Shown piece after piece: positions 1-55,840 of a DNA stretch of 55,840 bases. This DNA is from an uncultured Lachnospiraceae bacterium (lineage in GTDB: Bacteria > Bacillota > Clostridia > Lachnospirales > Lachnospiraceae). The notes under the pieces were generated by a model. It saw nothing but the letters and a program-made list of their open reading frames with translations. It searched no databases and had not been told where the DNA came from. Position numbers and translations under genes: made by a program. The stretch spans positions 1 through 55,840 of the forward strand of contig CADANF010000011.1 in NCBI GenBank assembly GCA_902789175.1, given 5' to 3'. The first letter of the stretch is position 1, and each line of letters begins with the position of its first letter.

Positions 1-1
1 A

Positions 2-577
2 GCGTATTTTGATCAGTTTGTTAACTGGTTTTTAAAGTCCGGACTTATATCAAGTATTCAGCTGGAATGTGCTTATTTGTTATTAAGCTTGTTTTGGGTA
101 GCTGAAGCTTGGGATGATGAAAAGGAAGAAAACAACTCTGAGGTAGAAACAAATCCAGAGACAACGCCAGAAACTAATCAGGAAGCCACACCAGAGACGA
201 ATCCAGGAGATGGACAGATTGGTGGAGGAGAAAATCCAAGAGAAAAAAGTCTAATAAATGTGTCTAATACGAGTGTTAAACACATTCTAAATAACCATAA
301 TCCTAACAGGGTTGCGAAGCAATTACCATATAATGGATATAAAATACGAGAGCACTCAACATATTTCAACAAAGACTGGAGTGATACACAAATTGTAGAG
401 GCAGTTGAATATGGGTATAATGAAGCGTTGAGTCAAGGAATGGGTAAAGGAAAATACACATTTATATATAATGGAGAAACTGTAACTGTATGTTTAGAGG
501 ATGGCCTTCTACAAACGGCCTATGGCGACTATAAGTATACATTAAGTGATTTATTGGATATTTTGAAGGGAAAATAG
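2..577 (+). CDS. C-terminal part of a polymorphic toxin with EndoU-like nuclease domain (5' cut by window edge)
   Basis: The reading frame is open from the first bases of the window to the stop at 575-577, so this is the end of a longer protein. The TTG at 77 is probably just an internal Leu codon. A hydrophobic stretch is followed by an acidic, Pro/Thr-rich linker with repeated 'ETNPET'-like units and then 'GGGENPREKS'. Next comes a compact domain of about 105 residues. It carries KHILNNH, then H in REHSTYF, then W-S-D-x-Q-I, and ends with T-A-Y. This spacing resembles bacterial EndoU-type RNase toxin tips (two His, a late T-x-Y). A variable tip behind a linker, with a small gene immediately after it, is the usual layout of contact-dependent or secreted polymorphic toxins. 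The toxin assignment is fairly likely; the EndoU label is a motif-level judgement. Confidence 0.6.
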   Translation, partial: AYFDQFVNWFLKSGLISSIQLECAYLLLSLFWVAEAWDDEKEENNSEVETNPETTPETNQEATPETNPGDGQIGGGENPREKSLINVSNTSVKHILNNHNPNRVAKQLPYNGYKIREHSTYFNKDWSDTQIVEAVEYGYNEALSQGMGKGKYTFIYNGETVTVCLEDGLLQTAYGDYKYTLSDLLDILKGK

Positions 578-578
578 T

Positions 579-1067
579 ATGTATTTAAGTTGGAAGTTTA
601 ATAATGAAGCTAAAGATATCTCATTAGAAGAGTTTGAAAGAGAAAATGAATTTATTTTCGGTTTTATTATGTTGAAACTTGGTGATTATCAATTGGGATA
701 TATAGCTGACTCATCACCTTATGATGAAGGCGATGAAAATATATCTAGCTATGTTATCAGTTTAATTAAGTGTGGAATTGTTTTATATCTAGGACAAGAA
801 TTTAAAATACAGCTTTTGAGTAGCAATTTACTAGACTTACAAGCAAAAAGTAACGGAACAAATGTATATATTAAAGTAGTACATAACGAATCAGGTGAAG
901 TGGAGTACTCCTATGAAATTTTATTTAAAGATTTAATCAAAGAAATAAAAGATAATTATCATAAATATATAGGAGATATTCAGAAAATGAATAGCGATTT
1001 GCTCGAATCGAGGATTGTTAAATTAACAAATAAGTATTATGAAATTCTAATGAAATTATTACATTGA
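579..1067 (+). CDS. Putative immunity protein for the upstream toxin
   Basis: A 162-residue soluble acidic protein with no signal peptide or membrane segment and no family I recognise. The ATG lies 1 nt after the toxin stop, with a GAAGGG ribosome binding site inside the toxin's last codons, so the two are translationally coupled. A small acidic cytosolic protein directly behind a toxin tip is the classic position of a cognate immunity protein that binds and blocks the nuclease domain. The function is inferred from position only. Confidence 0.6.
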   Translation: MYLSWKFNNEAKDISLEEFERENEFIFGFIMLKLGDYQLGYIADSSPYDEGDENISSYVISLIKCGIVLYLGQEFKIQLLSSNLLDLQAKSNGTNVYIKVVHNESGEVEYSYEILFKDLIKEIKDNYHKYIGDIQKMNSDLLESRIVKLTNKYYEILMKLLH

Positions 1068-1199
1068 AAGTATTGTACCAAGTAGCGTTATATCGCTTTT
1101 TGATCTTTAAGATAGATGATGGACTCGCTAGGTATTTAATGGACGGATGGGGATGGGGAGATTGTCCCAAATCCATTTGAATAATGAGGAGAAATCATA

Positions 1200-1570
1200 A
1201 TAAGAGTAAAAGATTTTAAAGTTGAAGATTATTATTATCCTAGTAGAAGATTTCAATTATTGTTTTATCAGGTATCTCATGGTGAAATGATAATAAGAAG
1301 TCATAAAAATGATACCTGCAGAGAAATTAATCATAATCATTCAATTGATATATACTTTGGTGACGTAACATATATGGAAATTCCAAGAGATTTAAATGGT
1401 ATTATTTTTTAAATTCAAAAATAGAAAAAGAGATTACAGAAGATGAAATTATAGTAATTATATCGAATGCAAAAGAATATTATATTGTCGCATCCGTTAT
1501 ATCTGTATTAAAAAATGATTTATCATATATGGAATTGCCCATACATTGTTTTTTACATGACGATAAATAG
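1200..1570 (+). pseudogene. Decayed immunity-like gene, frameshifted in a T-run
   Basis: Two open segments join into one protein of about 120 residues. The first reads from about 1200 (I-R-V-K-D-F-K-V-E-D) to a TAA just after the run of six T near 1406-1411. The second continues one frame over as N-S-K-I-E-K-E-I-T-E-D and ends at TAG 1568-1570. Adding one T to the run restores a single frame. No normal start codon is present: a GAGGAG ribosome binding site at 1187-1192 is followed at the right distance by ATA, as if ATG had mutated. The context (directly behind a toxin/immunity pair) suggests a second orphan immunity gene. A sequencing error in the T-run is possible for the frameshift but would not explain the lost start. 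Confidence 0.5.
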
Positions 1571-1579
1571 TGGTTATAG

Positions 1580-1675
1580 CATTTTAATTGGATATCAGTA
1601 AGCAAGGGGAATGGAGAAAAAATAGTTATGTTAAAAATAGAAAGTGATGATGGTTTTTATAAAATTATATTATGA
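1580..1675 (+). pseudogene. Remnant of a further small gene before the inverted repeat
   Basis: A frame open from 1580 ends at a TGA near 1673-1675 and reads, at its end, E-K-I-V-M-L-K-I-E-S-D-D-G-F-Y. It looks like the tail of a small protein. An ATG at 1628 would give only 15 residues. The stop falls inside the left arm of the inverted repeat at 1670-1729, so that element may have replaced the original 3' end. It is probably debris of the immunity array; no function is assignable. Confidence 0.25.
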
Positions 1676-1729
1676 TGTGGGTGTCAAAAGTCGGTCTTCA
1701 AATTCCGACTTTTGACACCCACATCATAA
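1670..1729. repeat. Perfect 25-bp inverted repeat with 10-nt loop
   Basis: Arms 1670-1694 and 1705-1729 are exactly complementary and the loop is 1695-1704. The arms contain GTGTCAAAAGTCGG and its complement. No T-run follows the right arm, so this is not a textbook intrinsic terminator. It could be a REP/MITE-like element or an RNA stabiliser. It lies between toxin/immunity debris and pepF. Confidence 0.8.
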
Positions 1730-1772
1730 CATTATATTCCCATTACCTCGTGAACTGAGGAAATATAGGATT

Positions 1773-1807
1773 AAAAAATGCGATACATTTATTGTGCCGC
1801 ATTTTTT
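1773..1807. terminator. Possible weak terminator before pepF
   Basis: AAAAAATGCG (1773-1782) pairs with CGCATTTTTT (1798-1807), giving an A-T-rich stem followed by T residues. It could end transcripts arriving from the toxin region. The extended -10-like TGATATAAT at 1815-1823, just downstream, probably starts the pepF transcript. Confidence 0.4.
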
Positions 1808-1893
1808 TGCGGAATGATATAATTTTATGGTGATAAAATATGGGGAGATTAGGCGCAGAGTATTATAAAAGAAGATGATATAAAGGAGAAAAT

Positions 1894-3810
1894 ATGGCAA
1901 AGGAATTAAAAGAAAGAAAAGATATGGATCCTAAATATATGTGGGATCTCTCAACCTTATTTGGAAGTGATGAGGCTTGGGAAGAAGCGTTAAAAAATGT
2001 GGATTCTTGTATAAAAAAAGTAGCAGACTTTGAGGGAAAGCTTAATAGTGCTGAAAATATCAGGAAATATGCTGAGGCACGTACAGAGACAGAAAGAAAG
2101 ACAAATAATCTTTTTGTTTATTCATATTTAAGAAAATGCGAAGATGCAAGAAATCCAAAGGCACAGGAAATGTATCAGAGAGCTTATGCAAAGCAGGTTG
2201 AATTTATGGCTGCAATCTCATTTGCAGAGCCGGAGATACTTTCCCTTCCTGAAGAGGTTTTAGAGTCGGTTACTAAAGATCCGCTTCTTTCTGATTACGA
2301 AAGAATGATGACAAAGCTTTTAAGAGAGAAGCCACATAAGCTTTCGGCAGCAGAAGAGAAAATTATTGCCAGTCTTGAAGAAGCTCTTAGTACAGGCAGA
2401 GATGTTTCAGATAACCTGCAGGATGCAGACCTTACTTTCGAGCCTGCTTTAAATAAGGACAATGAATCAGTAGAGATTTCTCAGTCTAACTATATTCTTT
2501 GTCAGTCAGGGGAAGATAGGATCTTAAGAGAGAATTCATTTAAGAGCTACTATAAATCATATAAGCAGCATATCAATACCCTCGCAGCAGCCTATAACGG
2601 AAATGTCAAGTATGCTACAGTTGTGGCTTCTTTAAAACATTTTGGTTCATCAAGAGAAATGTTTATGGCTTCAGAAAATGTACCTGTTTCAGTTTATGAC
2701 AGTCTTATCAAGGTTGTAAGAGACAGAATGAAGGACATGTATAGATATGTGGCTTTAAGAAAGAAGATACTGGGCTTAAGTGAACTGCATTATTATGATA
2801 TATATGCACCTCTTGCAGGAGAATTTGAGAAGAGCTATAGCTATGATGAAGCTGTTAACGAAATGCTTCTTGCTACAGAACCACTTGGTAAAAAATATAC
2901 AGATGTAGTGAAGAGAGGCGTTGAGACTGGCTGGATAGATGTATATCCAAACAAAGGAAAACATAGTGGTGCATATTCTTATGGTACATATGATTCAGAT
3001 CCATATATCCTTACTAATTTTGTAGGAAATATTGATAGTGTATCAACTCTTGTCCATGAGATGGGACATTCAATGCATAGCTATTTTTCAAATCACTGCC
3101 AGCCACCACAGAATTCTGAGTATACTATATTTGTTGCAGAGGTAGCTTCAACCGTTAATGAGAATCTGCTTATTGAAAGGCTGCTTAGAGAAAATAAGGA
3201 AAAGTTAGATAAGGAAGGGTTAAGCGCAGAAGAAAGGAAGGCTTTAAAGACTGAAAGGATATCACTATTAAATCAGTATTTAGAAGGATTTAAAGGTACT
3301 GTATTCCGTCAGACTATGTTTGCTGAGTTTGAACTTCGTGCTCATAAAGCCGCTGAAGATGGAGAAGCATTAAATGCAGAAAAGTTAAATTCTATTTACG
3401 AGGAACTTATCCGTGATTATTTTGGAGAAGAACTCGTGATAGATGAAGAAGTAAAATATGAATGGGCGAGAATCCCTCATTTCTATACTCCATTCTATGT
3501 TTATAAATATGCTACCAGTTACTCAGCTGCAGTTGCTATTTCAGAAGCTATCCTTAAGGAAAATGATAAGATAAATGCAGTATTAGAATTAGGTGGTGCA
3601 GAGGCAGAAAAAATTGCAGGTGTTGATAAATCAGACTTAAATCCTGCAGTTAAGAGATTTATAGAATTCCTTTCAATGGGAGGAAGCCGTGATCCTCTTG
3701 ATGAGCTGAGTCATGCAGGGGTTGACCTTAGTAAGCCTGAAGCAATAGAAAAGGCTCTTGATAAATTCAAAGCTGTATTAGACGAAGTAGAATGTCTTAT
3801 AAATGAATAA
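1894..3810 (+). CDS. pepF: Oligoendopeptidase F (M3B metallopeptidase)
   Basis: Cytosolic zinc endopeptidase that cuts oligopeptides of roughly 7-17 residues in peptide turnover. The protein has 638 residues, slightly above the usual ~600. The zinc site is visible as HEMGH at about residues 388-392 (H-E-x-x-H). A Glu of F-V-A-E-V-A-S-T-V-N-E, about 25 residues later, is the expected third ligand. The N-terminal half is the all-helical region typical of PepF. The ATG at 1894 has an AAAGGAGAA ribosome binding site. The gene stands alone, with a candidate extended -10 (TGATATAAT, 1815-1823) upstream and a strong hairpin downstream. No signal peptide is present. Confidence 0.95.
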   Translation: MAKELKERKDMDPKYMWDLSTLFGSDEAWEEALKNVDSCIKKVADFEGKLNSAENIRKYAEARTETERKTNNLFVYSYLRKCEDARNPKAQEMYQRAYAKQVEFMAAISFAEPEILSLPEEVLESVTKDPLLSDYERMMTKLLREKPHKLSAAEEKIIASLEEALSTGRDVSDNLQDADLTFEPALNKDNESVEISQSNYILCQSGEDRILRENSFKSYYKSYKQHINTLAAAYNGNVKYATVVASLKHFGSSREMFMASENVPVSVYDSLIKVVRDRMKDMYRYVALRKKILGLSELHYYDIYAPLAGEFEKSYSYDEAVNEMLLATEPLGKKYTDVVKRGVETGWIDVYPNKGKHSGAYSYGTYDSDPYILTNFVGNIDSVSTLVHEMGHSMHSYFSNHCQPPQNSEYTIFVAEVASTVNENLLIERLLRENKEKLDKEGLSAEERKALKTERISLLNQYLEGFKGTVFRQTMFAEFELRAHKAAEDGEALNAEKLNSIYEELIRDYFGEELVIDEEVKYEWARIPHFYTPFYVYKYATSYSAAVAISEAILKENDKINAVLELGGAEAEKIAGVDKSDLNPAVKRFIEFLSMGGSRDPLDELSHAGVDLSKPEAIEKALDKFKAVLDEVECLINE

Positions 3811-3856
3811 GTTTTAACATAATAGTTTGGCTATTATATTAAAAGATAGTTAGAAT

Positions 3857-3911
3857 AAAAATAAGTCGTTGGTACAGATAATTTAATCTGTTTCCAACGA
3901 CTTATTTTTTA
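3857..3911. terminator. Bidirectional terminator between pepF and the NSS transporter
   Basis: AAAAATAAGTCGTTGG (3857-3872) pairs perfectly with 3894-3909. An inner ACAGAT/ATCTGT pair (3874-3879, 3886-3891) extends the stem. It has A and T runs on both flanks and so serves both convergent genes. The right arm overlaps the stop codon of the minus-strand transporter. Confidence 0.9.
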
Positions 3912-5282
3912 ATGCATAAAGTAATCTGCAATTCCGTATATAGCCAGGAAGCCAACTATTAAAGGAAGAATAAAACGATAATAGAAGGAAATCCATTTGG
4001 CCATTTTTACACCTTTTCCAGTATTAACTTCCTCAAGATATTTTTCAAATCCCCATCCGCGTTTTGAAGTACAGAAAAGGATGATAACAAGAGAACCTAC
4101 TGGAAGGCATATATTACTTACAAAGAAATCTTCAATGTCCATAATGCACTTGCCCTGTTTAAAAAGGTGAGCATTCTGCCAAAGGTTAAATCCAAGGGCA
4201 CAAGGTATGGAACCAATTGAAATAACAATACCATTAATAAGGGCTGCCTTTTTACGGGAGATTTTAAAGATATCAATTGCAAAGCTGATATCATTTTCAA
4301 ATACACCAATCATAGTTGAAAGGGCGGCAAATGTAAGGAAGAGGAAGAAAAGACTTCCCCAGATTCTGCCACCTGGCATTGAAGCAAATACTCGAGGTAT
4401 TGTAAGGAATATAAGATTTGGACCCGCATCAGGTGCAATTCCGTAGGCAAAGCATGCAGGGAATATTATAAGACCTGAAACGAAAGCTACAAATGTATCA
4501 AGGCCGGCAACAATGGATGCTTCGCCCAGGAGACTTCTTTCTTTTCCGATATAACTTCCGAAGATAAGCATACTTCCCATACCGATACTGAGGGTAAAGA
4601 AACTCTGGTTTAATGCCTTATATATGATGTTACCTAAACCATTTGCTTTAATATTCTTAAGAGATGGTTTTAAGTAAAATGATATTCCTTCTGCGGCACC
4701 TGGAAGTGTAAGACTTCTGATACCAAGAACTAACATGATGACTATAAGAGCTATCATCATATATTTTGTAATAGTTTCAACACTCTTTTCTAAACCTGCA
4801 GAACAGATTAAAACGGTAAGGGCCATGATACAGAGCATGGCGATAATAAGAATGTGAGGACTAGACATCATGTTTTCATGTATAGAACTGATCTGATCTG
4901 AAGAAGTTGCTTCAAATTTTCCTTTTGCCATAAGGTAAAAGTAATAAAGAAACCATCCGCTTACAACCGAATAAAACATAAGAAGTATATAATTACCAGC
5001 CATGGCAAGATATCCTATGAGATGCCATTTGCTATTGGAAGGTTCAAGAGCCCTAAAGGCAGGTAGGATGGATTTTTTGCTGGCACGTCCTATGGCATAT
5101 TCCATTGTGATGATCGGTATCCCTAAAATACAAAGAAATAAGAGATATATCAAAACAAATAATCCACCACCGCATTGTCCGGTGATATAAGGGAAGCGCC
5201 ATACATTTCCGATTCCTATGGCACATCCTGCAGAGAGTAAGATAAATCCCAGACGGGATCCTAAACTTTCACGTTCTTTCAT
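3909..5282 (-). CDS. Sodium-dependent transporter of the NSS (SNF) family
   Basis: Na+-coupled secondary transporter, probably for an amino acid, in the cytoplasmic membrane. The 457-residue protein opens with the NSS hallmark G-x-G-N-V-W-R-F-P-Y in the first membrane segment. It has about 11-12 hydrophobic segments, including the conserved Q-S-F-F-T-L-S-I-G-M-G motif of TM6. Bacterial members (LeuT, MhsT, TnaT) have this size. Substrate cannot be read from the sequence. The start is supported by GAGGAA about 9 nt upstream on the minus strand. It is convergent with pepF and monocistronic. Confidence 0.93.
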   Translation of the reverse strand: MKERESLGSRLGFILLSAGCAIGIGNVWRFPYITGQCGGGLFVLIYLLFLCILGIPIITMEYAIGRASKKSILPAFRALEPSNSKWHLIGYLAMAGNYILLMFYSVVSGWFLYYFYLMAKGKFEATSSDQISSIHENMMSSPHILIIAMLCIMALTVLICSAGLEKSVETITKYMMIALIVIMLVLGIRSLTLPGAAEGISFYLKPSLKNIKANGLGNIIYKALNQSFFTLSIGMGSMLIFGSYIGKERSLLGEASIVAGLDTFVAFVSGLIIFPACFAYGIAPDAGPNLIFLTIPRVFASMPGGRIWGSLFFLFLTFAALSTMIGVFENDISFAIDIFKISRKKAALINGIVISIGSIPCALGFNLWQNAHLFKQGKCIMDIEDFFVSNICLPVGSLVIILFCTSKRGWGFEKYLEEVNTGKGVKMAKWISFYYRFILPLIVGFLAIYGIADYFMH

Positions 5283-5661
5283 TAATAAGATTCCTCATTT
5301 TAAGTTATATTTTTTGACACGGTGATTCACTGCTTTGATTTAACGCGTCACAGCGATATATTTTCTCAAAAACTAATGAATTTTACAAATTTAAAAAACA
5401 AAAAAGAGTTGGCCTATAAGAGAATTTTAAAGAAAAAATTATGCTGTATCACCTAAGTGATAAGAAGAGTTGAGCCCAAAAAATAAAGTGACAAAATAGA
5501 TAAAGTTTAAAATATGATTTTCTTTAATGAGCATTTATGAACAAAAAATAATTTGAACTGGCTACTATGTGTGCTATAATACGATGCAAAACGTAAAAAA
5601 ATATTGTAGAACAAAGCATTTGGTGAAAATTTTATTTTTACAGGCAGAAAGGAATCGTTAT
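5283..5661. other. Intergenic region between divergent NSS transporter and argC
   Basis: About 380 bp, AT-rich, with no convincing gene. It holds the argC promoter (5553-5580) and a small palindrome, TATCAC-CTAA-GTGATA (5447-5462), that could be an operator half-site pair. An in-frame extension of argC back to 5569 is open but begins inside the promoter. I see no riboswitch or T-box. Confidence 0.5.
5553..5580 (+). promoter_or_regulatory. SigA-type promoter of argC
   Basis: TTGAAC (5553-5558), a 16-nt spacer and TATAAT (5575-5580) lie about 80 bp before the argC ATG. Confidence 0.7.
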
Positions 5662-6597
5662 ATGAAAACAAAAGTTTATATCGATGGACAGAGTGGAACA
5701 ACAGGTCTCCAGATCTATGACAGAATCGGTGCAAGAGAAGATCTAGAACTTCTTAGAATTGATGAAGATAAGCGCCATGATAAAGAAGAAAGACGAAAAT
5801 TCCTTAATGCTGCTGACATTGTTTTTCTTTGTCTTCCGGATGATGGGGCAAGGGAAGCAGTATCAATGATAGATAATCCTGATGTACGAGTAATTGATGC
5901 ATCAACAGCACATAGAACAAATGATGACTGGGTATATGGTTATCCTGAACTTTCAAGAGAACAGAGAGAAAAGATAAGAAATGGTAAGAGGGTGGCAAAT
6001 CCGGGATGTCATGCAACAGGTATCATCAGTACAACAGCTCCCCTTGTAAAGATGGGAATACTTCCTATTGATTATCCACTTAGCTGTTATTCACTTTCAG
6101 GCTATTCAGGTGGCGGAAAGAAAATGATAGCTGATTATGAAGCAAAAGATAGAGATAAAAAATATGACGCACCTTGTAATTATGCCTTAGGGCTTACTCA
6201 TAAGCATGTTCCTGAGATAACAAAGATCGCAGGATTAAAATATGCGCCTGTATTTATGCCGGTTGTAGATGATTATTATAAGGGAATGGCATCCAGCGTA
6301 ATGCTTCATAACAGACTTCTTAATGGAGTAAAAACACCGGAAGATATCTGCAAAAAGCTTCAGGAATATTATAAGGATGAACATTTTGTAAGAGTCCTTC
6401 CATTTGGTGAGCATGATGCAAGAATTTACAGCAATGCACTGGCAGGAACTAACTATCTTGACATAATCGTAGATGGAAATGAAGAACATACATGCCTTAT
6501 AGCATTATTTGATAACCTTGGCAAGGGTGCTTCAGGGGCTGCTGTTCAGAATATGAATATCATGCTTGGTATTGATGAAAATACAGGACTTGAATAA
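5662..6597 (+). CDS. argC: N-acetyl-gamma-glutamyl-phosphate reductase (short, type 2)
   Basis: NADPH-dependent reduction of N-acetylglutamyl phosphate to the semialdehyde, third step of arginine/ornithine synthesis, cytosolic. At 311 residues it fits the short ArgC2 type (about 310) rather than the ~345-residue type. It starts M-K-T-K-V-Y-I-D-G-Q-S-G-T-T-G, the nucleotide-binding loop. The catalytic Cys lies in N-P-G-C-H-A-T-G. The ATG at 5662 is chosen because AGAAAGGAA precedes it and because the upstream in-frame extension overlaps the promoter -10. No other arg gene is nearby. A MATE exporter follows after 35 bp and may be co-transcribed. Confidence 0.92.
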   Translation: MKTKVYIDGQSGTTGLQIYDRIGAREDLELLRIDEDKRHDKEERRKFLNAADIVFLCLPDDGAREAVSMIDNPDVRVIDASTAHRTNDDWVYGYPELSREQREKIRNGKRVANPGCHATGIISTTAPLVKMGILPIDYPLSCYSLSGYSGGGKKMIADYEAKDRDKKYDAPCNYALGLTHKHVPEITKIAGLKYAPVFMPVVDDYYKGMASSVMLHNRLLNGVKTPEDICKKLQEYYKDEHFVRVLPFGEHDARIYSNALAGTNYLDIIVDGNEEHTCLIALFDNLGKGASGAAVQNMNIMLGIDENTGLE

Positions 6598-6632
6598 TAG
6601 GCCTTAAAAAACATTTATAGAAACAGGTAATT

Positions 6633-8072
6633 ATGGATCAGAATTTTATGAAGACGAGGAGAGTTTTTCCTCTTGTTATCGCCATGGCTTGTCCCATGGC
6701 GATTTCAATGCTCGTCAATTCTTTATATAACATAATAGACAGCTATTTTGTAGCAAAGATAAGCGAGGATGCAATGACTGCACTCTCGCTTTGTTATCCT
6801 GTGCAGAATATGATTACTTCAGTAGGCGTAGGATTTGGCATAGGAATAAATGCAGCTATAGCCTATTATCTTGGAGCAAAAGACAAAAAAACTGCTGATG
6901 CAGCGGCATCTCATGGCCTTATCCACAGCGTGATCCAGGGAATTCTTCTTACTTTTATAACCATAGGCATAATGCCATATTTCCTTAAAACTTTTACAGA
7001 GAATAAGGATATAATCCAGTTTGCTCTTGATTATTCAAGAATAGCATTTCTTGGAGCTGTTATCATTACAACACAGATTGCCTTAGAAAAGACATTTCAG
7101 GCGGTTGGAATGATGAAGGTTTCAATGGCGGCTATGATGGCAGGATTTATAACCAATATAATTCTCGATCCTATGATGATATTCGGTTTTGGACCAATCC
7201 CTAAGATGGGGATAAAGGGAGCAGCACTTGCCACAGTTTTAGGCCAGATGGTAACACTTATCATTTATATCCTGGTATTTAAGAAAAAAGGAATAGGTGT
7301 CACATTTGACTTTAAAAATATGAAGGAAAGCCGCTTCATAGTAAAGCGTCTTTATTCTGTTGGAATTCCGGGGACCCTTAATATGGTGCTTCCGTCAGTA
7401 CTTATCACTGCCCTTAATGGGATACTCTCAAATGATACTTATGTGCTTTTGTTAGGCAGTTATTATAAACTTCAGACTTTCCTATATCTTACTGTAAATG
7501 GAATAGTTCAGGGTATCAGGCCTATAGTAGGATATAACTATGGGGCAAAGGAAATGAAGCGGGTAAAGCAGATCTTTTTTACTGCTTTAGGACTTGCTGC
7601 ATTTGTCATGCTTATAGGGACAGTTCTTTGCCATATGATTCCGGGAGAATTAATAGGGATATTTGTAAAAACAGAAGAAACAGCAGCTCTTGGAGTAACA
7701 ACTTTAAAGATCATCAGTTTAGGTTTTATCATATCTTCTATTTCAGTTATTGCCTGCGGAACTCTTGAGGGACTCGGAAAAGGACTGCCATCGCTTATCA
7801 TTTCGGTATTTAGATATGTTGTAGTTATTATACCGGTGGCTTATATCCTAAATACTAATTTGGGCGTTAATGGAGTCTGGGCGGCATTTCCTGTTACAGA
7901 GATAATAGTTGCGATAGTATCATTCGTGATAATCTGTAAAGTTTTGGGAAAAAAGGAAAAATTCAGAGGACGATATAATAATGACTATAGTCCAAAGTAT
8001 AAAGAACCTTATGATATCTATGCTAAAGCAAGAGATCATGCCAGAAATATAAAGAAAAATTCAAATAAATAG
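6633..8072 (+). CDS. MATE-family efflux transporter
   Basis: Multidrug/toxin exporter, Na+ or H+ antiport, in the cytoplasmic membrane. The 479 residues contain about 12 hydrophobic segments in two related halves (P-L-V-I-A-M-A-C-P and later Y-S-V-G-I-P-G-T-L-N). The motif G-I-R-P-I-V-G-Y-N-Y-G-A-K typical of this family lies near residue 300. The charged tail after the last segment is cytosolic. The ribosome binding site is weak (ACAGG). It lies 35 bp after argC. Substrate unknown. Confidence 0.93.
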   Translation: MDQNFMKTRRVFPLVIAMACPMAISMLVNSLYNIIDSYFVAKISEDAMTALSLCYPVQNMITSVGVGFGIGINAAIAYYLGAKDKKTADAAASHGLIHSVIQGILLTFITIGIMPYFLKTFTENKDIIQFALDYSRIAFLGAVIITTQIALEKTFQAVGMMKVSMAAMMAGFITNIILDPMMIFGFGPIPKMGIKGAALATVLGQMVTLIIYILVFKKKGIGVTFDFKNMKESRFIVKRLYSVGIPGTLNMVLPSVLITALNGILSNDTYVLLLGSYYKLQTFLYLTVNGIVQGIRPIVGYNYGAKEMKRVKQIFFTALGLAAFVMLIGTVLCHMIPGELIGIFVKTEETAALGVTTLKIISLGFIISSISVIACGTLEGLGKGLPSLIISVFRYVVVIIPVAYILNTNLGVNGVWAAFPVTEIIVAIVSFVIICKVLGKKEKFRGRYNNDYSPKYKEPYDIYAKARDHARNIKKNSNK

Positions 8073-8116
8073 CTAAATTGTTCAGAAAAAGTTCACTCTT
8101 TATAGGGGTTAAGACA

Positions 8117-8145
8117 TTGACGTGGTAGGATATTCACCATATACT
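8117..8145 (+). promoter_or_regulatory. SigA-type promoter of the RND exporter
   Basis: TTGACG (8117-8122), a 17-nt spacer and TATACT (8140-8145) lie 65 bp before the ATG at 8210. Confidence 0.7.
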
Positions 8146-8209
8146 GATTGTACAAAATGTATTAATAAGACTAGAATCTTATCCGGCTTTTAATGAGGGA
8201 GAGAACGAC

Positions 8210-11200
8210 ATGATTTCAAAGTTTAGCGTAAAAAGACCTTACACAGTTTTTGTAGGGGTAATACTCGTGGTTGTATTAGGGATAGTTTCCCTTTCAAAAA
8301 TGACAGCTGATCTGCTGCCTAATATGACATTTCCATATGTTATCGTTATGACAACGGATTTTGGCGCCAGTCCGGAAGAGGTAGAAATGAATATTACTGC
8401 CCCTTTGGAAGCGACTCTTGCCACAACGTCCAATCTAAAAAATATAAGATCGGTTTCTTATAATAGTTATTCTACAGTAATTCTTGAATATGAGCAGTCT
8501 TCTAATATGGATTCTACCATGATAGAGATCCAGCAAAAGATAGATCAGGTAAAGGGAAGTTTTCCGGATACAGCTGGAAATCCTGTCCTTATGCAGGTGA
8601 ATCCTGACATGATCCCTATAATGGTTGCAGCTGTTGCTGTTGAAGATATGGATAAGTCTGAGATCACTGACTATGTAAATAATACCATTAAACCACAGCT
8701 TGAATCTGTTGAGGGTGTTGCCTCTGTGTCCGTTTCCGGCGGAATAGAAGAAAAGATTGAAGTGACTCTCAATCAGAAAAAAATAGATGAACTTAATGCA
8801 AAGATAAAATTAAAGATCGATGATAAGTTTGTTGAAGCAGAGAAGAAGATAAATGATTCAAAGAAAGAACTCAAGGATGGTAAAGATGCGTTAGAAGAAG
8901 GAAAGAGTGCCTTAGCGTCACAGATCAGTGAAGGGGCAACTATGCTTGATACAAAGAAAGTTGAACTTTATACTACTGAGTCTGAATTAAAAGCCCAGCT
9001 TTCCGATCTTAAAATGTCAGTAACTGCAATAGAATTACTTATAAGTCAGCTTACATCTATCAATACTACAGTAATAGAGACAGAGACAAAGATTAATCAG
9101 ACTGCAGCCCAGATAGAGAATATAGAAGGTATGTTAGAAATATATGGCATATCTGAGGAACAGTTTGAGCAGATGTCAGGCATGACTATTGCCGAGGCAA
9201 CGGAACAGATTGAAAAATTAAAAGAGGAAAGAAAAGCGGCGGAAGAAAAACTTGCTGAGCTCACTTCTTCTCTTTCTAAGAATTTTACAGATGCTTTAAA
9301 TGAATTTGGTATTGAATTAGGTGATATAAGTAATCTTTCTGATGCAATAGTTAAACTTTCTGAACTTGATGTTCAGATGAAACTTGGTATTGAAACAATA
9401 AATAGTGCACTTGAACAGATCGAATCAGGTAAATCTACTCTTGATGATGCGATGCAGACTTTAAATGAGAGTCAGATACTTGGAACTCTTAAGATAAGTG
9501 AAGCTGCATCCCAGATAGCTACAGGAGAGATGGCTCTTACTCAGGCTGAGACAGAAATCGATAAACAGAAAAAGGCGGCTTATGAGCAGGCAGATCTTAA
9601 TAATGTCCTTACAAAAGATGTATTAAAACAGCTTATTACAGCGCAGAATTTTGAGATGCCAGCAGGTTATATCAATAGTCCTGATGGAAAATATATGGTA
9701 AAAGTCGGAGACAGGATAGGGAACATGGAAGAGCTTTCCAATGTAGTACTTATAGATCTCGGACTTGAAGGGATCGACCCTATAAAAATGTCAGATATAG
9801 CTGATGTTAAGATGACAGATGATTCAGATTCTGTATATGCATCAATTAATGGCAAACCCGGAATGCTTCTTACTTTCCAGAAACAGACAGGATATTCCAC
9901 AGGAAATGTTACTGATGCAATTCAGGAAAAGTTTGAATCTATAAAAAAGAGTGTAGATGAAAAGGTATCATTTGCAGTGCTGATGGATCAGGGCGTTTAT
10001 ATTGATATGATCGTTAAATCCATAATGCAGAATATGATCCTTGGTGGACTTTTGGCAATTGCGGTGCTTCTTCTTTTCTTAAAGGATTTCAGACCAACTA
10101 TAATCATTGCCTGTGCAATTCCGTTGTCGGTAATATTTGCAATTGTTTTAATGTACTTTGGTAAGATCACTCTTAATGTAATATCTATGTCCGGTCTTGC
10201 ACTGGGTATAGGTATGCTTGTCGATAACTCCATAGTAGTTATTGAAAATATATATAGACTTCTTAATGAGGGAATGTCTATTAAGAAGGCGGCAGTTTAT
10301 GGAGCAAAAGAGGTCGCCGGAGCTATCACAGCTTCAACCCTTACTACAATCTGCGTTTTTGCCCCTATTGTATTTACAGAAGGAATTACAAGACAGCTTT
10401 TTGTAGATATGGGACTTACCATTGCATTTACACTTACAGCCAGTCTCCTTGTGGCATTAACTTTAGTTCCTGCTATGGCATCGGGACTTATGAAGAAGAC
10501 TAAAGAGAAAAAACATCCATTTTTCGACAGATTCCTTGATAAGTTTGTAGTGGTTGTTGATAAAGCTCTTAAACATAAAGCAGTCGTGTTGATAACTGTA
10601 ATAGCGCTTCTCGTTTTAAGTGGTTCCTTTGCCCTTAAAAATGGTACGGCCTTTATGCCGGAAATGACTTCAACCCAGGTAACTATCACTCTTAAAGCTC
10701 CAAGTGGAGAAAAGAGAGCATTTGAGGAGATGACAGCAGATTCAGATAAACTGATACAGAGAATCTGTGAGTTCCCGGAGGTTGATACTGTGGGAGCTAT
10801 GATTGGTGGTAATAGTATGATGAGTGGAATGTCTCTCGGGGGCAGTTCTTCTTCAGGAGATAACACTATTACCATGTATGCTCTTCTTAAGGAAAATAAC
10901 GGTTCTTCAAATGATGAAATAAAAGAGAAGTTTGAAGAAGCTGCAAAAGATCTTAATTGTGAAGTAGATATTAATACAGATATGATGGATATGAGTGCTT
11001 TATATGGTTCAGGGGTTACAGTTAAGATTCTTGGACGTGATATAGAGACACTTCAGAAACTTGCGGCAGAGACTTCGGTTATAGTTAAGAATGTTCCTGG
11101 TACTATAAATGTAGATGACGGTCTTTCAAATTTAACAAAGACACTTACTGTAAGAGTAGATAAGGATAAGGCGGCTAAATATGGAATGACAGTGGCTCAG

Positions 11201-12286
11201 GTATTCCAGCTTATTTATAAGGAGACTGCCACAGAAACAGCTGCAGCAACCATAAAGACTGAGATAAAGGATTATTCGGTTTATATCAGTTCTGATAAGG
11301 ATCAGAAATTAGATAAGGATGATTTAAAAGATATAACATTCACTTATACAGATAAGATTACTCAGAAGTCTGAAGAGATAAAACTTTCTGAGATAGCAAC
11401 ATTTGAAGAGACAGATGAATTAAGCGCCATTAATAGAGACTCTCAGAACCGCTACATTTCTGTAACGGCAGAAATAGATGAAGATCATAACGTTGGTCTT
11501 GTGGGAGAAGAAATAAACAAGGCTTTAAAAAAGCTGAATGTTCCGGAAGGCTATAAGATTGAGATGGCAGGTGAAGATCAGGCTATAAATGATGCCATGG
11601 AGCAGCTTATGCTCATGCTTCTTCTTGCGGTAATATTTATCTATCTTATTATGGTAGCCCAGTTCCAGAGTCTTCTTTCACCATTTATTATAATGTTTAC
11701 AATTCCTCTGGCCTTTACAGGAGGACTTATGCTTCTCTGGATCACAGGATCAGAGATCAGCGTAATATCTCTTATCGGATTTGTTATGATATCTGGTATC
11801 ATTGTTAATAACGGTATCGTGCTGGTTGATTATATAAATCAGCTGAGAAGAGAAGGGTGGTCAAAGAGAGAAGCTATCATCGAGTCTTCAAAAACAAGAC
11901 TCCGTCCTGTACTTATGACGGCACTTACCACTATAATCTCCATGTCTACTATGGCTATCGGAATGGGGATGGGAGCAGAGATGGCTCAGCCTATGGCGGT
12001 TGTTGTAGTTGGCGGTATGATTTACGGTACACTTCTTACTCTTGTGGTGGTTCCTTGTATCTATGATATCTTTATGAAGGAAAAAGATATGAGAGATGAA
12101 AATCTTGATGATGATAGATTTGACAAGGCGAAAGATGAACTAGATAAAGAACTGGATGAAGATGGAGTGCATGATGAATTCAGTGATATTAAGGATCCTG
12201 CGGTAGAAAAAAATAAAGAGCAGGATAATGATCAGGGTAAGGAAAAAGTTATAATCCAGGATGCCTGGGGAAGAGAAATGAAATAA
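8210..12286 (+). CDS. RND-family efflux permease with large coiled-coil insertion
   Basis: Proton-driven exporter of the AcrB/SwrC (HAE) type in the cytoplasmic membrane. N-terminal M-I-S-K-F-S-V-K-R-P and the segment L-G-I-G-M-L-V-D-N-S-I-V-V-I-E-N-I-Y-R are hallmark RND sequences, with the second half repeating the fold. At 1358 residues it is about 300 longer than usual. The excess is a helical, Glu/Lys/Gln-rich stretch at about residues 195-466, inserted in the first outer loop just before L-T-K-D-V-L, which matches the porter helix in AcrB. The C-terminal 80 residues are highly charged and cytosolic. No membrane-fusion protein gene is adjacent. It has its own promoter and is followed after 16 bp by pncC. 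Substrate unknown. Confidence 0.93.
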   Translation: MISKFSVKRPYTVFVGVILVVVLGIVSLSKMTADLLPNMTFPYVIVMTTDFGASPEEVEMNITAPLEATLATTSNLKNIRSVSYNSYSTVILEYEQSSNMDSTMIEIQQKIDQVKGSFPDTAGNPVLMQVNPDMIPIMVAAVAVEDMDKSEITDYVNNTIKPQLESVEGVASVSVSGGIEEKIEVTLNQKKIDELNAKIKLKIDDKFVEAEKKINDSKKELKDGKDALEEGKSALASQISEGATMLDTKKVELYTTESELKAQLSDLKMSVTAIELLISQLTSINTTVIETETKINQTAAQIENIEGMLEIYGISEEQFEQMSGMTIAEATEQIEKLKEERKAAEEKLAELTSSLSKNFTDALNEFGIELGDISNLSDAIVKLSELDVQMKLGIETINSALEQIESGKSTLDDAMQTLNESQILGTLKISEAASQIATGEMALTQAETEIDKQKKAAYEQADLNNVLTKDVLKQLITAQNFEMPAGYINSPDGKYMVKVGDRIGNMEELSNVVLIDLGLEGIDPIKMSDIADVKMTDDSDSVYASINGKPGMLLTFQKQTGYSTGNVTDAIQEKFESIKKSVDEKVSFAVLMDQGVYIDMIVKSIMQNMILGGLLAIAVLLLFLKDFRPTIIIACAIPLSVIFAIVLMYFGKITLNVISMSGLALGIGMLVDNSIVVIENIYRLLNEGMSIKKAAVYGAKEVAGAITASTLTTICVFAPIVFTEGITRQLFVDMGLTIAFTLTASLLVALTLVPAMASGLMKKTKEKKHPFFDRFLDKFVVVVDKALKHKAVVLITVIALLVLSGSFALKNGTAFMPEMTSTQVTITLKAPSGEKRAFEEMTADSDKLIQRICEFPEVDTVGAMIGGNSMMSGMSLGGSSSSGDNTITMYALLKENNGSSNDEIKEKFEEAAKDLNCEVDINTDMMDMSALYGSGVTVKILGRDIETLQKLAAETSVIVKNVPGTINVDDGLSNLTKTLTVRVDKDKAAKYGMTVAQVFQLIYKETATETAAATIKTEIKDYSVYISSDKDQKLDKDDLKDITFTYTDKITQKSEEIKLSEIATFEETDELSAINRDSQNRYISVTAEIDEDHNVGLVGEEINKALKKLNVPEGYKIEMAGEDQAINDAMEQLMLMLLLAVIFIYLIMVAQFQSLLSPFIIMFTIPLAFTGGLMLLWITGSEISVISLIGFVMISGIIVNNGIVLVDYINQLRREGWSKREAIIESSKTRLRPVLMTALTTIISMSTMAIGMGMGAEMAQPMAVVVVGGMIYGTLLTLVVVPCIYDIFMKEKDMRDENLDDDRFDKAKDELDKELDEDGVHDEFSDIKDPAVEKNKEQDNDQGKEKVIIQDAWGREMK

Positions 12287-12302
12287 AAAGTAAGGAGATT
12301 AA

Positions 12303-12803
12303 ATGGATACTATTGAGGATATCAGAGGTTCTGCGGGAACTCTTGAAAGGAGGGTGGTAGACCGCCTTATAGAGAAAAAATATCATATCAGTTTTGCTGA
12401 ATCCTGTACTGCAGGTATGGCAGCGGCTCGACTTGTAAATGTTCCGGACGCCTCAAAAGTATTGGATGTAAGTTTTATAACTTATGCCAATGAAGCAAAG
12501 ATGAAATATCTTGGTGTGAGTCAGGAGAGTATTGAAAGATATGGTGTTGTAAGCGAAGAAGTGGCAAAACAGATGGCAAAGGGAGCGGCGTCTTCCATGG
12601 GGGCTTCGGTAGGAGTTGGAATTTCCGGAATTGCCGGACCTTCCGGTGGAGTGCCGGGAAAACCAGTAGGCACAGTATGTTTTGGATTCTATATAAATGG
12701 AAATGTATATAGTTTCACGGAATACTTTGGAAATCCGGGAAGAAATTATGTAAGGGATGAAAGTGTTACTTTTGTGTATGAAAAGCTTATAGAACTTCTT
12801 TAA
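12303..12803 (+). CDS. pncC: Nicotinamide-nucleotide amidohydrolase (CinA C-terminal domain protein)
   Basis: Deamidates nicotinamide mononucleotide to nicotinate mononucleotide in NAD salvage. The 166-residue protein is the stand-alone CinA C-terminal domain, with A-E-S-C-T-A-G-M near residue 35 and G-I-S-G-I-A-G-P-S-G-G near 110. The N-terminal MoCF-like domain of full CinA is absent. A ribosome binding site AAGGAG lies 6 nt upstream. It is probably co-transcribed with the RND exporter (16-bp gap), though I see no functional link. Confidence 0.92.
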   Translation: MDTIEDIRGSAGTLERRVVDRLIEKKYHISFAESCTAGMAAARLVNVPDASKVLDVSFITYANEAKMKYLGVSQESIERYGVVSEEVAKQMAKGAASSMGASVGVGISGIAGPSGGVPGKPVGTVCFGFYINGNVYSFTEYFGNPGRNYVRDESVTFVYEKLIELL

Positions 12804-12904
12804 ATATTGTGCTACACTAAAATTTGCACATATAAACTTCAGTTTAACCCGGCTGAAAGAATGTGATTATACTAATAGATGAACGGAGTTTAATAATAAG
12901 AAAA

Positions 12905-14284
12905 ATGAAGTATGATGTTATTATAATTGGTGCAGGCCCAGGCGGAATATATTCAGCATATGAGCTTGTAAAAAAGAATTCTGATCTTAAGATCGCAATC
13001 TTTGAAACAGGAAATTCTCTTGAAAAAAGAAAATGTCCTATTGATGGGGTAAAGATTAAGAACTGCATCAATTGTAAGAGTTGCGCCATTATGAATGGAT
13101 TTGGTGGAGCCGGAGCATTCTCAGATGGTAAATATAATATAACAAACCAGTTCGGTGGAAATTTATATGAATTCATCGGAAGAAATGAAGCAATCGAGCT
13201 TATGAGATATGTTGATGATATCAATATGAGTCATGGGGGAGAGGGAACAAAGCTTTATTCTACAGCAAATACAGCTATAAAGAGAAGATGTCTCGAAGTT
13301 GGACTTCACCTTCTGGATGCGCAGGTTCGTCATCTGGGAACAGATATAAATTATGTAGTTCTTGAGAGACTCTTTGATGAATTAAAGGACAATGTAGAAT
13401 TCCATTTTAACACACCGGTTGAAAAGGTTCTTATGATCGGTGAAGAAAATGAAGGCTTTAAGATCCTTGCAGGAGGGCAGGAATATGAATGTAAGAAATG
13501 TATCATTTCTGCAGGACGTTCCGGTTCACACTGGATGGAAACAGTCTGCTCAGATCTGGATATCCCAACAAAGTCAAATCGTGTAGACATCGGTGTAAGA
13601 GTTGAGCTTCCAGCAGAAGTATTTAAGCATCTTACAGATGAATTATATGAAAGTAAGATCGTTTATAGAACAAACAGATATGAAGATCTTGTAAGAACAT
13701 TCTGTATGAATCCAAGAGGTGTTGTTGTTAACGAGAATACAAATGGTATCATTACAGTTAATGGCCACAGCTATGAGGATCCATCAAGATATACAGATAA
13801 TACTAACTTTGCTCTTCTTGTATCAAAGCATTTCTCAGAGCCATTTAAGGACAGTAATGGATATGGTGAGAGTATTGCAAGACTTTCAAATATGATCGGT
13901 GGTGGTGTTATCGTTCAGCGTTTTGGAGATCTTGTAAGAGGTAGAAGAAGTACAGAGAAGAGAATTCAGGAGAACTTCGTTGTTCCAACACTTACAGCGA
14001 CACCTGGGGACCTTTCACTTGTTATGCCTAAGCGTATCCTTGATGGTATAATTGAAATGATCAATGCACTGGATAAGATTGCGCCAGGTACAGCAAATGA
14101 TGATACTCTTCTTTATGGTGTTGAAGTTAAGTTCTACAACATGGAAGTATCTATAAATGAAAATCTTGAGACAAGACATCCTGGACTTTATGTTATCGGT
14201 GACTGCAGTGGTGTTACTCACTCTCTTTCACACGCATCAGCAAGTGGTGTTTATGTAGCAAGACATATCTTAGAAAATATGTAA
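12905..14284 (+). CDS. FAD-dependent dehydrogenase of the COG2509 type
   Basis: Predicted soluble flavoprotein of unknown substrate. The N-terminus M-K-Y-D-V-I-I-I-G-A-G-P-G-G is the dinucleotide-binding fold. A Cys cluster (C-P-I-D-G, then C-I-N-C-K-S-C) precedes G-F-G-G-A-G-A-F-S-D-G-K, a signature of the uncharacterised FAD dehydrogenase group. The C-terminal G-L-Y-V-I-G-D-C-S-G is the second FAD contact. The ATG at 12905 (459 residues) is preferred over an in-frame GTG at 12863. That GTG lies upstream of a likely -10 (TATACT, 12869-12874), and the fold begins right after 12905. It is followed after 22 bp by a Nudix hydrolase. Confidence 0.85.
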   Translation: MKYDVIIIGAGPGGIYSAYELVKKNSDLKIAIFETGNSLEKRKCPIDGVKIKNCINCKSCAIMNGFGGAGAFSDGKYNITNQFGGNLYEFIGRNEAIELMRYVDDINMSHGGEGTKLYSTANTAIKRRCLEVGLHLLDAQVRHLGTDINYVVLERLFDELKDNVEFHFNTPVEKVLMIGEENEGFKILAGGQEYECKKCIISAGRSGSHWMETVCSDLDIPTKSNRVDIGVRVELPAEVFKHLTDELYESKIVYRTNRYEDLVRTFCMNPRGVVVNENTNGIITVNGHSYEDPSRYTDNTNFALLVSKHFSEPFKDSNGYGESIARLSNMIGGGVIVQRFGDLVRGRRSTEKRIQENFVVPTLTATPGDLSLVMPKRILDGIIEMINALDKIAPGTANDDTLLYGVEVKFYNMEVSINENLETRHPGLYVIGDCSGVTHSLSHASASGVYVARHILENM

Positions 14285-14306
14285 TTGATATTTAAAGGTT
14301 TAGATC

Positions 14307-14801
14307 ATGAATGGATATAGTCCGGAACTTACAACTTTATGCTATATAGAAAAAGATGATAAATATCTCATGCTTCACAGAGTAAAGAAAGATCATGATA
14401 TCAATAAAGATAAATGGATCGGAATAGGAGGACATTTTGAACAGGATGAAAGTCCTGAGGAATGTCTCTTACGTGAAGCGAGAGAAGAGACAGGACTTAT
14501 TCTTAAGTCCTATAGGATGAGAGGTATAGTGACCTTTATATCAGGAGACGGATGTACGGAATATATGTCTCTTTATACGGCAGATGATTTCACTGGTGAG
14601 ATCGGTGAATGTAATGAAGGGACCTTGGAATGGATTGAAAAAACCAGAGTCTATGACTTAAATATCTGGGAAGGAGATAAGATCTTCTTTAGATTACTTG
14701 AAGAAGACAGAGGATTCTTCTCACTTAAATTAGTCTATGACGGACATGGAAACCTTATAGAAGCGTCTCTGGATGGTCATAAGATGGATTTAAGCAAATA
14801 A
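14307..14801 (+). CDS. Nudix hydrolase (MutT/8-oxo-dGTP diphosphatase-like)
   Basis: Hydrolyses nucleoside diphosphate-linked compounds, plausibly an oxidised dNTP pool cleaner. The Nudix box is complete: G-G-H-F-E-Q-D-E-S-P-E-E-C, then R-E-A-R-E-E-T-G-L at about residues 38-62. The 164-residue length and the C-Y-I-E-K-D-D-K-Y-L-M-L-H-R opening resemble Firmicutes MutT homologues. It lies 22 bp after the flavoprotein gene and is probably in the same transcript. A strong terminator follows directly. Exact substrate uncertain. Confidence 0.88.
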   Translation: MNGYSPELTTLCYIEKDDKYLMLHRVKKDHDINKDKWIGIGGHFEQDESPEECLLREAREETGLILKSYRMRGIVTFISGDGCTEYMSLYTADDFTGEIGECNEGTLEWIEKTRVYDLNIWEGDKIFFRLLEEDRGFFSLKLVYDGHGNLIEASLDGHKMDLSK

Positions 14802-14832
14802 AAAAGACTTGCGGCGCGCCGCAAGTCTTTTT
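14801..14832. terminator. Bidirectional terminator
   Basis: AAAAAGACTTGCGGC (14801-14815) pairs perfectly with 14818-14832, with A and T runs on either side. It serves the Nudix gene and the convergent minus-strand gene. Confidence 0.92.
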
Positions 14833-14834
14833 TA

Positions 14835-15407
14835 CTAATGTCTTGAACCTGGTTTTAAAGGAATAAGTCTTCCGACTGTATCATAATAGATGGCATAGTC
14901 TTTTCCAAATTCCATTCTGAGCCATTTCTCTTCTGTCTTTTTAAGAGTGATGGTAAATGCAATCCAATATATAAATAAAAGAATATAAAGATATACATTT
15001 CCATAGATGAAAAGTGCTGCAGCATTTAAAAATAAAGCTGCTGTATCCATAGGATTTCTTACATAGGCATAAACCCCATCGGTTATCAGACGACAGTGAG
15101 TAACTGCATTTTCAATCTTTGAGTCATTCTTTGCTTTAGAATATAAAATAAAGGCAAAGAATATAAGGGCTATAGCAAACATTATGTATAAGCAGCGCTC
15201 CCAGGTGCGTGTTGTAAGCCCGTTTGAAAGGAATCCTGTCAGCGCACATATAAGTATCATCAAAGCAGTCAAAATAAATGATGCCACCGCAACAAAAAAT
15301 GCAGCGGATTTATAAGGATACTTTTGTTTTGAGGTTACAACTATAGGATCTAAATTATATATGTCATTTTCGGGTATATCATTATTTATTTCTTTAATAT
15401 CTTCCAT
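14835..15407 (-). CDS. ICMT/PEMT-like integral membrane methyltransferase family protein
   Basis: A 190-residue membrane protein with about 4-5 hydrophobic segments. The C-terminal part has Y-A-Y-V-R-N-P-M-D and later E-E-K-W-L-R-M-E-F-G-K-D-Y, then Y, R, P. This pattern is shared by isoprenylcysteine carboxyl methyltransferase-like and phospholipid methyltransferase-like bacterial proteins, in which the R-N-P and E-E motifs surround the SAM site. The substrate is not known for most bacterial members. GAGGAAG precedes the start. It is monocistronic and convergent with the Nudix gene. Confidence 0.75.
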   Translation of the reverse strand: MEDIKEINNDIPENDIYNLDPIVVTSKQKYPYKSAAFFVAVASFILTALMILICALTGFLSNGLTTRTWERCLYIMFAIALIFFAFILYSKAKNDSKIENAVTHCRLITDGVYAYVRNPMDTAALFLNAAALFIYGNVYLYILLFIYWIAFTITLKKTEEKWLRMEFGKDYAIYYDTVGRLIPLKPGSRH

Positions 15408-15493
15408 ACTGACTTCCTCATTATTTTTTAATGTTTGGGATGTTTAAAACAGCTTTATTATACCACAGGATTGATAGTTTCAACATATTTTGT

Positions 15494-15522
15494 TTGTAGA
15501 ATAGAGAAATTTTAAGTATAAT
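15494..15522 (+). promoter_or_regulatory. SigA-type promoter of the dnaX operon
   Basis: TTGTAG (15494-15499), a 17-nt spacer and TATAAT (15517-15522) lie 65 bp before dnaX. Confidence 0.7.
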
Positions 15523-15587
15523 AACTGTTAAGTATGACCATTTTTAGAAATGGCTGATAGAATATTGTTAGAAAGAGGTAAAGCTGT

Positions 15588-17309
15588 ATGTCATATATGG
15601 CTTTGTATAGAAAATTCCGTCCGGACAGCTTCGATGAAGTTAAGGGACAGGAACATATAGTTACTACACTTCAGAATCAGATAAAGCATGACAGGATAGG
15701 ACATGCCTATCTTTTTTGTGGAACAAGAGGTACAGGCAAGACCACTATTGCAAAACTTATGGCAAAGGCGGTTAATTGTGAGAATCCTCAGGATGGAAGT
15801 CCTTGTGGAGAATGTTCAAGCTGTAAGGCGATAGCCAGTGGAACTGCTCTTAATGTTATAGAGATAGATGCGGCATCAAATAATGGTGTAGATAATATCA
15901 GACAGATAAATGAGTCAGTACAGTATTCACCTTCACAGGGTAAATATCTTGTATATATAATCGATGAAGTGCATATGCTTTCAACAGGCGCATTCAATGC
16001 TTTATTAAAGACCTTAGAAGAGCCGCCTTCATATGTTATCTTTATACTTGCCACGACAGAGGCTCATAAGGTACCTATAACCATAAAATCCAGATGTCAG
16101 AGATATGATTTTCACAGGATATCCATTGAGACGATTTCTGATAGACTTGCGGATCTTATGGAAAGAGAAGGGATTCGTGCCACAAAAGAAGCTCTTGATT
16201 ATGTAGCAAGAGCAGCTGATGGTTCTATGAGAGATGCCCTTTCAATATTAGATGAATGTGTATCATTTAATCTGGGTGAAGAACTTACTTTTGACAGAGT
16301 ATTAAAGACCATTGGCGCTGTGGATATAGAAGTTTATGTAAAACTTACCAAGGCCGTAAAAGAGGATGATACTAACAAGGTCATGACTCTTATAAATGAT
16401 GTGGTATGGCAGGGAAGAGATCTTACTAAATTTGTAGATGACTATATCTGGTTTATGAGAAATATGCTCTTTATCAAATTATCACCGGAAGTTGCAAAAA
16501 ATCTGGAACTCACGGAAGAGAATATTTCAATGTTAAAGGAGCTGGGAGAGGATTTTATTGAAGAAGATATCACCAGATATCTTAATGTTCTCCAGGAACT
16601 TTCTGTAGCAGTAAGAAATTCCACCATTAAGAGGATAACTCTTGAGATGGGTATGATAAAGATGATGAGACCGGAGACTGGAAACCAAAATGAGGACATT
16701 TTGGCAAGACTTAACAGGCTTGAAAAAAGGTCTGATGAAATGCAGGCAAAGACAGTTACTCTTGCTTCAGATCTTAGGAATCTTGAAGAAAATGGAGTCG
16801 CACTAAGAGGTGTTAAGCCGGTTGCAAAAAAACTTTCAGAACCGGAAGACATTTTCGATGGGATGAGTGATAAAGAAAAGTCAGATCTTGTTATGTCAAA
16901 CCTAAGGGAAGAATTTCCGGGGGTGGAATTTGAAGAGATTGAAGAAATAGCAAGATCCTGGAAAAAAGAAATACTTCCGAAGCTTAAAAGGCCGGTTAAT
17001 ACGTACCTGGCAAGAGCGACAGTTATACCTCTTCATAAAGCAGAGGGAGAGGATACCTGTGGATTAGGGATCGTTCTGAATTCTGCCAATAAGAATTCAG
17101 TTGATTATACATATTTTCATCCAAAGGCTGAGCCGGGAGAAAAACCTAAAGATAATCTTGGCAGGCTGAATGAAGAGATATGTGAGATATTACAGAAAAA
17201 TATCAAGTTGCAGCTGGTGGAACAAAAACAGGACACTGCTGAAAAACGCGTTTTTGCGGGACTTGATTTGAATAAGATCAAATTCGATGTAGAATTTGAA
17301 GATGATTAA
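15588..17309 (+). CDS. dnaX: DNA polymerase III subunits gamma/tau
   Basis: Clamp-loader ATPase of the replicative polymerase. The 573-residue protein opens with the standard M-A-L-Y-R-K-F-R-P. Walker A G-T-R-G-T-G-K-T-T lies at about residues 45-53. A four-Cys zinc module follows (C-E-N-P, C-G-E-C-S-S-C). The D-E-V-H-M-L Walker B and the S-R-C sensor with R-C-Q-R-Y-D-F are present. The C-terminal tau region is shorter than in E. coli, as usual for Firmicutes. It heads the conserved dnaX-ybaB-recR cluster. Confidence 0.97.
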   Translation: MSYMALYRKFRPDSFDEVKGQEHIVTTLQNQIKHDRIGHAYLFCGTRGTGKTTIAKLMAKAVNCENPQDGSPCGECSSCKAIASGTALNVIEIDAASNNGVDNIRQINESVQYSPSQGKYLVYIIDEVHMLSTGAFNALLKTLEEPPSYVIFILATTEAHKVPITIKSRCQRYDFHRISIETISDRLADLMEREGIRATKEALDYVARAADGSMRDALSILDECVSFNLGEELTFDRVLKTIGAVDIEVYVKLTKAVKEDDTNKVMTLINDVVWQGRDLTKFVDDYIWFMRNMLFIKLSPEVAKNLELTEENISMLKELGEDFIEEDITRYLNVLQELSVAVRNSTIKRITLEMGMIKMMRPETGNQNEDILARLNRLEKRSDEMQAKTVTLASDLRNLEENGVALRGVKPVAKKLSEPEDIFDGMSDKEKSDLVMSNLREEFPGVEFEEIEEIARSWKKEILPKLKRPVNTYLARATVIPLHKAEGEDTCGLGIVLNSANKNSVDYTYFHPKAEPGEKPKDNLGRLNEEICEILQKNIKLQLVEQKQDTAEKRVFAGLDLNKIKFDVEFEDD

Positions 17310-17335
17310 TGATCAATTAAGGAGGATAAAAATAA

Positions 17336-17686
17336 ATGGCAAAAAGAGGCGGATATGGCGGAATGGGAATGATGCCAGGAAATATGAATAACCTTTTAAA
17401 GCAGGCTCAGAGAATGCAGAAGCAGATGGAGGAAACTCAGGCTGCTCTTGAAGAAAAAGAATATGAAGCTACATCAGGTGGTGGAGCTGTTAAAGTTAAG
17501 ATGAATGGTAAGAAGGAAATTACAGAAGTAAAGATCGATCCAGACTGTGTAGATATTGAAGATATCGAAATGCTTGAAGATCTTGTTCTTACAGCTGTTA
17601 ACCAGGTTATTGAGCTTCAGTCAAATGACGAGAAGAACTCGATGGGACAGATCGCAGGTGGTCTTGGAGGAGGACTTCCATTCTAA
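17336..17686 (+). CDS. ybaB: YbaB/EbfC family nucleoid-associated protein
   Basis: A small DNA-binding dimer of 116 residues, in the standard position between dnaX and recR. A Gly/Met-rich start is followed by a coiled-coil helix (N-N-L-L-K-Q-A-Q-R-M-Q-K-Q-M). Then come G-G-G-A-V-K-V-K-M-N-G and I-D-P, all typical of the family. The role is nucleoid organisation or repair support. It has an AAGGAGG ribosome binding site. Its stop codon abuts the recR start. Confidence 0.96.
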   Translation: MAKRGGYGGMGMMPGNMNNLLKQAQRMQKQMEETQAALEEKEYEATSGGGAVKVKMNGKKEITEVKIDPDCVDIEDIEMLEDLVLTAVNQVIELQSNDEKNSMGQIAGGLGGGLPF

Positions 17687-18283
17687 ATGGGTATTTACGG
17701 AGATGAAGTAGACCGTCTTATAGAAGAGTTGGGCAGACTTCCGGGAATTGGAAGCAGGACAGCTCAGAGACTTGCATTTCATATCATTTCACTTCCGGAT
17801 GAGAAAGCAGAAGCATTATCTTCAGCTATTGTAGCAGCCAAGAAGAAGATAAGATACTGCAAGACGTGTTTTACTATTACAAATCAGGAAGAATGCCCTA
17901 TATGCGCTTCAGAGAGGCGTGACCATGGCGTCATTATGGTGGTGGAGACCCCAAGAGATGTGGCGGCATATGAAAAAACGGGAAAATATGAAGGGGTTTA
18001 TCATGTGCTTCATGGAGTTATTAATCCAAGCCTTGGTATTGGACCTCAGGATATTAAATTAAAGGAGCTTATGATAAGGCTCAGGGGTGATGTGAGAGAA
18101 CTTATCATTGCTACAAATTCAAGTGTTGAAGGTGAAGCAACAGCGATGTATATATCCAAGATGGTGAAACCGGCAGGTATAAAAGTGAGCAGGATTGCCA
18201 GCGGTGTGCCTGTAGGAGGAGATCTTGAAAGTACTGACGAGATTACACTTCTTCGTGCTCTTGAGGGACGTACAGAGCTCTAA
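17687..18283 (+). CDS. recR: Recombination protein RecR
   Basis: Works with RecO/RecF to load RecA at gaps. The 198-residue protein has the N-terminal helix-hairpin-helix ([11 protein letters not shown]), the C4 zinc finger (C-K-T-C, C-P-I-C) near residues 58-74 and a Toprim domain (V-V-E-T-P-R-D and later [12 protein letters not shown]). The start directly follows the ybaB stop, implying translational coupling. Confidence 0.97.
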
Positions 18284-18318
18284 GATTTCAAACTATATAA
18301 AGCAGGAGGGATATTAGT

Positions 18319-19392
18319 ATGAAAAAAATTGGTATGCTGACTAGTGGTGGCGATTGCCAGGCGCTTAATGCGACAATGCGTGGCGTTGCCAAAGGACTTG
18401 AAAATCTCTTTGGAGAAGTAGAGATTTATGGTTTCCTTGATGGTTATAAAGGTCTTATCTATGGCAACTATAAAAAGATGAAACCTATGGATTTTACCGG
18501 TATATTAAGTAAGGGTGGTACTATCCTTGGAACATCCCGTATGCCATTTAAGATGATGGAGCAGCCAACTGATGATGGTGTTGAAAAGATTCCGGCTATG
18601 ATCAAGAATTATAAGAAACTTGATCTTGATTGTCTTGTTGTACTAGGTGGAAATGGATCACAGAAAACAGCTAATCTCCTGAGTGAAAAAGGACTGAATG
18701 TTATAGGTCTTCCAAAGACTATAGATAATGATCTTTGGGGTACTGATGTTACATTTGGATTCCACAGTGCTGTAGATGTTGCTACACAGTGCATCGACTG
18801 CATTTATACAACGGCAGAGTCTCATAGCCGCGTCTTTGTTATTGAGATAATGGGTCACAAGGTAGGATGGATCACTCTTTATGCCGGAATTGCCGGTGGT
18901 GCGGATGTAATCCTTCTTCCTGAAGTGCCATATGATATTAAGAAAGTATATAAAGCAATTGACAAGAGAACCAAGCAGGGTAAGAGATTTACTATTATCT
19001 GTGTTGCTGAAGGTGCTATATCAAAGGAGGTTGCAAAACTTCCTAAGAAGGAAAGAAAAGAAGTTCTTGCCAAGTCAGAATATCCTTCAGTTGCATATGA
19101 GATAGCTGCTAAGATCACAGAAAAATATTCTTCAGATGTTAGAGTTGCCGTTCCGGGTCATACTCAGAGAGGCGGAAGTCCTGATGCTTATGACAGATTC
19201 ATTTCATCAAGATTTGGTGCATGTGCTGCCGAGCTTATCAAGGCTGAAGATTTCGGAAAACTGGTTGTAATGAGAAATGGTGAAGTAACAGCAATTCCTC
19301 TTTCAGAATCTGCAGGCAAGTTAAAATACGTCGAAGTGGATGATCAGGCTATCAAAGAAGCAAAGACTCTTGGCATATGCTTCGGAGATTGA
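18319..19392 (+). CDS. pfkA: 6-phosphofructokinase, mixed ATP/PPi-type active site
   Basis: Phosphorylates fructose 6-phosphate in glycolysis. The 357-residue PfkA-fold protein has a G-G-D loop near residue 10 and catalytic T-I-D-N-D at 134-138. The phosphoryl-donor positions are G113 (in G-G-N-G-S, equivalent to E. coli Gly104, ATP type) and K133 (in L-P-K-T-I-D, equivalent to Gly124, where Lys is typical of PPi-linked enzymes). Asn112 replaces the Asp that usually holds Mg-ATP. This G/K combination belongs to the atypical or mixed group, so the donor cannot be decided from sequence. It lies 35 bp after recR with an AGGAGGG site. A membrane-anchored protein follows after 3 bp. Confidence 0.93.
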   Translation: MKKIGMLTSGGDCQALNATMRGVAKGLENLFGEVEIYGFLDGYKGLIYGNYKKMKPMDFTGILSKGGTILGTSRMPFKMMEQPTDDGVEKIPAMIKNYKKLDLDCLVVLGGNGSQKTANLLSEKGLNVIGLPKTIDNDLWGTDVTFGFHSAVDVATQCIDCIYTTAESHSRVFVIEIMGHKVGWITLYAGIAGGADVILLPEVPYDIKKVYKAIDKRTKQGKRFTIICVAEGAISKEVAKLPKKERKEVLAKSEYPSVAYEIAAKITEKYSSDVRVAVPGHTQRGGSPDAYDRFISSRFGACAAELIKAEDFGKLVVMRNGEVTAIPLSESAGKLKYVEVDDQAIKEAKTLGICFGD

Positions 19393-19395
19393 TAA

Positions 19396-22071
19396 ATGCG
19401 TCTTAGATTATTAAAGGTCATTTTAGGAGCAGCTCTCTTTTTATTAGTATTTGTGGGAGCTGCTCTCGTGACGAATTATATAAATAACAGAGGAAGAGAC
19501 AGTGTCTCTGTAGAAATGCCGGGGGAAACGCTCCCGGCTGTTTTTAGTGAATTATCGGATGAGAAGATAAATTATATGCCGGCCTATAAGACTGTACTTA
19601 ATACCAGTCTTTATAGAGATTCCATTTACCCCCTTTCGGAAGATAAGAAGATAGTGATCCTTGTTTTGAACCGTGGAAAATCAAATGGAGCTATTAATTA
19701 TGAGCTCCGTGATGAGTCTGGAGAGACTCTCATTGAAAAAGGTGAAATGAATTATGTTGGCGATAGGGATAATTATAACCGGTATGAGGCCAGCATCAGA
19801 ATGGATCTTAAAGAGGGCGAGGAGTATAGCTTTATAGTTAAGACCAGATATGAAAAGCAGGACCTTTATTTTTATACAAGGGTGATCAGACTAAAGAAAA
19901 ATGAGCTTTCATTCCTTATGGATTATGCAGAGGAATTCAGCAAGGCTACATTTACGGCGGATAAGAAGACTCTTTCTACTGAACTTGAACAAAAGGCTGA
20001 TGAATCTGGAGGATCCATAGCAGAGAATTCAGATGAGGGTGAAGGTGATGAAAGTGCATCGATAAAGGCCGCAACAGCAACAGATGCAGGAAAGGTAAGC
20101 GCCGAGGATATAGAAGCGGTTCTTAAAAATACAAATCAGACAGAGGACAGGAATTATCTTGGAGTTGTATCTTTGGGTTCTACCTTTGAAGCGGTAACCT
20201 GGGGAGGACTCAAACCGGAAAAGGTTGGAGAGACCATAAAAACTGTAAAAGAAGTAAGTGAAAACAGCGCAGTGATCTCTTTTAGTTACGTAGTAACTGC
20301 ATTTAATTCTGATCAGTCTCAGAATATATATTACAGTGTGGAAGAGATATATGAGCTTTCATTTGCGCCAGATACAGGAAAGGCTAATATTTCTGACTAT
20401 CATAGATATATGAACAGGGCTTTTTCTGGAAGTCAGTTAGTTCAGGAGAATAACAGCATCAACCTGGGGGCGGTGGATTCTTATAATCCGGAATATATTG
20501 CTACAGAAGATTGCGAGAAGATAGGTTTTGTGGCGGATGAATGCCTTTGGTATTTTGATTATAACGAAGGATGGATAACAAAAGTTTTTGGCGAGGAAAC
20601 ATCAGCTGCTTCTCCTGCTTCAAGGGGAATGAAGAGATATGACATAATCTGCCTTAAAATGGATGAAGACTATATTGATTTTGCAGTATATGGCAGGATC
20701 CCATCAGGACAAAATGAAGGACATGAGGGAGTAGAGGTTTATAAATACAGCATAAAAGATCATAATCTTTGCAGTATTCTTTTTCTTGAAACAAATCTGT
20801 CTTATACAGTGTTAAAAAACAGTGTGGGTCGTCTGGCTACATATAACGAAAATACTGGTATATTCTATACTATAATAGGTCAGGATCTGGTGTCATATAA
20901 TACATTTTCAGATGAAGTGGAACATATTACAACGGGGCTAAAAGAAAGCGATATAAAGAGTTCAAAAGATAGAACTGTTGCAGCATTTCCGAATTCTTCT
21001 GATGAGACAAAGGTGACAGAGATAAGCCTTATAGATCTTTTAAATGGAGCTACGGATAAGATAACTGCAGAGGGAAAAATTCTTACTCCTTTAGGATTTA
21101 TCGGAAATGATTTTGTATATGGCGTTTCAACTAAAGAAAATGTTACTGTTGGTGCAGATGGCATTGCATCATTTCTTTTTGATTCTATAAATATCATTAA
21201 GAGAGATGGAAGTCTTGCGAAAAAATATGAAAAGCCGGGTGTTCTTATATCAGATCTCACATTTTTAAATAATACAATTTATTTAAGTCGTGTTGAAAAA
21301 AATGATGGAAATATATCAAAGCTTGAGGCGGATTATATTTCCTATAAGACTGAGGATAATAACAGGATAATAACCAGTGAGCTTAATAAAACATCTCAGA
21401 CTTTAAATGAGTTGAATCTTAAGTTCCCGGATTTTATCTATATGTATTCGAATCCAACGGAACGTGTTACAAAATATGACAGGAAGGGATCTACAAAGAC
21501 CACTGTAACTGGAGATATAAGTAGAGATATAGTATATGTCTTTCAGGGAAGAGGAATTGAGATGGAATCTAAATCTATCGGCAGAGCTGTTAGAAAAGTA
21601 AATAATAACGGCGGATATGTGGTTGATAGTGATGGAGATATAATCTATCGTCATAAGAAAGGCGCACTGTATCTTACAGTGGCTGGAAAGTTTGATTATA
21701 AGACAGCTGCGTCAGATGCAGAAAGCTTTACTGCCTGCCTTTATATGGGACTTGCAGCATCTGGAAATAAGGTCGAGATGAGTGAACTTCTTGATGTGAC
21801 AGATTGGGAAAAGGCTTTTGATGAGTTTGGAGGAAGTGCAAGAGGTCTTAATCTCACAGGAGCTGATCTTGATACAGCGATACTCTATCTTAGTGAAGGT
21901 ATCCCTTTTGCGACTAAGATCGATGGAAGATATGTCATGGTTGTAAGTTTCAATAATGAGGCCATTAGATACTATGATCCTGTTCAGGGAACAGAAGTAA
22001 GAGTGAATAGAAATTCTTTTAAGGAGGATGTAGAAGAGGCGGGGAATGAATTTTACCTTTATATGAAATAA
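19396..22071 (+). CDS. Large membrane-anchored extracytoplasmic protein, unknown function
   Basis: An 891-residue protein with one N-terminal membrane anchor (about residues 7-28) and the rest outside. Residues about 60-170 look like a beta-sandwich. A low-complexity acidic Ser/Ala segment (about 190-230) follows, then a long beta-rich region with repeated G-x-x-V-Y/L-Y-x-x strands that could be a beta-propeller. The last ~110 residues resemble a papain-like/C39-type fold: Cys in T-A-C-L-Y-M-G-L, then E-G-I-P-F-A-T-K-I-D-G and Y-Y-D-P-V-Q-G-T. The His normally found before the V-V-x-x strand is replaced (G-R-Y-V-M-V-V), so it is probably not a working protease. It starts 3 bp after pfkA. I do not recognise a named family. 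Confidence 0.8.
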   Translation: MRLRLLKVILGAALFLLVFVGAALVTNYINNRGRDSVSVEMPGETLPAVFSELSDEKINYMPAYKTVLNTSLYRDSIYPLSEDKKIVILVLNRGKSNGAINYELRDESGETLIEKGEMNYVGDRDNYNRYEASIRMDLKEGEEYSFIVKTRYEKQDLYFYTRVIRLKKNELSFLMDYAEEFSKATFTADKKTLSTELEQKADESGGSIAENSDEGEGDESASIKAATATDAGKVSAEDIEAVLKNTNQTEDRNYLGVVSLGSTFEAVTWGGLKPEKVGETIKTVKEVSENSAVISFSYVVTAFNSDQSQNIYYSVEEIYELSFAPDTGKANISDYHRYMNRAFSGSQLVQENNSINLGAVDSYNPEYIATEDCEKIGFVADECLWYFDYNEGWITKVFGEETSAASPASRGMKRYDIICLKMDEDYIDFAVYGRIPSGQNEGHEGVEVYKYSIKDHNLCSILFLETNLSYTVLKNSVGRLATYNENTGIFYTIIGQDLVSYNTFSDEVEHITTGLKESDIKSSKDRTVAAFPNSSDETKVTEISLIDLLNGATDKITAEGKILTPLGFIGNDFVYGVSTKENVTVGADGIASFLFDSINIIKRDGSLAKKYEKPGVLISDLTFLNNTIYLSRVEKNDGNISKLEADYISYKTEDNNRIITSELNKTSQTLNELNLKFPDFIYMYSNPTERVTKYDRKGSTKTTVTGDISRDIVYVFQGRGIEMESKSIGRAVRKVNNNGGYVVDSDGDIIYRHKKGALYLTVAGKFDYKTAASDAESFTACLYMGLAASGNKVEMSELLDVTDWEKAFDEFGGSARGLNLTGADLDTAILYLSEGIPFATKIDGRYVMVVSFNNEAIRYYDPVQGTEVRVNRNSFKEDVEEAGNEFYLYMK

Positions 22072-22252
22072 ATTGGATATGTGAAAAAATGTGAAAACCA
22101 CGTAAATTCGCGGTTTGCGAGCACTGGTCACAGAAAGTTCACAATTAAATCACAAAAATGACTATACTTTTTCATAATTTTCTAGTATTGTCTAATTGTT
22201 CCAATTTTGAAGGAATCTATACCTTCCCCCACATTTTTCATACCTTTTTTTT

Positions 22253-22278
22253 AGGGCCGTCTGTTCTTGACGGCTCTT
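22253..22278 (+). terminator. Terminator after the 891-residue protein gene
   Basis: The AGGGCCGTC and GACGGCTCT arms pair with one G-U around a TGTTCTT loop. They are followed by a T-rich stretch (TCTTCTTATTTTCTTT). Confidence 0.7.
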
Positions 22279-22336
22279 CTTATTTTCTTTGAATAAGTTC
22301 GTTGCACTTGTTGTCTGCCTATTTTTTCAGCTATCG

Positions 22337-22365
22337 TTGTCATAAGAAAAATCATGTGTTAATAT
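22337..22365 (+). promoter_or_regulatory. SigA-type promoter of lysA
   Basis: TTGTCA (22337-22342), a 17-nt spacer and TAATAT (22360-22365) lie 50 bp before the lysA ATG. Confidence 0.65.
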
Positions 22366-22414
22366 GTAAAACAATTAAGTTTTAAAGAATACTAGGAAGA
22401 AGGAGACTCGTACA

Positions 22415-23671
22415 ATGAAAACACCATTTGTTACAAAAGAACAGATTGAAGACATCGTAAAGAAATATCCTACACCTTTTCATATTTATGATGAAAAGCA
22501 GATCAGGGAAAATGCTAAAAAGATGTATAAAGCTTTTTCTTGGAATAAGGGATTTAAGGAATATTTTGCAGTTAAAGCAACTCCAAATCCAACAATCTTA
22601 AAGATACTTCATGAGTGCGGATGTGGAACAGACTGCTCATCTCTTGCGGAGCTTGTAATGTCAGAGAGATGTAATATCATGGGAAATGATATCATGTTTT
22701 CATCAAACGATACTCCGGCCGAAGAATTTGCATATGCAGCAAAACTTGGGGCAACTATAAATCTTGATGATATAACTCATATTGATATGCTGAAGGAAAC
22801 ATGTGGAATTCCAAAGAGAATTTCCTGTCGTTTTAATCCAGGTGGAAAATTTGCCATTGCTAATACCATAATGGACAATCCGGGTGATGCTAAGTATGGT
22901 ATGACACCTGAGCAGATCATTGAAGCATATAAGAGACTTAAAGATGAAGGCGCAGAGGAATTTGGTATGCATGCCTTCCTTGCAAGTAATACAGTTACAA
23001 ATGATTACTATCCTACGCTTGCAAAAATCCTCTTTGAAATGGCAGTAAAGATCAAGGAAGAAACAGGAGTAAAGCTTTCATTTATCAACCTCTCAGGAGG
23101 TATCGGAATACCATATAAGCCTGATCAGGAAGGAAATGATATCGAAAAGATCGCTGAGGGTGTTCATAAGGTTTATGATGAAGTTCTTGTTCCGGCTGGT
23201 ATGGGAGACGTAGCTATCTTTACTGAGTCAGGAAGATTTATGCTGGCACCATATGGACATCTTGTTACAAAGGCAATTCATGAAAAACATACTTATAAAG
23301 AGTATATTGGTGTAGATGCCTGTGCTGCAAATCTTATGAGACCAGCTATGTATGGAGCATATCACCATATCACCGTACTTGGAAAAGAGGATCAGCCTTT
23401 AGATCATAAGTATGATATTACTGGTTCTCTTTGCGAGAATAATGATAAATTTGCTATTGATAGAATGCTTCCAAAGATTGATATGGGAGATTATCTTGTG
23501 ATCCATGATACAGGAGCTCATGGCTTTGCAATGGGTTATAACTATAATGGAAGACTTTGGTCTGCTGAGCTTCTTCTTCGTGAAGATGGTTCAGTGATCC
23601 AGATCAGACGTCCTGAGACAATTGAAGATTATTTTGCAACATTAGATAATTATTGGGATATAGAATTATAA
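22415..23671 (+). CDS. lysA: Diaminopimelate decarboxylase-type PLP enzyme
   Basis: Converts meso-diaminopimelate to lysine. The 418-residue fold-III PLP enzyme has the PLP Lys in Y-F-A-V-K-A-T-P near residue 52. The phosphate loop is S-G-G-I-G-I-P-Y, E-S-G-R-F follows, and the second-subunit Cys lies in G-S-L-C-E-N-N-D. The usual H-x-G-S-Q after the barrel strand is replaced by H-A-F-L-A-S-N-T, so this is a divergent LysA branch. Another amino-acid decarboxylase of the same fold is possible but less likely. The AGAAGGAG ribosome binding site is strong. The gene is monocistronic, with a terminator shared with the convergent cyclophilin gene. Confidence 0.85.
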   Translation: MKTPFVTKEQIEDIVKKYPTPFHIYDEKQIRENAKKMYKAFSWNKGFKEYFAVKATPNPTILKILHECGCGTDCSSLAELVMSERCNIMGNDIMFSSNDTPAEEFAYAAKLGATINLDDITHIDMLKETCGIPKRISCRFNPGGKFAIANTIMDNPGDAKYGMTPEQIIEAYKRLKDEGAEEFGMHAFLASNTVTNDYYPTLAKILFEMAVKIKEETGVKLSFINLSGGIGIPYKPDQEGNDIEKIAEGVHKVYDEVLVPAGMGDVAIFTESGRFMLAPYGHLVTKAIHEKHTYKEYIGVDACAANLMRPAMYGAYHHITVLGKEDQPLDHKYDITGSLCENNDKFAIDRMLPKIDMGDYLVIHDTGAHGFAMGYNYNGRLWSAELLLREDGSVIQIRRPETIEDYFATLDNYWDIEL

Positions 23672-23690
23672 TCTGATGAGCATAAAAAAA

Positions 23691-23722
23691 TAAAGGGTGC
23701 CGCTCGATAAGCGTCACCCTTT
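23691..23722. terminator. Bidirectional terminator between lysA and cyclophilin
   Basis: An AAAGGGTG-CGCT stem pairs with AGCG-CACCCTTT around CGAT, with one internal mismatch. An A-run precedes it and a TTTTCC follows. Confidence 0.75.
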
Positions 23723-23729
23723 TCCTCAC

Positions 23730-24251
23730 TTATAAGGTTTCTGGTTCAGGATAATCCTCGCCCAATGTATCAACTGTAACTTCTTTCATTACAACTGGTT
23801 CAAGTGGACTGTCCTGCCATCCTGTAGGAGTTGTAGCAATCTTATCAACTACATCCATTCCTTCGATAACCTGACCGAAAGCAGCATACTGTCCGTCAAG
23901 GTGAGGGGCAGCTTTATGCATGATAAAGAACTGAGATCCGGCTGAATCGGGATTCATAGCGCGGGCCATTGAAAGAACTCCTGGCTCGTGAAGAAGGTCA
24001 TTAGCTGCAAACCCGTTTCGACTGAATTCGCCTTTGATAGAGTATCCTGGTCCACCGGTTCCGATTCCGTCCGGATCACCACCCTGGATCATAAAACCTT
24101 TGATGATTCTGTGAAATGTAAGGCCGTTATAAAAGCCTTTTTTTACAAGAGAAATAAAATTGTTTACTGTGTTTGGAGCCTTTTCAGGATACAGCTCAGC
24201 CTTAATGATAGAGCCGTCGTTCATAGTAAATGTAACTATTGGATATGCCAT
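23730..24251 (-). CDS. Peptidyl-prolyl cis-trans isomerase (cyclophilin)
   Basis: Catalyses proline isomerisation in protein folding. The 173-residue single-domain cyclophilin has N-F-I-S-L-V-K-K-G-F-Y, F-H-R-I-I-K-G-F-M-I-Q-G-G-D-P and G-S-Q-F-F-I-M-H, the core active-site motifs with the catalytic Arg in F-H-R. No signal peptide is present, so it is cytosolic. AAGGAAC lies upstream of the start. It is divergent from mltG, sharing the AT-rich 24252-24372 spacer. Confidence 0.95.
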   Translation of the reverse strand: MAYPIVTFTMNDGSIIKAELYPEKAPNTVNNFISLVKKGFYNGLTFHRIIKGFMIQGGDPDGIGTGGPGYSIKGEFSRNGFAANDLLHEPGVLSMARAMNPDSAGSQFFIMHKAAPHLDGQYAAFGQVIEGMDVVDKIATTPTGWQDSPLEPVVMKEVTVDTLGEDYPEPETL

Positions 24252-24270
24252 TTATTCACCGTTCCTTTTC

Positions 24271-24302
24271 TTGAAATTGTATATAAAAGATGGTAGTATA
24301 AT
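24271..24302 (+). promoter_or_regulatory. Candidate promoter of the mltG-FHA-kinase gene run
   Basis: TTGAAA (24271-24276) is followed by TAGTAT at 17 nt (24294-24299), overlapping TATAAT (24297-24302) at 20 nt. The spacing is ambiguous, but this is the only good candidate upstream of mltG. Confidence 0.4.
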
Positions 24303-24372
24303 ATCATTATATTATAATTACTTCAAGTGTACCCTTTTTAAGGGGGGACGCGGGTTTTACGAGGAAAAAACA

Positions 24373-25488
24373 TTGGTTAAATTTGTCAAATGGATGATTG
24401 GAATTGTAGCGGCAATGCTACTTTTTATTGTTGTCGCAACATATATAGGAGACCTTAAGGTTGCCTATAACAATGAACTTACTAATACAGCGACTACGAA
24501 GGGGGAAGATGTAACTATTACAATCCCGGAGGGATCATCATCAAAGGAGATAGCAAAAATTCTTAAGGCCAATGGTCTTATAAAATTTGAGAAAGCGTTT
24601 CTTGAAAGACTGCAGGATTCAGAATATGCAGGACGTCTTCAGGCTGGAACATATACCCTTAATACAGGCATGAATACTCTTGATATGATGGCTATGATGA
24701 GCGTAGCTGTTGACTCTGATGCTGTGCTTCAGAAACTTGTTGTTCCGGAAGGTTTTACTGTTGATCAGATAGCAGAGAGATGTGAAGAACAGGATATCTG
24801 TTCTGCAAAAGAATTTAAAAATGCATGTCGGTCTGTGACAAAATCTGATTTTAAATATTTAGAGGATGTTCCGGAAGGTGCAAATGTCAGATATAAGGTT
24901 GAAGGGTATCTTTTCCCGGCTACATATGACATTACAAAAGATACAACAGCAGAATCGCTTGTGGCATGGATGTTAGATACATTTAAAGCTAATTACACAG
25001 AAGAAATGCAGGCTAAGGCTAGTGAGATGGGGCTTACATCATACGATGTGGTGAATCGTGCGGCTATGATCGAACGTGAATGTAAATATGAACAGGAACG
25101 TCCAAGAATTGCAGGAGTTATCAATAATCGTTTAGATGAAGATATGAAGCTGCAGATAGATTCAACTGTACTTTATCCTTTGACAGATGGCTTATACAAT
25201 AAGTCAGAAGTAACATATGGGGATCTTGAAGTTGAATCACCATATAATACATATAAATATTCGGGAATGCCGGTTGGACCAATATGTAATCCTGGTCTTT
25301 CATGTATAAATGCGGTACTTAATCCTGAAAGCCATGAGTATTTATATTACCATGTAATCAACGAAGAAACTGGTGAACATGAATTCTATGAGACATATGA
25401 AGAACATATGGATTCTCAGGGAGGGGATGGCGCTGAGAGTTCAAATTCAGATGAGAGCGAAGGCTCAGATGATTCAGATGACGAATAG
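24373..25488 (+). CDS. mltG: Endolytic murein transglycosylase MltG (YceG family)
   Basis: Cuts nascent peptidoglycan glycan strands at the membrane. One N-terminal membrane segment (W-M-I-G-I-V-A-A-M-L-L-F-I-V-V) is followed by a LysM-like part (I-P-E-G-S-S-S-K-E-I-A) and the catalytic domain. The Glu lies in M-I-E-R-E-C, followed by R-I-A-G-V-I-N-N-R-L and M-K-L-Q-I-D-S-T-V-L-Y-P-L. The frame is open upstream to 24160, but that lies across the divergent cyclophilin start. The TTG at 24373 is chosen (371 residues) because GAGG lies 8 nt before it and the membrane segment begins right after. The C-terminus is an acidic Ser/Asp/Glu tail. It is the first gene of the phospho-signalling gene run. 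Confidence 0.9.
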   Translation: MVKFVKWMIGIVAAMLLFIVVATYIGDLKVAYNNELTNTATTKGEDVTITIPEGSSSKEIAKILKANGLIKFEKAFLERLQDSEYAGRLQAGTYTLNTGMNTLDMMAMMSVAVDSDAVLQKLVVPEGFTVDQIAERCEEQDICSAKEFKNACRSVTKSDFKYLEDVPEGANVRYKVEGYLFPATYDITKDTTAESLVAWMLDTFKANYTEEMQAKASEMGLTSYDVVNRAAMIERECKYEQERPRIAGVINNRLDEDMKLQIDSTVLYPLTDGLYNKSEVTYGDLEVESPYNTYKYSGMPVGPICNPGLSCINAVLNPESHEYLYYHVINEETGEHEFYETYEEHMDSQGGDGAESSNSDESEGSDDSDDE

Positions 25489-25546
25489 TTTTTATGCATA
25501 CCATTAAATAAAAGTACGGACACTGTAAATTTAGGAGGTTTTGGTT

Positions 25547-27172
25547 ATGAGAAGCTTTAGCTTTAAAGCAAGAAATATAGGAGATGAACATTATCTTACC
25601 TACACAATGGGGGAAGGAACAGAAGTTGACGAAGATGTCCTTAACTATTGCGAGGAAAATGAAATAAAAGGACTTGTAAAGATTATTTATGAGGAAGATG
25701 ATGACTATGATTATCTTACTTATGACATAACAGGAAAGGTTTCTCTTGATAAATTTCAGCAGAAGCCATTTAAAAAGGAACAGGCTCTTAAGATTATAAG
25801 AAATATAGCCCTTGGAATCATTGATTGTAAGGAACAGGCTATAAAGATCTCATATCTTTTACTTAATAGAGGGTTCATTTATGTTGATCCACAGACATTA
25901 AATGTCCAGTTTATCTGTCTTCCTGTTGAGAGTAGTGCTTCAGTAGCGACAGAGTTTAAGGGATTTATAAGACAGTTCATTGCTTCGAGTCAGTATGACA
26001 TTGAAGAAGATCTCACATATGTAGGTCAGCTGCTCACATATATCAACGGTGAGGGGTTCAATTTAAGAGGCATTATAGGTCTTTCTGAAGCTCTTATGGA
26101 GGATGCCGGAATTGAATATGAAGCTGAAGATGATGCAATTGCAACCGGCGAAGGTGAAGAAGTTGTGATTGTTACAGAGCAGCCAACGGAGAGTGTTGGA
26201 AGTGTTATGGATAATCTTGGAGATGCAAATGCTCCACTTCCAGAAATCGGTGATGATGAGGAAGAAGATGTTGAAGATGAGGATGTTGATGTGGCAGATA
26301 TTGATGCTGCAGACATTCCAATTCCTGCAGTAAAGGCTGAGGAGCCAGTTCAGGAAGAAACTGAGGAAACAGCTGATGAAGATGAAGGAATCGAACTTGA
26401 AGAAGTAAAAGAAGTAAAAGAAGAGACTGAAGAAGTCGTTAAAAATAATAAATACAGCCTTGTTGCTGATGAAGAAACAGACGAAGACGATGAAGAAGAT
26501 GAGGAGTCACAGCGTATGGCTGCAATGGACGATAACGCTCAGGCGGCTATCGAGGCCAGAATAAAAGCTCTCGCAAATGGCGAAGTTGCTTCAAAGAGTG
26601 AGGCTAAGGCTAAAGCTGAAAGTGATGTACTTAAGTCTGAAAAACCAGAGATGAAGACTAAGATAAAAATCAATCGTGCAGCTATAGTACAGAGTGCAGC
26701 ACAGAATACAGAGGAAGCTGAGGCTGCTGCAACAGAAGAAGAAAAGACATCTGCTGAAGATGAAGTTAATGTATCAGAGGAGGGGGCTGAGACGGAGACA
26801 ACAGTGACAGCAGAACCAGAGACACCAGAGAAGCCGGTGAAAGTTACAAGCTTAACTGGTAAGGAAGGGGCTATCAAAGTTAATCCTTACCTTGTAAGAG
26901 TAACAACAGAAGAAAAGACTATCATCAATAAAGATGTCTTTAAGATTGGTAAAGCTAATCGTGGTGTAGATTATCATATAAGTGGTAACGGAGCTATATC
27001 AAGACAGCATGCGGTGATCACAAAGAAAAAAGATGGCTATTATATCAAAGATAATAAGTCAACTAACCACACATATGTAAACGATAAAAAACTCGAAGAT
27101 GGGGAAGAAATCAAACTTCATAAGGATGATATTGTAAGATTCGCAGATGACGAATATACATTCAAATACTAA
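25547..27172 (+). CDS. DUF6382-like and FHA domain protein, reader 1
   Basis: A cytosolic phosphothreonine reader of 541 residues. About residues 1-175 form a folded domain (S-F-K-A-R-N at the start, then L-L-N-R-G-F-I-Y-V-D-P). The same domain heads the next gene and resembles the DUF6382 region found before FHA domains in clostridia. Residues about 180-440 are very acidic and probably disordered. The last ~90 residues are an FHA domain: F-K-I-G-K, then G-A-I-S-R-Q-H-A and N-K-S-T-N-H-T-Y-V-N. The usual S-x-x-H and N-x-T-x-N residues are present. The ATG at 25547 has AGGAGG 8 nt upstream; an in-frame TTG 6 nt earlier is less likely. The gap after mltG is 58 bp. Confidence 0.85.
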   Translation: MRSFSFKARNIGDEHYLTYTMGEGTEVDEDVLNYCEENEIKGLVKIIYEEDDDYDYLTYDITGKVSLDKFQQKPFKKEQALKIIRNIALGIIDCKEQAIKISYLLLNRGFIYVDPQTLNVQFICLPVESSASVATEFKGFIRQFIASSQYDIEEDLTYVGQLLTYINGEGFNLRGIIGLSEALMEDAGIEYEAEDDAIATGEGEEVVIVTEQPTESVGSVMDNLGDANAPLPEIGDDEEEDVEDEDVDVADIDAADIPIPAVKAEEPVQEETEETADEDEGIELEEVKEVKEETEEVVKNNKYSLVADEETDEDDEEDEESQRMAAMDDNAQAAIEARIKALANGEVASKSEAKAKAESDVLKSEKPEMKTKIKINRAAIVQSAAQNTEEAEAAATEEEKTSAEDEVNVSEEGAETETTVTAEPETPEKPVKVTSLTGKEGAIKVNPYLVRVTTEEKTIINKDVFKIGKANRGVDYHISGNGAISRQHAVITKKKDGYYIKDNKSTNHTYVNDKKLEDGEEIKLHKDDIVRFADDEYTFKY

Positions 27173-27209
27173 ACTTGCCTAATATTATTTCGAGGGGAAG
27201 GTGCGTGCA

Positions 27210-29117
27210 ATGCAGAAAATTAAATTTAATGTAGAAAAAGAAGTTAATATTATCAAGCTTACCTATGTTCTTGAGCCAGCAGATGTTGTTGATGATAGAG
27301 CATTACAGAGATTCAATAAGGATACAGCACCAGGAATAGCAGAATTTAAATATTCTGATGAAAACGGTATAAGAAAAGTAACTAGTGAAGTTCCTGACTA
27401 TCCTAAATTGGGAAGCTTCATAAAGAAGAATCTTACTAAAGTTGAAGTGCTCAAGATATTAAAGAATCTTATGGTTTCTTATTCTATCGGAAATCAGGGT
27501 ATCCCAGTTCATACAGTTATTAAGGATTTAGATTATATTTATATAAATCCTGAAAATTGTGAGACTGTAAGTGTACTCGTGCCTATCAAACAGGAGGGCG
27601 CAAAGGTATCTGAGGTATCATGTTTCTTAAGAGAATTGATCTCAAGAATGAGATTTGATCAGAATGATAAAGATAATTACGTTGCACGCATTCTTACAGA
27701 GTTGAATGTGGATCAGTTTGAATACGGAAGATTCAATGGTCTGATAGATGTAATGCTTTCAATGGCAGCGCCGGCACAGCAGGCGGATAATGTATCTCCG
27801 GTTAAGACTGAAGAGAATACGTCACAGCCAATGAATAATACGACTCAGGGGTCGGTTAAGATTAATAGAATGGCAGTTATGATGAACCGTGGAGCACAGG
27901 CACAGGATATGTCACAGCCGTCTCAGCCAAATCAGGGAATGGGCCAGCCGTCTCAGCCAAATCAGAGAATGGGCCAGCCAGCACCACAGGCATTCCAGCC
28001 AAATTCAGGAATGGGCCAGCCAGCACCACAGACATTCCAGTCAAATCCAGGAATGGGCCAGCCGGCACCACAGGCATTCCAGCCAAATCCAGGAATGGGC
28101 CAGCCGTCTCAGTCAAATCAGGGAATGGGCCAGCCAGCACCACAGGCATTCCAGCCAAATCCAGGAATGGGCCAGCCGTCTCAGCCAAATCTAGGAATGG
28201 GCCAGCCAGCACCACAGGCATTCCAGCCAAATCCAGGAATGGGCCAGCCGTCTCAGCCAAATCAGGGAATGGGCCAGCCGGCACCACAGGCATTCCAGCC
28301 AAATTCAGGTATGAATCAGCCTGCATCAGGCTTTACAAATAATAATGGACAATTCTTTAAACCTACACCAGAACCTGTCAAAGCAACGAAACAGCCGGCA
28401 GCACCAGAACCAGTTAAGGCACCAGAGCAGCCAGTGGCACCAGAAGTTGTCAAAGTACCGGAGCAGCCAGCAGCACCGGAAGCTGTCAAAGTACCGGAGC
28501 AGCCAGTGGCACCAGAACCAGCTAAAGCACCAGAGCAGCCTGTGTTCTCAGAGAAGGCACCTCAGATCCTTCCAGAGGAACAGCCTAAGGCACCTACATT
28601 TAATCCGGAGCCAGGTAAGCCTGCAATTCAGTCTGGACTGGACTTTGAACAGACAACAATAATTAAAGATTATGACAAAACAGAGCCGCTCAGTCAGGGA
28701 GAATCAATTGAAAACCAGCTTAGAATGGCTTTTGGTTCAGCGTCAAAACCAGCAAGAGAACTTGCTGCAACAGGAAGCACAGATGTATTATCTGATGACC
28801 ATGATAGCAATATTCCTGAACCAAATTTCGTGCGTGAGAGAACAGGTGAAAGATTCTTTATCACTAAGCCGGTATTTAAGATCGGTAAATCAAGACTTCA
28901 TGCTGATTATGCCATAGATGGAAATACAGCTATAAGCCGTATCCACTGTCTCATAGTTCAGAAGAATGGAGTTAATTATATAAAAGACAATGCTTCAACT
29001 AACGGAACATTTGTTGATGAAAACAAAGTTGAGGCCTCACAGGAAGTGCTTCTTAAGGATGGAGCTACAGTAAGACTTGGTGATGAAATATTCACTTTCC
29101 ATCTTAAGAGAAGATAA
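27210..29117 (+). CDS. DUF6382-like and FHA domain protein with Gly/Met/Gln/Pro repeats, reader 2
   Basis: A paralogue of the previous gene, 635 residues. The N-terminal ~190 residues match the same DUF6382-like domain (Y-I-Y-I-N-P-E-N near 115). A spacer of tandem G-M-G-Q-P units comes next, then A-P-E-x-V-K-x-P-E-Q-P units. A segment with T482 (T-T-I-I), T491 (T-E-P-L) and T524 (T-D-V-L) follows. The last ~90 residues are an FHA domain (I-G-K-S-R, T-A-I-S-R-I-H, N-A-S-T-N-G-T-F-V). These T-x-x-I/L sites just before the FHA domain recall GarA/OdhI-type proteins, in which a phosphorylated Thr binds the protein's own FHA domain. The ATG at 27210 fits the AGGGGAAGG site better than the GTG at 27201. 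A hairpin follows. Confidence 0.85.
   Translation: MQKIKFNVEKEVNIIKLTYVLEPADVVDDRALQRFNKDTAPGIAEFKYSDENGIRKVTSEVPDYPKLGSFIKKNLTKVEVLKILKNLMVSYSIGNQGIPVHTVIKDLDYIYINPENCETVSVLVPIKQEGAKVSEVSCFLRELISRMRFDQNDKDNYVARILTELNVDQFEYGRFNGLIDVMLSMAAPAQQADNVSPVKTEENTSQPMNNTTQGSVKINRMAVMMNRGAQAQDMSQPSQPNQGMGQPSQPNQRMGQPAPQAFQPNSGMGQPAPQTFQSNPGMGQPAPQAFQPNPGMGQPSQSNQGMGQPAPQAFQPNPGMGQPSQPNLGMGQPAPQAFQPNPGMGQPSQPNQGMGQPAPQAFQPNSGMNQPASGFTNNNGQFFKPTPEPVKATKQPAAPEPVKAPEQPVAPEVVKVPEQPAAPEAVKVPEQPVAPEPAKAPEQPVFSEKAPQILPEEQPKAPTFNPEPGKPAIQSGLDFEQTTIIKDYDKTEPLSQGESIENQLRMAFGSASKPARELAATGSTDVLSDDHDSNIPEPNFVRERTGERFFITKPVFKIGKSRLHADYAIDGNTAISRIHCLIVQKNGVNYIKDNASTNGTFVDENKVEASQEVLLKDGATVRLGDEIFTFHLKRR
27906..28329 (+). 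repeat. Coding minisatellite: 30-nt and 42-nt units (G-M-G-Q-P repeats)
   Basis: About eleven tandem units within the second FHA gene. They alternate between a 10-residue form (G-M-G-Q-P-S-Q-P-N-Q) and a 14-residue form (G-M-G-Q-P-A-P-Q-A-F-Q-P-N-P). Unit-to-unit identity at DNA level is very high, so copy number is likely to vary. The lengths are multiples of 3, so changes keep the frame. Confidence 0.9.
28369..28551 (+). repeat. Coding Pro/Glu/Val/Lys repeats (P-E-Q-P-x-A-P-E)
   Basis: Five imperfect units of 11-12 residues (pattern V-K-x-P-E-Q-P-x-A-P-E) follow the G-M-G-Q-P block. They probably form an extended spacer between the N-terminal and FHA domains. Confidence 0.8.
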
Positions 29118-29127
29118 GAATAACGTA

Positions 29128-29156
29128 AAAACGCTGCTTTTTTAGGCAGCGTTTTG
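29128..29156 (+). terminator. Hairpin between second FHA gene and PP2C gene
   Basis: AAAACGCTGC pairs with GCAGCGTTTT around a T-rich loop. It has only a short T-run, so it may attenuate rather than stop transcription between the reader genes and the phosphatase/kinase genes. Confidence 0.6.
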
Positions 29157-29201
29157 TGGGATATAGAGTTTTATGTGAAATGGGGTTTTTTAAGAAGTAA
29201 A

Positions 29202-29972
29202 ATGAACTTTATTGCGACATATAATACAGATATTGGGATTAAAAAGAATACAAACCAGGATTCACTTGCTATAAGAATAATAGATTCTCCTTTGGGAAAG
29301 GTGGCATTTGCTATTGTATGTGATGGCATGGGTGGACTTTCAAAGGGAGAACTGGCAAGTAAGGAAGTTATAATGGCTTTTACTGACTGGTTTGATAATG
29401 TCTTCGCCACTGAAATAAGTCAGGGGCTTTTTAGTGTATCTAATCTTCATAACAGATGGAATGAAATTATTTTAGAACAGAATAAAAGGTTGGGAAGATA
29501 TGGCGATGAGAACGGCATAATGCTTGGAACCACTGTATCAGCCATGCTTATGATAAATGAAGAATATTATATCGTGCATGTAGGAGACAGCCGTATATAT
29601 GAGCTTAGCGATGTATGTAAGCAGCTTACCAATGATCAGAGCTTTGTTGCCAGAGAGATTGCGATGGGGCGCATGACACCTGAACAGGCGAAGAATGATC
29701 CAAGAAGGAGCATACTGCTTCAGTGTGTTGGAGCTTCAAATGTGGTTGAACCTGATTTCCTTAAAGGAAGTCTTAAGAAGGACGCGGTATATATCCTTTG
29801 TTCTGACGGATTCAGACATCAGATCTCAGATGAAGAGGTAATGGAAAGACTTAGTCCTGAGGCGGCAGACAGTGAAAAAATGTTAAAGTGTGGATGCATA
29901 TATCTTACTGAATTAGTTAAGAAGAGAAGGGAAACAGATAATATAACTGTTTCAGCAATAAGAACGTTATAA
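29202..29972 (+). CDS. PP2C-family Ser/Thr phosphatase
   Basis: Dephosphorylates Ser/Thr-phosphorylated proteins; the expected partner of the kinase gene 13 bp downstream. The 256-residue cytosolic protein has N-Q-D-S-L, C-D-G-M-G-G, G-T-T-V-S-A, H-V-G-D-S-R-I-Y and C-S-D-G-F-R, which supply the metal-binding Asp residues, and D-N-I-T-V near the end. This is the bacterial Stp/PrpC type. The ATG at 29202 is chosen because the PP2C fold begins immediately after it (M-N-F-I-A-T-Y-N-T-D-I-G). The in-frame extension to 29154 overlaps the preceding hairpin. AAGAAG is the ribosome binding site. Confidence 0.94.
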   Translation: MNFIATYNTDIGIKKNTNQDSLAIRIIDSPLGKVAFAIVCDGMGGLSKGELASKEVIMAFTDWFDNVFATEISQGLFSVSNLHNRWNEIILEQNKRLGRYGDENGIMLGTTVSAMLMINEEYYIVHVGDSRIYELSDVCKQLTNDQSFVAREIAMGRMTPEQAKNDPRRSILLQCVGASNVVEPDFLKGSLKKDAVYILCSDGFRHQISDEEVMERLSPEAADSEKMLKCGCIYLTELVKKRRETDNITVSAIRTL

Positions 29973-29985
29973 TAGGGGTTAGGGA

Positions 29986-32094
29986 ATGGCGACAAAAGTA
30001 GGTACAATACTTGATGATAAATATGAAATACTTAAAGAGATAGGCCGCGGTGGAATGTCGATCGTTTATCTTGCGTTTGACCACAGACTTAATAAGCAGT
30101 GGGCAATAAAAGAGATTAAAAATGATGGATCAAAAAGCACAAAGACTCTCCTTAAGGGCTTGGAGAGAGAAGCCAATATCCTGAAGAATGTAGATCATCC
30201 TGTTCTTCCAAGAATTGTTGATATTATCAACAGCAATGGCGTTATCTATGTTGTAATGGATTTTATAGAAGGAACAAACCTTGCGGAAATCTTAAAGAAA
30301 GAAGGAGCTCAAAAGCAGGAAGATGTTATTGAGTGGGCAAAACAGCTGGCTTCAGCTCTTGATTACCTTCATTCTATGAATCCACCTATCATATATCGTG
30401 ATATGAAACCGGGAAATGTAATGCTTAAACCGGAAGGTGGAGTAAAACTTATCGACTTTGGTACAGCAAAAGAATTTACTCAGGAAAATAATGCAGATAC
30501 TACGGCTCTTGGTACAAGAGGTTATGCTGCGCCGGAACAGTTTGGTGATGCACAGGGGCGTGGGTTATATAAAACAGATGCAAGAACAGACATTTATAAT
30601 TTAGGGGCAACTCTGTATCATATGGTTACAGGGATGAATCCTTGTGAACCTCCATATGAGATAAAACCTATCAGAAGATGGAATGCATCTCTTTCAGCAG
30701 GTTTAGAACAGATCATTCTTAAATGTACCCAGCCCAACCCTACAGACAGATATCAATCCTGTTCTGAACTTCTTTACGCTCTGGATCATTATACAGAGCT
30801 GGATGAATCCTATAAATCAGAAAATAAACTGAAACTTGCTCTTTTCGGCATATGTGCTGCTCTTTCTATAGTAGGAGCAACTGTATCTACTATGGGATAT
30901 AAGGGAATGAAGCGAGTGCTTCAGGAAAATTATACAGCTTACATTGATCAAGGTAATACATATAAGGTACAGAAGAATTATCAGGAAGCTGCAGAGCAGT
31001 ATAAATTAGCATTTGACCTTAAGGGAAATGAAGCAGATGCATATGTAAGTTACATAGATCTTTATATTGATGCATCAAAGGATAAGGATATCGATGAAAA
31101 AGATGCATTAAAGCTTCAGGATGGCTTAGGAACTATTGCCAATCGAGTTAATAACAGTACTGCCGGGGCGTCAAAAAATCCGGAAGTGCTTTACAGACTG
31201 GGACTGGCTTATTTTGCTGAGTTATCAGATTATAAAGCTGCATATAAATATTTCAGCATGATCGATGCAGAAGATCCTACCTATGGAGAACTGGCAAGAT
31301 ATTACGGAAGCATATCACTGATTCTTTCCAGTAACAGTGTAAATGTTATGAACTTAATGGAAGAAGTAAATGGATTTGCTGATTATAACATGACCAAGTT
31401 TATTAATAGTGATGAGCAGAAATTCATCAACTATGAAATGCTTGGAAGGATCTATGCTACCTATATCCAGACAGAGGGGGTTGCAGAAAAAGCTGAAACT
31501 GTAATGAGTCAGGCTGTAACAGATCTTGCAGATTATGATGGTGATAATGCAACTAATTTTGATTATGAATTTAATAATTCACTTTCAGAAATATATTATC
31601 AGTTAGGAAAAGAAAATCCTTCATTCTATGAATTGGCAATAGATGCTTGTAATGAGGTGGCTTCACAGGCGGTTGGAAACTTAAGCATTGCCAAGAATTC
31701 CATAGGAAATGATACTATTACAGCTTATCGTGTCGCTTATATGAATAAGATGTGCCGTATAGCAGAAATCTATGGTATTGAAGGAAAGAGTGATAAAGCC
31801 GAAGAGACATATATTCAGGCGGAAAAAGTATTAAGAGGTGAGGGAGAGGTAGCATCAGACTACCTTGCCAAGGTTTATACTGAACATCTAACATACTTAT
31901 ATAATACATATACGACCAAAGACGGAAATGACATTACCAAGTGGCCTAGACAGGATGCTGCTAAGATAATTTCAGTATATAACGAAGGTTCAGCTGTAGA
32001 AGGAATAAGCAAGATGTCAAACTGGATAAAGAGAGTTCCTGATATGGAAACATTAAAATCGCAGTTTGGTAATTCTGAAGGGGGGGCTGAATAA
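29986..32094 (+). CDS. Membrane Ser/Thr protein kinase with extracytoplasmic TPR-like domain
   Basis: A Hanks-type kinase, 702 residues. The Gly loop is I-G-R-G-G-M-S-I-V-Y (19-28), the catalytic Lys is K42, and the catalytic loop Y-R-D-M-K-P-G-N has D139 (Y in place of the usual H). D157-F-G is followed by an activation loop with Thr residues (T-T-A-L-G-T-R-G-Y-A-A-P-E). One membrane segment lies at about 283-304. The outer ~390 residues are helical with TPR-like pairs (Y-x-x-A-A-E-Q-Y-K-L-A-F, Y-K-A-A-Y-K-Y-F) instead of the PASTA repeats of PrkC/PknB, so it probably does not sense muropeptides in the PASTA manner. It lies 13 bp after PP2C, and its stop overlaps the next start by 1 nt. Confidence 0.93.
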   Translation: MATKVGTILDDKYEILKEIGRGGMSIVYLAFDHRLNKQWAIKEIKNDGSKSTKTLLKGLEREANILKNVDHPVLPRIVDIINSNGVIYVVMDFIEGTNLAEILKKEGAQKQEDVIEWAKQLASALDYLHSMNPPIIYRDMKPGNVMLKPEGGVKLIDFGTAKEFTQENNADTTALGTRGYAAPEQFGDAQGRGLYKTDARTDIYNLGATLYHMVTGMNPCEPPYEIKPIRRWNASLSAGLEQIILKCTQPNPTDRYQSCSELLYALDHYTELDESYKSENKLKLALFGICAALSIVGATVSTMGYKGMKRVLQENYTAYIDQGNTYKVQKNYQEAAEQYKLAFDLKGNEADAYVSYIDLYIDASKDKDIDEKDALKLQDGLGTIANRVNNSTAGASKNPEVLYRLGLAYFAELSDYKAAYKYFSMIDAEDPTYGELARYYGSISLILSSNSVNVMNLMEEVNGFADYNMTKFINSDEQKFINYEMLGRIYATYIQTEGVAEKAETVMSQAVTDLADYDGDNATNFDYEFNNSLSEIYYQLGKENPSFYELAIDACNEVASQAVGNLSIAKNSIGNDTITAYRVAYMNKMCRIAEIYGIEGKSDKAEETYIQAEKVLRGEGEVASDYLAKVYTEHLTYLYNTYTTKDGNDITKWPRQDAAKIISVYNEGSAVEGISKMSNWIKRVPDMETLKSQFGNSEGGAE

Positions 32095-32918
32095 TGAGTA
32101 CATACAGAATAATGTTCATTGGCGGCATGGTAGCTTTTATCATGTTTTTGATACTGGCAGTGGTTATCTTTATAGTGCTGAATATTCCAAAGGCCTTCGG
32201 TGTAGTTACCGGGCGGGCAGAAAAGAGGGCAATCGAACAGATCAGAAAAGCTGGTTATGAGAGAATGTCAAAACAGGAAGCAATCCGCAATTCCAGTGGA
32301 CGTATCAAAGCCAGAGAAGCTGATATGAATACGGATAAACAGAAAAAACATAGAAAGAAAAAACAGGGAGAAACCAGTGAAAAATTAGAGGCGCTGGATC
32401 CGGAAAAAGAAAAGAAGATAGCCAAAGAAGCGGCTAGAGAGGCGGAACTTAGAAAAGAAGAAGAAAGAAGAGTATTTGAAGAGAACCAGAGAATCAAAAA
32501 CACAATTAAAAAAGCTGAAGGACCAACGGATGTACTCGAAGAAAGGATCAAGCAGGGAGAAGAAAAAACAGCAGTGCTTGATATAGAATCAGGAGAAGAA
32601 AAAACAGCAGTGCTTGATATAGAATCGGGAGAAGAAAAAACTGATCTTCTTGATGATCTAAACGGTGAAGAAGAGACCGAGCTTTTGGAGGACTTAAGAA
32701 GTGAAGATACAACTGATGCACTTTCTTCATATAATGCAGAAGCCGTAACAGATGCACTTTCAAGCGGTGAAAGTGATATGGATGTATTAGGAAATTATAG
32801 CCCGGAAGAAACAGCGGTTCTTAAAGATATGCACAATACAAGATATTCTGCTACCGGTGTAATTAAAGTTTTATACAGTGAGACGGTGGTACATACTGAC
32901 GAAATTCTGGATATATAG
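32094..32918 (+). CDS. Small membrane protein with a ladder of Thr-x-x-Leu/Ile motifs, likely kinase substrate
   Basis: A 274-residue protein with no family I recognise. One N-terminal membrane segment (about 8-30) is followed by a basic region (R41-K100), a charged coiled coil (about 100-142) and an acidic tail. The tail carries T-x-x-L/I at T145, 159, 171, 183, 195, 207, 219, 240, 254 and 268, with a degenerate copy at M229. Spacing is mostly 12 residues, and most sites have acidic residues just before the Thr (E-E-K-T-A-V-L-D). T-x-x-L/I is a known phosphothreonine pattern bound by FHA domains, and the operon encodes a Thr kinase, a phosphatase and two FHA proteins. I infer a multivalent phospho-docking platform at the membrane. 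Translation is coupled to the kinase (TAATG). Confidence 0.8.
   Translation: MSTYRIMFIGGMVAFIMFLILAVVIFIVLNIPKAFGVVTGRAEKRAIEQIRKAGYERMSKQEAIRNSSGRIKAREADMNTDKQKKHRKKKQGETSEKLEALDPEKEKKIAKEAAREAELRKEEERRVFEENQRIKNTIKKAEGPTDVLEERIKQGEEKTAVLDIESGEEKTAVLDIESGEEKTDLLDDLNGEEETELLEDLRSEDTTDALSSYNAEAVTDALSSGESDMDVLGNYSPEETAVLKDMHNTRYSATGVIKVLYSETVVHTDEILDI
32556..32663 (+). repeat. 36-bp tandem repeat encoding T-x-x-L units
   Basis: Copies 32556-32591 and 32592-32627 differ only at the last base. A third, diverged copy follows to about 32663. Each encodes one 12-residue unit with one Thr, pointing to recent amplification of the motif. Confidence 0.9.
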
Positions 32919-32934
32919 AAAAGGGAGAAAAAAT

Positions 32935-35900
32935 ATGATAGCTAAAAAAAGCATAAAAACAAGGGCGATGGCGCTTGTGCTTGCACTTGCTATGATAATA
33001 AGCGTGACTTATATAGACGGCAGAAAAAAGAGTGTATCAGCAAGAGGCGGAGTTATCGTCAAGGGAGAATTTGATGATGTCATTATTACTCTTGAAGGTG
33101 ATGACATTCCAATTATTAAGTTTGACTCAGGAGATTTAGGTGGGGCATCTATTAGTATGAGAAATTTAGAAGCTACCGTCTTAAGTCCTGCTGTTTATGC
33201 GGTAGAGGCGCCTAACATTAAAATTGAAAGTGATTTAGATTCCGAATCTGAATACAAAGATTATGTTCCGGTGGCTTTTTTTACAGATGATGAATATTCT
33301 AAAGAGCTTACAACTGATGTAAAGATTGAAGAGGGCGATGTAAAAGAGCTTGAAATTGGAAAGTCTTATAATCTTTACTTTGCATTTGAAAAAACAAATG
33401 ATGAAGGCGGATATGAGTATAAAGAGATCACTAAGGGAGCAGTTTACTCTATAAATTATGTAAATGTTAATGATGCCCTTAAGTTTATGCTTAGCAAAAA
33501 TGAGGCAGGCAGAAACTATAGCTTATCACTTAAAACTGATAAGACTAATATAAAGAAACATATTGTTGGATATTTCTATTATTACGTTGGAGATAAGGAC
33601 ACAGTTGCTGATATTTCTTCATCTGAATGGAAATATAATGGAGAACTTACTGATGTAAATATTTCTGATGTTACTAATAAGACTTATCATGCTTTCTATC
33701 AGTATGAGATAGATGGAACTGATATCAAAGAAACGGGTAAGGTTGGAAATGGCCTTGATCCAGTACCTGCTATAGTTACTCCTTCTGTAACTGTTACACC
33801 AGAAAAAGAGGATCCTAATAAGGCACTTATTGAAGATACAAAAGAAGATGGCGTTATAGTATCGTCTAACGTATCAAATCTTACAGCTTTAAGTACTGTG
33901 ACAGTAACATTTAAGAGCGATACAGATAATACAGAGATTGAAACAACAACTTTAGATGGAATTGCAGATGTTAAAGAGGAAGAAAAGGACGCAGGACGAG
34001 TCGTTAGAAGTCTTTACAGTGCTGGAGATTCTACATCTTTTGTAATTAAGAATTCCAATGAAATTTCTGGGGCAAAGAATTACATATTTGCTTTTAAGGC
34101 AGAAAATGAAGAAGAAACATACTATGCACTTACAATCAATTATACAGATGTAAATCCTGCTATCACTGTTACAAAACCTGAAACAAAAACAGTGATCAAT
34201 TCGGAAAGTGAAGAAAAGACAAATGTTCCAGTGGAAGCAAGCGCTTCCATAAAGGGAGCATCTACTCTTTCGACTATCGTATCTGCAAGATATTTTAATG
34301 ATGAAGAGTCAAAAGATCTTACTGTTGGGGCATTAAAAGATGGTAATTATCCTATAACAGGAAATGTCAAAGTAGAAAACGATGGCGTATATAAATATAA
34401 GATAGAGGTTGCAAATAACGAAGGCGTAAAGGCTGTTTCTGATGAGTTTGAGATAGTTAAGGATACAGTTAAGCCTGAAATAACAGATCTTACAATTAAG
34501 CAGGATGGAAATATAATTTCATCAGCAGAAAAGGTTACAAGTGCTAAAGATGTAGAGGTATCATTTAAAGTCAGTGATTCAGGCAGTGGCGTTAAAGAGG
34601 TAACTTTTGACGGAACTGCACTTGTACCGGATTCAAACGGTATTTATAAAAAAGCAATTGAAAAGGCTGCGTTAGAAAAGAATAAAGAATATCAGTTTAC
34701 AGTGATTGCTTCTGATGTAGCTGGTAATAATAATGACAGCATTGTAACAATTCCTACTTATGAAGATAATGTAGATATTGAACTTAAAGAAGTAAGCGTT
34801 AATGATGAGAAGAAAGCTGTTAATATTTCTGAAGGTGATGTAGATCCGGAAAATAACATTACTAATAGTGAGGACTTAACTTTTAAATTTGATATTAAGA
34901 CAGATGTCTTACTTACAGATAGTGTTATAGCAAAAGTAAGGATCAATGCCAGTGAACAGAGTGTAGATACAGCGGATATAGAATTAACAAAGGCTGGTTC
35001 TAAATCTTCGGATTCATATTATCATTCAACACTTTCTATTCATGTAAAATTAAATAAGGATGCTGTAATAAACGGCCTTTCTGTCGGCCTTACAAATGTA
35101 AATGGTGTAAGTAACGAGGCTAAAGTTGGAGTTGTAAATGTGGATATGACAGCTCCGGATCCTGCAATCGAAGAGGTTGCAGAGGAAACATCTAAGGGTT
35201 TTACAGTAGATGGAAAAGACTGGTACAAGAAGCTGGTTGTAAAGGTTAATTTTGCTGATACAACAGAAGGTTCTTATAAATCAGGAACAGAAGCTGTAAC
35301 AATAACCGGAGTTAAAGATGAAGAAGGAAAGATAAAAGATGGAAAAGTCCTTGATCTTTCTTCAGGAACTGTAGTTGCTACAATTAAAGATTCTGCAACA
35401 ACAGATGGTACCTTATTTAAGGTATGGGCAAAGGATAAAGCAGGAAATGAAAAAGAGACTGAAGACGTAACATTTTATGTGGATTCTGCTGTTCCTACTG
35501 TAAAAGAAGAAAAGAATCTTTCTCTTGGTTCAGGTGTTGAAAAGGATAAAGATTATCAGACAGGAAATCCAGAGATTTTCTTTGAAGCAGAAGATAATCT
35601 TGGAATATATCAGTATAAGGTCAGTGTGAAATACGCTTCTATAACAAAAGAAAAGACCTATGTATGGTCAGAAGACGGTATTTATAAAGATGGAACAGCT
35701 GACTATAGTGATGTGGATATAGCTACAGTATTTGGTAAAAAGAATGAAAGTTCTCTTTATCCTGAAGACGGTACATATGTAGTAAATGTTACTGCCTACG
35801 ACCGTGCAGGAAATGAAGTTAAAGCACTAGAGAAGAAAGTAACAGTAGATAATACAATACCTAAGAATGACATCAAGATTAATAATAATTTAGCTTTAGT

Positions 35901-38900
35901 TTTCAATGATGAACTTTATATCCCTCAGGCAACAGATATAGTTATGGGATATAACTATGGAAAGTTCTATAATAAAGAATTGAATCTTGATTTCTTTGTA
36001 ACTGATGCAAATGTTAAAAAAGAAGATATAACAGTCACTGAAAAGGGCGATGGCACTGAAGAAACAGTAAGTCTCGAGTGGATAGACACTGATTATGGCT
36101 GGTATGCAAGCTATGTTTTGGGTGGAGAAGGAAAGCATTTAATAACCATCCAGGCGAAGGATCAGGCAGAAAATATTTCTGTTACAAAGAATATTTTAGT
36201 TGTAATTGATGAAACTAAACCTTCAGCCATAGCTGGAAAAGAATTTAAAATAGGTGACGGATCTGAATCGATAAAGGGAGATCCAGAAATCATATTTGAT
36301 GCAGTTGATAAAGCTGAGGCAGAAGGAACGACTGTAAGTGGAATCTATGAATATGTAGTAAAGGTAGATTCTACAACAATGAATTATACAGGTGACACTG
36401 AACAGGAAGCCTCTCTTCCATCTGTTCTTAAACTTAGTACAGTATTAGGAAATACACCTGCAGAAGGAGAGCATACAGTTTCTATCGAAGTTAAAGACAG
36501 AGCGGGAAATGTGTATCAGGCAGGTGAAAAGAAGGTTATCATTGATAACACTGCTCCTGTAGCTGAAATAACAGGAGTTTATGGAACTTGCAATTATATC
36601 GATCAGTATAGTCAGTTTTATACAAGTCATAGTAATTTAGATAGTTATTTCTATGGAGTTTATTATACTGGCGTAGTTAAGATTGGGGCTAGTATAAAGG
36701 ATAACCATCTTTCAACTGATAAGGCTGGAAATATAGTTTTTACTGATGAAATACTTGATGCAGATGGAAATGTTTTAAATGAAGAAACAAAGAATATAGA
36801 AGTTGCTGAATGGGAAAAAAAGGTAGTTGATTCGGATGCTTATTATATTGTAAAAGATCTTGAAATATCAGAAGAAGGCAGACATAGAATAAGCGTAAAA
36901 GCAAGAGATGATGCCGGAAATGAATCTGAAATAGCAAAGGTATCATTTGTAATTGATGGAACAAAGCCTGTTGAGGTAACACCATTAAAGGTTGGAGATC
37001 AGAATGCAGCAGTTCAGGTTGGAGATCCTGCCATTAAATTCAGTGCAGTTGATGTTAAAAAAGAAGAATCACCTGTGGGAACAGTAGCAAGTGGAATTAA
37101 CCATTACATAGTACATGTTGATTCAAAGAGTGTAAGCTACTACGGAAATGAAGAAAGTGAGGCAGGTCTTCCGGATGATTTAAAACTTAGTACAGTACTT
37201 AATGATGAAAATGTAGAGAGTTTTGTAACTCCTGAAGGGGCTCATGAGATTTATATTGAGGCATATGATAAAGCCGGAAATGTAATGACCACAGAGAAAA
37301 AGACTGTGATAATCGATAACACAGCGCCAAAAGCCGATATAAAGGTAAGCACAAATAATTCTACATTTGATAAATATAAGACTGAGTATAAGTCAAAGGG
37401 AATTGTTGAGGATTATTTCTATGGTTCTTACTATAACGGAGATGTAACATTTGACGTTGTTGTTGAAGATGAAAATATCAACATAGCAAGTGAGAATATT
37501 ACAGTTACAGATTCTCTTGGAGATGAGTTAAGCCCAGAGTGGACTGAAACAATCAGTGGAGGAAAGAAAGGCTATAAGGCTGAAAACCTCTTGGTTTCAA
37601 GCGAAGGAAATCATACAATTACTGTAACAGTGACTGATGATGCTGGAAATAAATTAGAAAAAACAGTTACAGCAAGCTTTATCATTGATAAGACCAAGGC
37701 TGATAACGGAAGTCTTACTATAGGAAATGGAAAACCTGTACAGAGCGGTGATCCTGTTCTTACCTTCAGCTATCAGGATAATATAAGTGGAATAGATACA
37801 TATGATATTAAAGTAAAGAATTCAGATAAGGATTCTTATATCGAAACCACAAAGCAGGATAAGACTTCTGGTGTTAAAGTATCAGAGATAATCGATAAAG
37901 TGCCTGAAGAAGGACTGTTAGATGTTACAGTCTATGCAAATGATAAAGCAGGTAATAAGACTGATGATACATCTTCAGTAACAAAGTCAGTTATCATTGA
38001 TAATACAAAACCACTTAATGATATTTATATTGTGAGTGGAAATGCGCCAAAGCAGAGCAGTGGCTATGAAAACAGTTATAAATGCCAGGACCCTGAAAGA
38101 GGAGATTCAACTTACGGTCAGTACTTTAACACTAGTGTAAAGATCAAGGCTTATATCAAGGATAGAAATGTAAAGGCTTCTGGTATAACAGTTACTGATA
38201 ATGGAAATACAGTTAATGTAAACTGGACTGAATTACTTAGTTCTGGCGAGAGTACTGGTTTTGAATCTGCAGAATTAACTATTTCTGAAGAAGGTCATCA
38301 TGCCGTAGTGATAAAGACAGAGGACGAAGCAGGTAATAAATCTGTGGAATCAAAGATTGACTTTACTATCGATAAAACAAAACCGGTGGTTACTGCATAT
38401 GTAAATGGTGAAGAGTACTCATCTGATGATAAGTATATGGCTCTTGACAGAGTGAAATTCTCTGTTGCAGTATCAGACAGCCATAAGGATACAAAAGATG
38501 TATATAGAACTTATCATTATACAAAGCTTTCGGGAGATTCTCCTGAAAGTTATGAAGGCTATCTTTCTGAATCACAAGGCATTTATCAGGTGGATGAAAA
38601 AACTGAAAATGGTATCTATAAGCTTACTTATAAGGCAACTGACCTTGCAGGTAATGAAAGTGATGTAAAGACTGTTGAGATAGTTCTTGATAACACACTT
38701 CCAAATGCGGATATCTACATTTCAACTCCAAATCCAGCCAAGTTTGACAAGTATAAGAATAGCTACAGTGATAAGGCGACTCTTGCTTATCCTGAGGGAC
38801 TTACTTATCAGTATGGTCAGTACTATAACAGAAATGTAGATATAACATTTAAGGCTTCTACATATGAATTTGCTTCAGTAACAGTAACTGATAATGGAGA

Positions 38901-40554
38901 AGATATAACACCTTCTTTCAGTGACGAAAAGGCTGGAGTAAAGACGGGACATGTGACTATTTCTGATGAGGGAAGTCATGATATAAGAATGATCGTTAAG
39001 AATAAGGCAGGATCTCAGTCGGAAGTAAGAAGTGTAAGCTTTGTTATTGATAAGACGGCTCCTGTTATAAATACAGCTCTTGATAATATCAATGTAACAA
39101 ATGGTTCAGATGAGAGATATTTAGATCATGATGGAAGTCTTTTGGTAAGTGTGAGTGATGCAAATGCGGATGGAGATGATCTTACAAGAACTCTCAGCAT
39201 AACACGTCCACAGCAGGGAACCGAAACCAGTGAAGCAAAAATCTCTGAGGGAACAACATCCTATTCTACAGAAGCAGATTATGAGGTGAAGTTTGTAGCA
39301 GTTGACAGAGCTGGTAATAAGAGTGAAGAAAGAATCGTAAGATTCAGAGTTGATAAGACAGCTCCTGTACTTACTATTGACGGGGTACTTAAGGATAGTG
39401 TCAACCAGAAAAATGTTACTGCATCTTATAATATCGATGAAGCATTCTACAGCGACATGGTATCAGCAAAGGTTGATGTCTATAGAAAACTTGATGGAAC
39501 AGCTGAAACACTTCTTAGAACAGTAGAATTAAAGCCAACATCTGATCCATATTCATTATCGGAAATGTTTAATGAAGATGGTGAATACAGATTTGTATTC
39601 TCTGCAGAAGACAGAGCTGGTAATAAGACGGAATATGCTTACAGCTTTAAACAGGATGGAACAGCTCCTGTGATAGCCCTTTCAGGTGTAAGCAATTATG
39701 ATAAGACAGTTGATCCAGTAACATTACATGTAATGGTTCAGGAGAACTTCTTTACAACTAATACCATTAACTTAAGTGGTACAAGACGAGACGCAGATGG
39801 AAAGACATATTCCATTGAATTTACATCTTATAACATAAACGAATCAAGTAATTCAGAATTCAGTCAGTTATTTGAAGAAGATGGTATATATGATATTACA
39901 GTTGTTTCTAAAGATGCAGCAGGAAATGAATCAAAACAGTCTGTGCATTTTACTATAGATTCAACAGATCCTGTTATAGGAAGTCTCGAAAGATTTGATG
40001 GAAAGACATTAAGTGGATTTAAGTGGACTGATAAAGATGATGATGTAGTTAAAGACCTTACAACCTGCCAAATCAAGATTTATCTTGATGGAACAGAATA
40101 TGACGGTCTTTCAAAGTTAGAGGACGGCAGCCACATATTAAAGGTTGAAGCAGTGGATGAACTGGGTAATACATCTGTTAAAGAAGTATCATTTATGCTG
40201 GATACTATAGCTCCTGTTATCATGATCAGTGGTATAGAGAATGGAGAAGTGATAAGAGAATCAAGAGAGATCAGCATCGCACTTCAGTTAGAAGATGATA
40301 CTATTGAGTCAGTAAAACTTAATGGCAAGGATATTGCAGTTTCAGATAATAAAGCAGTTCTTACAGTAGATGAACCTGGTGACTATAAACTGGTGGTTGT
40401 TGCAAGAGATGCTGCAGGAAATGAAACGGTCACAACATATGAATTTACATTTAAGAAGAAAGTAAATTACATGCTGCTGATAATCCTTGGAAGTGCAGGA
40501 CTTCTGGCACTTATTGCTCTTATAGCGGTGGCAAAGAGAAGAAGAAAAAAATAA
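32935..40554 (+). CDS. Giant Ig-like repeat surface protein, 2539 residues
   Basis: A secreted, membrane-anchored surface protein. The N-terminus is a signal peptide (K-K-S-I-K-T-R, hydrophobic core, S-V-S-A). The body is a chain of bacterial Ig-like modules. About 17 boundaries read (V/I)-x-D-x-T-x-P, usually preceded by A-x-D-x-A-G-N. The C-terminus is a membrane segment with K-R-R-R-K-K and no LPxTG, so it is held in the membrane rather than linked by sortase. Five modules share a longer unit with Y-G-x-Y-Y-N followed by I-T-V-T-D-x-G. The ATG at 32935 has an AAGGGAG site; the longer frame from 32878 overlaps the previous gene and would mask the signal peptide. The gap to the T-x-x-L gene is 16 bp. 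The role could be adhesion or wall attachment; the ligand is unknown. Confidence 0.9.
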   Translation: MIAKKSIKTRAMALVLALAMIISVTYIDGRKKSVSARGGVIVKGEFDDVIITLEGDDIPIIKFDSGDLGGASISMRNLEATVLSPAVYAVEAPNIKIESDLDSESEYKDYVPVAFFTDDEYSKELTTDVKIEEGDVKELEIGKSYNLYFAFEKTNDEGGYEYKEITKGAVYSINYVNVNDALKFMLSKNEAGRNYSLSLKTDKTNIKKHIVGYFYYYVGDKDTVADISSSEWKYNGELTDVNISDVTNKTYHAFYQYEIDGTDIKETGKVGNGLDPVPAIVTPSVTVTPEKEDPNKALIEDTKEDGVIVSSNVSNLTALSTVTVTFKSDTDNTEIETTTLDGIADVKEEEKDAGRVVRSLYSAGDSTSFVIKNSNEISGAKNYIFAFKAENEEETYYALTINYTDVNPAITVTKPETKTVINSESEEKTNVPVEASASIKGASTLSTIVSARYFNDEESKDLTVGALKDGNYPITGNVKVENDGVYKYKIEVANNEGVKAVSDEFEIVKDTVKPEITDLTIKQDGNIISSAEKVTSAKDVEVSFKVSDSGSGVKEVTFDGTALVPDSNGIYKKAIEKAALEKNKEYQFTVIASDVAGNNNDSIVTIPTYEDNVDIELKEVSVNDEKKAVNISEGDVDPENNITNSEDLTFKFDIKTDVLLTDSVIAKVRINASEQSVDTADIELTKAGSKSSDSYYHSTLSIHVKLNKDAVINGLSVGLTNVNGVSNEAKVGVVNVDMTAPDPAIEEVAEETSKGFTVDGKDWYKKLVVKVNFADTTEGSYKSGTEAVTITGVKDEEGKIKDGKVLDLSSGTVVATIKDSATTDGTLFKVWAKDKAGNEKETEDVTFYVDSAVPTVKEEKNLSLGSGVEKDKDYQTGNPEIFFEAEDNLGIYQYKVSVKYASITKEKTYVWSEDGIYKDGTADYSDVDIATVFGKKNESSLYPEDGTYVVNVTAYDRAGNEVKALEKKVTVDNTIPKNDIKINNNLALVFNDELYIPQATDIVMGYNYGKFYNKELNLDFFVTDANVKKEDITVTEKGDGTEETVSLEWIDTDYGWYASYVLGGEGKHLITIQAKDQAENISVTKNILVVIDETKPSAIAGKEFKIGDGSESIKGDPEIIFDAVDKAEAEGTTVSGIYEYVVKVDSTTMNYTGDTEQEASLPSVLKLSTVLGNTPAEGEHTVSIEVKDRAGNVYQAGEKKVIIDNTAPVAEITGVYGTCNYIDQYSQFYTSHSNLDSYFYGVYYTGVVKIGASIKDNHLSTDKAGNIVFTDEILDADGNVLNEETKNIEVAEWEKKVVDSDAYYIVKDLEISEEGRHRISVKARDDAGNESEIAKVSFVIDGTKPVEVTPLKVGDQNAAVQVGDPAIKFSAVDVKKEESPVGTVASGINHYIVHVDSKSVSYYGNEESEAGLPDDLKLSTVLNDENVESFVTPEGAHEIYIEAYDKAGNVMTTEKKTVIIDNTAPKADIKVSTNNSTFDKYKTEYKSKGIVEDYFYGSYYNGDVTFDVVVEDENINIASENITVTDSLGDELSPEWTETISGGKKGYKAENLLVSSEGNHTITVTVTDDAGNKLEKTVTASFIIDKTKADNGSLTIGNGKPVQSGDPVLTFSYQDNISGIDTYDIKVKNSDKDSYIETTKQDKTSGVKVSEIIDKVPEEGLLDVTVYANDKAGNKTDDTSSVTKSVIIDNTKPLNDIYIVSGNAPKQSSGYENSYKCQDPERGDSTYGQYFNTSVKIKAYIKDRNVKASGITVTDNGNTVNVNWTELLSSGESTGFESAELTISEEGHHAVVIKTEDEAGNKSVESKIDFTIDKTKPVVTAYVNGEEYSSDDKYMALDRVKFSVAVSDSHKDTKDVYRTYHYTKLSGDSPESYEGYLSESQGIYQVDEKTENGIYKLTYKATDLAGNESDVKTVEIVLDNTLPNADIYISTPNPAKFDKYKNSYSDKATLAYPEGLTYQYGQYYNRNVDITFKASTYEFASVTVTDNGEDITPSFSDEKAGVKTGHVTISDEGSHDIRMIVKNKAGSQSEVRSVSFVIDKTAPVINTALDNINVTNGSDERYLDHDGSLLVSVSDANADGDDLTRTLSITRPQQGTETSEAKISEGTTSYSTEADYEVKFVAVDRAGNKSEERIVRFRVDKTAPVLTIDGVLKDSVNQKNVTASYNIDEAFYSDMVSAKVDVYRKLDGTAETLLRTVELKPTSDPYSLSEMFNEDGEYRFVFSAEDRAGNKTEYAYSFKQDGTAPVIALSGVSNYDKTVDPVTLHVMVQENFFTTNTINLSGTRRDADGKTYSIEFTSYNINESSNSEFSQLFEEDGIYDITVVSKDAAGNESKQSVHFTIDSTDPVIGSLERFDGKTLSGFKWTDKDDDVVKDLTTCQIKIYLDGTEYDGLSKLEDGSHILKVEAVDELGNTSVKEVSFMLDTIAPVIMISGIENGEVIRESREISIALQLEDDTIESVKLNGKDIAVSDNKAVLTVDEPGDYKLVVVARDAAGNETVTTYEFTFKKKVNYMLLIILGSAGLLALIALIAVAKRRRKK
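34450..40240 (+). repeat. Ig-like module array inside the giant surface protein
   Basis: About 17 module boundaries of the form (V/I)-x-D-x-T-x-P. A family of five longer modules carries Y-G-x-Y-Y/F-N/T near nucleotides 35955, 36652, 37420, 38112 and 38812. The copies are clearly related at protein level but diverged at DNA level, suggesting an old array. Confidence 0.8.
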
Positions 40555-40571
40555 TCTGGACGGAGATTTTT

Positions 40572-41246
40572 ATGGCAGAAAGATTTAAGGCGGCGGTATT
40601 TGACATGGATGGGGTCATATTTGATTCAGAAAAGATCTACCGACAAAGTTATTATAAGGTGGGAGAGATTTATGGCTTTTCAAAGGAAGATACCGACAGA
40701 TTTTGCGAAGTCTGTGCAGGGGGCACAAGGGAGAAAAATGCATTAAGGTTTAAAGACATCTTTGGCGATGCAGTAGATTACAGTATCTATAGAGCCAAGG
40801 CCCATGCCCTGGTGGATGAACATGGTCAGACTTTGGGATTTGAGTTAAAAAAAGGTGTTAAAGAAACCCTCAGCAGTCTTAAAAGTGAAGGGGTAAAGAT
40901 TGCCCTCGCTACATCTACAGCAAAAGAAAGAGCAGAACATTATCTTTCTGAACATGATATCTTAAAATATTTTGATGAGATAGTTTATGGAGATCAGGTT
41001 CTGCATGGAAAGCCGGAACCGGATATTTTCCTTAAGGCCTGTGAAAAGCTTAATGTAAGTCCCGGGTGTGCTGTTGGAATAGAAGATTCCATAAATGGAG
41101 TCAGAGCATCTCATAGTGCAGGGCTTTATACAGTGATGGTGATCGATCTTATCATGCCAAATGATGTGGCAAGACAAAATACTGATCAGATAAGCGAAAC
41201 CATAACAGAAATTCTTCCTTTGTTCGGGATAGAAAATAACAGATAA
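40572..41246 (+). CDS. HAD-superfamily phosphatase (beta-phosphoglucomutase-like)
   Basis: A soluble phosphohydrolase or mutase of 224 residues. The HAD motifs are complete: D-M-D-G-V-I-F-D-S (catalytic Asp 11 and Asp 13), A-T-S-T-A-K near residue 117, K-P-E-P-D-I-F, and G-I-E-D-S-I-N-G. A helical cap sits between motif I and motif II, as in beta-phosphoglucomutase and phosphoglycolate phosphatase. The substrate is not readable. It is 17 bp downstream of the giant surface protein gene and probably ends that transcript; a terminator follows. Confidence 0.9.
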   Translation: MAERFKAAVFDMDGVIFDSEKIYRQSYYKVGEIYGFSKEDTDRFCEVCAGGTREKNALRFKDIFGDAVDYSIYRAKAHALVDEHGQTLGFELKKGVKETLSSLKSEGVKIALATSTAKERAEHYLSEHDILKYFDEIVYGDQVLHGKPEPDIFLKACEKLNVSPGCAVGIEDSINGVRASHSAGLYTVMVIDLIMPNDVARQNTDQISETITEILPLFGIENNR

Positions 41247-41270
41247 AAAAACTAAAGAGAAATAAGAATG

Positions 41271-41297
41271 GGCTTGAAAATATATACTTTTCAAGCC
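41271..41297 (+). terminator. Terminator after the HAD gene
   Basis: GGCTTGAAAA (41271-41280) pairs with TTTTCAAGCC (41288-41297). An imperfect outer stem extends this on both sides. It overlaps the region upstream of the scfA promoter. Confidence 0.7.
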
Positions 41298-41307
41298 TAT
41301 TTCTATG

Positions 41308-41316
41308 TGATATAAT
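41308..41316 (+). promoter_or_regulatory. Extended -10 promoter of scfA
   Basis: TGATATAAT (41308-41316) is an extended -10 with a perfect TATAAT. A weak TTTTCA (41288-41293) sits at 17-nt spacing as -35. It lies 51 bp before the scfA ATG. Confidence 0.65.
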
Positions 41317-41366
41317 ACCAAAGAATAACGAAAAGTATCGGTAAACGAGGCTTAAGGAGGCACAGA

Positions 41367-41507
41367 ATGGAAAGAATTAAAACTTTAACACAGAACACAT
41401 TCAAGAATACTCTTGTTAAGGGAGGCTGTGGTGAGTGCCAGACATCTTGCCAGTCAGCTTGCAAGACATCTTGTACAGTAGGAAACCAGAGCTGCGAGAA
41501 TAAATAA
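41367..41507 (+). CDS. scfA: SCIFF ranthipeptide precursor (six cysteines in forty-five)
   Basis: A 46-residue peptide. It starts M-E-R-I-K-T-L-T-Q-N and carries Cys at 21, 24, 28, 32, 36 and 43, with Thr/Ser in between (C-Q-T-S-C-Q-S-A-C-K-T-S-C). This is the SCIFF family, nearly universal in Clostridia, whose members receive a thioether bridge from the partner radical SAM enzyme. The maturase gene starts 132 bp downstream. An AAGGAGG ribosome binding site precedes the start. Proposed biological roles include signalling or quorum-type control, but these are not settled. The family assignment is very secure from the Cys pattern and neighbour. Confidence 0.97.
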   Translation: MERIKTLTQNTFKNTLVKGGCGECQTSCQSACKTSCTVGNQSCENK

Positions 41508-41561
41508 TAACGCAGATTATTCGGTTCTTATAAGTTAGAAGCGTAAGCTTTTAACCAAATT

Positions 41562-41596
41562 AAAAGGGACTGTCCCCCTCTTGGATAGTCCCTTTT
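41562..41596 (+). terminator. Attenuator-like hairpin between scfA and scfB
   Basis: AAAAGGGACTGTCC (41562-41575) pairs with 41583-41596 with a single G-U pair, around CCCTCTT, ending in TTTT. It sits between peptide and maturase and would lower maturase expression relative to peptide. Confidence 0.8.
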
Positions 41597-41639
41597 ACAT
41601 TGTTTAGACATATGAATTATCGGAAGGATATTTAATTTA

Positions 41640-43043
41640 ATGGTACATCAGTTTAAAAATAACGGCTACAATATTGTTCTTGATGTCTGCAGTGGTTCAG
41701 TCCATGTAGTAGATGATCTGGTTTATGATATAATCGAGGTCTTTGAAGGCAGAAGTAAAGAAGAAGTAGCTGCAAAGTTAAAAGAAGAGGGGAAAGAATA
41801 TAAGGAAGAAGATATCTATTCAGCTTACGGTGATGTTCAGAGTTTAGTAGATGCAGAACAGCTTTTTACAGAAGATATATTCCAGACTGAGATTTTAGAC
41901 TTTAAGAAGAGAAAGACTGTTGTAAAAGCCCTTTGCCTTAATGTTTCACACGATTGTAACCTGGCTTGTAAGTATTGCTTTGCCGGACAGGGTGAATATC
42001 ATGGTGACAGAGCACTTATGAGTTATGAAGTTGGTAAGCAGGCATTGGATTTCCTCGTAGCTAATTCAGGTTCAAGAAAGAATTTAGAGGTGGATTTCTT
42101 TGGTGGGGAACCACTTATGAATCTTGATGTAGTTAAGCAGTTAGTTGAATACGGAAGATCTATTGAGGAAGAAAAAGGAAAGAAGTTCAGATTTACTCTT
42201 ACAACTAATGGAGTTCTTCTGGATGATGATTTCGTTGAATATGCAAATAAAGAACTTAAAAATGTAGTTCTTTCTATAGATGGTAGAAAAGAAGTAAATG
42301 ATAGAATGCGCCCAACAAGAAATGGTAAGGGCAGCTACGATATAATAATGCCTAAGTTTAAGGAATTCGCAAAGAAACGTCAGGGTGAATATTATATCAG
42401 AGGTACATTTACACATAATAATCTTGACTTCTGTGATGATGTGGTTAATTTTATTGAAGAGGGATTTAAAGAAATCTCTATGGAGCCTGTTGTGGCAGCC
42501 CCTGAAGAACCATATGCAATAAGAGAAGAAGATGTTCCGGTAATTAAAGAACAGTATGATAAATTAGCAAAGATTCTTGTTGATAAAGCCAAAGAAGGAA
42601 AACCTGTGAATTTCTTCCATTTCAACATTGATCTGGCTGGAGGTCCTTGCGTATACAAGAGACTTTCAGGATGCGGTTCAGGTACAGAATATCTTGCCGT
42701 AACACCTTGGGGAGATCTTTATCCTTGTCATCAGTTTGTTGGACAGGAAGACTTTAAGCTTGGTGATGTATGGCATGGAATCGACAATGAAAAGATAGTT
42801 GAGGAATTTAAATGTAATAATGTTTATGCAAAAGATAAGTGCAAAAATTGTTTTGCAAGATTCTACTGCAGCGGGGGTTGTGCTGCAAATGCATATCAGT
42901 TCCATAATAAGATTCTTGAGGCCTATGATATTGGCTGTGAATTAGAACAGAAGCGTATTGAATGTGCGCTTATGATGAAGGCTGCTCTTAGTGATGTTCC
43001 CGGCGTTGCTGAAATGAGTCAGACTTCAGAATATAAATGTTAA
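41640..43043 (+). CDS. scfB: SCIFF maturase, radical SAM/SPASM enzyme
   Basis: Installs the thioether crosslink in SCIFF using S-adenosylmethionine radical chemistry. The 467-residue protein has an N-terminal peptide-binding (RRE-like) region. The radical SAM cluster motif C-N-L-A-C-K-Y-C lies at C106, C110, C113. The SPASM domain carries the auxiliary-cluster Cys residues (G-P-C-V-Y, G-C-G-S-G, C-H-Q-F, C-K-N-C-F-A-R-F-Y-C-S-G-G-C, I-G-C-E). The ATG at 41640 has a GAAGGA site about 14 nt upstream, somewhat far. The gene is directly followed by secDF. Confidence 0.96.
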   Translation: MVHQFKNNGYNIVLDVCSGSVHVVDDLVYDIIEVFEGRSKEEVAAKLKEEGKEYKEEDIYSAYGDVQSLVDAEQLFTEDIFQTEILDFKKRKTVVKALCLNVSHDCNLACKYCFAGQGEYHGDRALMSYEVGKQALDFLVANSGSRKNLEVDFFGGEPLMNLDVVKQLVEYGRSIEEEKGKKFRFTLTTNGVLLDDDFVEYANKELKNVVLSIDGRKEVNDRMRPTRNGKGSYDIIMPKFKEFAKKRQGEYYIRGTFTHNNLDFCDDVVNFIEEGFKEISMEPVVAAPEEPYAIREEDVPVIKEQYDKLAKILVDKAKEGKPVNFFHFNIDLAGGPCVYKRLSGCGSGTEYLAVTPWGDLYPCHQFVGQEDFKLGDVWHGIDNEKIVEEFKCNNVYAKDKCKNCFARFYCSGGCAANAYQFHNKILEAYDIGCELEQKRIECALMMKAALSDVPGVAEMSQTSEYKC

Positions 43044-43060
43044 CTAGAGGGAGAGAAGCA

Positions 43061-45334
43061 ATGAAAAATGCAAAAAGAAATGCCATAATTACTTTGCTTA
43101 TCATAGCTCTTTGCGTAGCAGGGCTGATATATATGGTAATGAATGGTGTGGGAGCAGAAAAAACAGGACGTGCAGAGGATATTCCTCTTGGACTTGACCT
43201 TCAGGGTGGTGTCAGCGTTACATATCAGATCGAAGATGAAGATCCAGATTCCAGCGCCATCAATGCTACTAAGGAAAAACTCCAGAAGAGAGTAGACGGT
43301 TACAGCACAGACGGATCAGTTTACCTTGAGGGCGATGACCGTATCTCAGTAGAAATTCCGTTAGACACAAGCAAGTATGATGCAAATCAGATCCTTGATG
43401 ATTTAGGAAGACCAGGAACTCTTGAATTCATCGATTCAGAAAACTTTGCATTAGCAGATGCTAATGGCGATGGTGCTATCGATGATACAGCAGTTGAAGG
43501 TGAGACTTATAAAGCAGCTCTTACAGGAGCTGATGTTAAGAATGCTCAGGCTGGTGCAAGAAAAGATAATATCTCAGGAGCTCAGGAATATGTAGTACAG
43601 CTTCAGTTCACTGATGAAGGAGCTGCAAAATTCGCTGAAGTAACAGGTGCTAACGTTGGTAATGTAGTTTATATCGTATATGACAAGAAGGTAGTTAGCT
43701 ATCCTCGTGTAAATGAGGCAATTAACGGTGGTTCAGCAGAGATCAACAATATGTCAAGCTATGAAGAAGCAGAAGAGCTTGCTACAACAATCAAGATCGG
43801 TGCTCTTCCACTTACACTTAAGGAACTTCGTTCTCAGATCGTAGGTGCAACACTTGGTAGTGAGGCTCTTTCAACATCACTTAAGGCCGGTATTGTTGGA
43901 CTCATCCTTATCTTCGTTATAATGATCTGTGTATTCAGGTTCCCGGGATTAGTTGCTGCAATTGCACTTTGCATTTACACATTACTTGAACTTTTCTTCT
44001 TAAATACATTCCATATCTCACTTACACTTCCAGGTATTGCAGGTATCCTGCTTTCAATAGGTATGGCTGTTGACGCAAATGTCATCATTTTCACACGTAT
44101 CAAGGAAGAAATCGCAGACGGAAAGACAGTTAAGACAGCTATAAAGAATGGTTTCGGAAAAGCATTCTCAGCTATTTTTGATGGAAATATCACAACAATC
44201 ATTGCCGGTGTAGTACTTCTTCTTATGGGATCAGGTACTGTAAAGGGATTTGCAAGAACACTTATTCTTGGTATCATCCTTTCAATGTTCACAGCTCTTG
44301 TTATTACAAGACTTCTTTTAAATGCATTCTGTGACCTTGGAATAAATAATAAGGCATTTTATGGAAAAGCTAAGGAACCAAAGGTTGGTAATTATTCAAA
44401 ATATTTCAAGATTACAGCTCCAGCTTCAATAGCTGTTATCGCTCTTGGACTGATCTTCCTTATTGTTAATAAGAACATGGGCAGCCGTGGTTCAGCGCTT
44501 AACTTCTCACTTGAATTCAGTGGTGGTACTTCTACATCTGTAACATTTGATAAGGCTTATACACAGGCTGAAGCTGAGAAGGATATCATTCCTGTGATCC
44601 AGGAAGCTGCTGGAATTAAGAGTAACATTCAGGTTCAGATAGTTGATAATTCTAATCAGGTAATCTTTAAGTCAGAAGAGTTAAATGAGACACAGCGTAA
44701 GGCTGTAAATGAAGCTCTTGGCGAAAAGTTTGGCGTTAAGGATGCTGATGTTGAATCAGAAAATATCAGCAGCACTATCTCAAATGAAATGCAGCGTGAT
44801 GCAATCCTTGCGGTTGTTATCGCTTCAATCCTTATCCTTATCTACATCGCTTTCAGATTCGATGATGTAAGATTTGGTGCCAGTGCGGTTATTGCTCTTG
44901 TGCATGACGTACTTGTAACATTTATGGTATATTCAGTGGCATATCTTTCAGTAGGTGGTACATTTATTGCTTGTATGCTCACTATTGTAGGTTACTCTAT
45001 CAATGCGACCATCATTATCTTCGACAGAATCCGTGAGAACTTAAAGGAAAGTTCTATCGAAAAAGATGGTGTTGATGGTATCGTAAATAAGAGTATCTCA
45101 CAGACATTATCAAGAAACGTATATTCTACACTTACAACATTTGTAACTGTACTTATGCTTAATATCATGGGTGTAGCTTCACTTAAGGAGTTCACATTCA
45201 CACTTATGGCAGGTCTTATCTGCGGTATGTATTCTTCAATCTTTATCACAGGACCACTTTGGATGGTACTTAGAAAATATGTAGGTAAGAAAGAAGACAA
45301 GGCTAAAGCAGCTAAGGCTAAGAAAACAGCCTAA
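43061..45334 (+). CDS. secDF: Fused protein-export subunit SecDF
   Basis: Proton-driven helper of Sec translocation, in the membrane. The 757 residues contain a SecD half (G-L-D-L-Q-G-G-V, outer P1 domain, then G-I-L-L-S-I-G-M-A-V-D-A-N-V) and a SecF half from about residue 450 (F-S-L-E-F-S-G-G-T, then I-V-G-Y-S-I-N-A-T). There are about 12 membrane segments, the single-chain form common in Firmicutes. The ATG at 43061 has GAGGGAGAG upstream; an in-frame ATG at 43037 overlaps the scfB stop and would add 8 charged residues. It sits 17 bp after scfB, so maturase and export factor are probably co-expressed. Confidence 0.96.
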   Translation: MKNAKRNAIITLLIIALCVAGLIYMVMNGVGAEKTGRAEDIPLGLDLQGGVSVTYQIEDEDPDSSAINATKEKLQKRVDGYSTDGSVYLEGDDRISVEIPLDTSKYDANQILDDLGRPGTLEFIDSENFALADANGDGAIDDTAVEGETYKAALTGADVKNAQAGARKDNISGAQEYVVQLQFTDEGAAKFAEVTGANVGNVVYIVYDKKVVSYPRVNEAINGGSAEINNMSSYEEAEELATTIKIGALPLTLKELRSQIVGATLGSEALSTSLKAGIVGLILIFVIMICVFRFPGLVAAIALCIYTLLELFFLNTFHISLTLPGIAGILLSIGMAVDANVIIFTRIKEEIADGKTVKTAIKNGFGKAFSAIFDGNITTIIAGVVLLLMGSGTVKGFARTLILGIILSMFTALVITRLLLNAFCDLGINNKAFYGKAKEPKVGNYSKYFKITAPASIAVIALGLIFLIVNKNMGSRGSALNFSLEFSGGTSTSVTFDKAYTQAEAEKDIIPVIQEAAGIKSNIQVQIVDNSNQVIFKSEELNETQRKAVNEALGEKFGVKDADVESENISSTISNEMQRDAILAVVIASILILIYIAFRFDDVRFGASAVIALVHDVLVTFMVYSVAYLSVGGTFIACMLTIVGYSINATIIIFDRIRENLKESSIEKDGVDGIVNKSISQTLSRNVYSTLTTFVTVLMLNIMGVASLKEFTFTLMAGLICGMYSSIFITGPLWMVLRKYVGKKEDKAKAAKAKKTA

Positions 45335-45359
45335 TATAAGTATTAGATAAAAAATAATA

Positions 45360-45400
45360 AAAGAAAGGGAGCGGAAGGATTTTTTCTACTCCCTTTCTTT
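45360..45400 (+). terminator. Terminator after secDF
   Basis: AAAGAAAGGGAG (45360-45371) pairs with CTCCCTTTCTTT (45389-45400) around a 17-nt loop. Confidence 0.8.
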
Positions 45401-45427
45401 ATTAATTAGTAATGGAGCGATGAAATA

Positions 45428-47188
45428 ATGGACGCTGAGTGGAGAGTTTATTCAAAGCGTGCAGATTTTAACTATCTTGCGAAAAAATATAATATCGATC
45501 CGGTTGTTGCCAGAGTATTAAGGAACAGGGATCTTACAAGCGAAAAAGATATAGAAATGTATCTCTATGGCACATTAAATGATTGTCGTGATCCTCATCT
45601 TCTCCTGGATATGGATAAAGCTGTTGATATAATGGCTGAGAAGATAAAGGGAAAAAAGAAGATAAGAATTGTTTCAGACTATGATGTGGATGGAGTCACA
45701 TCAAATTACATATTATTTCATGCCCTTAAAACTATAGGGGCAGATGTTTCTTATGATATTCCTGATCGTATCAAAGATGGATATGGTATGAATATCAGAA
45801 TAGTTGATGAGGCTTTTAAGGCAGGAGTAGATACGATAATCACCTGCGATAATGGAATTGCAGCATTTTCTGCAATAGATAAAGCAAAAGAATATGGTAT
45901 GACTGTTATCGTAACAGATCATCATGAGATTCAGGAAAAATTACCAAATGCAGATGCAATAGTTGATCCTCATAGAGATGGGGATAACTATCCTTTTAAG
46001 GGGATATGCGGTGCAATGGTTGCATATAAATTTATAAGATGTCTCTATGAAAAACAAGGTAAGGAAATCGATGACAGGGAATATATAGAATTCCTTGCTA
46101 CAGCTACTGTATGTGATGTTATGCCTCTTAGAGATGAGAACAGGATATATGTAAAAGAGGGATTAAAAGAGTTAAAGAATACAAAGAATATAGGTTACAG
46201 AGCTTTACTTAAGGCAAGGGGGCTTGATGATGGAAGAGATATCACTTCTTATCATCTGGGTTTTGTTCTTGGCCCATGCATTAATGCGGAAGGTAGACTT
46301 TCGTCAGCTGTTAATGCTCTTAACCTCTTTCTTTCTGAAGATGAAGATGAGGCCTACGCTATGGCACTTCAGGCATCAGAGATAAATGATGAAAGAAAGA
46401 GAATGACAGAAGAGGGAACAAAAAAGGCAATATCAATGGTTACAGACGATGAAGCATTATCGAAGGATAATGTGCTTGTTCTCTATATATCAGGGCTCCA
46501 TGAAAGTCTTGCAGGAATAGTTGCTGGAAGGGTAAGAGAAGCATTTTATAAGCCGGTCATAGTATTTACAGATGCTGAAAATAATGGAGAATTTCTTAAA
46601 GGTTCGGGACGATCTGTGGAAGGCTATAATATGTTTGAGGAGCTATGTAAGGTGTCAGATCTTCAGGATCATTTTGGCGGACATCCTATGGCAGCAGGAA
46701 CTACTATCCACAAGGACAATCTTTTAGAATTCAGAAAAAAACTGAATGAAAATGAGAACATGTCTCTGGATGTGCTTACTCAAAAGATTTATATAGATGT
46801 ACCGATGCCTCTTTCCTATCCTACTATCGGACTTATCCGGCAATTAGAGGAGCTTAGTCCATTTGGGACAGCAAATGAAAAACCTTTATTTGCGGAGACA
46901 GGACTTCTTGTTACAGGAGTGAGGATCTTTGGAAAGAATGGTAATGTCATGAAGATCGCTGTAAAAGAAAAGGATGGACGCACAGCAGAACTTACAAGCT
47001 TTGATGTTAAGGGTTTTACAGACTATATAAAAAAGTGGTTTAGCATTGAACAATGTGATAAAATGTTAAAAGGAATACCCTCTGATATAGTGCTGGATAT
47101 GGCTTATCAGCCGGGGATAAATGAATACAATGGGCGGATATCTGTCCAGAATATATTAAAAGCATATAGAATACATGGAGATAAATAA
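45428..47188 (+). CDS. recJ: Single-stranded-DNA exonuclease RecJ
   Basis: A 5'-3' ssDNA exonuclease for recombination and repair. The 586-residue DHH-family protein has S-D-Y-D-V-D-G-V-T-S near residue 85, C-D-N-G-I near 140 and T-D-H-H near 160. A DHHA1 domain carries G-S-G-R-S and F-G-G-H-P-M-A-A-G. Start ATG 45428, with GGAGCGATG just upstream. It is the first gene of the recJ-apt-rel cluster; 17 bp separate it from apt. Confidence 0.95.
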   Translation: MDAEWRVYSKRADFNYLAKKYNIDPVVARVLRNRDLTSEKDIEMYLYGTLNDCRDPHLLLDMDKAVDIMAEKIKGKKKIRIVSDYDVDGVTSNYILFHALKTIGADVSYDIPDRIKDGYGMNIRIVDEAFKAGVDTIITCDNGIAAFSAIDKAKEYGMTVIVTDHHEIQEKLPNADAIVDPHRDGDNYPFKGICGAMVAYKFIRCLYEKQGKEIDDREYIEFLATATVCDVMPLRDENRIYVKEGLKELKNTKNIGYRALLKARGLDDGRDITSYHLGFVLGPCINAEGRLSSAVNALNLFLSEDEDEAYAMALQASEINDERKRMTEEGTKKAISMVTDDEALSKDNVLVLYISGLHESLAGIVAGRVREAFYKPVIVFTDAENNGEFLKGSGRSVEGYNMFEELCKVSDLQDHFGGHPMAAGTTIHKDNLLEFRKKLNENENMSLDVLTQKIYIDVPMPLSYPTIGLIRQLEELSPFGTANEKPLFAETGLLVTGVRIFGKNGNVMKIAVKEKDGRTAELTSFDVKGFTDYIKKWFSIEQCDKMLKGIPSDIVLDMAYQPGINEYNGRISVQNILKAYRIHGDK

Positions 47189-47205
47189 TAGGAGAGTAAA
47201 AACGA

Positions 47206-47730
47206 ATGAAAAAAGTTGAAGATTATATTAAATCTATACCTGATTTCCCACAGCCGGGAGTTCTTTTTAGAGATGTAACCAGCGTACTTGATGACGCTGA
47301 AGGCTTTAAGCTTTCAATAGATGAACTTAATAAGCTTTTAGAGGGCGTTGATTACGACCTTATTGCTGGTGTTGAATCCAGAGGATTTCTCTTTGGATCA
47401 CCACTTGCATATATCAATAATAAAGCATTTGTTCCTGTAAGGAAGAAGGGTAAACTTCCAAGAGAGACAGTTGAGGCAAGTTATGATCTTGAATATGGAC
47501 AGGCAACAATAGAGATCCATAAAGATGCCATTAAGCCAGGACAGAAGGTTGTAATAATTGATGACCTTATCGCAACAGGTGGAACTTGTGAAGCGGCAGC
47601 TGAATTAGTTGAAAGACTTGGCGGTACAGTTGCAAAGATGATATTCCTTATTGAATTAGAAGATCTTAAGGGTAGAGAAAAGCTTTCAAAGTATGAGGTA
47701 GGATCAGTAGTAACTTATAAAGGCAAGTAG
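47206..47730 (+). CDS. apt: Adenine phosphoribosyltransferase
   Basis: Salvages adenine to AMP using PRPP. The 174-residue protein has the PRPP-binding motif V-V-I-I-D-D-L-I-A-T-G-G-T near residue 115, an N-terminal F-P-Q-P-G-V-L-F-R-D, and G-V-E-S-R-G-F near 62. The ribosome binding site is AGGAGAG. It lies between recJ and rel, an arrangement common in Firmicutes that couples purine salvage with stringent-response enzymes. Confidence 0.97.
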   Translation: MKKVEDYIKSIPDFPQPGVLFRDVTSVLDDAEGFKLSIDELNKLLEGVDYDLIAGVESRGFLFGSPLAYINNKAFVPVRKKGKLPRETVEASYDLEYGQATIEIHKDAIKPGQKVVIIDDLIATGGTCEAAAELVERLGGTVAKMIFLIELEDLKGREKLSKYEVGSVVTYKGK

Positions 47731-47745
47731 AAGGAAGTGAAGCTT

Positions 47746-50028
47746 ATGTCAGATGAAGTTAAAGAAGTAGTAGATGAAAAAGCAAATAGCGGACCTCTTG
47801 CTACACCGGAAGATTTTACTCCACCGGACGAGCTTTATAAAGATCTTGTAGAGAAGGTTAAGCTCTATCATCCATCAGATGACTTCTCAATGATCGAGAA
47901 AGCTTATCGTGTAGCTGATAAAGCACATGAGGGACAAAAACGTAAGTCGGGTGAACCATACATAATTCACCCTCTTTGTGTTGCAATAATCCTTGCTGAA
48001 CTTGAAATGGATAAGGAAACCATTGCAGCAGGCCTTTTGCATGATGTAGTAGAAGACACTGCAATGACAAAGGAAGAGATAGCTCATGAGTTTTCTGATG
48101 AAGTTGCACTTCTTGTGGATGGTGTTACAAAACTGACACAGCTCAGTCTGACACAGGATAAATTAGAGATCCAGGCAGAGAACCTTCGTAAGATGTTCAT
48201 GGCCATGGCCAAGGATATCAGAGTTATAATCATCAAACTCGCAGATAGAATGCATAATTTAAGGACTCTCCAATATCAGTCTCCGGCAAAACAGCAGGAG
48301 AAAGCAAGAGAGACCATGGAAATATATGCACCACTTGCTCATAGATTAGGTATTTCCAAGATCAAGGTTGAATTAGATGATCTCTGCATGCAGTATCTTT
48401 ATCCGGGCTTATATAAAGAGCTCTCTATCAAGATAAATGAGATGATGATGGAGAGGGAAGACTTTATCCAGGAAATGGTTGCTGAAGTAAAGATTTATAT
48501 TCAGGAAGCAGAGATCGATGCTGAGATTAATGGACGTGTAAAGCATATATTCAGTATATTTAAGAAAATGAAGACTCAAGGCAAGACCATAGATCAGATC
48601 TATGATATATTTGCCCTTCGTATCATTGTGGATAATGTTCGTGACTGTTATGCGGCTCTTGGTATGATCCATGCTAAATATAAGCCGATTCCGGGACGTT
48701 TCAAAGATTATATCGCCATGCCAAAGGCGAATATGTATCAGTCTCTTCATACTACAGTTATCGGACATGGCGGAAGACCATTTGAGATCCAGATAAGAAC
48801 AAAAGAGATGCACCGTACCGCTGAATATGGTATCGCAGCTCACTGGAAATATAAGGAAAGTGGATCAAAACAGGTCAGCAGGGAAGAAGAAAAGTTAAAC
48901 TGGCTTCGTGAGATCCTTGAGTGGCAGAAGAATACATCAGATAACCATGAATTCATGAATGCCATAAAGATGGATCTGGATTTATTCCAGGATCAGGTTT
49001 ATGTATTTACTCCTGCCGGAGATGTTAAGACTCTTCCAAGTGGTTCTACACCTATAGACCTCGCTTATCTTATCCATACAGCGGTTGGTAATACAATGGT
49101 TGGTGCCAGAGTAAATGGTATCATGGTGCCTATAGAGACCAAGCTTAAGAGTGGTGACAGAGTTGAGATCATCACATCCCAGAACTCAAGAGGTCCAAGT
49201 ATGGACTGGCTTAAGGTTGTAAAGAGTTCTCAGGCAAAAACCAAGATCAATCAGTGGTTCCGCCAGGAACATAAGACTGACAATATCCAGAAGGGTAAGA
49301 ATGCAGTAGAAGATTACTGTAAGACTAAGGGAATAGACTTAGTCACACTTCTTACTCCGGAATATATGGCAAGCGCCCTTAAGAAGTATAATTTCTCTGA
49401 CTGGGATTCACTTATGGCTGCTGTTGGACACGGCGGTATCAAGGAAGGTCAGATAGTAAATAAACTTATTGAAGCAAGAGATAAAGCAACTTCTTCAAAG
49501 AAGAGTGATGATGAAGTCCTTGAAGAATTAAAGGATGGAAGAAAGAAATTTGAGATTCCAAAGGGTGGAATAAAGGTCAGAGGAATCAAAGATGTGGCAG
49601 TAAGATTTTCAAGATGCTGTTCGCCTGTTCCAGGAGATGAGATCGTTGGTTTCATTACAAGAGGAAGAGGTATATCTATCCACAGAAGTGACTGCGTAAA
49701 TATCATCTGTATGGATGAAGCTGACAGAACAAGACTTATAGATGCTGAATGGGAAGATGGTTCCGGTTCAGAAAATGCAGTAGCTGAATATATGACAGAG
49801 ATAAATATCTATGCAGCCGGAAGACAGGGCATTGTATTTGAAATCTCTAAAGTATTCAATGAGGAAAATATTGCCATTAAGGGTATGAATGTCAGAAGCA
49901 ACAAACAGGGAAAGATGACTATATCTATCCAGTTTGCAGTCAAATCAAAGGATCAGCTGGCAGTCCTTTCATCAAAGATCAGAAATGTTAATGGTATTAT
50001 TGATATCGAAAGGACAACGGGTTCATAA
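47746..50028 (+). CDS. rel: Bifunctional (p)ppGpp synthetase/hydrolase (RelA/SpoT homologue)
   Basis: Makes and degrades the alarmone (p)ppGpp in the cytosol. The 760-residue protein has an intact HD hydrolase domain (G-E-P-Y-I-I-H-P and L-L-H-D-V-V-E-D-T). The synthetase domain (R-F-K-D-Y-I-A-M-P-K-A-N, Y-Q-S-L-H-T-T-V) follows, then TGS (V-Y-V-F-T-P-A-G-D-V), a region with C-C-S-P-V-P-G-D, and a C-terminal ACT domain. Both catalytic sites look active. The ATG at 47746 has AAGGAAG 8 nt upstream; the GTG at 47737 overlaps that site. The stop overlaps the next ATG by 1 nt. Confidence 0.97.
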   Translation: MSDEVKEVVDEKANSGPLATPEDFTPPDELYKDLVEKVKLYHPSDDFSMIEKAYRVADKAHEGQKRKSGEPYIIHPLCVAIILAELEMDKETIAAGLLHDVVEDTAMTKEEIAHEFSDEVALLVDGVTKLTQLSLTQDKLEIQAENLRKMFMAMAKDIRVIIIKLADRMHNLRTLQYQSPAKQQEKARETMEIYAPLAHRLGISKIKVELDDLCMQYLYPGLYKELSIKINEMMMEREDFIQEMVAEVKIYIQEAEIDAEINGRVKHIFSIFKKMKTQGKTIDQIYDIFALRIIVDNVRDCYAALGMIHAKYKPIPGRFKDYIAMPKANMYQSLHTTVIGHGGRPFEIQIRTKEMHRTAEYGIAAHWKYKESGSKQVSREEEKLNWLREILEWQKNTSDNHEFMNAIKMDLDLFQDQVYVFTPAGDVKTLPSGSTPIDLAYLIHTAVGNTMVGARVNGIMVPIETKLKSGDRVEIITSQNSRGPSMDWLKVVKSSQAKTKINQWFRQEHKTDNIQKGKNAVEDYCKTKGIDLVTLLTPEYMASALKKYNFSDWDSLMAAVGHGGIKEGQIVNKLIEARDKATSSKKSDDEVLEELKDGRKKFEIPKGGIKVRGIKDVAVRFSRCCSPVPGDEIVGFITRGRGISIHRSDCVNIICMDEADRTRLIDAEWEDGSGSENAVAEYMTEINIYAAGRQGIVFEISKVFNEENIAIKGMNVRSNKQGKMTISIQFAVKSKDQLAVLSSKIRNVNGIIDIERTTGS

Positions 50029-50660
50029 TGATACAGATCATACAGAATACACTTGGTTCAGTAATGACCAATGTTTATACCGTATATAATGAAGAAAGTA
50101 AGGAAGCCTTTATAGTTGACCCATCAGCCTCTTCAAAAGTTCTTATAGGACAGTTAGAAAAAAGAGGGCTTAAGTTAAAGGCGATACTTCTTACTCATGC
50201 ACATTTTGACCATATCGGTGCAGTTAATGACCTTAAGAGTTATTGTCCTGAAGCAAAGGTCTATGTAGGAGAGATAGATGAGGAGATGCTTAGTGATCCA
50301 CGTCTTAATCTCTCAGAGGCATTTGAAGGAAATCCTGTAATAGTAAGAGCAGATAAAACTGTTAGGGATAATGAAGTGATAAGTATCCTCGGAATGGATA
50401 TTAAATGTATCCATACTCCGGGACACACATCCGGAAGTATCAGCTATTACGCTGAAGATATAAAGACTGTATTTTCAGGGGATACATTATTCTCAGGCAG
50501 TGTAGGAAGATCAGATTTTCCTACAGGAAATGAAAATACGCTTCTTAAGTCTATTGAAGAAAAATTATTTACATTACCGGAGGACACCAGTGTCCTTCCG
50601 GGACATGATAGCCTCACTACTATCGGACGTGAGAAGAAATACAATATGTTTTTTAACTAG
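50028..50660 (+). CDS. MBL-fold metal-dependent hydrolase (glyoxalase II-like)
   Basis: A 210-residue metallo-beta-lactamase-fold hydrolase. The metal motif is T-H-A-H-F-D-H-I-G at about 56-64. Further ligands lie in H-T-P-G-H-T and S-G-D-T-L-F, with the final His in L-P-G-H-D. Many of these act on thioesters such as S-D-lactoylglutathione or related bacillithiol/CoA compounds, but the substrate is not readable. It starts inside the rel stop (TAATG), so translation is coupled. The rel-MBL-hemZ order is typical of Clostridia. Confidence 0.92.
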   Translation: MIQIIQNTLGSVMTNVYTVYNEESKEAFIVDPSASSKVLIGQLEKRGLKLKAILLTHAHFDHIGAVNDLKSYCPEAKVYVGEIDEEMLSDPRLNLSEAFEGNPVIVRADKTVRDNEVISILGMDIKCIHTPGHTSGSISYYAEDIKTVFSGDTLFSGSVGRSDFPTGNENTLLKSIEEKLFTLPEDTSVLPGHDSLTTIGREKKYNMFFN

Positions 50661-50668
50661 GACGTATT

Positions 50669-52174
50669 ATGATATTACTTGTTCAGAATGAAAATCTATA
50701 TGAGAATGATTTCCGGGCTATGATCCAGGCTTTTTTTCCTGCGGAGAAGATAGTTGCTCTGACACCACCTGAGGTGGCAGAATATGATTCGAAGCTGCTG
50801 GCAGAGTACCGGATCATTTTTACTGCTCTTTTTCTGGAGCAGCATATTAAACTTAAGGTAGAAGAGGGAACAAAATATATCTTTTCTACATATCTCCATG
50901 GAGATCATCATAAAAAAGAAATATTTAGAAATAAGATAAAGCTTGCAAGTTACAGACTTCTTTCAGAGTATACAGGAAAGACTCTTCCCTGGGGAAGTCT
51001 TACAGGTATGAGGCCTACAAAGATTGCTTCAAAAGCTCTTGCGGCAGGCCTTAATAAATCTGAAATAATAGAGCATTATAAGAAAGTTTACGAAACCACA
51101 GAAGAAAAGGCCGACCTTTCAGCGGATGTAGCTATAGCAGAAAGAGATATCTTAGGATCGGTGGATTCAAGTACTGATTACTGCCTTTATGTGGGAATAC
51201 CATTCTGCCCTTCAAGATGTCTTTATTGCTCCTTTGCCTCTTATTCCATAACGGAATTTAGTGACAGAGTTGATAATTATCTTGATGCATTAGAGAAAGA
51301 ACTTATGTTTATTTCCTACGTAAATAGGGACAGAAATCTGGTTTCTATCTATGTAGGAGGAGGAACACCTACCTCTCTTGATGAAAAGAGGTTTGAGCGA
51401 CTCCTTACTATGATCCAAAACATTTTTGACTTTTCTAAATTGTTAGAGTACACTGTTGAGGCAGGACGCCCTGATTCTATTACTTTAGAGAAGTTAAAAT
51501 CCATGCGACGACATAAGGTTACAAGGATCAGCATAAATCCTCAGACCATGAATGATAAGACCCTTGAACTTATTGGAAGAAAGCATAATACCCAGCAGGT
51601 TTATGAAGCATTTTCAATGGCAAGACAACAGGGTTTTAAGCATATAAATATGGATATTATTGCAGGACTTCCTGGAGAGGATAGATACTCCATGGAACAT
51701 ACTCTTAAGGAGCTATCAAAATTAAAACCGGACAGCCTTACGGTACACAGTCTGGCTATAAAACGCGCGGCAAGATTAAGCGAGGAAATGGATCGTTTCA
51801 GAAGTGTCATCGGAATGGATATGACTGAGGCACTGGATATGGCTCATGAAGCCGCAGAAAAGATGGATCTCTATCCATATTATTTATATAGACAAAAGAA
51901 TATTGGCGGCAATCTTGAAAATGTTGGTTATGCCCGTAGAGGTATGGCCTGTCGTTATAATGTTCTTATTATAGAAGAAAAACTTGATATATTTGCAGCC
52001 GGTGCTGGTGCAGTTACAAGACTTATGACCTTGGATAAGGATAAGAATGTGATTAAGACAGACCGGGTTGAAGATGTAAAAAGTGTAGTAGATTATATCG
52101 AAAGGATCGATGAGATGATCGAGCGAAAGAGATCTGCTACAGGAGATAAAAGAATTTTGGAGGAAACCTTATGA
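50669..52174 (+). CDS. hemZ: Coproporphyrinogen dehydrogenase HemZ-type radical SAM enzyme
   Basis: An oxygen-independent radical SAM protein of the HemN/HemZ group, 501 residues. An N-terminal extension of about 165 residues precedes the radical SAM motif [10 protein letters not shown] near residues 180-189. G-G-G-T-P-T and E-A-G-R-P-D follow. The C-terminus has Y-L-Y-R-Q-K-N and G-A-G-A. In B. subtilis HemZ is linked to anaerobic coproporphyrinogen oxidation. In clostridia without haem pathway genes nearby, the true substrate is unclear. The last 4 bp overlap hisS. Confidence 0.92.
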
Positions 52175-53418
52175 TTACTCAGGCACCTAGAGGAACAGCA
52201 GACTGGTTTGGGAAAAGAATGAGTACCCGTACCAAGGTGGAGGAGATAGCGAGAGATCTTTGCAGAAGATACAATATTAAAGAGATCATCACTCCTATGT
52301 TTGAGCATACAGTGCTTTTCCAGCGTGGAGTTGGAGAAACAACAGATGTAGTTCAAAAAGAAATGTATTCATTTGTAGATAAGGGTGGCAGAGGGATCAC
52401 TTTAAAGCCTGAAGGAACAGCAGGAGCTATGCGTGCTTACTGTGAAAATAAATTATACAGTGAGCCTCAGCCGGTTAAGATGTTTTATGTTACACCTGCG
52501 TTTAGATATGAGAAACCGGAAAGTGGAAGACTTCGCCAGCACCACCAGTTCGGTGTTGAGATCGTAGGTTCAGAAAATCCTATATGTGAAGTTGAGCTTA
52601 TAACACTCATTTCAACATTTATAAATAAAATTGGACTTAAGGATGCTAAGCTTCATCTTAATTCTATCGGTGATGAGAACTGTAAGCCTGTTTATAACAA
52701 GGCCCTTGTATCTTATCTTGAGGAGCATAAGGAATGTCTTTGCCCTACATGTCAGGAAAGAATGTACAAAAATCCTCTCCGGGTACTTGACTGTAAGGAA
52801 GAGGGATGCAAGAAGATAGTTGAAAATGCTCCAAGAACTATTGATTATCTTTGCGGTGATTGTAAGAATCATTTTGATACACTTTGCTCAATGCTGGATT
52901 CTCTTGGAATTCCTTATGAAGTAGATACAGGAATCGTAAGAGGTCTTGATTATTATACAAAGACTGTATTTGAATTTGTTAATTCAGAGGGCTTTACTCT
53001 CTGTGGTGGCGGCCGTTATGATAATTTAGTACATGAGATCGATGGAAAGGAAAGTGCTCCTTCAGTTGGTTTCGGTATGGGTATCGAAAGAATCCTTTAT
53101 TTCCTTGAAAAGGAAGGCATCGACTTAGTTAAGGATGAGAGTATCGATCTCTTTGTTGGTATCATGGGAGACGGTGCAAGAACAGCTGCATATAAGACAA
53201 TCTATGATCTTCGTATGAAGGGATTTTCAGTTGAAACAGATTGCCTTGGAAGAAGTGTTAAAGCTCAGATGAAATATGCAAATAAGCTTAATTCCAGATT
53301 CTCAGTGATCGTTGGTGATGATGAGGTGGCATCGGGAAAATGCCGTTTAAAGAATATGGAGACAGGCGAAGAAAGTGAAGTAACATTTGAAGGTATTGCA
53401 GATATCATTGGTATGTGA
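52171..53418 (+). CDS. hisS: Histidine-tRNA ligase
   Basis: A class II aminoacyl-tRNA synthetase, 415 residues. Motif 2 region ([13 protein letters not shown] then F-R-Y-E-K-P), the histidine loops (R-G-L-D-Y-Y-T-K-T and G-G-G-R-Y-D-N-L) and motif 3 (G-F-G-M-G-I-E-R) are present. A C-terminal anticodon-binding domain follows. A Cys-rich insert (C-L-C-P-T-C, C-K-E-E-G-C, C-G-D-C) is normal for this branch. The ATG overlaps the hemZ end (ATGA-type), and GGAGGAAAC precedes it. No T-box leader is seen. Confidence 0.97.
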
Positions 53419-53478
53419 TAAAATTCATTTTTATTTCGTCTCAAGCTATTATATACAAGCAATTTGGAGGAATCAGAT

Positions 53479-55314
53479 ATGGCTGAATCAATGAAGGGTT
53501 TACATAGAACCCATAGATGTACGGAAGTATCAAATAAAAATATAGGCGAAGAAGTAACTGTTATGGGCTGGGTTCAGAGAAGCCGTAACAAAGGTGGTAT
53601 CATTTTCACAGATTTAAGAGATAGAAGCGGTATTCTTCAGATAGTATTTGAAGAGGCAACTGCAGGAACAGAAGTATTTGAGAAGGCAGCCCGCCTTAGA
53701 AGTGAATTTGTTATAGCAGTAACAGGTAAGGTTAATGCCCGTGCAGGTGCTGTAAATACAAACCTTGCAACTGGAGATATTGAGATAGTAGCAACTGCTT
53801 TAAGAATTCTTTCAGAGGCAGATACACCTCCATTCCCGGTTGAAGATGGAATCAAGACTAAGGAAGATATCAGACTTAAGTATAGATTCCTTGATTTAAG
53901 AAGACCTGAGCTTCAAAGGAAGATCATGCTTCGTTCAAAGGTTACTGCTGCAATCAGAAAATTTATGACAGATGAAGGTTTCCTTGAGATAGAGACACCT
54001 ATGCTCTGTAAGTCAACACCGGAAGGTGCCCGTGACTACCTTGTACCAAGCCGTATCCATCCGGGAAATTTCTATGCACTTCCACAGTCACCACAGCTCT
54101 TTAAGCAGCTTCTTATGTGCTCTGGTTATGACAGATATTTCCAGATTGCAAAATGTTTCAGAGATGAAGATTTAAGAGCTGACCGTCAGCCTGAATTTAC
54201 ACAGGTTGATATGGAACTTTCATTTGTAGATATTGATGATGTTTTAGATGTAAATGAAAGGCTTTTAAAGAATATTTTTAAAGAGGCTATCGGCGTAGAT
54301 GTTGCTCTTCCAATCGAAAGAATGACATGGCACACAGCTATGAACCAGTACGGTTCTGATAAGCCGGATCTTAGATATGATATGCATATCACTGATCTTG
54401 ATGACGTAGTTCGTAACTGTGATTTTTCAGTATTCACAGGTGCTATCGCAGCAGGTGGTTCAGTCAGATGTATCACAGCTAAGGGTCTTGGCGGACTTGC
54501 AAGAAAGAAGATAGATGCTCTTACAGATTTCGTTAAGGGTTATGGAGTAAACGGCCTTGCATATATCTCAATTCCTGAAGAAGGCGAAGAGAAGTGTTCA
54601 TTTGCCAAGTTTATGAAACCGGAAGAACTTGAAGCAATAAAGAATGCCGCAGGTGCTAAGGCTGGAGATCTTGTTCTCATTATTGCCAGCCCTAAGTGGA
54701 AACTTACAGTTGAAACTCTTGGCGCTCTCAGAAATCATGTAGCTGATGTATATGGTATCTATGATGAAGCAAAGAAAGAATTTGACTTCAGTTTCAAGGA
54801 TGAATATAGATTTGTATGGATCACAGAGTTCCCACTTCTTGAGTGGAACGAAGATGAGAATAGATTTGTAGCTATGCATCATCCATTTACAATGCCTATG
54901 GAAGAGGATATCGAAAAGATCGATTCTGATCCGGGAGCAGTACGTGCAAAGGCATATGATATTGTTCTTAATGGCGTTGAGATCGGTGGTGGTTCAGTCC
55001 GTATCCATCAGGATGACATACAGGAACTTATGTTTAAGACTATCGGTCTTACTGAGGAAGAGGCAAATGATAAGTTCGGCTTCCTTCTTACAGCATTTAA
55101 GTATGGTGTACCTCCTCACGCAGGTCTTGCATATGGTCTCGACAGACTCCTTATGCTTATGACTAAGGCTGATACTATCCGTGACGTTATGGCCTTCCCT
55201 AAGGTTAAGGATGCTTCAGATCTTATGACAGATGCACCAAATGTTGTTGACCCAGTTCAGTTAGAGGAACTTTGCATTGATATCAGTGCTGCAAATAAGA
55301 CTGAGGAAGAGTAA
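53479..55314 (+). CDS. aspS: Aspartate-tRNA ligase (bacterial type)
   Basis: Charges tRNA(Asp). The 611 residues comprise an N-terminal OB domain (G-W-V-Q-R-S-R-N-K-G-G), the class II core (motif 2 F-R-D-E-D-L-R-A-D-R-Q-P-E-F-T-Q; motif 3 G-L-A-Y-G-L-D-R) and the bacterial GAD insertion at about 280-410. Whether it also charges tRNA(Asn) cannot be told by eye. The ATG at 53479 has GGAGG 8 nt upstream; the in-frame TTG at 53464 overlaps that site. It follows hisS after 60 bp and is closed by a terminator. Confidence 0.97.
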   Translation: MAESMKGLHRTHRCTEVSNKNIGEEVTVMGWVQRSRNKGGIIFTDLRDRSGILQIVFEEATAGTEVFEKAARLRSEFVIAVTGKVNARAGAVNTNLATGDIEIVATALRILSEADTPPFPVEDGIKTKEDIRLKYRFLDLRRPELQRKIMLRSKVTAAIRKFMTDEGFLEIETPMLCKSTPEGARDYLVPSRIHPGNFYALPQSPQLFKQLLMCSGYDRYFQIAKCFRDEDLRADRQPEFTQVDMELSFVDIDDVLDVNERLLKNIFKEAIGVDVALPIERMTWHTAMNQYGSDKPDLRYDMHITDLDDVVRNCDFSVFTGAIAAGGSVRCITAKGLGGLARKKIDALTDFVKGYGVNGLAYISIPEEGEEKCSFAKFMKPEELEAIKNAAGAKAGDLVLIIASPKWKLTVETLGALRNHVADVYGIYDEAKKEFDFSFKDEYRFVWITEFPLLEWNEDENRFVAMHHPFTMPMEEDIEKIDSDPGAVRAKAYDIVLNGVEIGGGSVRIHQDDIQELMFKTIGLTEEEANDKFGFLLTAFKYGVPPHAGLAYGLDRLLMLMTKADTIRDVMAFPKVKDASDLMTDAPNVVDPVQLEELCIDISAANKTEEE

Positions 55315-55356
55315 ATCTGTCTCATAATAAAATAATACTGAAAAAAGTCAGTTAAT

Positions 55357-55400
55357 AAAAAAGAGAAGCATTGGCACTTAGCTGGTGACTTCTCTTTTTT
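55357..55400 (+). terminator. Terminator after aspS
   Basis: AAAAAAGAGAAG (55357-55368) pairs with CTTCTCTTTTTT (55389-55400) around a 20-nt loop. A T-run follows. Confidence 0.9.
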
Positions 55401-55840
55401 TGCTGTTCATTCCTTATTTTTAGCAGTTTATACCGAAAAAGTTCAAGTTGAATAAAAAAATGCTATTATCTTATTTGGGTTAATTGGCGAACGCCCATCA
55501 TTGAGCAAGGAATTTTCGAGAGGTGTGACTTATGGTACAGGGCAATTTAGTAGTTAGGTTATGCGTTTAACGTATTGATTTTTTTCTTTTTAGTTTTATA
55601 ATTTGTTTTGTGAAAAATGTTTGGGACAATTTTTTCAAAATATAAGAATATAGAGCTTTGAGTCTGAGGCTTTATGAATCTTGTGTGATTTTCTAATAAT
55701 ACCCAAACATAATAAGTACCGGGTTCAGTATTTTATACGTAATTAAATAGACTAACTATTAAAAGTCAATAGAAAAACAGCGATTTTTGAATAAAACATC
55801 ATGAAATGTTTTAGATAGCTTGGAGGCAGACTTGAGCCTC
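55401..55840. other. Terminal intergenic region with possible leader ORF
   Basis: About 440 bp with no large gene. It holds a promoter-like TTCAAG...TATTAT (near 55442-55469) and a small GGCG-AA-CGCC stem near 55490. A 12-codon ORF at 55532-55570 has a good ribosome binding site. T-rich DNA follows to the window end. Confidence 0.4.
55532..55570 (+). CDS. Possible 12-residue leader peptide
   Basis: ATG at 55532 reads M-V-Q-G-N-L-V-V-R-L-C-V and stops at 55568-55570. GAGAGG lies 7 nt upstream, a better site than chance usually gives. No product family is known to me. It could be a regulatory leader of a gene beyond the window. Confidence 0.3.
   Translation: MVQGNLVVRLCV

Follow-up and report, generated by a model that had tools for sequence, protein, structure and literature searches.

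A putative phosphothreonine signalling cassette of seven genes, from mltG to a giant surface protein, is found at positions 24373 to 40554 of the window (the whole stretch of DNA analysed, 55,840 nucleotides). It is probable, at roughly 60%, that this is the reader-phosphatase-kinase-ladder-giant set known from the type VII secretion variants T7SSe and T7SSj in a machine-free form, captured beside mltG and switching multivalent phosphothreonine docking. The TPR ectodomain of the kinase would sense the envelope, perhaps through contact with the membrane-anchored Ig giant, and the kinase would then phosphorylate several of the [DE]xT[DEAS]VL threonines in the tail of the ladder protein. The FHA domains of two readers, FHA1 and FHA2, would dock on the ladder, so that their DUF6382 domains, predicted to be kinase-like, gather near MltG and the giant at the membrane, with the ladder reset by the PP2C phosphatase; the output may be a remodelling of the envelope, through MltG or the giant. 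What is new is the mltG-linked form, whose locus has no secretion ATPase and which occurs in genomes where no EssC, WXG100 or Tad CpaF could be detected, together with the Thr motif in most further K-type proteins and a predicted kinase-like fold for DUF6382.

All of the genes lie on the forward strand. The first, at 24373..25488, encodes an MltG/YceG endolytic lytic transglycosylase (PF02618, E 1.2e-81) whose exact start is uncertain, and it is followed by the two readers. In the TsxJ-like FHA1 (25541..27172) a DUF6382 domain (PF19909, 4.7e-15) is joined by an acidic linker to a C-terminal FHA domain (PF00498, 4.2e-16), and in FHA2 (27201..29117) a DUF6382-like domain and an FHA domain (PF00498, 2.2e-14) are separated by a long MGQP/Pro-rich linker. 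A TsxF-like PP2C/PPM phosphatase, its start chosen by eye, is found at 29202..29972 (PF13672, 8.5e-9; NF033484, 4.1e-48, below cut-off), then a TsjD-like Hanks-type kinase at 29986..32094 (PF00069, 6.2e-49), a TsxK-like ladder protein without a family match at 32094..32918, and a TsxI-like Ig-like giant with Big_13/Big_3 domains at 32935..40554 (PF19077, 3.5e-52; PF12245; PF13750). Judged from sequence, the kinase has one transmembrane segment, the ladder protein an N-terminal one ahead of a cytoplasmic tail, which carries T-x-[VIL]-L six times, and a conserved C-terminus, and the giant a signal peptide, a C-terminal transmembrane segment and a short basic tail; on the same grounds the PP2C start is likelier near 29202 and that of the giant near 32935. 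A HAD hydrolase (HAD_2, PF13419, 1.7e-32) at 40572..41246 is a neighbour outside the conserved block. The open reading frames and domain matches (MltG, two FHA, PP2C_2, Pkinase, membrane protein, Ig giant and HAD_2) bear out the eight same-strand genes of the preliminary description. Its inclusion of the HAD phosphatase in the module had to be dropped, as the presence of this gene varies and it is next after the giant in 22 of the 37 loci that reach that far. In the gap between FHA2 and PP2C a hairpin followed by T's was spotted by eye at about 29129-29155, and the transcript could be split there; a scan for promoters and terminators gave no clear excess over shuffles (58 vs 57.8; 10 vs 8.7).

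Neighbour order in related genomes had been set beforehand as one of the tests on which the module would stand or fall, and it is conserved, with mltG-FHA1-FHA2-PP2C-kinase-ladder-Ig giant kept in 57 loci of the genus (rumen Eubacterium/Lachnospiraceae), the stretches of the relatives being read via similarity to the window genes. All seven cassette genes are visible in 27 of the 57, the remaining loci being incomplete through the ends of their stretches, with the exception of two sister species that are missing the giant. In these two FHA2 is also lost or decayed and the kinase, PP2C, FHA1 and ladder are retained, a single event in a single lineage. Wherever a genus locus contains both mltG and FHA1 the two adjoin (31/31), and of the 56 loci with a ladder gene 49 have the giant after it, five stop within 735 bases of the ladder gene and two have no giant. 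FHA2 is split into two frames in L148, L156, L068, L070 and L183. The 57 genus loci share most of their genomes with the 46 named loci, so that neither set is independent of the other, and L126 and L127 nearly duplicate the window. With a kinase profile for the whole family, 54 of 298 genomes gave matches at 1e-3; only the six below 1e-70 are taken to have the cassette kinase.

The ladder that had been described from its T-x-x-L spacing is borne out: the 46 ladder sequences together contain 316 T-x-[VIL]-L motifs, where shuffles give 16.9. With M also permitted at +3, 44 of 45 ladders have more motifs than any of their 500 shuffles, the 66-residue fragment from L148 being included in the motif totals and omitted from this per-protein test. 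Beyond residue 60 the motifs have Thr in 303 cases and Ser in 16, with acidic flanks and Leu at +3, in the form [DE]xT[DEAS]VL. Such strictness for Thr over Ser is as FHA readers would demand, and the ladder is the likely docking substrate of these readers; the writer, eraser and reader logic first put forward is likewise supported. Eleven other genes were compared with shuffles in the same way, and only ppi exceeds a 2-fold surplus of T-x-[VIL]-L (5 vs 1.4, in 12 short sequences). MltG shows no surplus (5 motifs against 10.9 expected), and the direct control of MltG that had been suggested finds no support. The S-x-[VIL]-L form does stand above shuffles in PP2C (87 vs 10.6), the kinase (60 vs 30.3), FHA1 (20 vs 11.2) and MltG (20 vs 10.3), a surplus that we take as ordinary conserved sequence.

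An HMM built from the N-terminal part of the ladder retrieves K proteins at both T7SS and Tad loci, matching the K position of the T7SS locus L110 with an E of 8.8e-14. The Thr motif occurs in 13 of 14 additional K-type proteins, with at least two motifs in 10 and none in one. A shuffle test of such proteins with M permitted at +3 gave a total of 38 vs 2.8, which includes two non-K neighbours (from L239 and L241), and four of 11 K proteins (L112, L114, L239, L241) miss p < 0.001 in the per-protein shuffle; the three Tad-linked K proteins have one motif apiece, and single motifs are within chance. It is tentatively proposed, at a little short of even odds, that the K proteins serve these cassettes as scaffolds for docking through phosphothreonine, with multiple sites at the type VII and machine-free loci. 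On this view they would be the substrates so far missing for the cassette kinases, the pseudokinase-FHA proteins would read them, and the mltG-linked form would be an independent envelope control that needs no secretion machine.

The readers were said to share an N-terminal domain, and the N-termini of FHA1 and FHA2 are indeed homologous (hhalign probability 99.7, E 3.7e-25). FHA2 N-termini match DUF6382 itself in 14 of 16 members under a permissive threshold of E 10, the best at 7.5e-8 and that of the window at 0.007, below cut-off. DUF6382 is predicted from its model to be a kinase-like fold, a pseudokinase; profile comparison found no sequence kinship to kinases, and Foldseek placed the EssB/YukC-family structure 6z0f at rank 14 (E 6.1e-5), with no profile match to it. 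If DUF6382 is kinase-like, a widespread clostridial pseudokinase family is added, as the domain is matched in 94 of 293 Clostridia genomes. In textbook FHA domains GR stands at the site of phosphate binding. Both readers have GK instead, with Ser-Arg-x-His and Asn retained and the domains above the Pfam cut-off. Among the FHA1 orthologues listed, GK...SR.H...STN is found in 28 of 28 and STNHT replaces STNGT in 27 of 28, and with GK for GR in both domains and STNHT in FHA1 the affinity for phosphothreonine could be weak. A GarA/OdhI-like T-x-x-[LI] of intramolecular type ahead of the FHA2 domain was considered and rejected as a general feature, being present in 12 of 34.

The kinase has the Lys, the catalytic Asp (YRD) and the DFG, identified by eye, that would be expected of an active Hanks-type kinase. 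Its outer half, taken to be TPR-like in the preliminary description, is also predicted to be so by AF2, which models an extracytoplasmic TPR superhelix (mean pLDDT 89.7) whose top PDB matches are TPR proteins. The PknB-type kinase of the mycobacterial FHA operon has a PASTA ectodomain. That operon, FhaA-FhaB-phosphatase-RodA-PbpA-PknA-PknB, is likewise a conserved block joining two FHA proteins, a phosphatase, a kinase and cell-wall enzymes, and FhaA is proposed to act via the phosphorylated pseudokinase domain of MviN, as far as PMC11898655 goes. The cassette differs in having TPR for PASTA, MltG for RodA and PbpA, and a multi-site ladder and Ig giant in addition; with no RodA or PbpA in the window block and a TPR outer half, it is not an operon of the FhaA-PknB type. 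A further likeness, on the cassette side drawn from its genes, is to the threonine phosphorylation pathway of the T6SS, where a membrane kinase phosphorylates a membrane protein and FHA protein binding is promoted (PMC11217815), the T6SS being a Gram-negative injection machine, unlike the cassette.

The combined system had been thought undescribed, yet five of its component types have their counterparts in TsxJ, F, D, K and I, which are among the accessory components of T7SSe and T7SSj in what PMC11217815 relates of them. A DUF6382-FHA protein and a PPM phosphatase are common to both, TsjD of T7SSj is a membrane kinase with a TPR outer half, TseK of T7SSe is a single-TM protein with a cytoplasmic unstructured stretch like the ladder, and TsdI, like the giant, is a large Ig-like protein with a signal peptide and C-terminal TM (PMC11217815). 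Domain matches, the TPR model and the ladder HMM place all five at the window locus. It differs in having two J proteins rather than one, mltG within the block, long Thr ladders, and no TsxC ATPase or WXG100 seen at the locus.

With components so matched, the cassette might regulate type VII secretion in trans, through an EssC whose gene lies elsewhere, and the giant might be an envelope conduit as proposed for TsdI. Related cassettes adjoin EssC in L110 and, at a stretch edge, in L113, and 11 of the 34 genus genomes have EssC. The window's own genome (G000) has three WXG100 loci on other contigs; two of these include a gene that looks LXG-like by eye, and the third runs into a contig end. At its start, contig C49 of this genome also matches the C-terminal end of EssC over 113 residues. 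Such a role is nevertheless very improbable, as 22 of the 34 cassette-bearing genus genomes have no EssC match, including the single-contig G004 (AC2031), absence of a machine here meaning absence of matches in genomes that are draft except G004. Matches to WXG100 are absent from 22 of 33 genomes, G004 again among them, and those in G023 and G030 fall below the family cut-off. There is no EssC/TsxC ATPase gene in the window block, and the FtsK_SpoIIIE match of its genome, on contig C3, is FtsK; G042 also has no FtsK match, so its assembly has gaps. Weak FtsK-like pairs (about 680 + 1500 residues) in many genus genomes were considered as divergent EssC, and the single pair examined (L249, G059) is a VirD4/VirB4-type conjugation pair. 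Control of a Tad pilus in trans, suggested by the usual residence of DUF6382-FHA genes in Tad loci, is distinctly unlikely too. In its favour, 30 of 40 DUF6382 loci across Clostridia, taken from 39 of the 94 DUF6382-bearing genomes, contain a TadE-, TadG- or TadZ-like gene, and of the 34 genus genomes 28 match CpaF over its full length and three more in part. However, the Tad-like locus of G000 already has its own DUF6382-FHA (the CpaF match is on C43 and the TadE/TadG-like genes are on C33), and G001, G021 (95% complete, without the giant) and G055 (91%) carry the cassette with no CpaF above background. No CpaF, TadE or TadG was recognised beside the FHA genes in the window. The Tad loci L239 and L241 do share the order FHA-PP2C-kinase-K-(TM protein)-giant, whereas the window locus has no pilus genes and the Tad K proteins are single-motif. 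TadZ-like genes occur at T7SS loci too.

It is also conceivable, and rather unlikely, that the switch mainly governs how the Ig giant, as an adhesin, is displayed or processed, MltG merely opening the wall or being a chance neighbour. The giant ends the block with a predicted signal peptide and C-terminal anchor, and it was lost along with the loss or decay of FHA2 while the rest of the switch stayed, yet its intracellular part is a short basic tail offering no evident handle, and the constant adjacency of mltG and FHA1 also counts against this. No direct evidence was found for the control of giant export once suggested, and the one link between MltG and the switch is gene position.

The occurrence of the cassette without the machine speaks against the giant (TsxI) having to be a secretion conduit, and the same phosphothreonine cassette appears on this evidence to be coupled to a cell-wall enzyme as well as to the T7SS and Tad pili. 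Threonine phosphorylation has been raised as a possible regulator of several type VII variants, its substrate not being named as far as PMC11217815 goes, and the ladder provides a concrete candidate. The window's genome also has a PknB-like kinase adjoining a PP2C gene on contig C2.

All eight genes of the preliminary description are present in the window, which is contig C11 of a genome of 2.75 Mb in 78 contigs with a completeness rating of 99.64%. Pfam matches in the window are YceG (mltG), FHA in two proteins, DUF6382 in FHA1, PP2C_2, Pkinase, several Ig-like families on the giant and HAD_2 on the eighth gene, with no Pfam match for the ladder protein, a membrane protein with repeated T-x-[VIL]-L in its tail. 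Among 61 genomes from the genus, 57 have a match to the outer half of the kinase, including all 31 with at least 90% completeness and at most 5% contamination; the four without one are 73 to 87% complete. Named genomes put the group that carries the cassette among gut and rumen Eubacterium/Lachnospiraceae, including E. ruminantium ATCC 17233 (L167), AC2031 (L163) and AC2029 (L129).

The proposed conservation of gene order is borne out in 57 loci, the window and 56 others fetched from the genus, where every pair is adjacent wherever both genes are present: mltG-FHA1 (31/31), FHA1-FHA2 (31/31), FHA2-PP2C (51/51), PP2C-kinase (54/54), kinase-ladder (56/56) and ladder-giant (49/49). All seven genes stand in order in 27 loci, and absent genes coincide with the ends of stretches, with the exceptions of genomes G034 and G021; for the giant, five stretches stop no more than 735 bases past the ladder gene. 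A scan of named genomes gave 46 loci, largely from the same genomes, and a consistent order apart from the same two exceptional species (L154, L158). The flanks vary. Upstream of mltG there is a peptidyl-prolyl isomerase gene in 11 of the 29 loci with sequence there and something else in 18, and the giant is followed by HAD in 22 of 37, a radical SAM gene in 8 and other genes in 7; the HAD phosphatase, counted earlier as a module member, is therefore a neighbour. Directly downstream in the window (41367-43043) is an ordinary clostridial ranthipeptide pair, a SCIFF six-cysteine peptide and its radical SAM maturase (TIGR03973 2.9e-23, TIGR03974 1.8e-228). The FHA2 linker (window about 27800-28700) is made of MGQP/Pro-rich repeats of very variable length, in orthologues too, and the contigs of many relatives are broken at it.

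FHA domains read phosphothreonine, and the strict threonine of the ladder is what such reading predicts. The 46 ladder sequences contain 316 copies of T-x-[VIL]-L where shuffling predicts 16.9, and nothing comparable appears in eleven further genes from the block and its surroundings. Past residue 60 there are 303 threonine and 16 serine versions of the motif, threonine and serine being equally common there (1009 vs 999). The motif is flanked by E/D at -2 and -3 and D/E/A/S at +1, with mostly V at +2.

A profile restricted to the transmembrane and juxtamembrane region of the ladder protein was run on 4096 open frames in 60 further loci and gave 14 matches below 1e-3; by gene coordinates all 14 adjoin a cassette kinase. 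This N-terminal profile finds K proteins, the TsxK-type counterparts, which puts the ladder protein in the TsxK kind. T-x-[VIL]-[LM] occurs two or more times in ten of the 14, once in three and in one not at all; ten are not mltG-linked, six of them with two or more motifs. The motif is thus present in most proteins of this kind, and the longest ladder is the mltG-linked form. Some K-protein loci lie with type VII secretion genes, L110 with EssC and WXG100 genes and L113 with the start of EssC at the stretch edge, and others (L112, L239, L241) with Tad pilus genes, these three Tad-linked K proteins having a single motif each, within chance by shuffling. A K-type protein in L118 (703-1431) has ETTVM-like ladder repeats several times in place of TxVL.

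In the accessible part of PMC11217815, on the T7SSe/T7SSj variants of type VII secretion, TseJ is a DUF6382-FHA protein, TseF a PPM phosphatase, TseD/TsjD a kinase (with TPR in TsjD), TseK a protein with one transmembrane segment and a short unstructured cytoplasmic stretch, and TsdI/TseI a large component, TsdI being Ig-like with a signal peptide and C-terminal transmembrane segment; neither a ladder nor a kinase-like nature of DUF6382 is described in that part. The window block holds all five of these component types (J, F, D, K and I), but has no ATPase gene and no WXG100 gene. The closest precedent in function is the mycobacterial FhaA/FhaB-phosphatase-RodA/PbpA-kinase operon, for which the accessible part of PMC11898655 has FhaA proposed to inhibit precursor translocation via a phosphorylated pseudokinase domain. 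No other account of the cassette was found in titles and abstract starts among the open-access matches listed, and open-access searches for FHA domain and kinase with MltG or with Lachnospiraceae gave nothing related. DUF6382 is named in a single open-access paper, and among the papers listed for T7SSj and its component names PMC11217815 alone is relevant.

Whether a secretion or pilus machine is encoded elsewhere differs between genomes. EssC is present in 11 of 34 genus genomes, in one of them (G038) as a fragment, and 22 gave no EssC match (FtsK-type only, G042 without any match); a PF01580 search of 33 of the 34 agrees except for G038, and 11 of 33 genomes have a WXG100 match. CpaF is full-length in 28 of 34 and partial in G026, G032 and G037, with distant ATPases only in G001, G021 and G055. 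G001 (E. ruminantium ATCC 17233) and G055 have seven of seven cassette genes and no EssC, WXG100 or CpaF match; G004 (AC2031, a single contig) has the cassette and CpaF and no EssC or WXG100 match. In the window's own genome contig C49 opens with a 113-residue match to the EssC C-terminus, and a type VII system is probably present, so the claim of independence from the machine rests on the relatives. The window itself starts within the end of an apparent polymorphic-toxin gene, with a small gene after it (77-1067), and other contigs of this genome (L012, L013, L015, L248) start or stop in WXG100 clusters with, by eye, LXG-like genes; the assembly thus seems to break at loci for type VII substrates. 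Contig C33 of the same genome carries a third DUF6382-FHA protein with a canonical GR pocket beside TadE/TadG-like genes (L007, 2764-4062). Many genus genomes have recurrent pairs of frames, about 680 and 1500 residues long and some 7 kb from each other, with weak FtsK matches; one such pair (L249, 1281-11085, in G059) is a VirD4/VirB4-type conjugation pair.

The two exceptional genomes lack parts of the cassette. At its locus G034 is without FHA2 and the giant and keeps seven ladder motifs; G021, too, has no giant there, has lost the FHA2 pocket motifs and has only two ladder motifs. The two are sisters in the kinase-domain tree with moderate support (94/86), and the loss of the giant together with loss or decay of FHA2 is therefore one event. 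It hints that FHA2 works for the giant, with a different task for FHA1, PP2C, the kinase and the ladder.

Strong matches to the kinase profile (E < 1e-70) were found in six of 298 Lachnospiraceae genomes, from five genera. L108 has mltG-FHA1-FHA2-(gap)-kinase-ladder-giant, the PP2C position apparently being occupied by an overlapping opposite frame; L106 and L107 keep the order to the stretch limits, and in L109 FHA1 is missing and two inserted genes set mltG apart. In the kinase-domain tree of 64 rows the 49 mltG-linked kinases fall together in a single clade (97/94); elsewhere the tree has many long branches whose points of attachment are uncertain. DUF6382 matches occur in 94 of 293 Clostridia genomes, and 30 of 40 fetched DUF6382 loci have a TadE-, TadG- or TadZ-like gene; L239 and L241 read FHA-PP2C-kinase-K-giant with an extra transmembrane gene between K and giant. 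In L111 (7866-15000) a cassette is accompanied by a gene that looks DnaJ-like by eye and by a second kinase-like gene next to the FHA gene.
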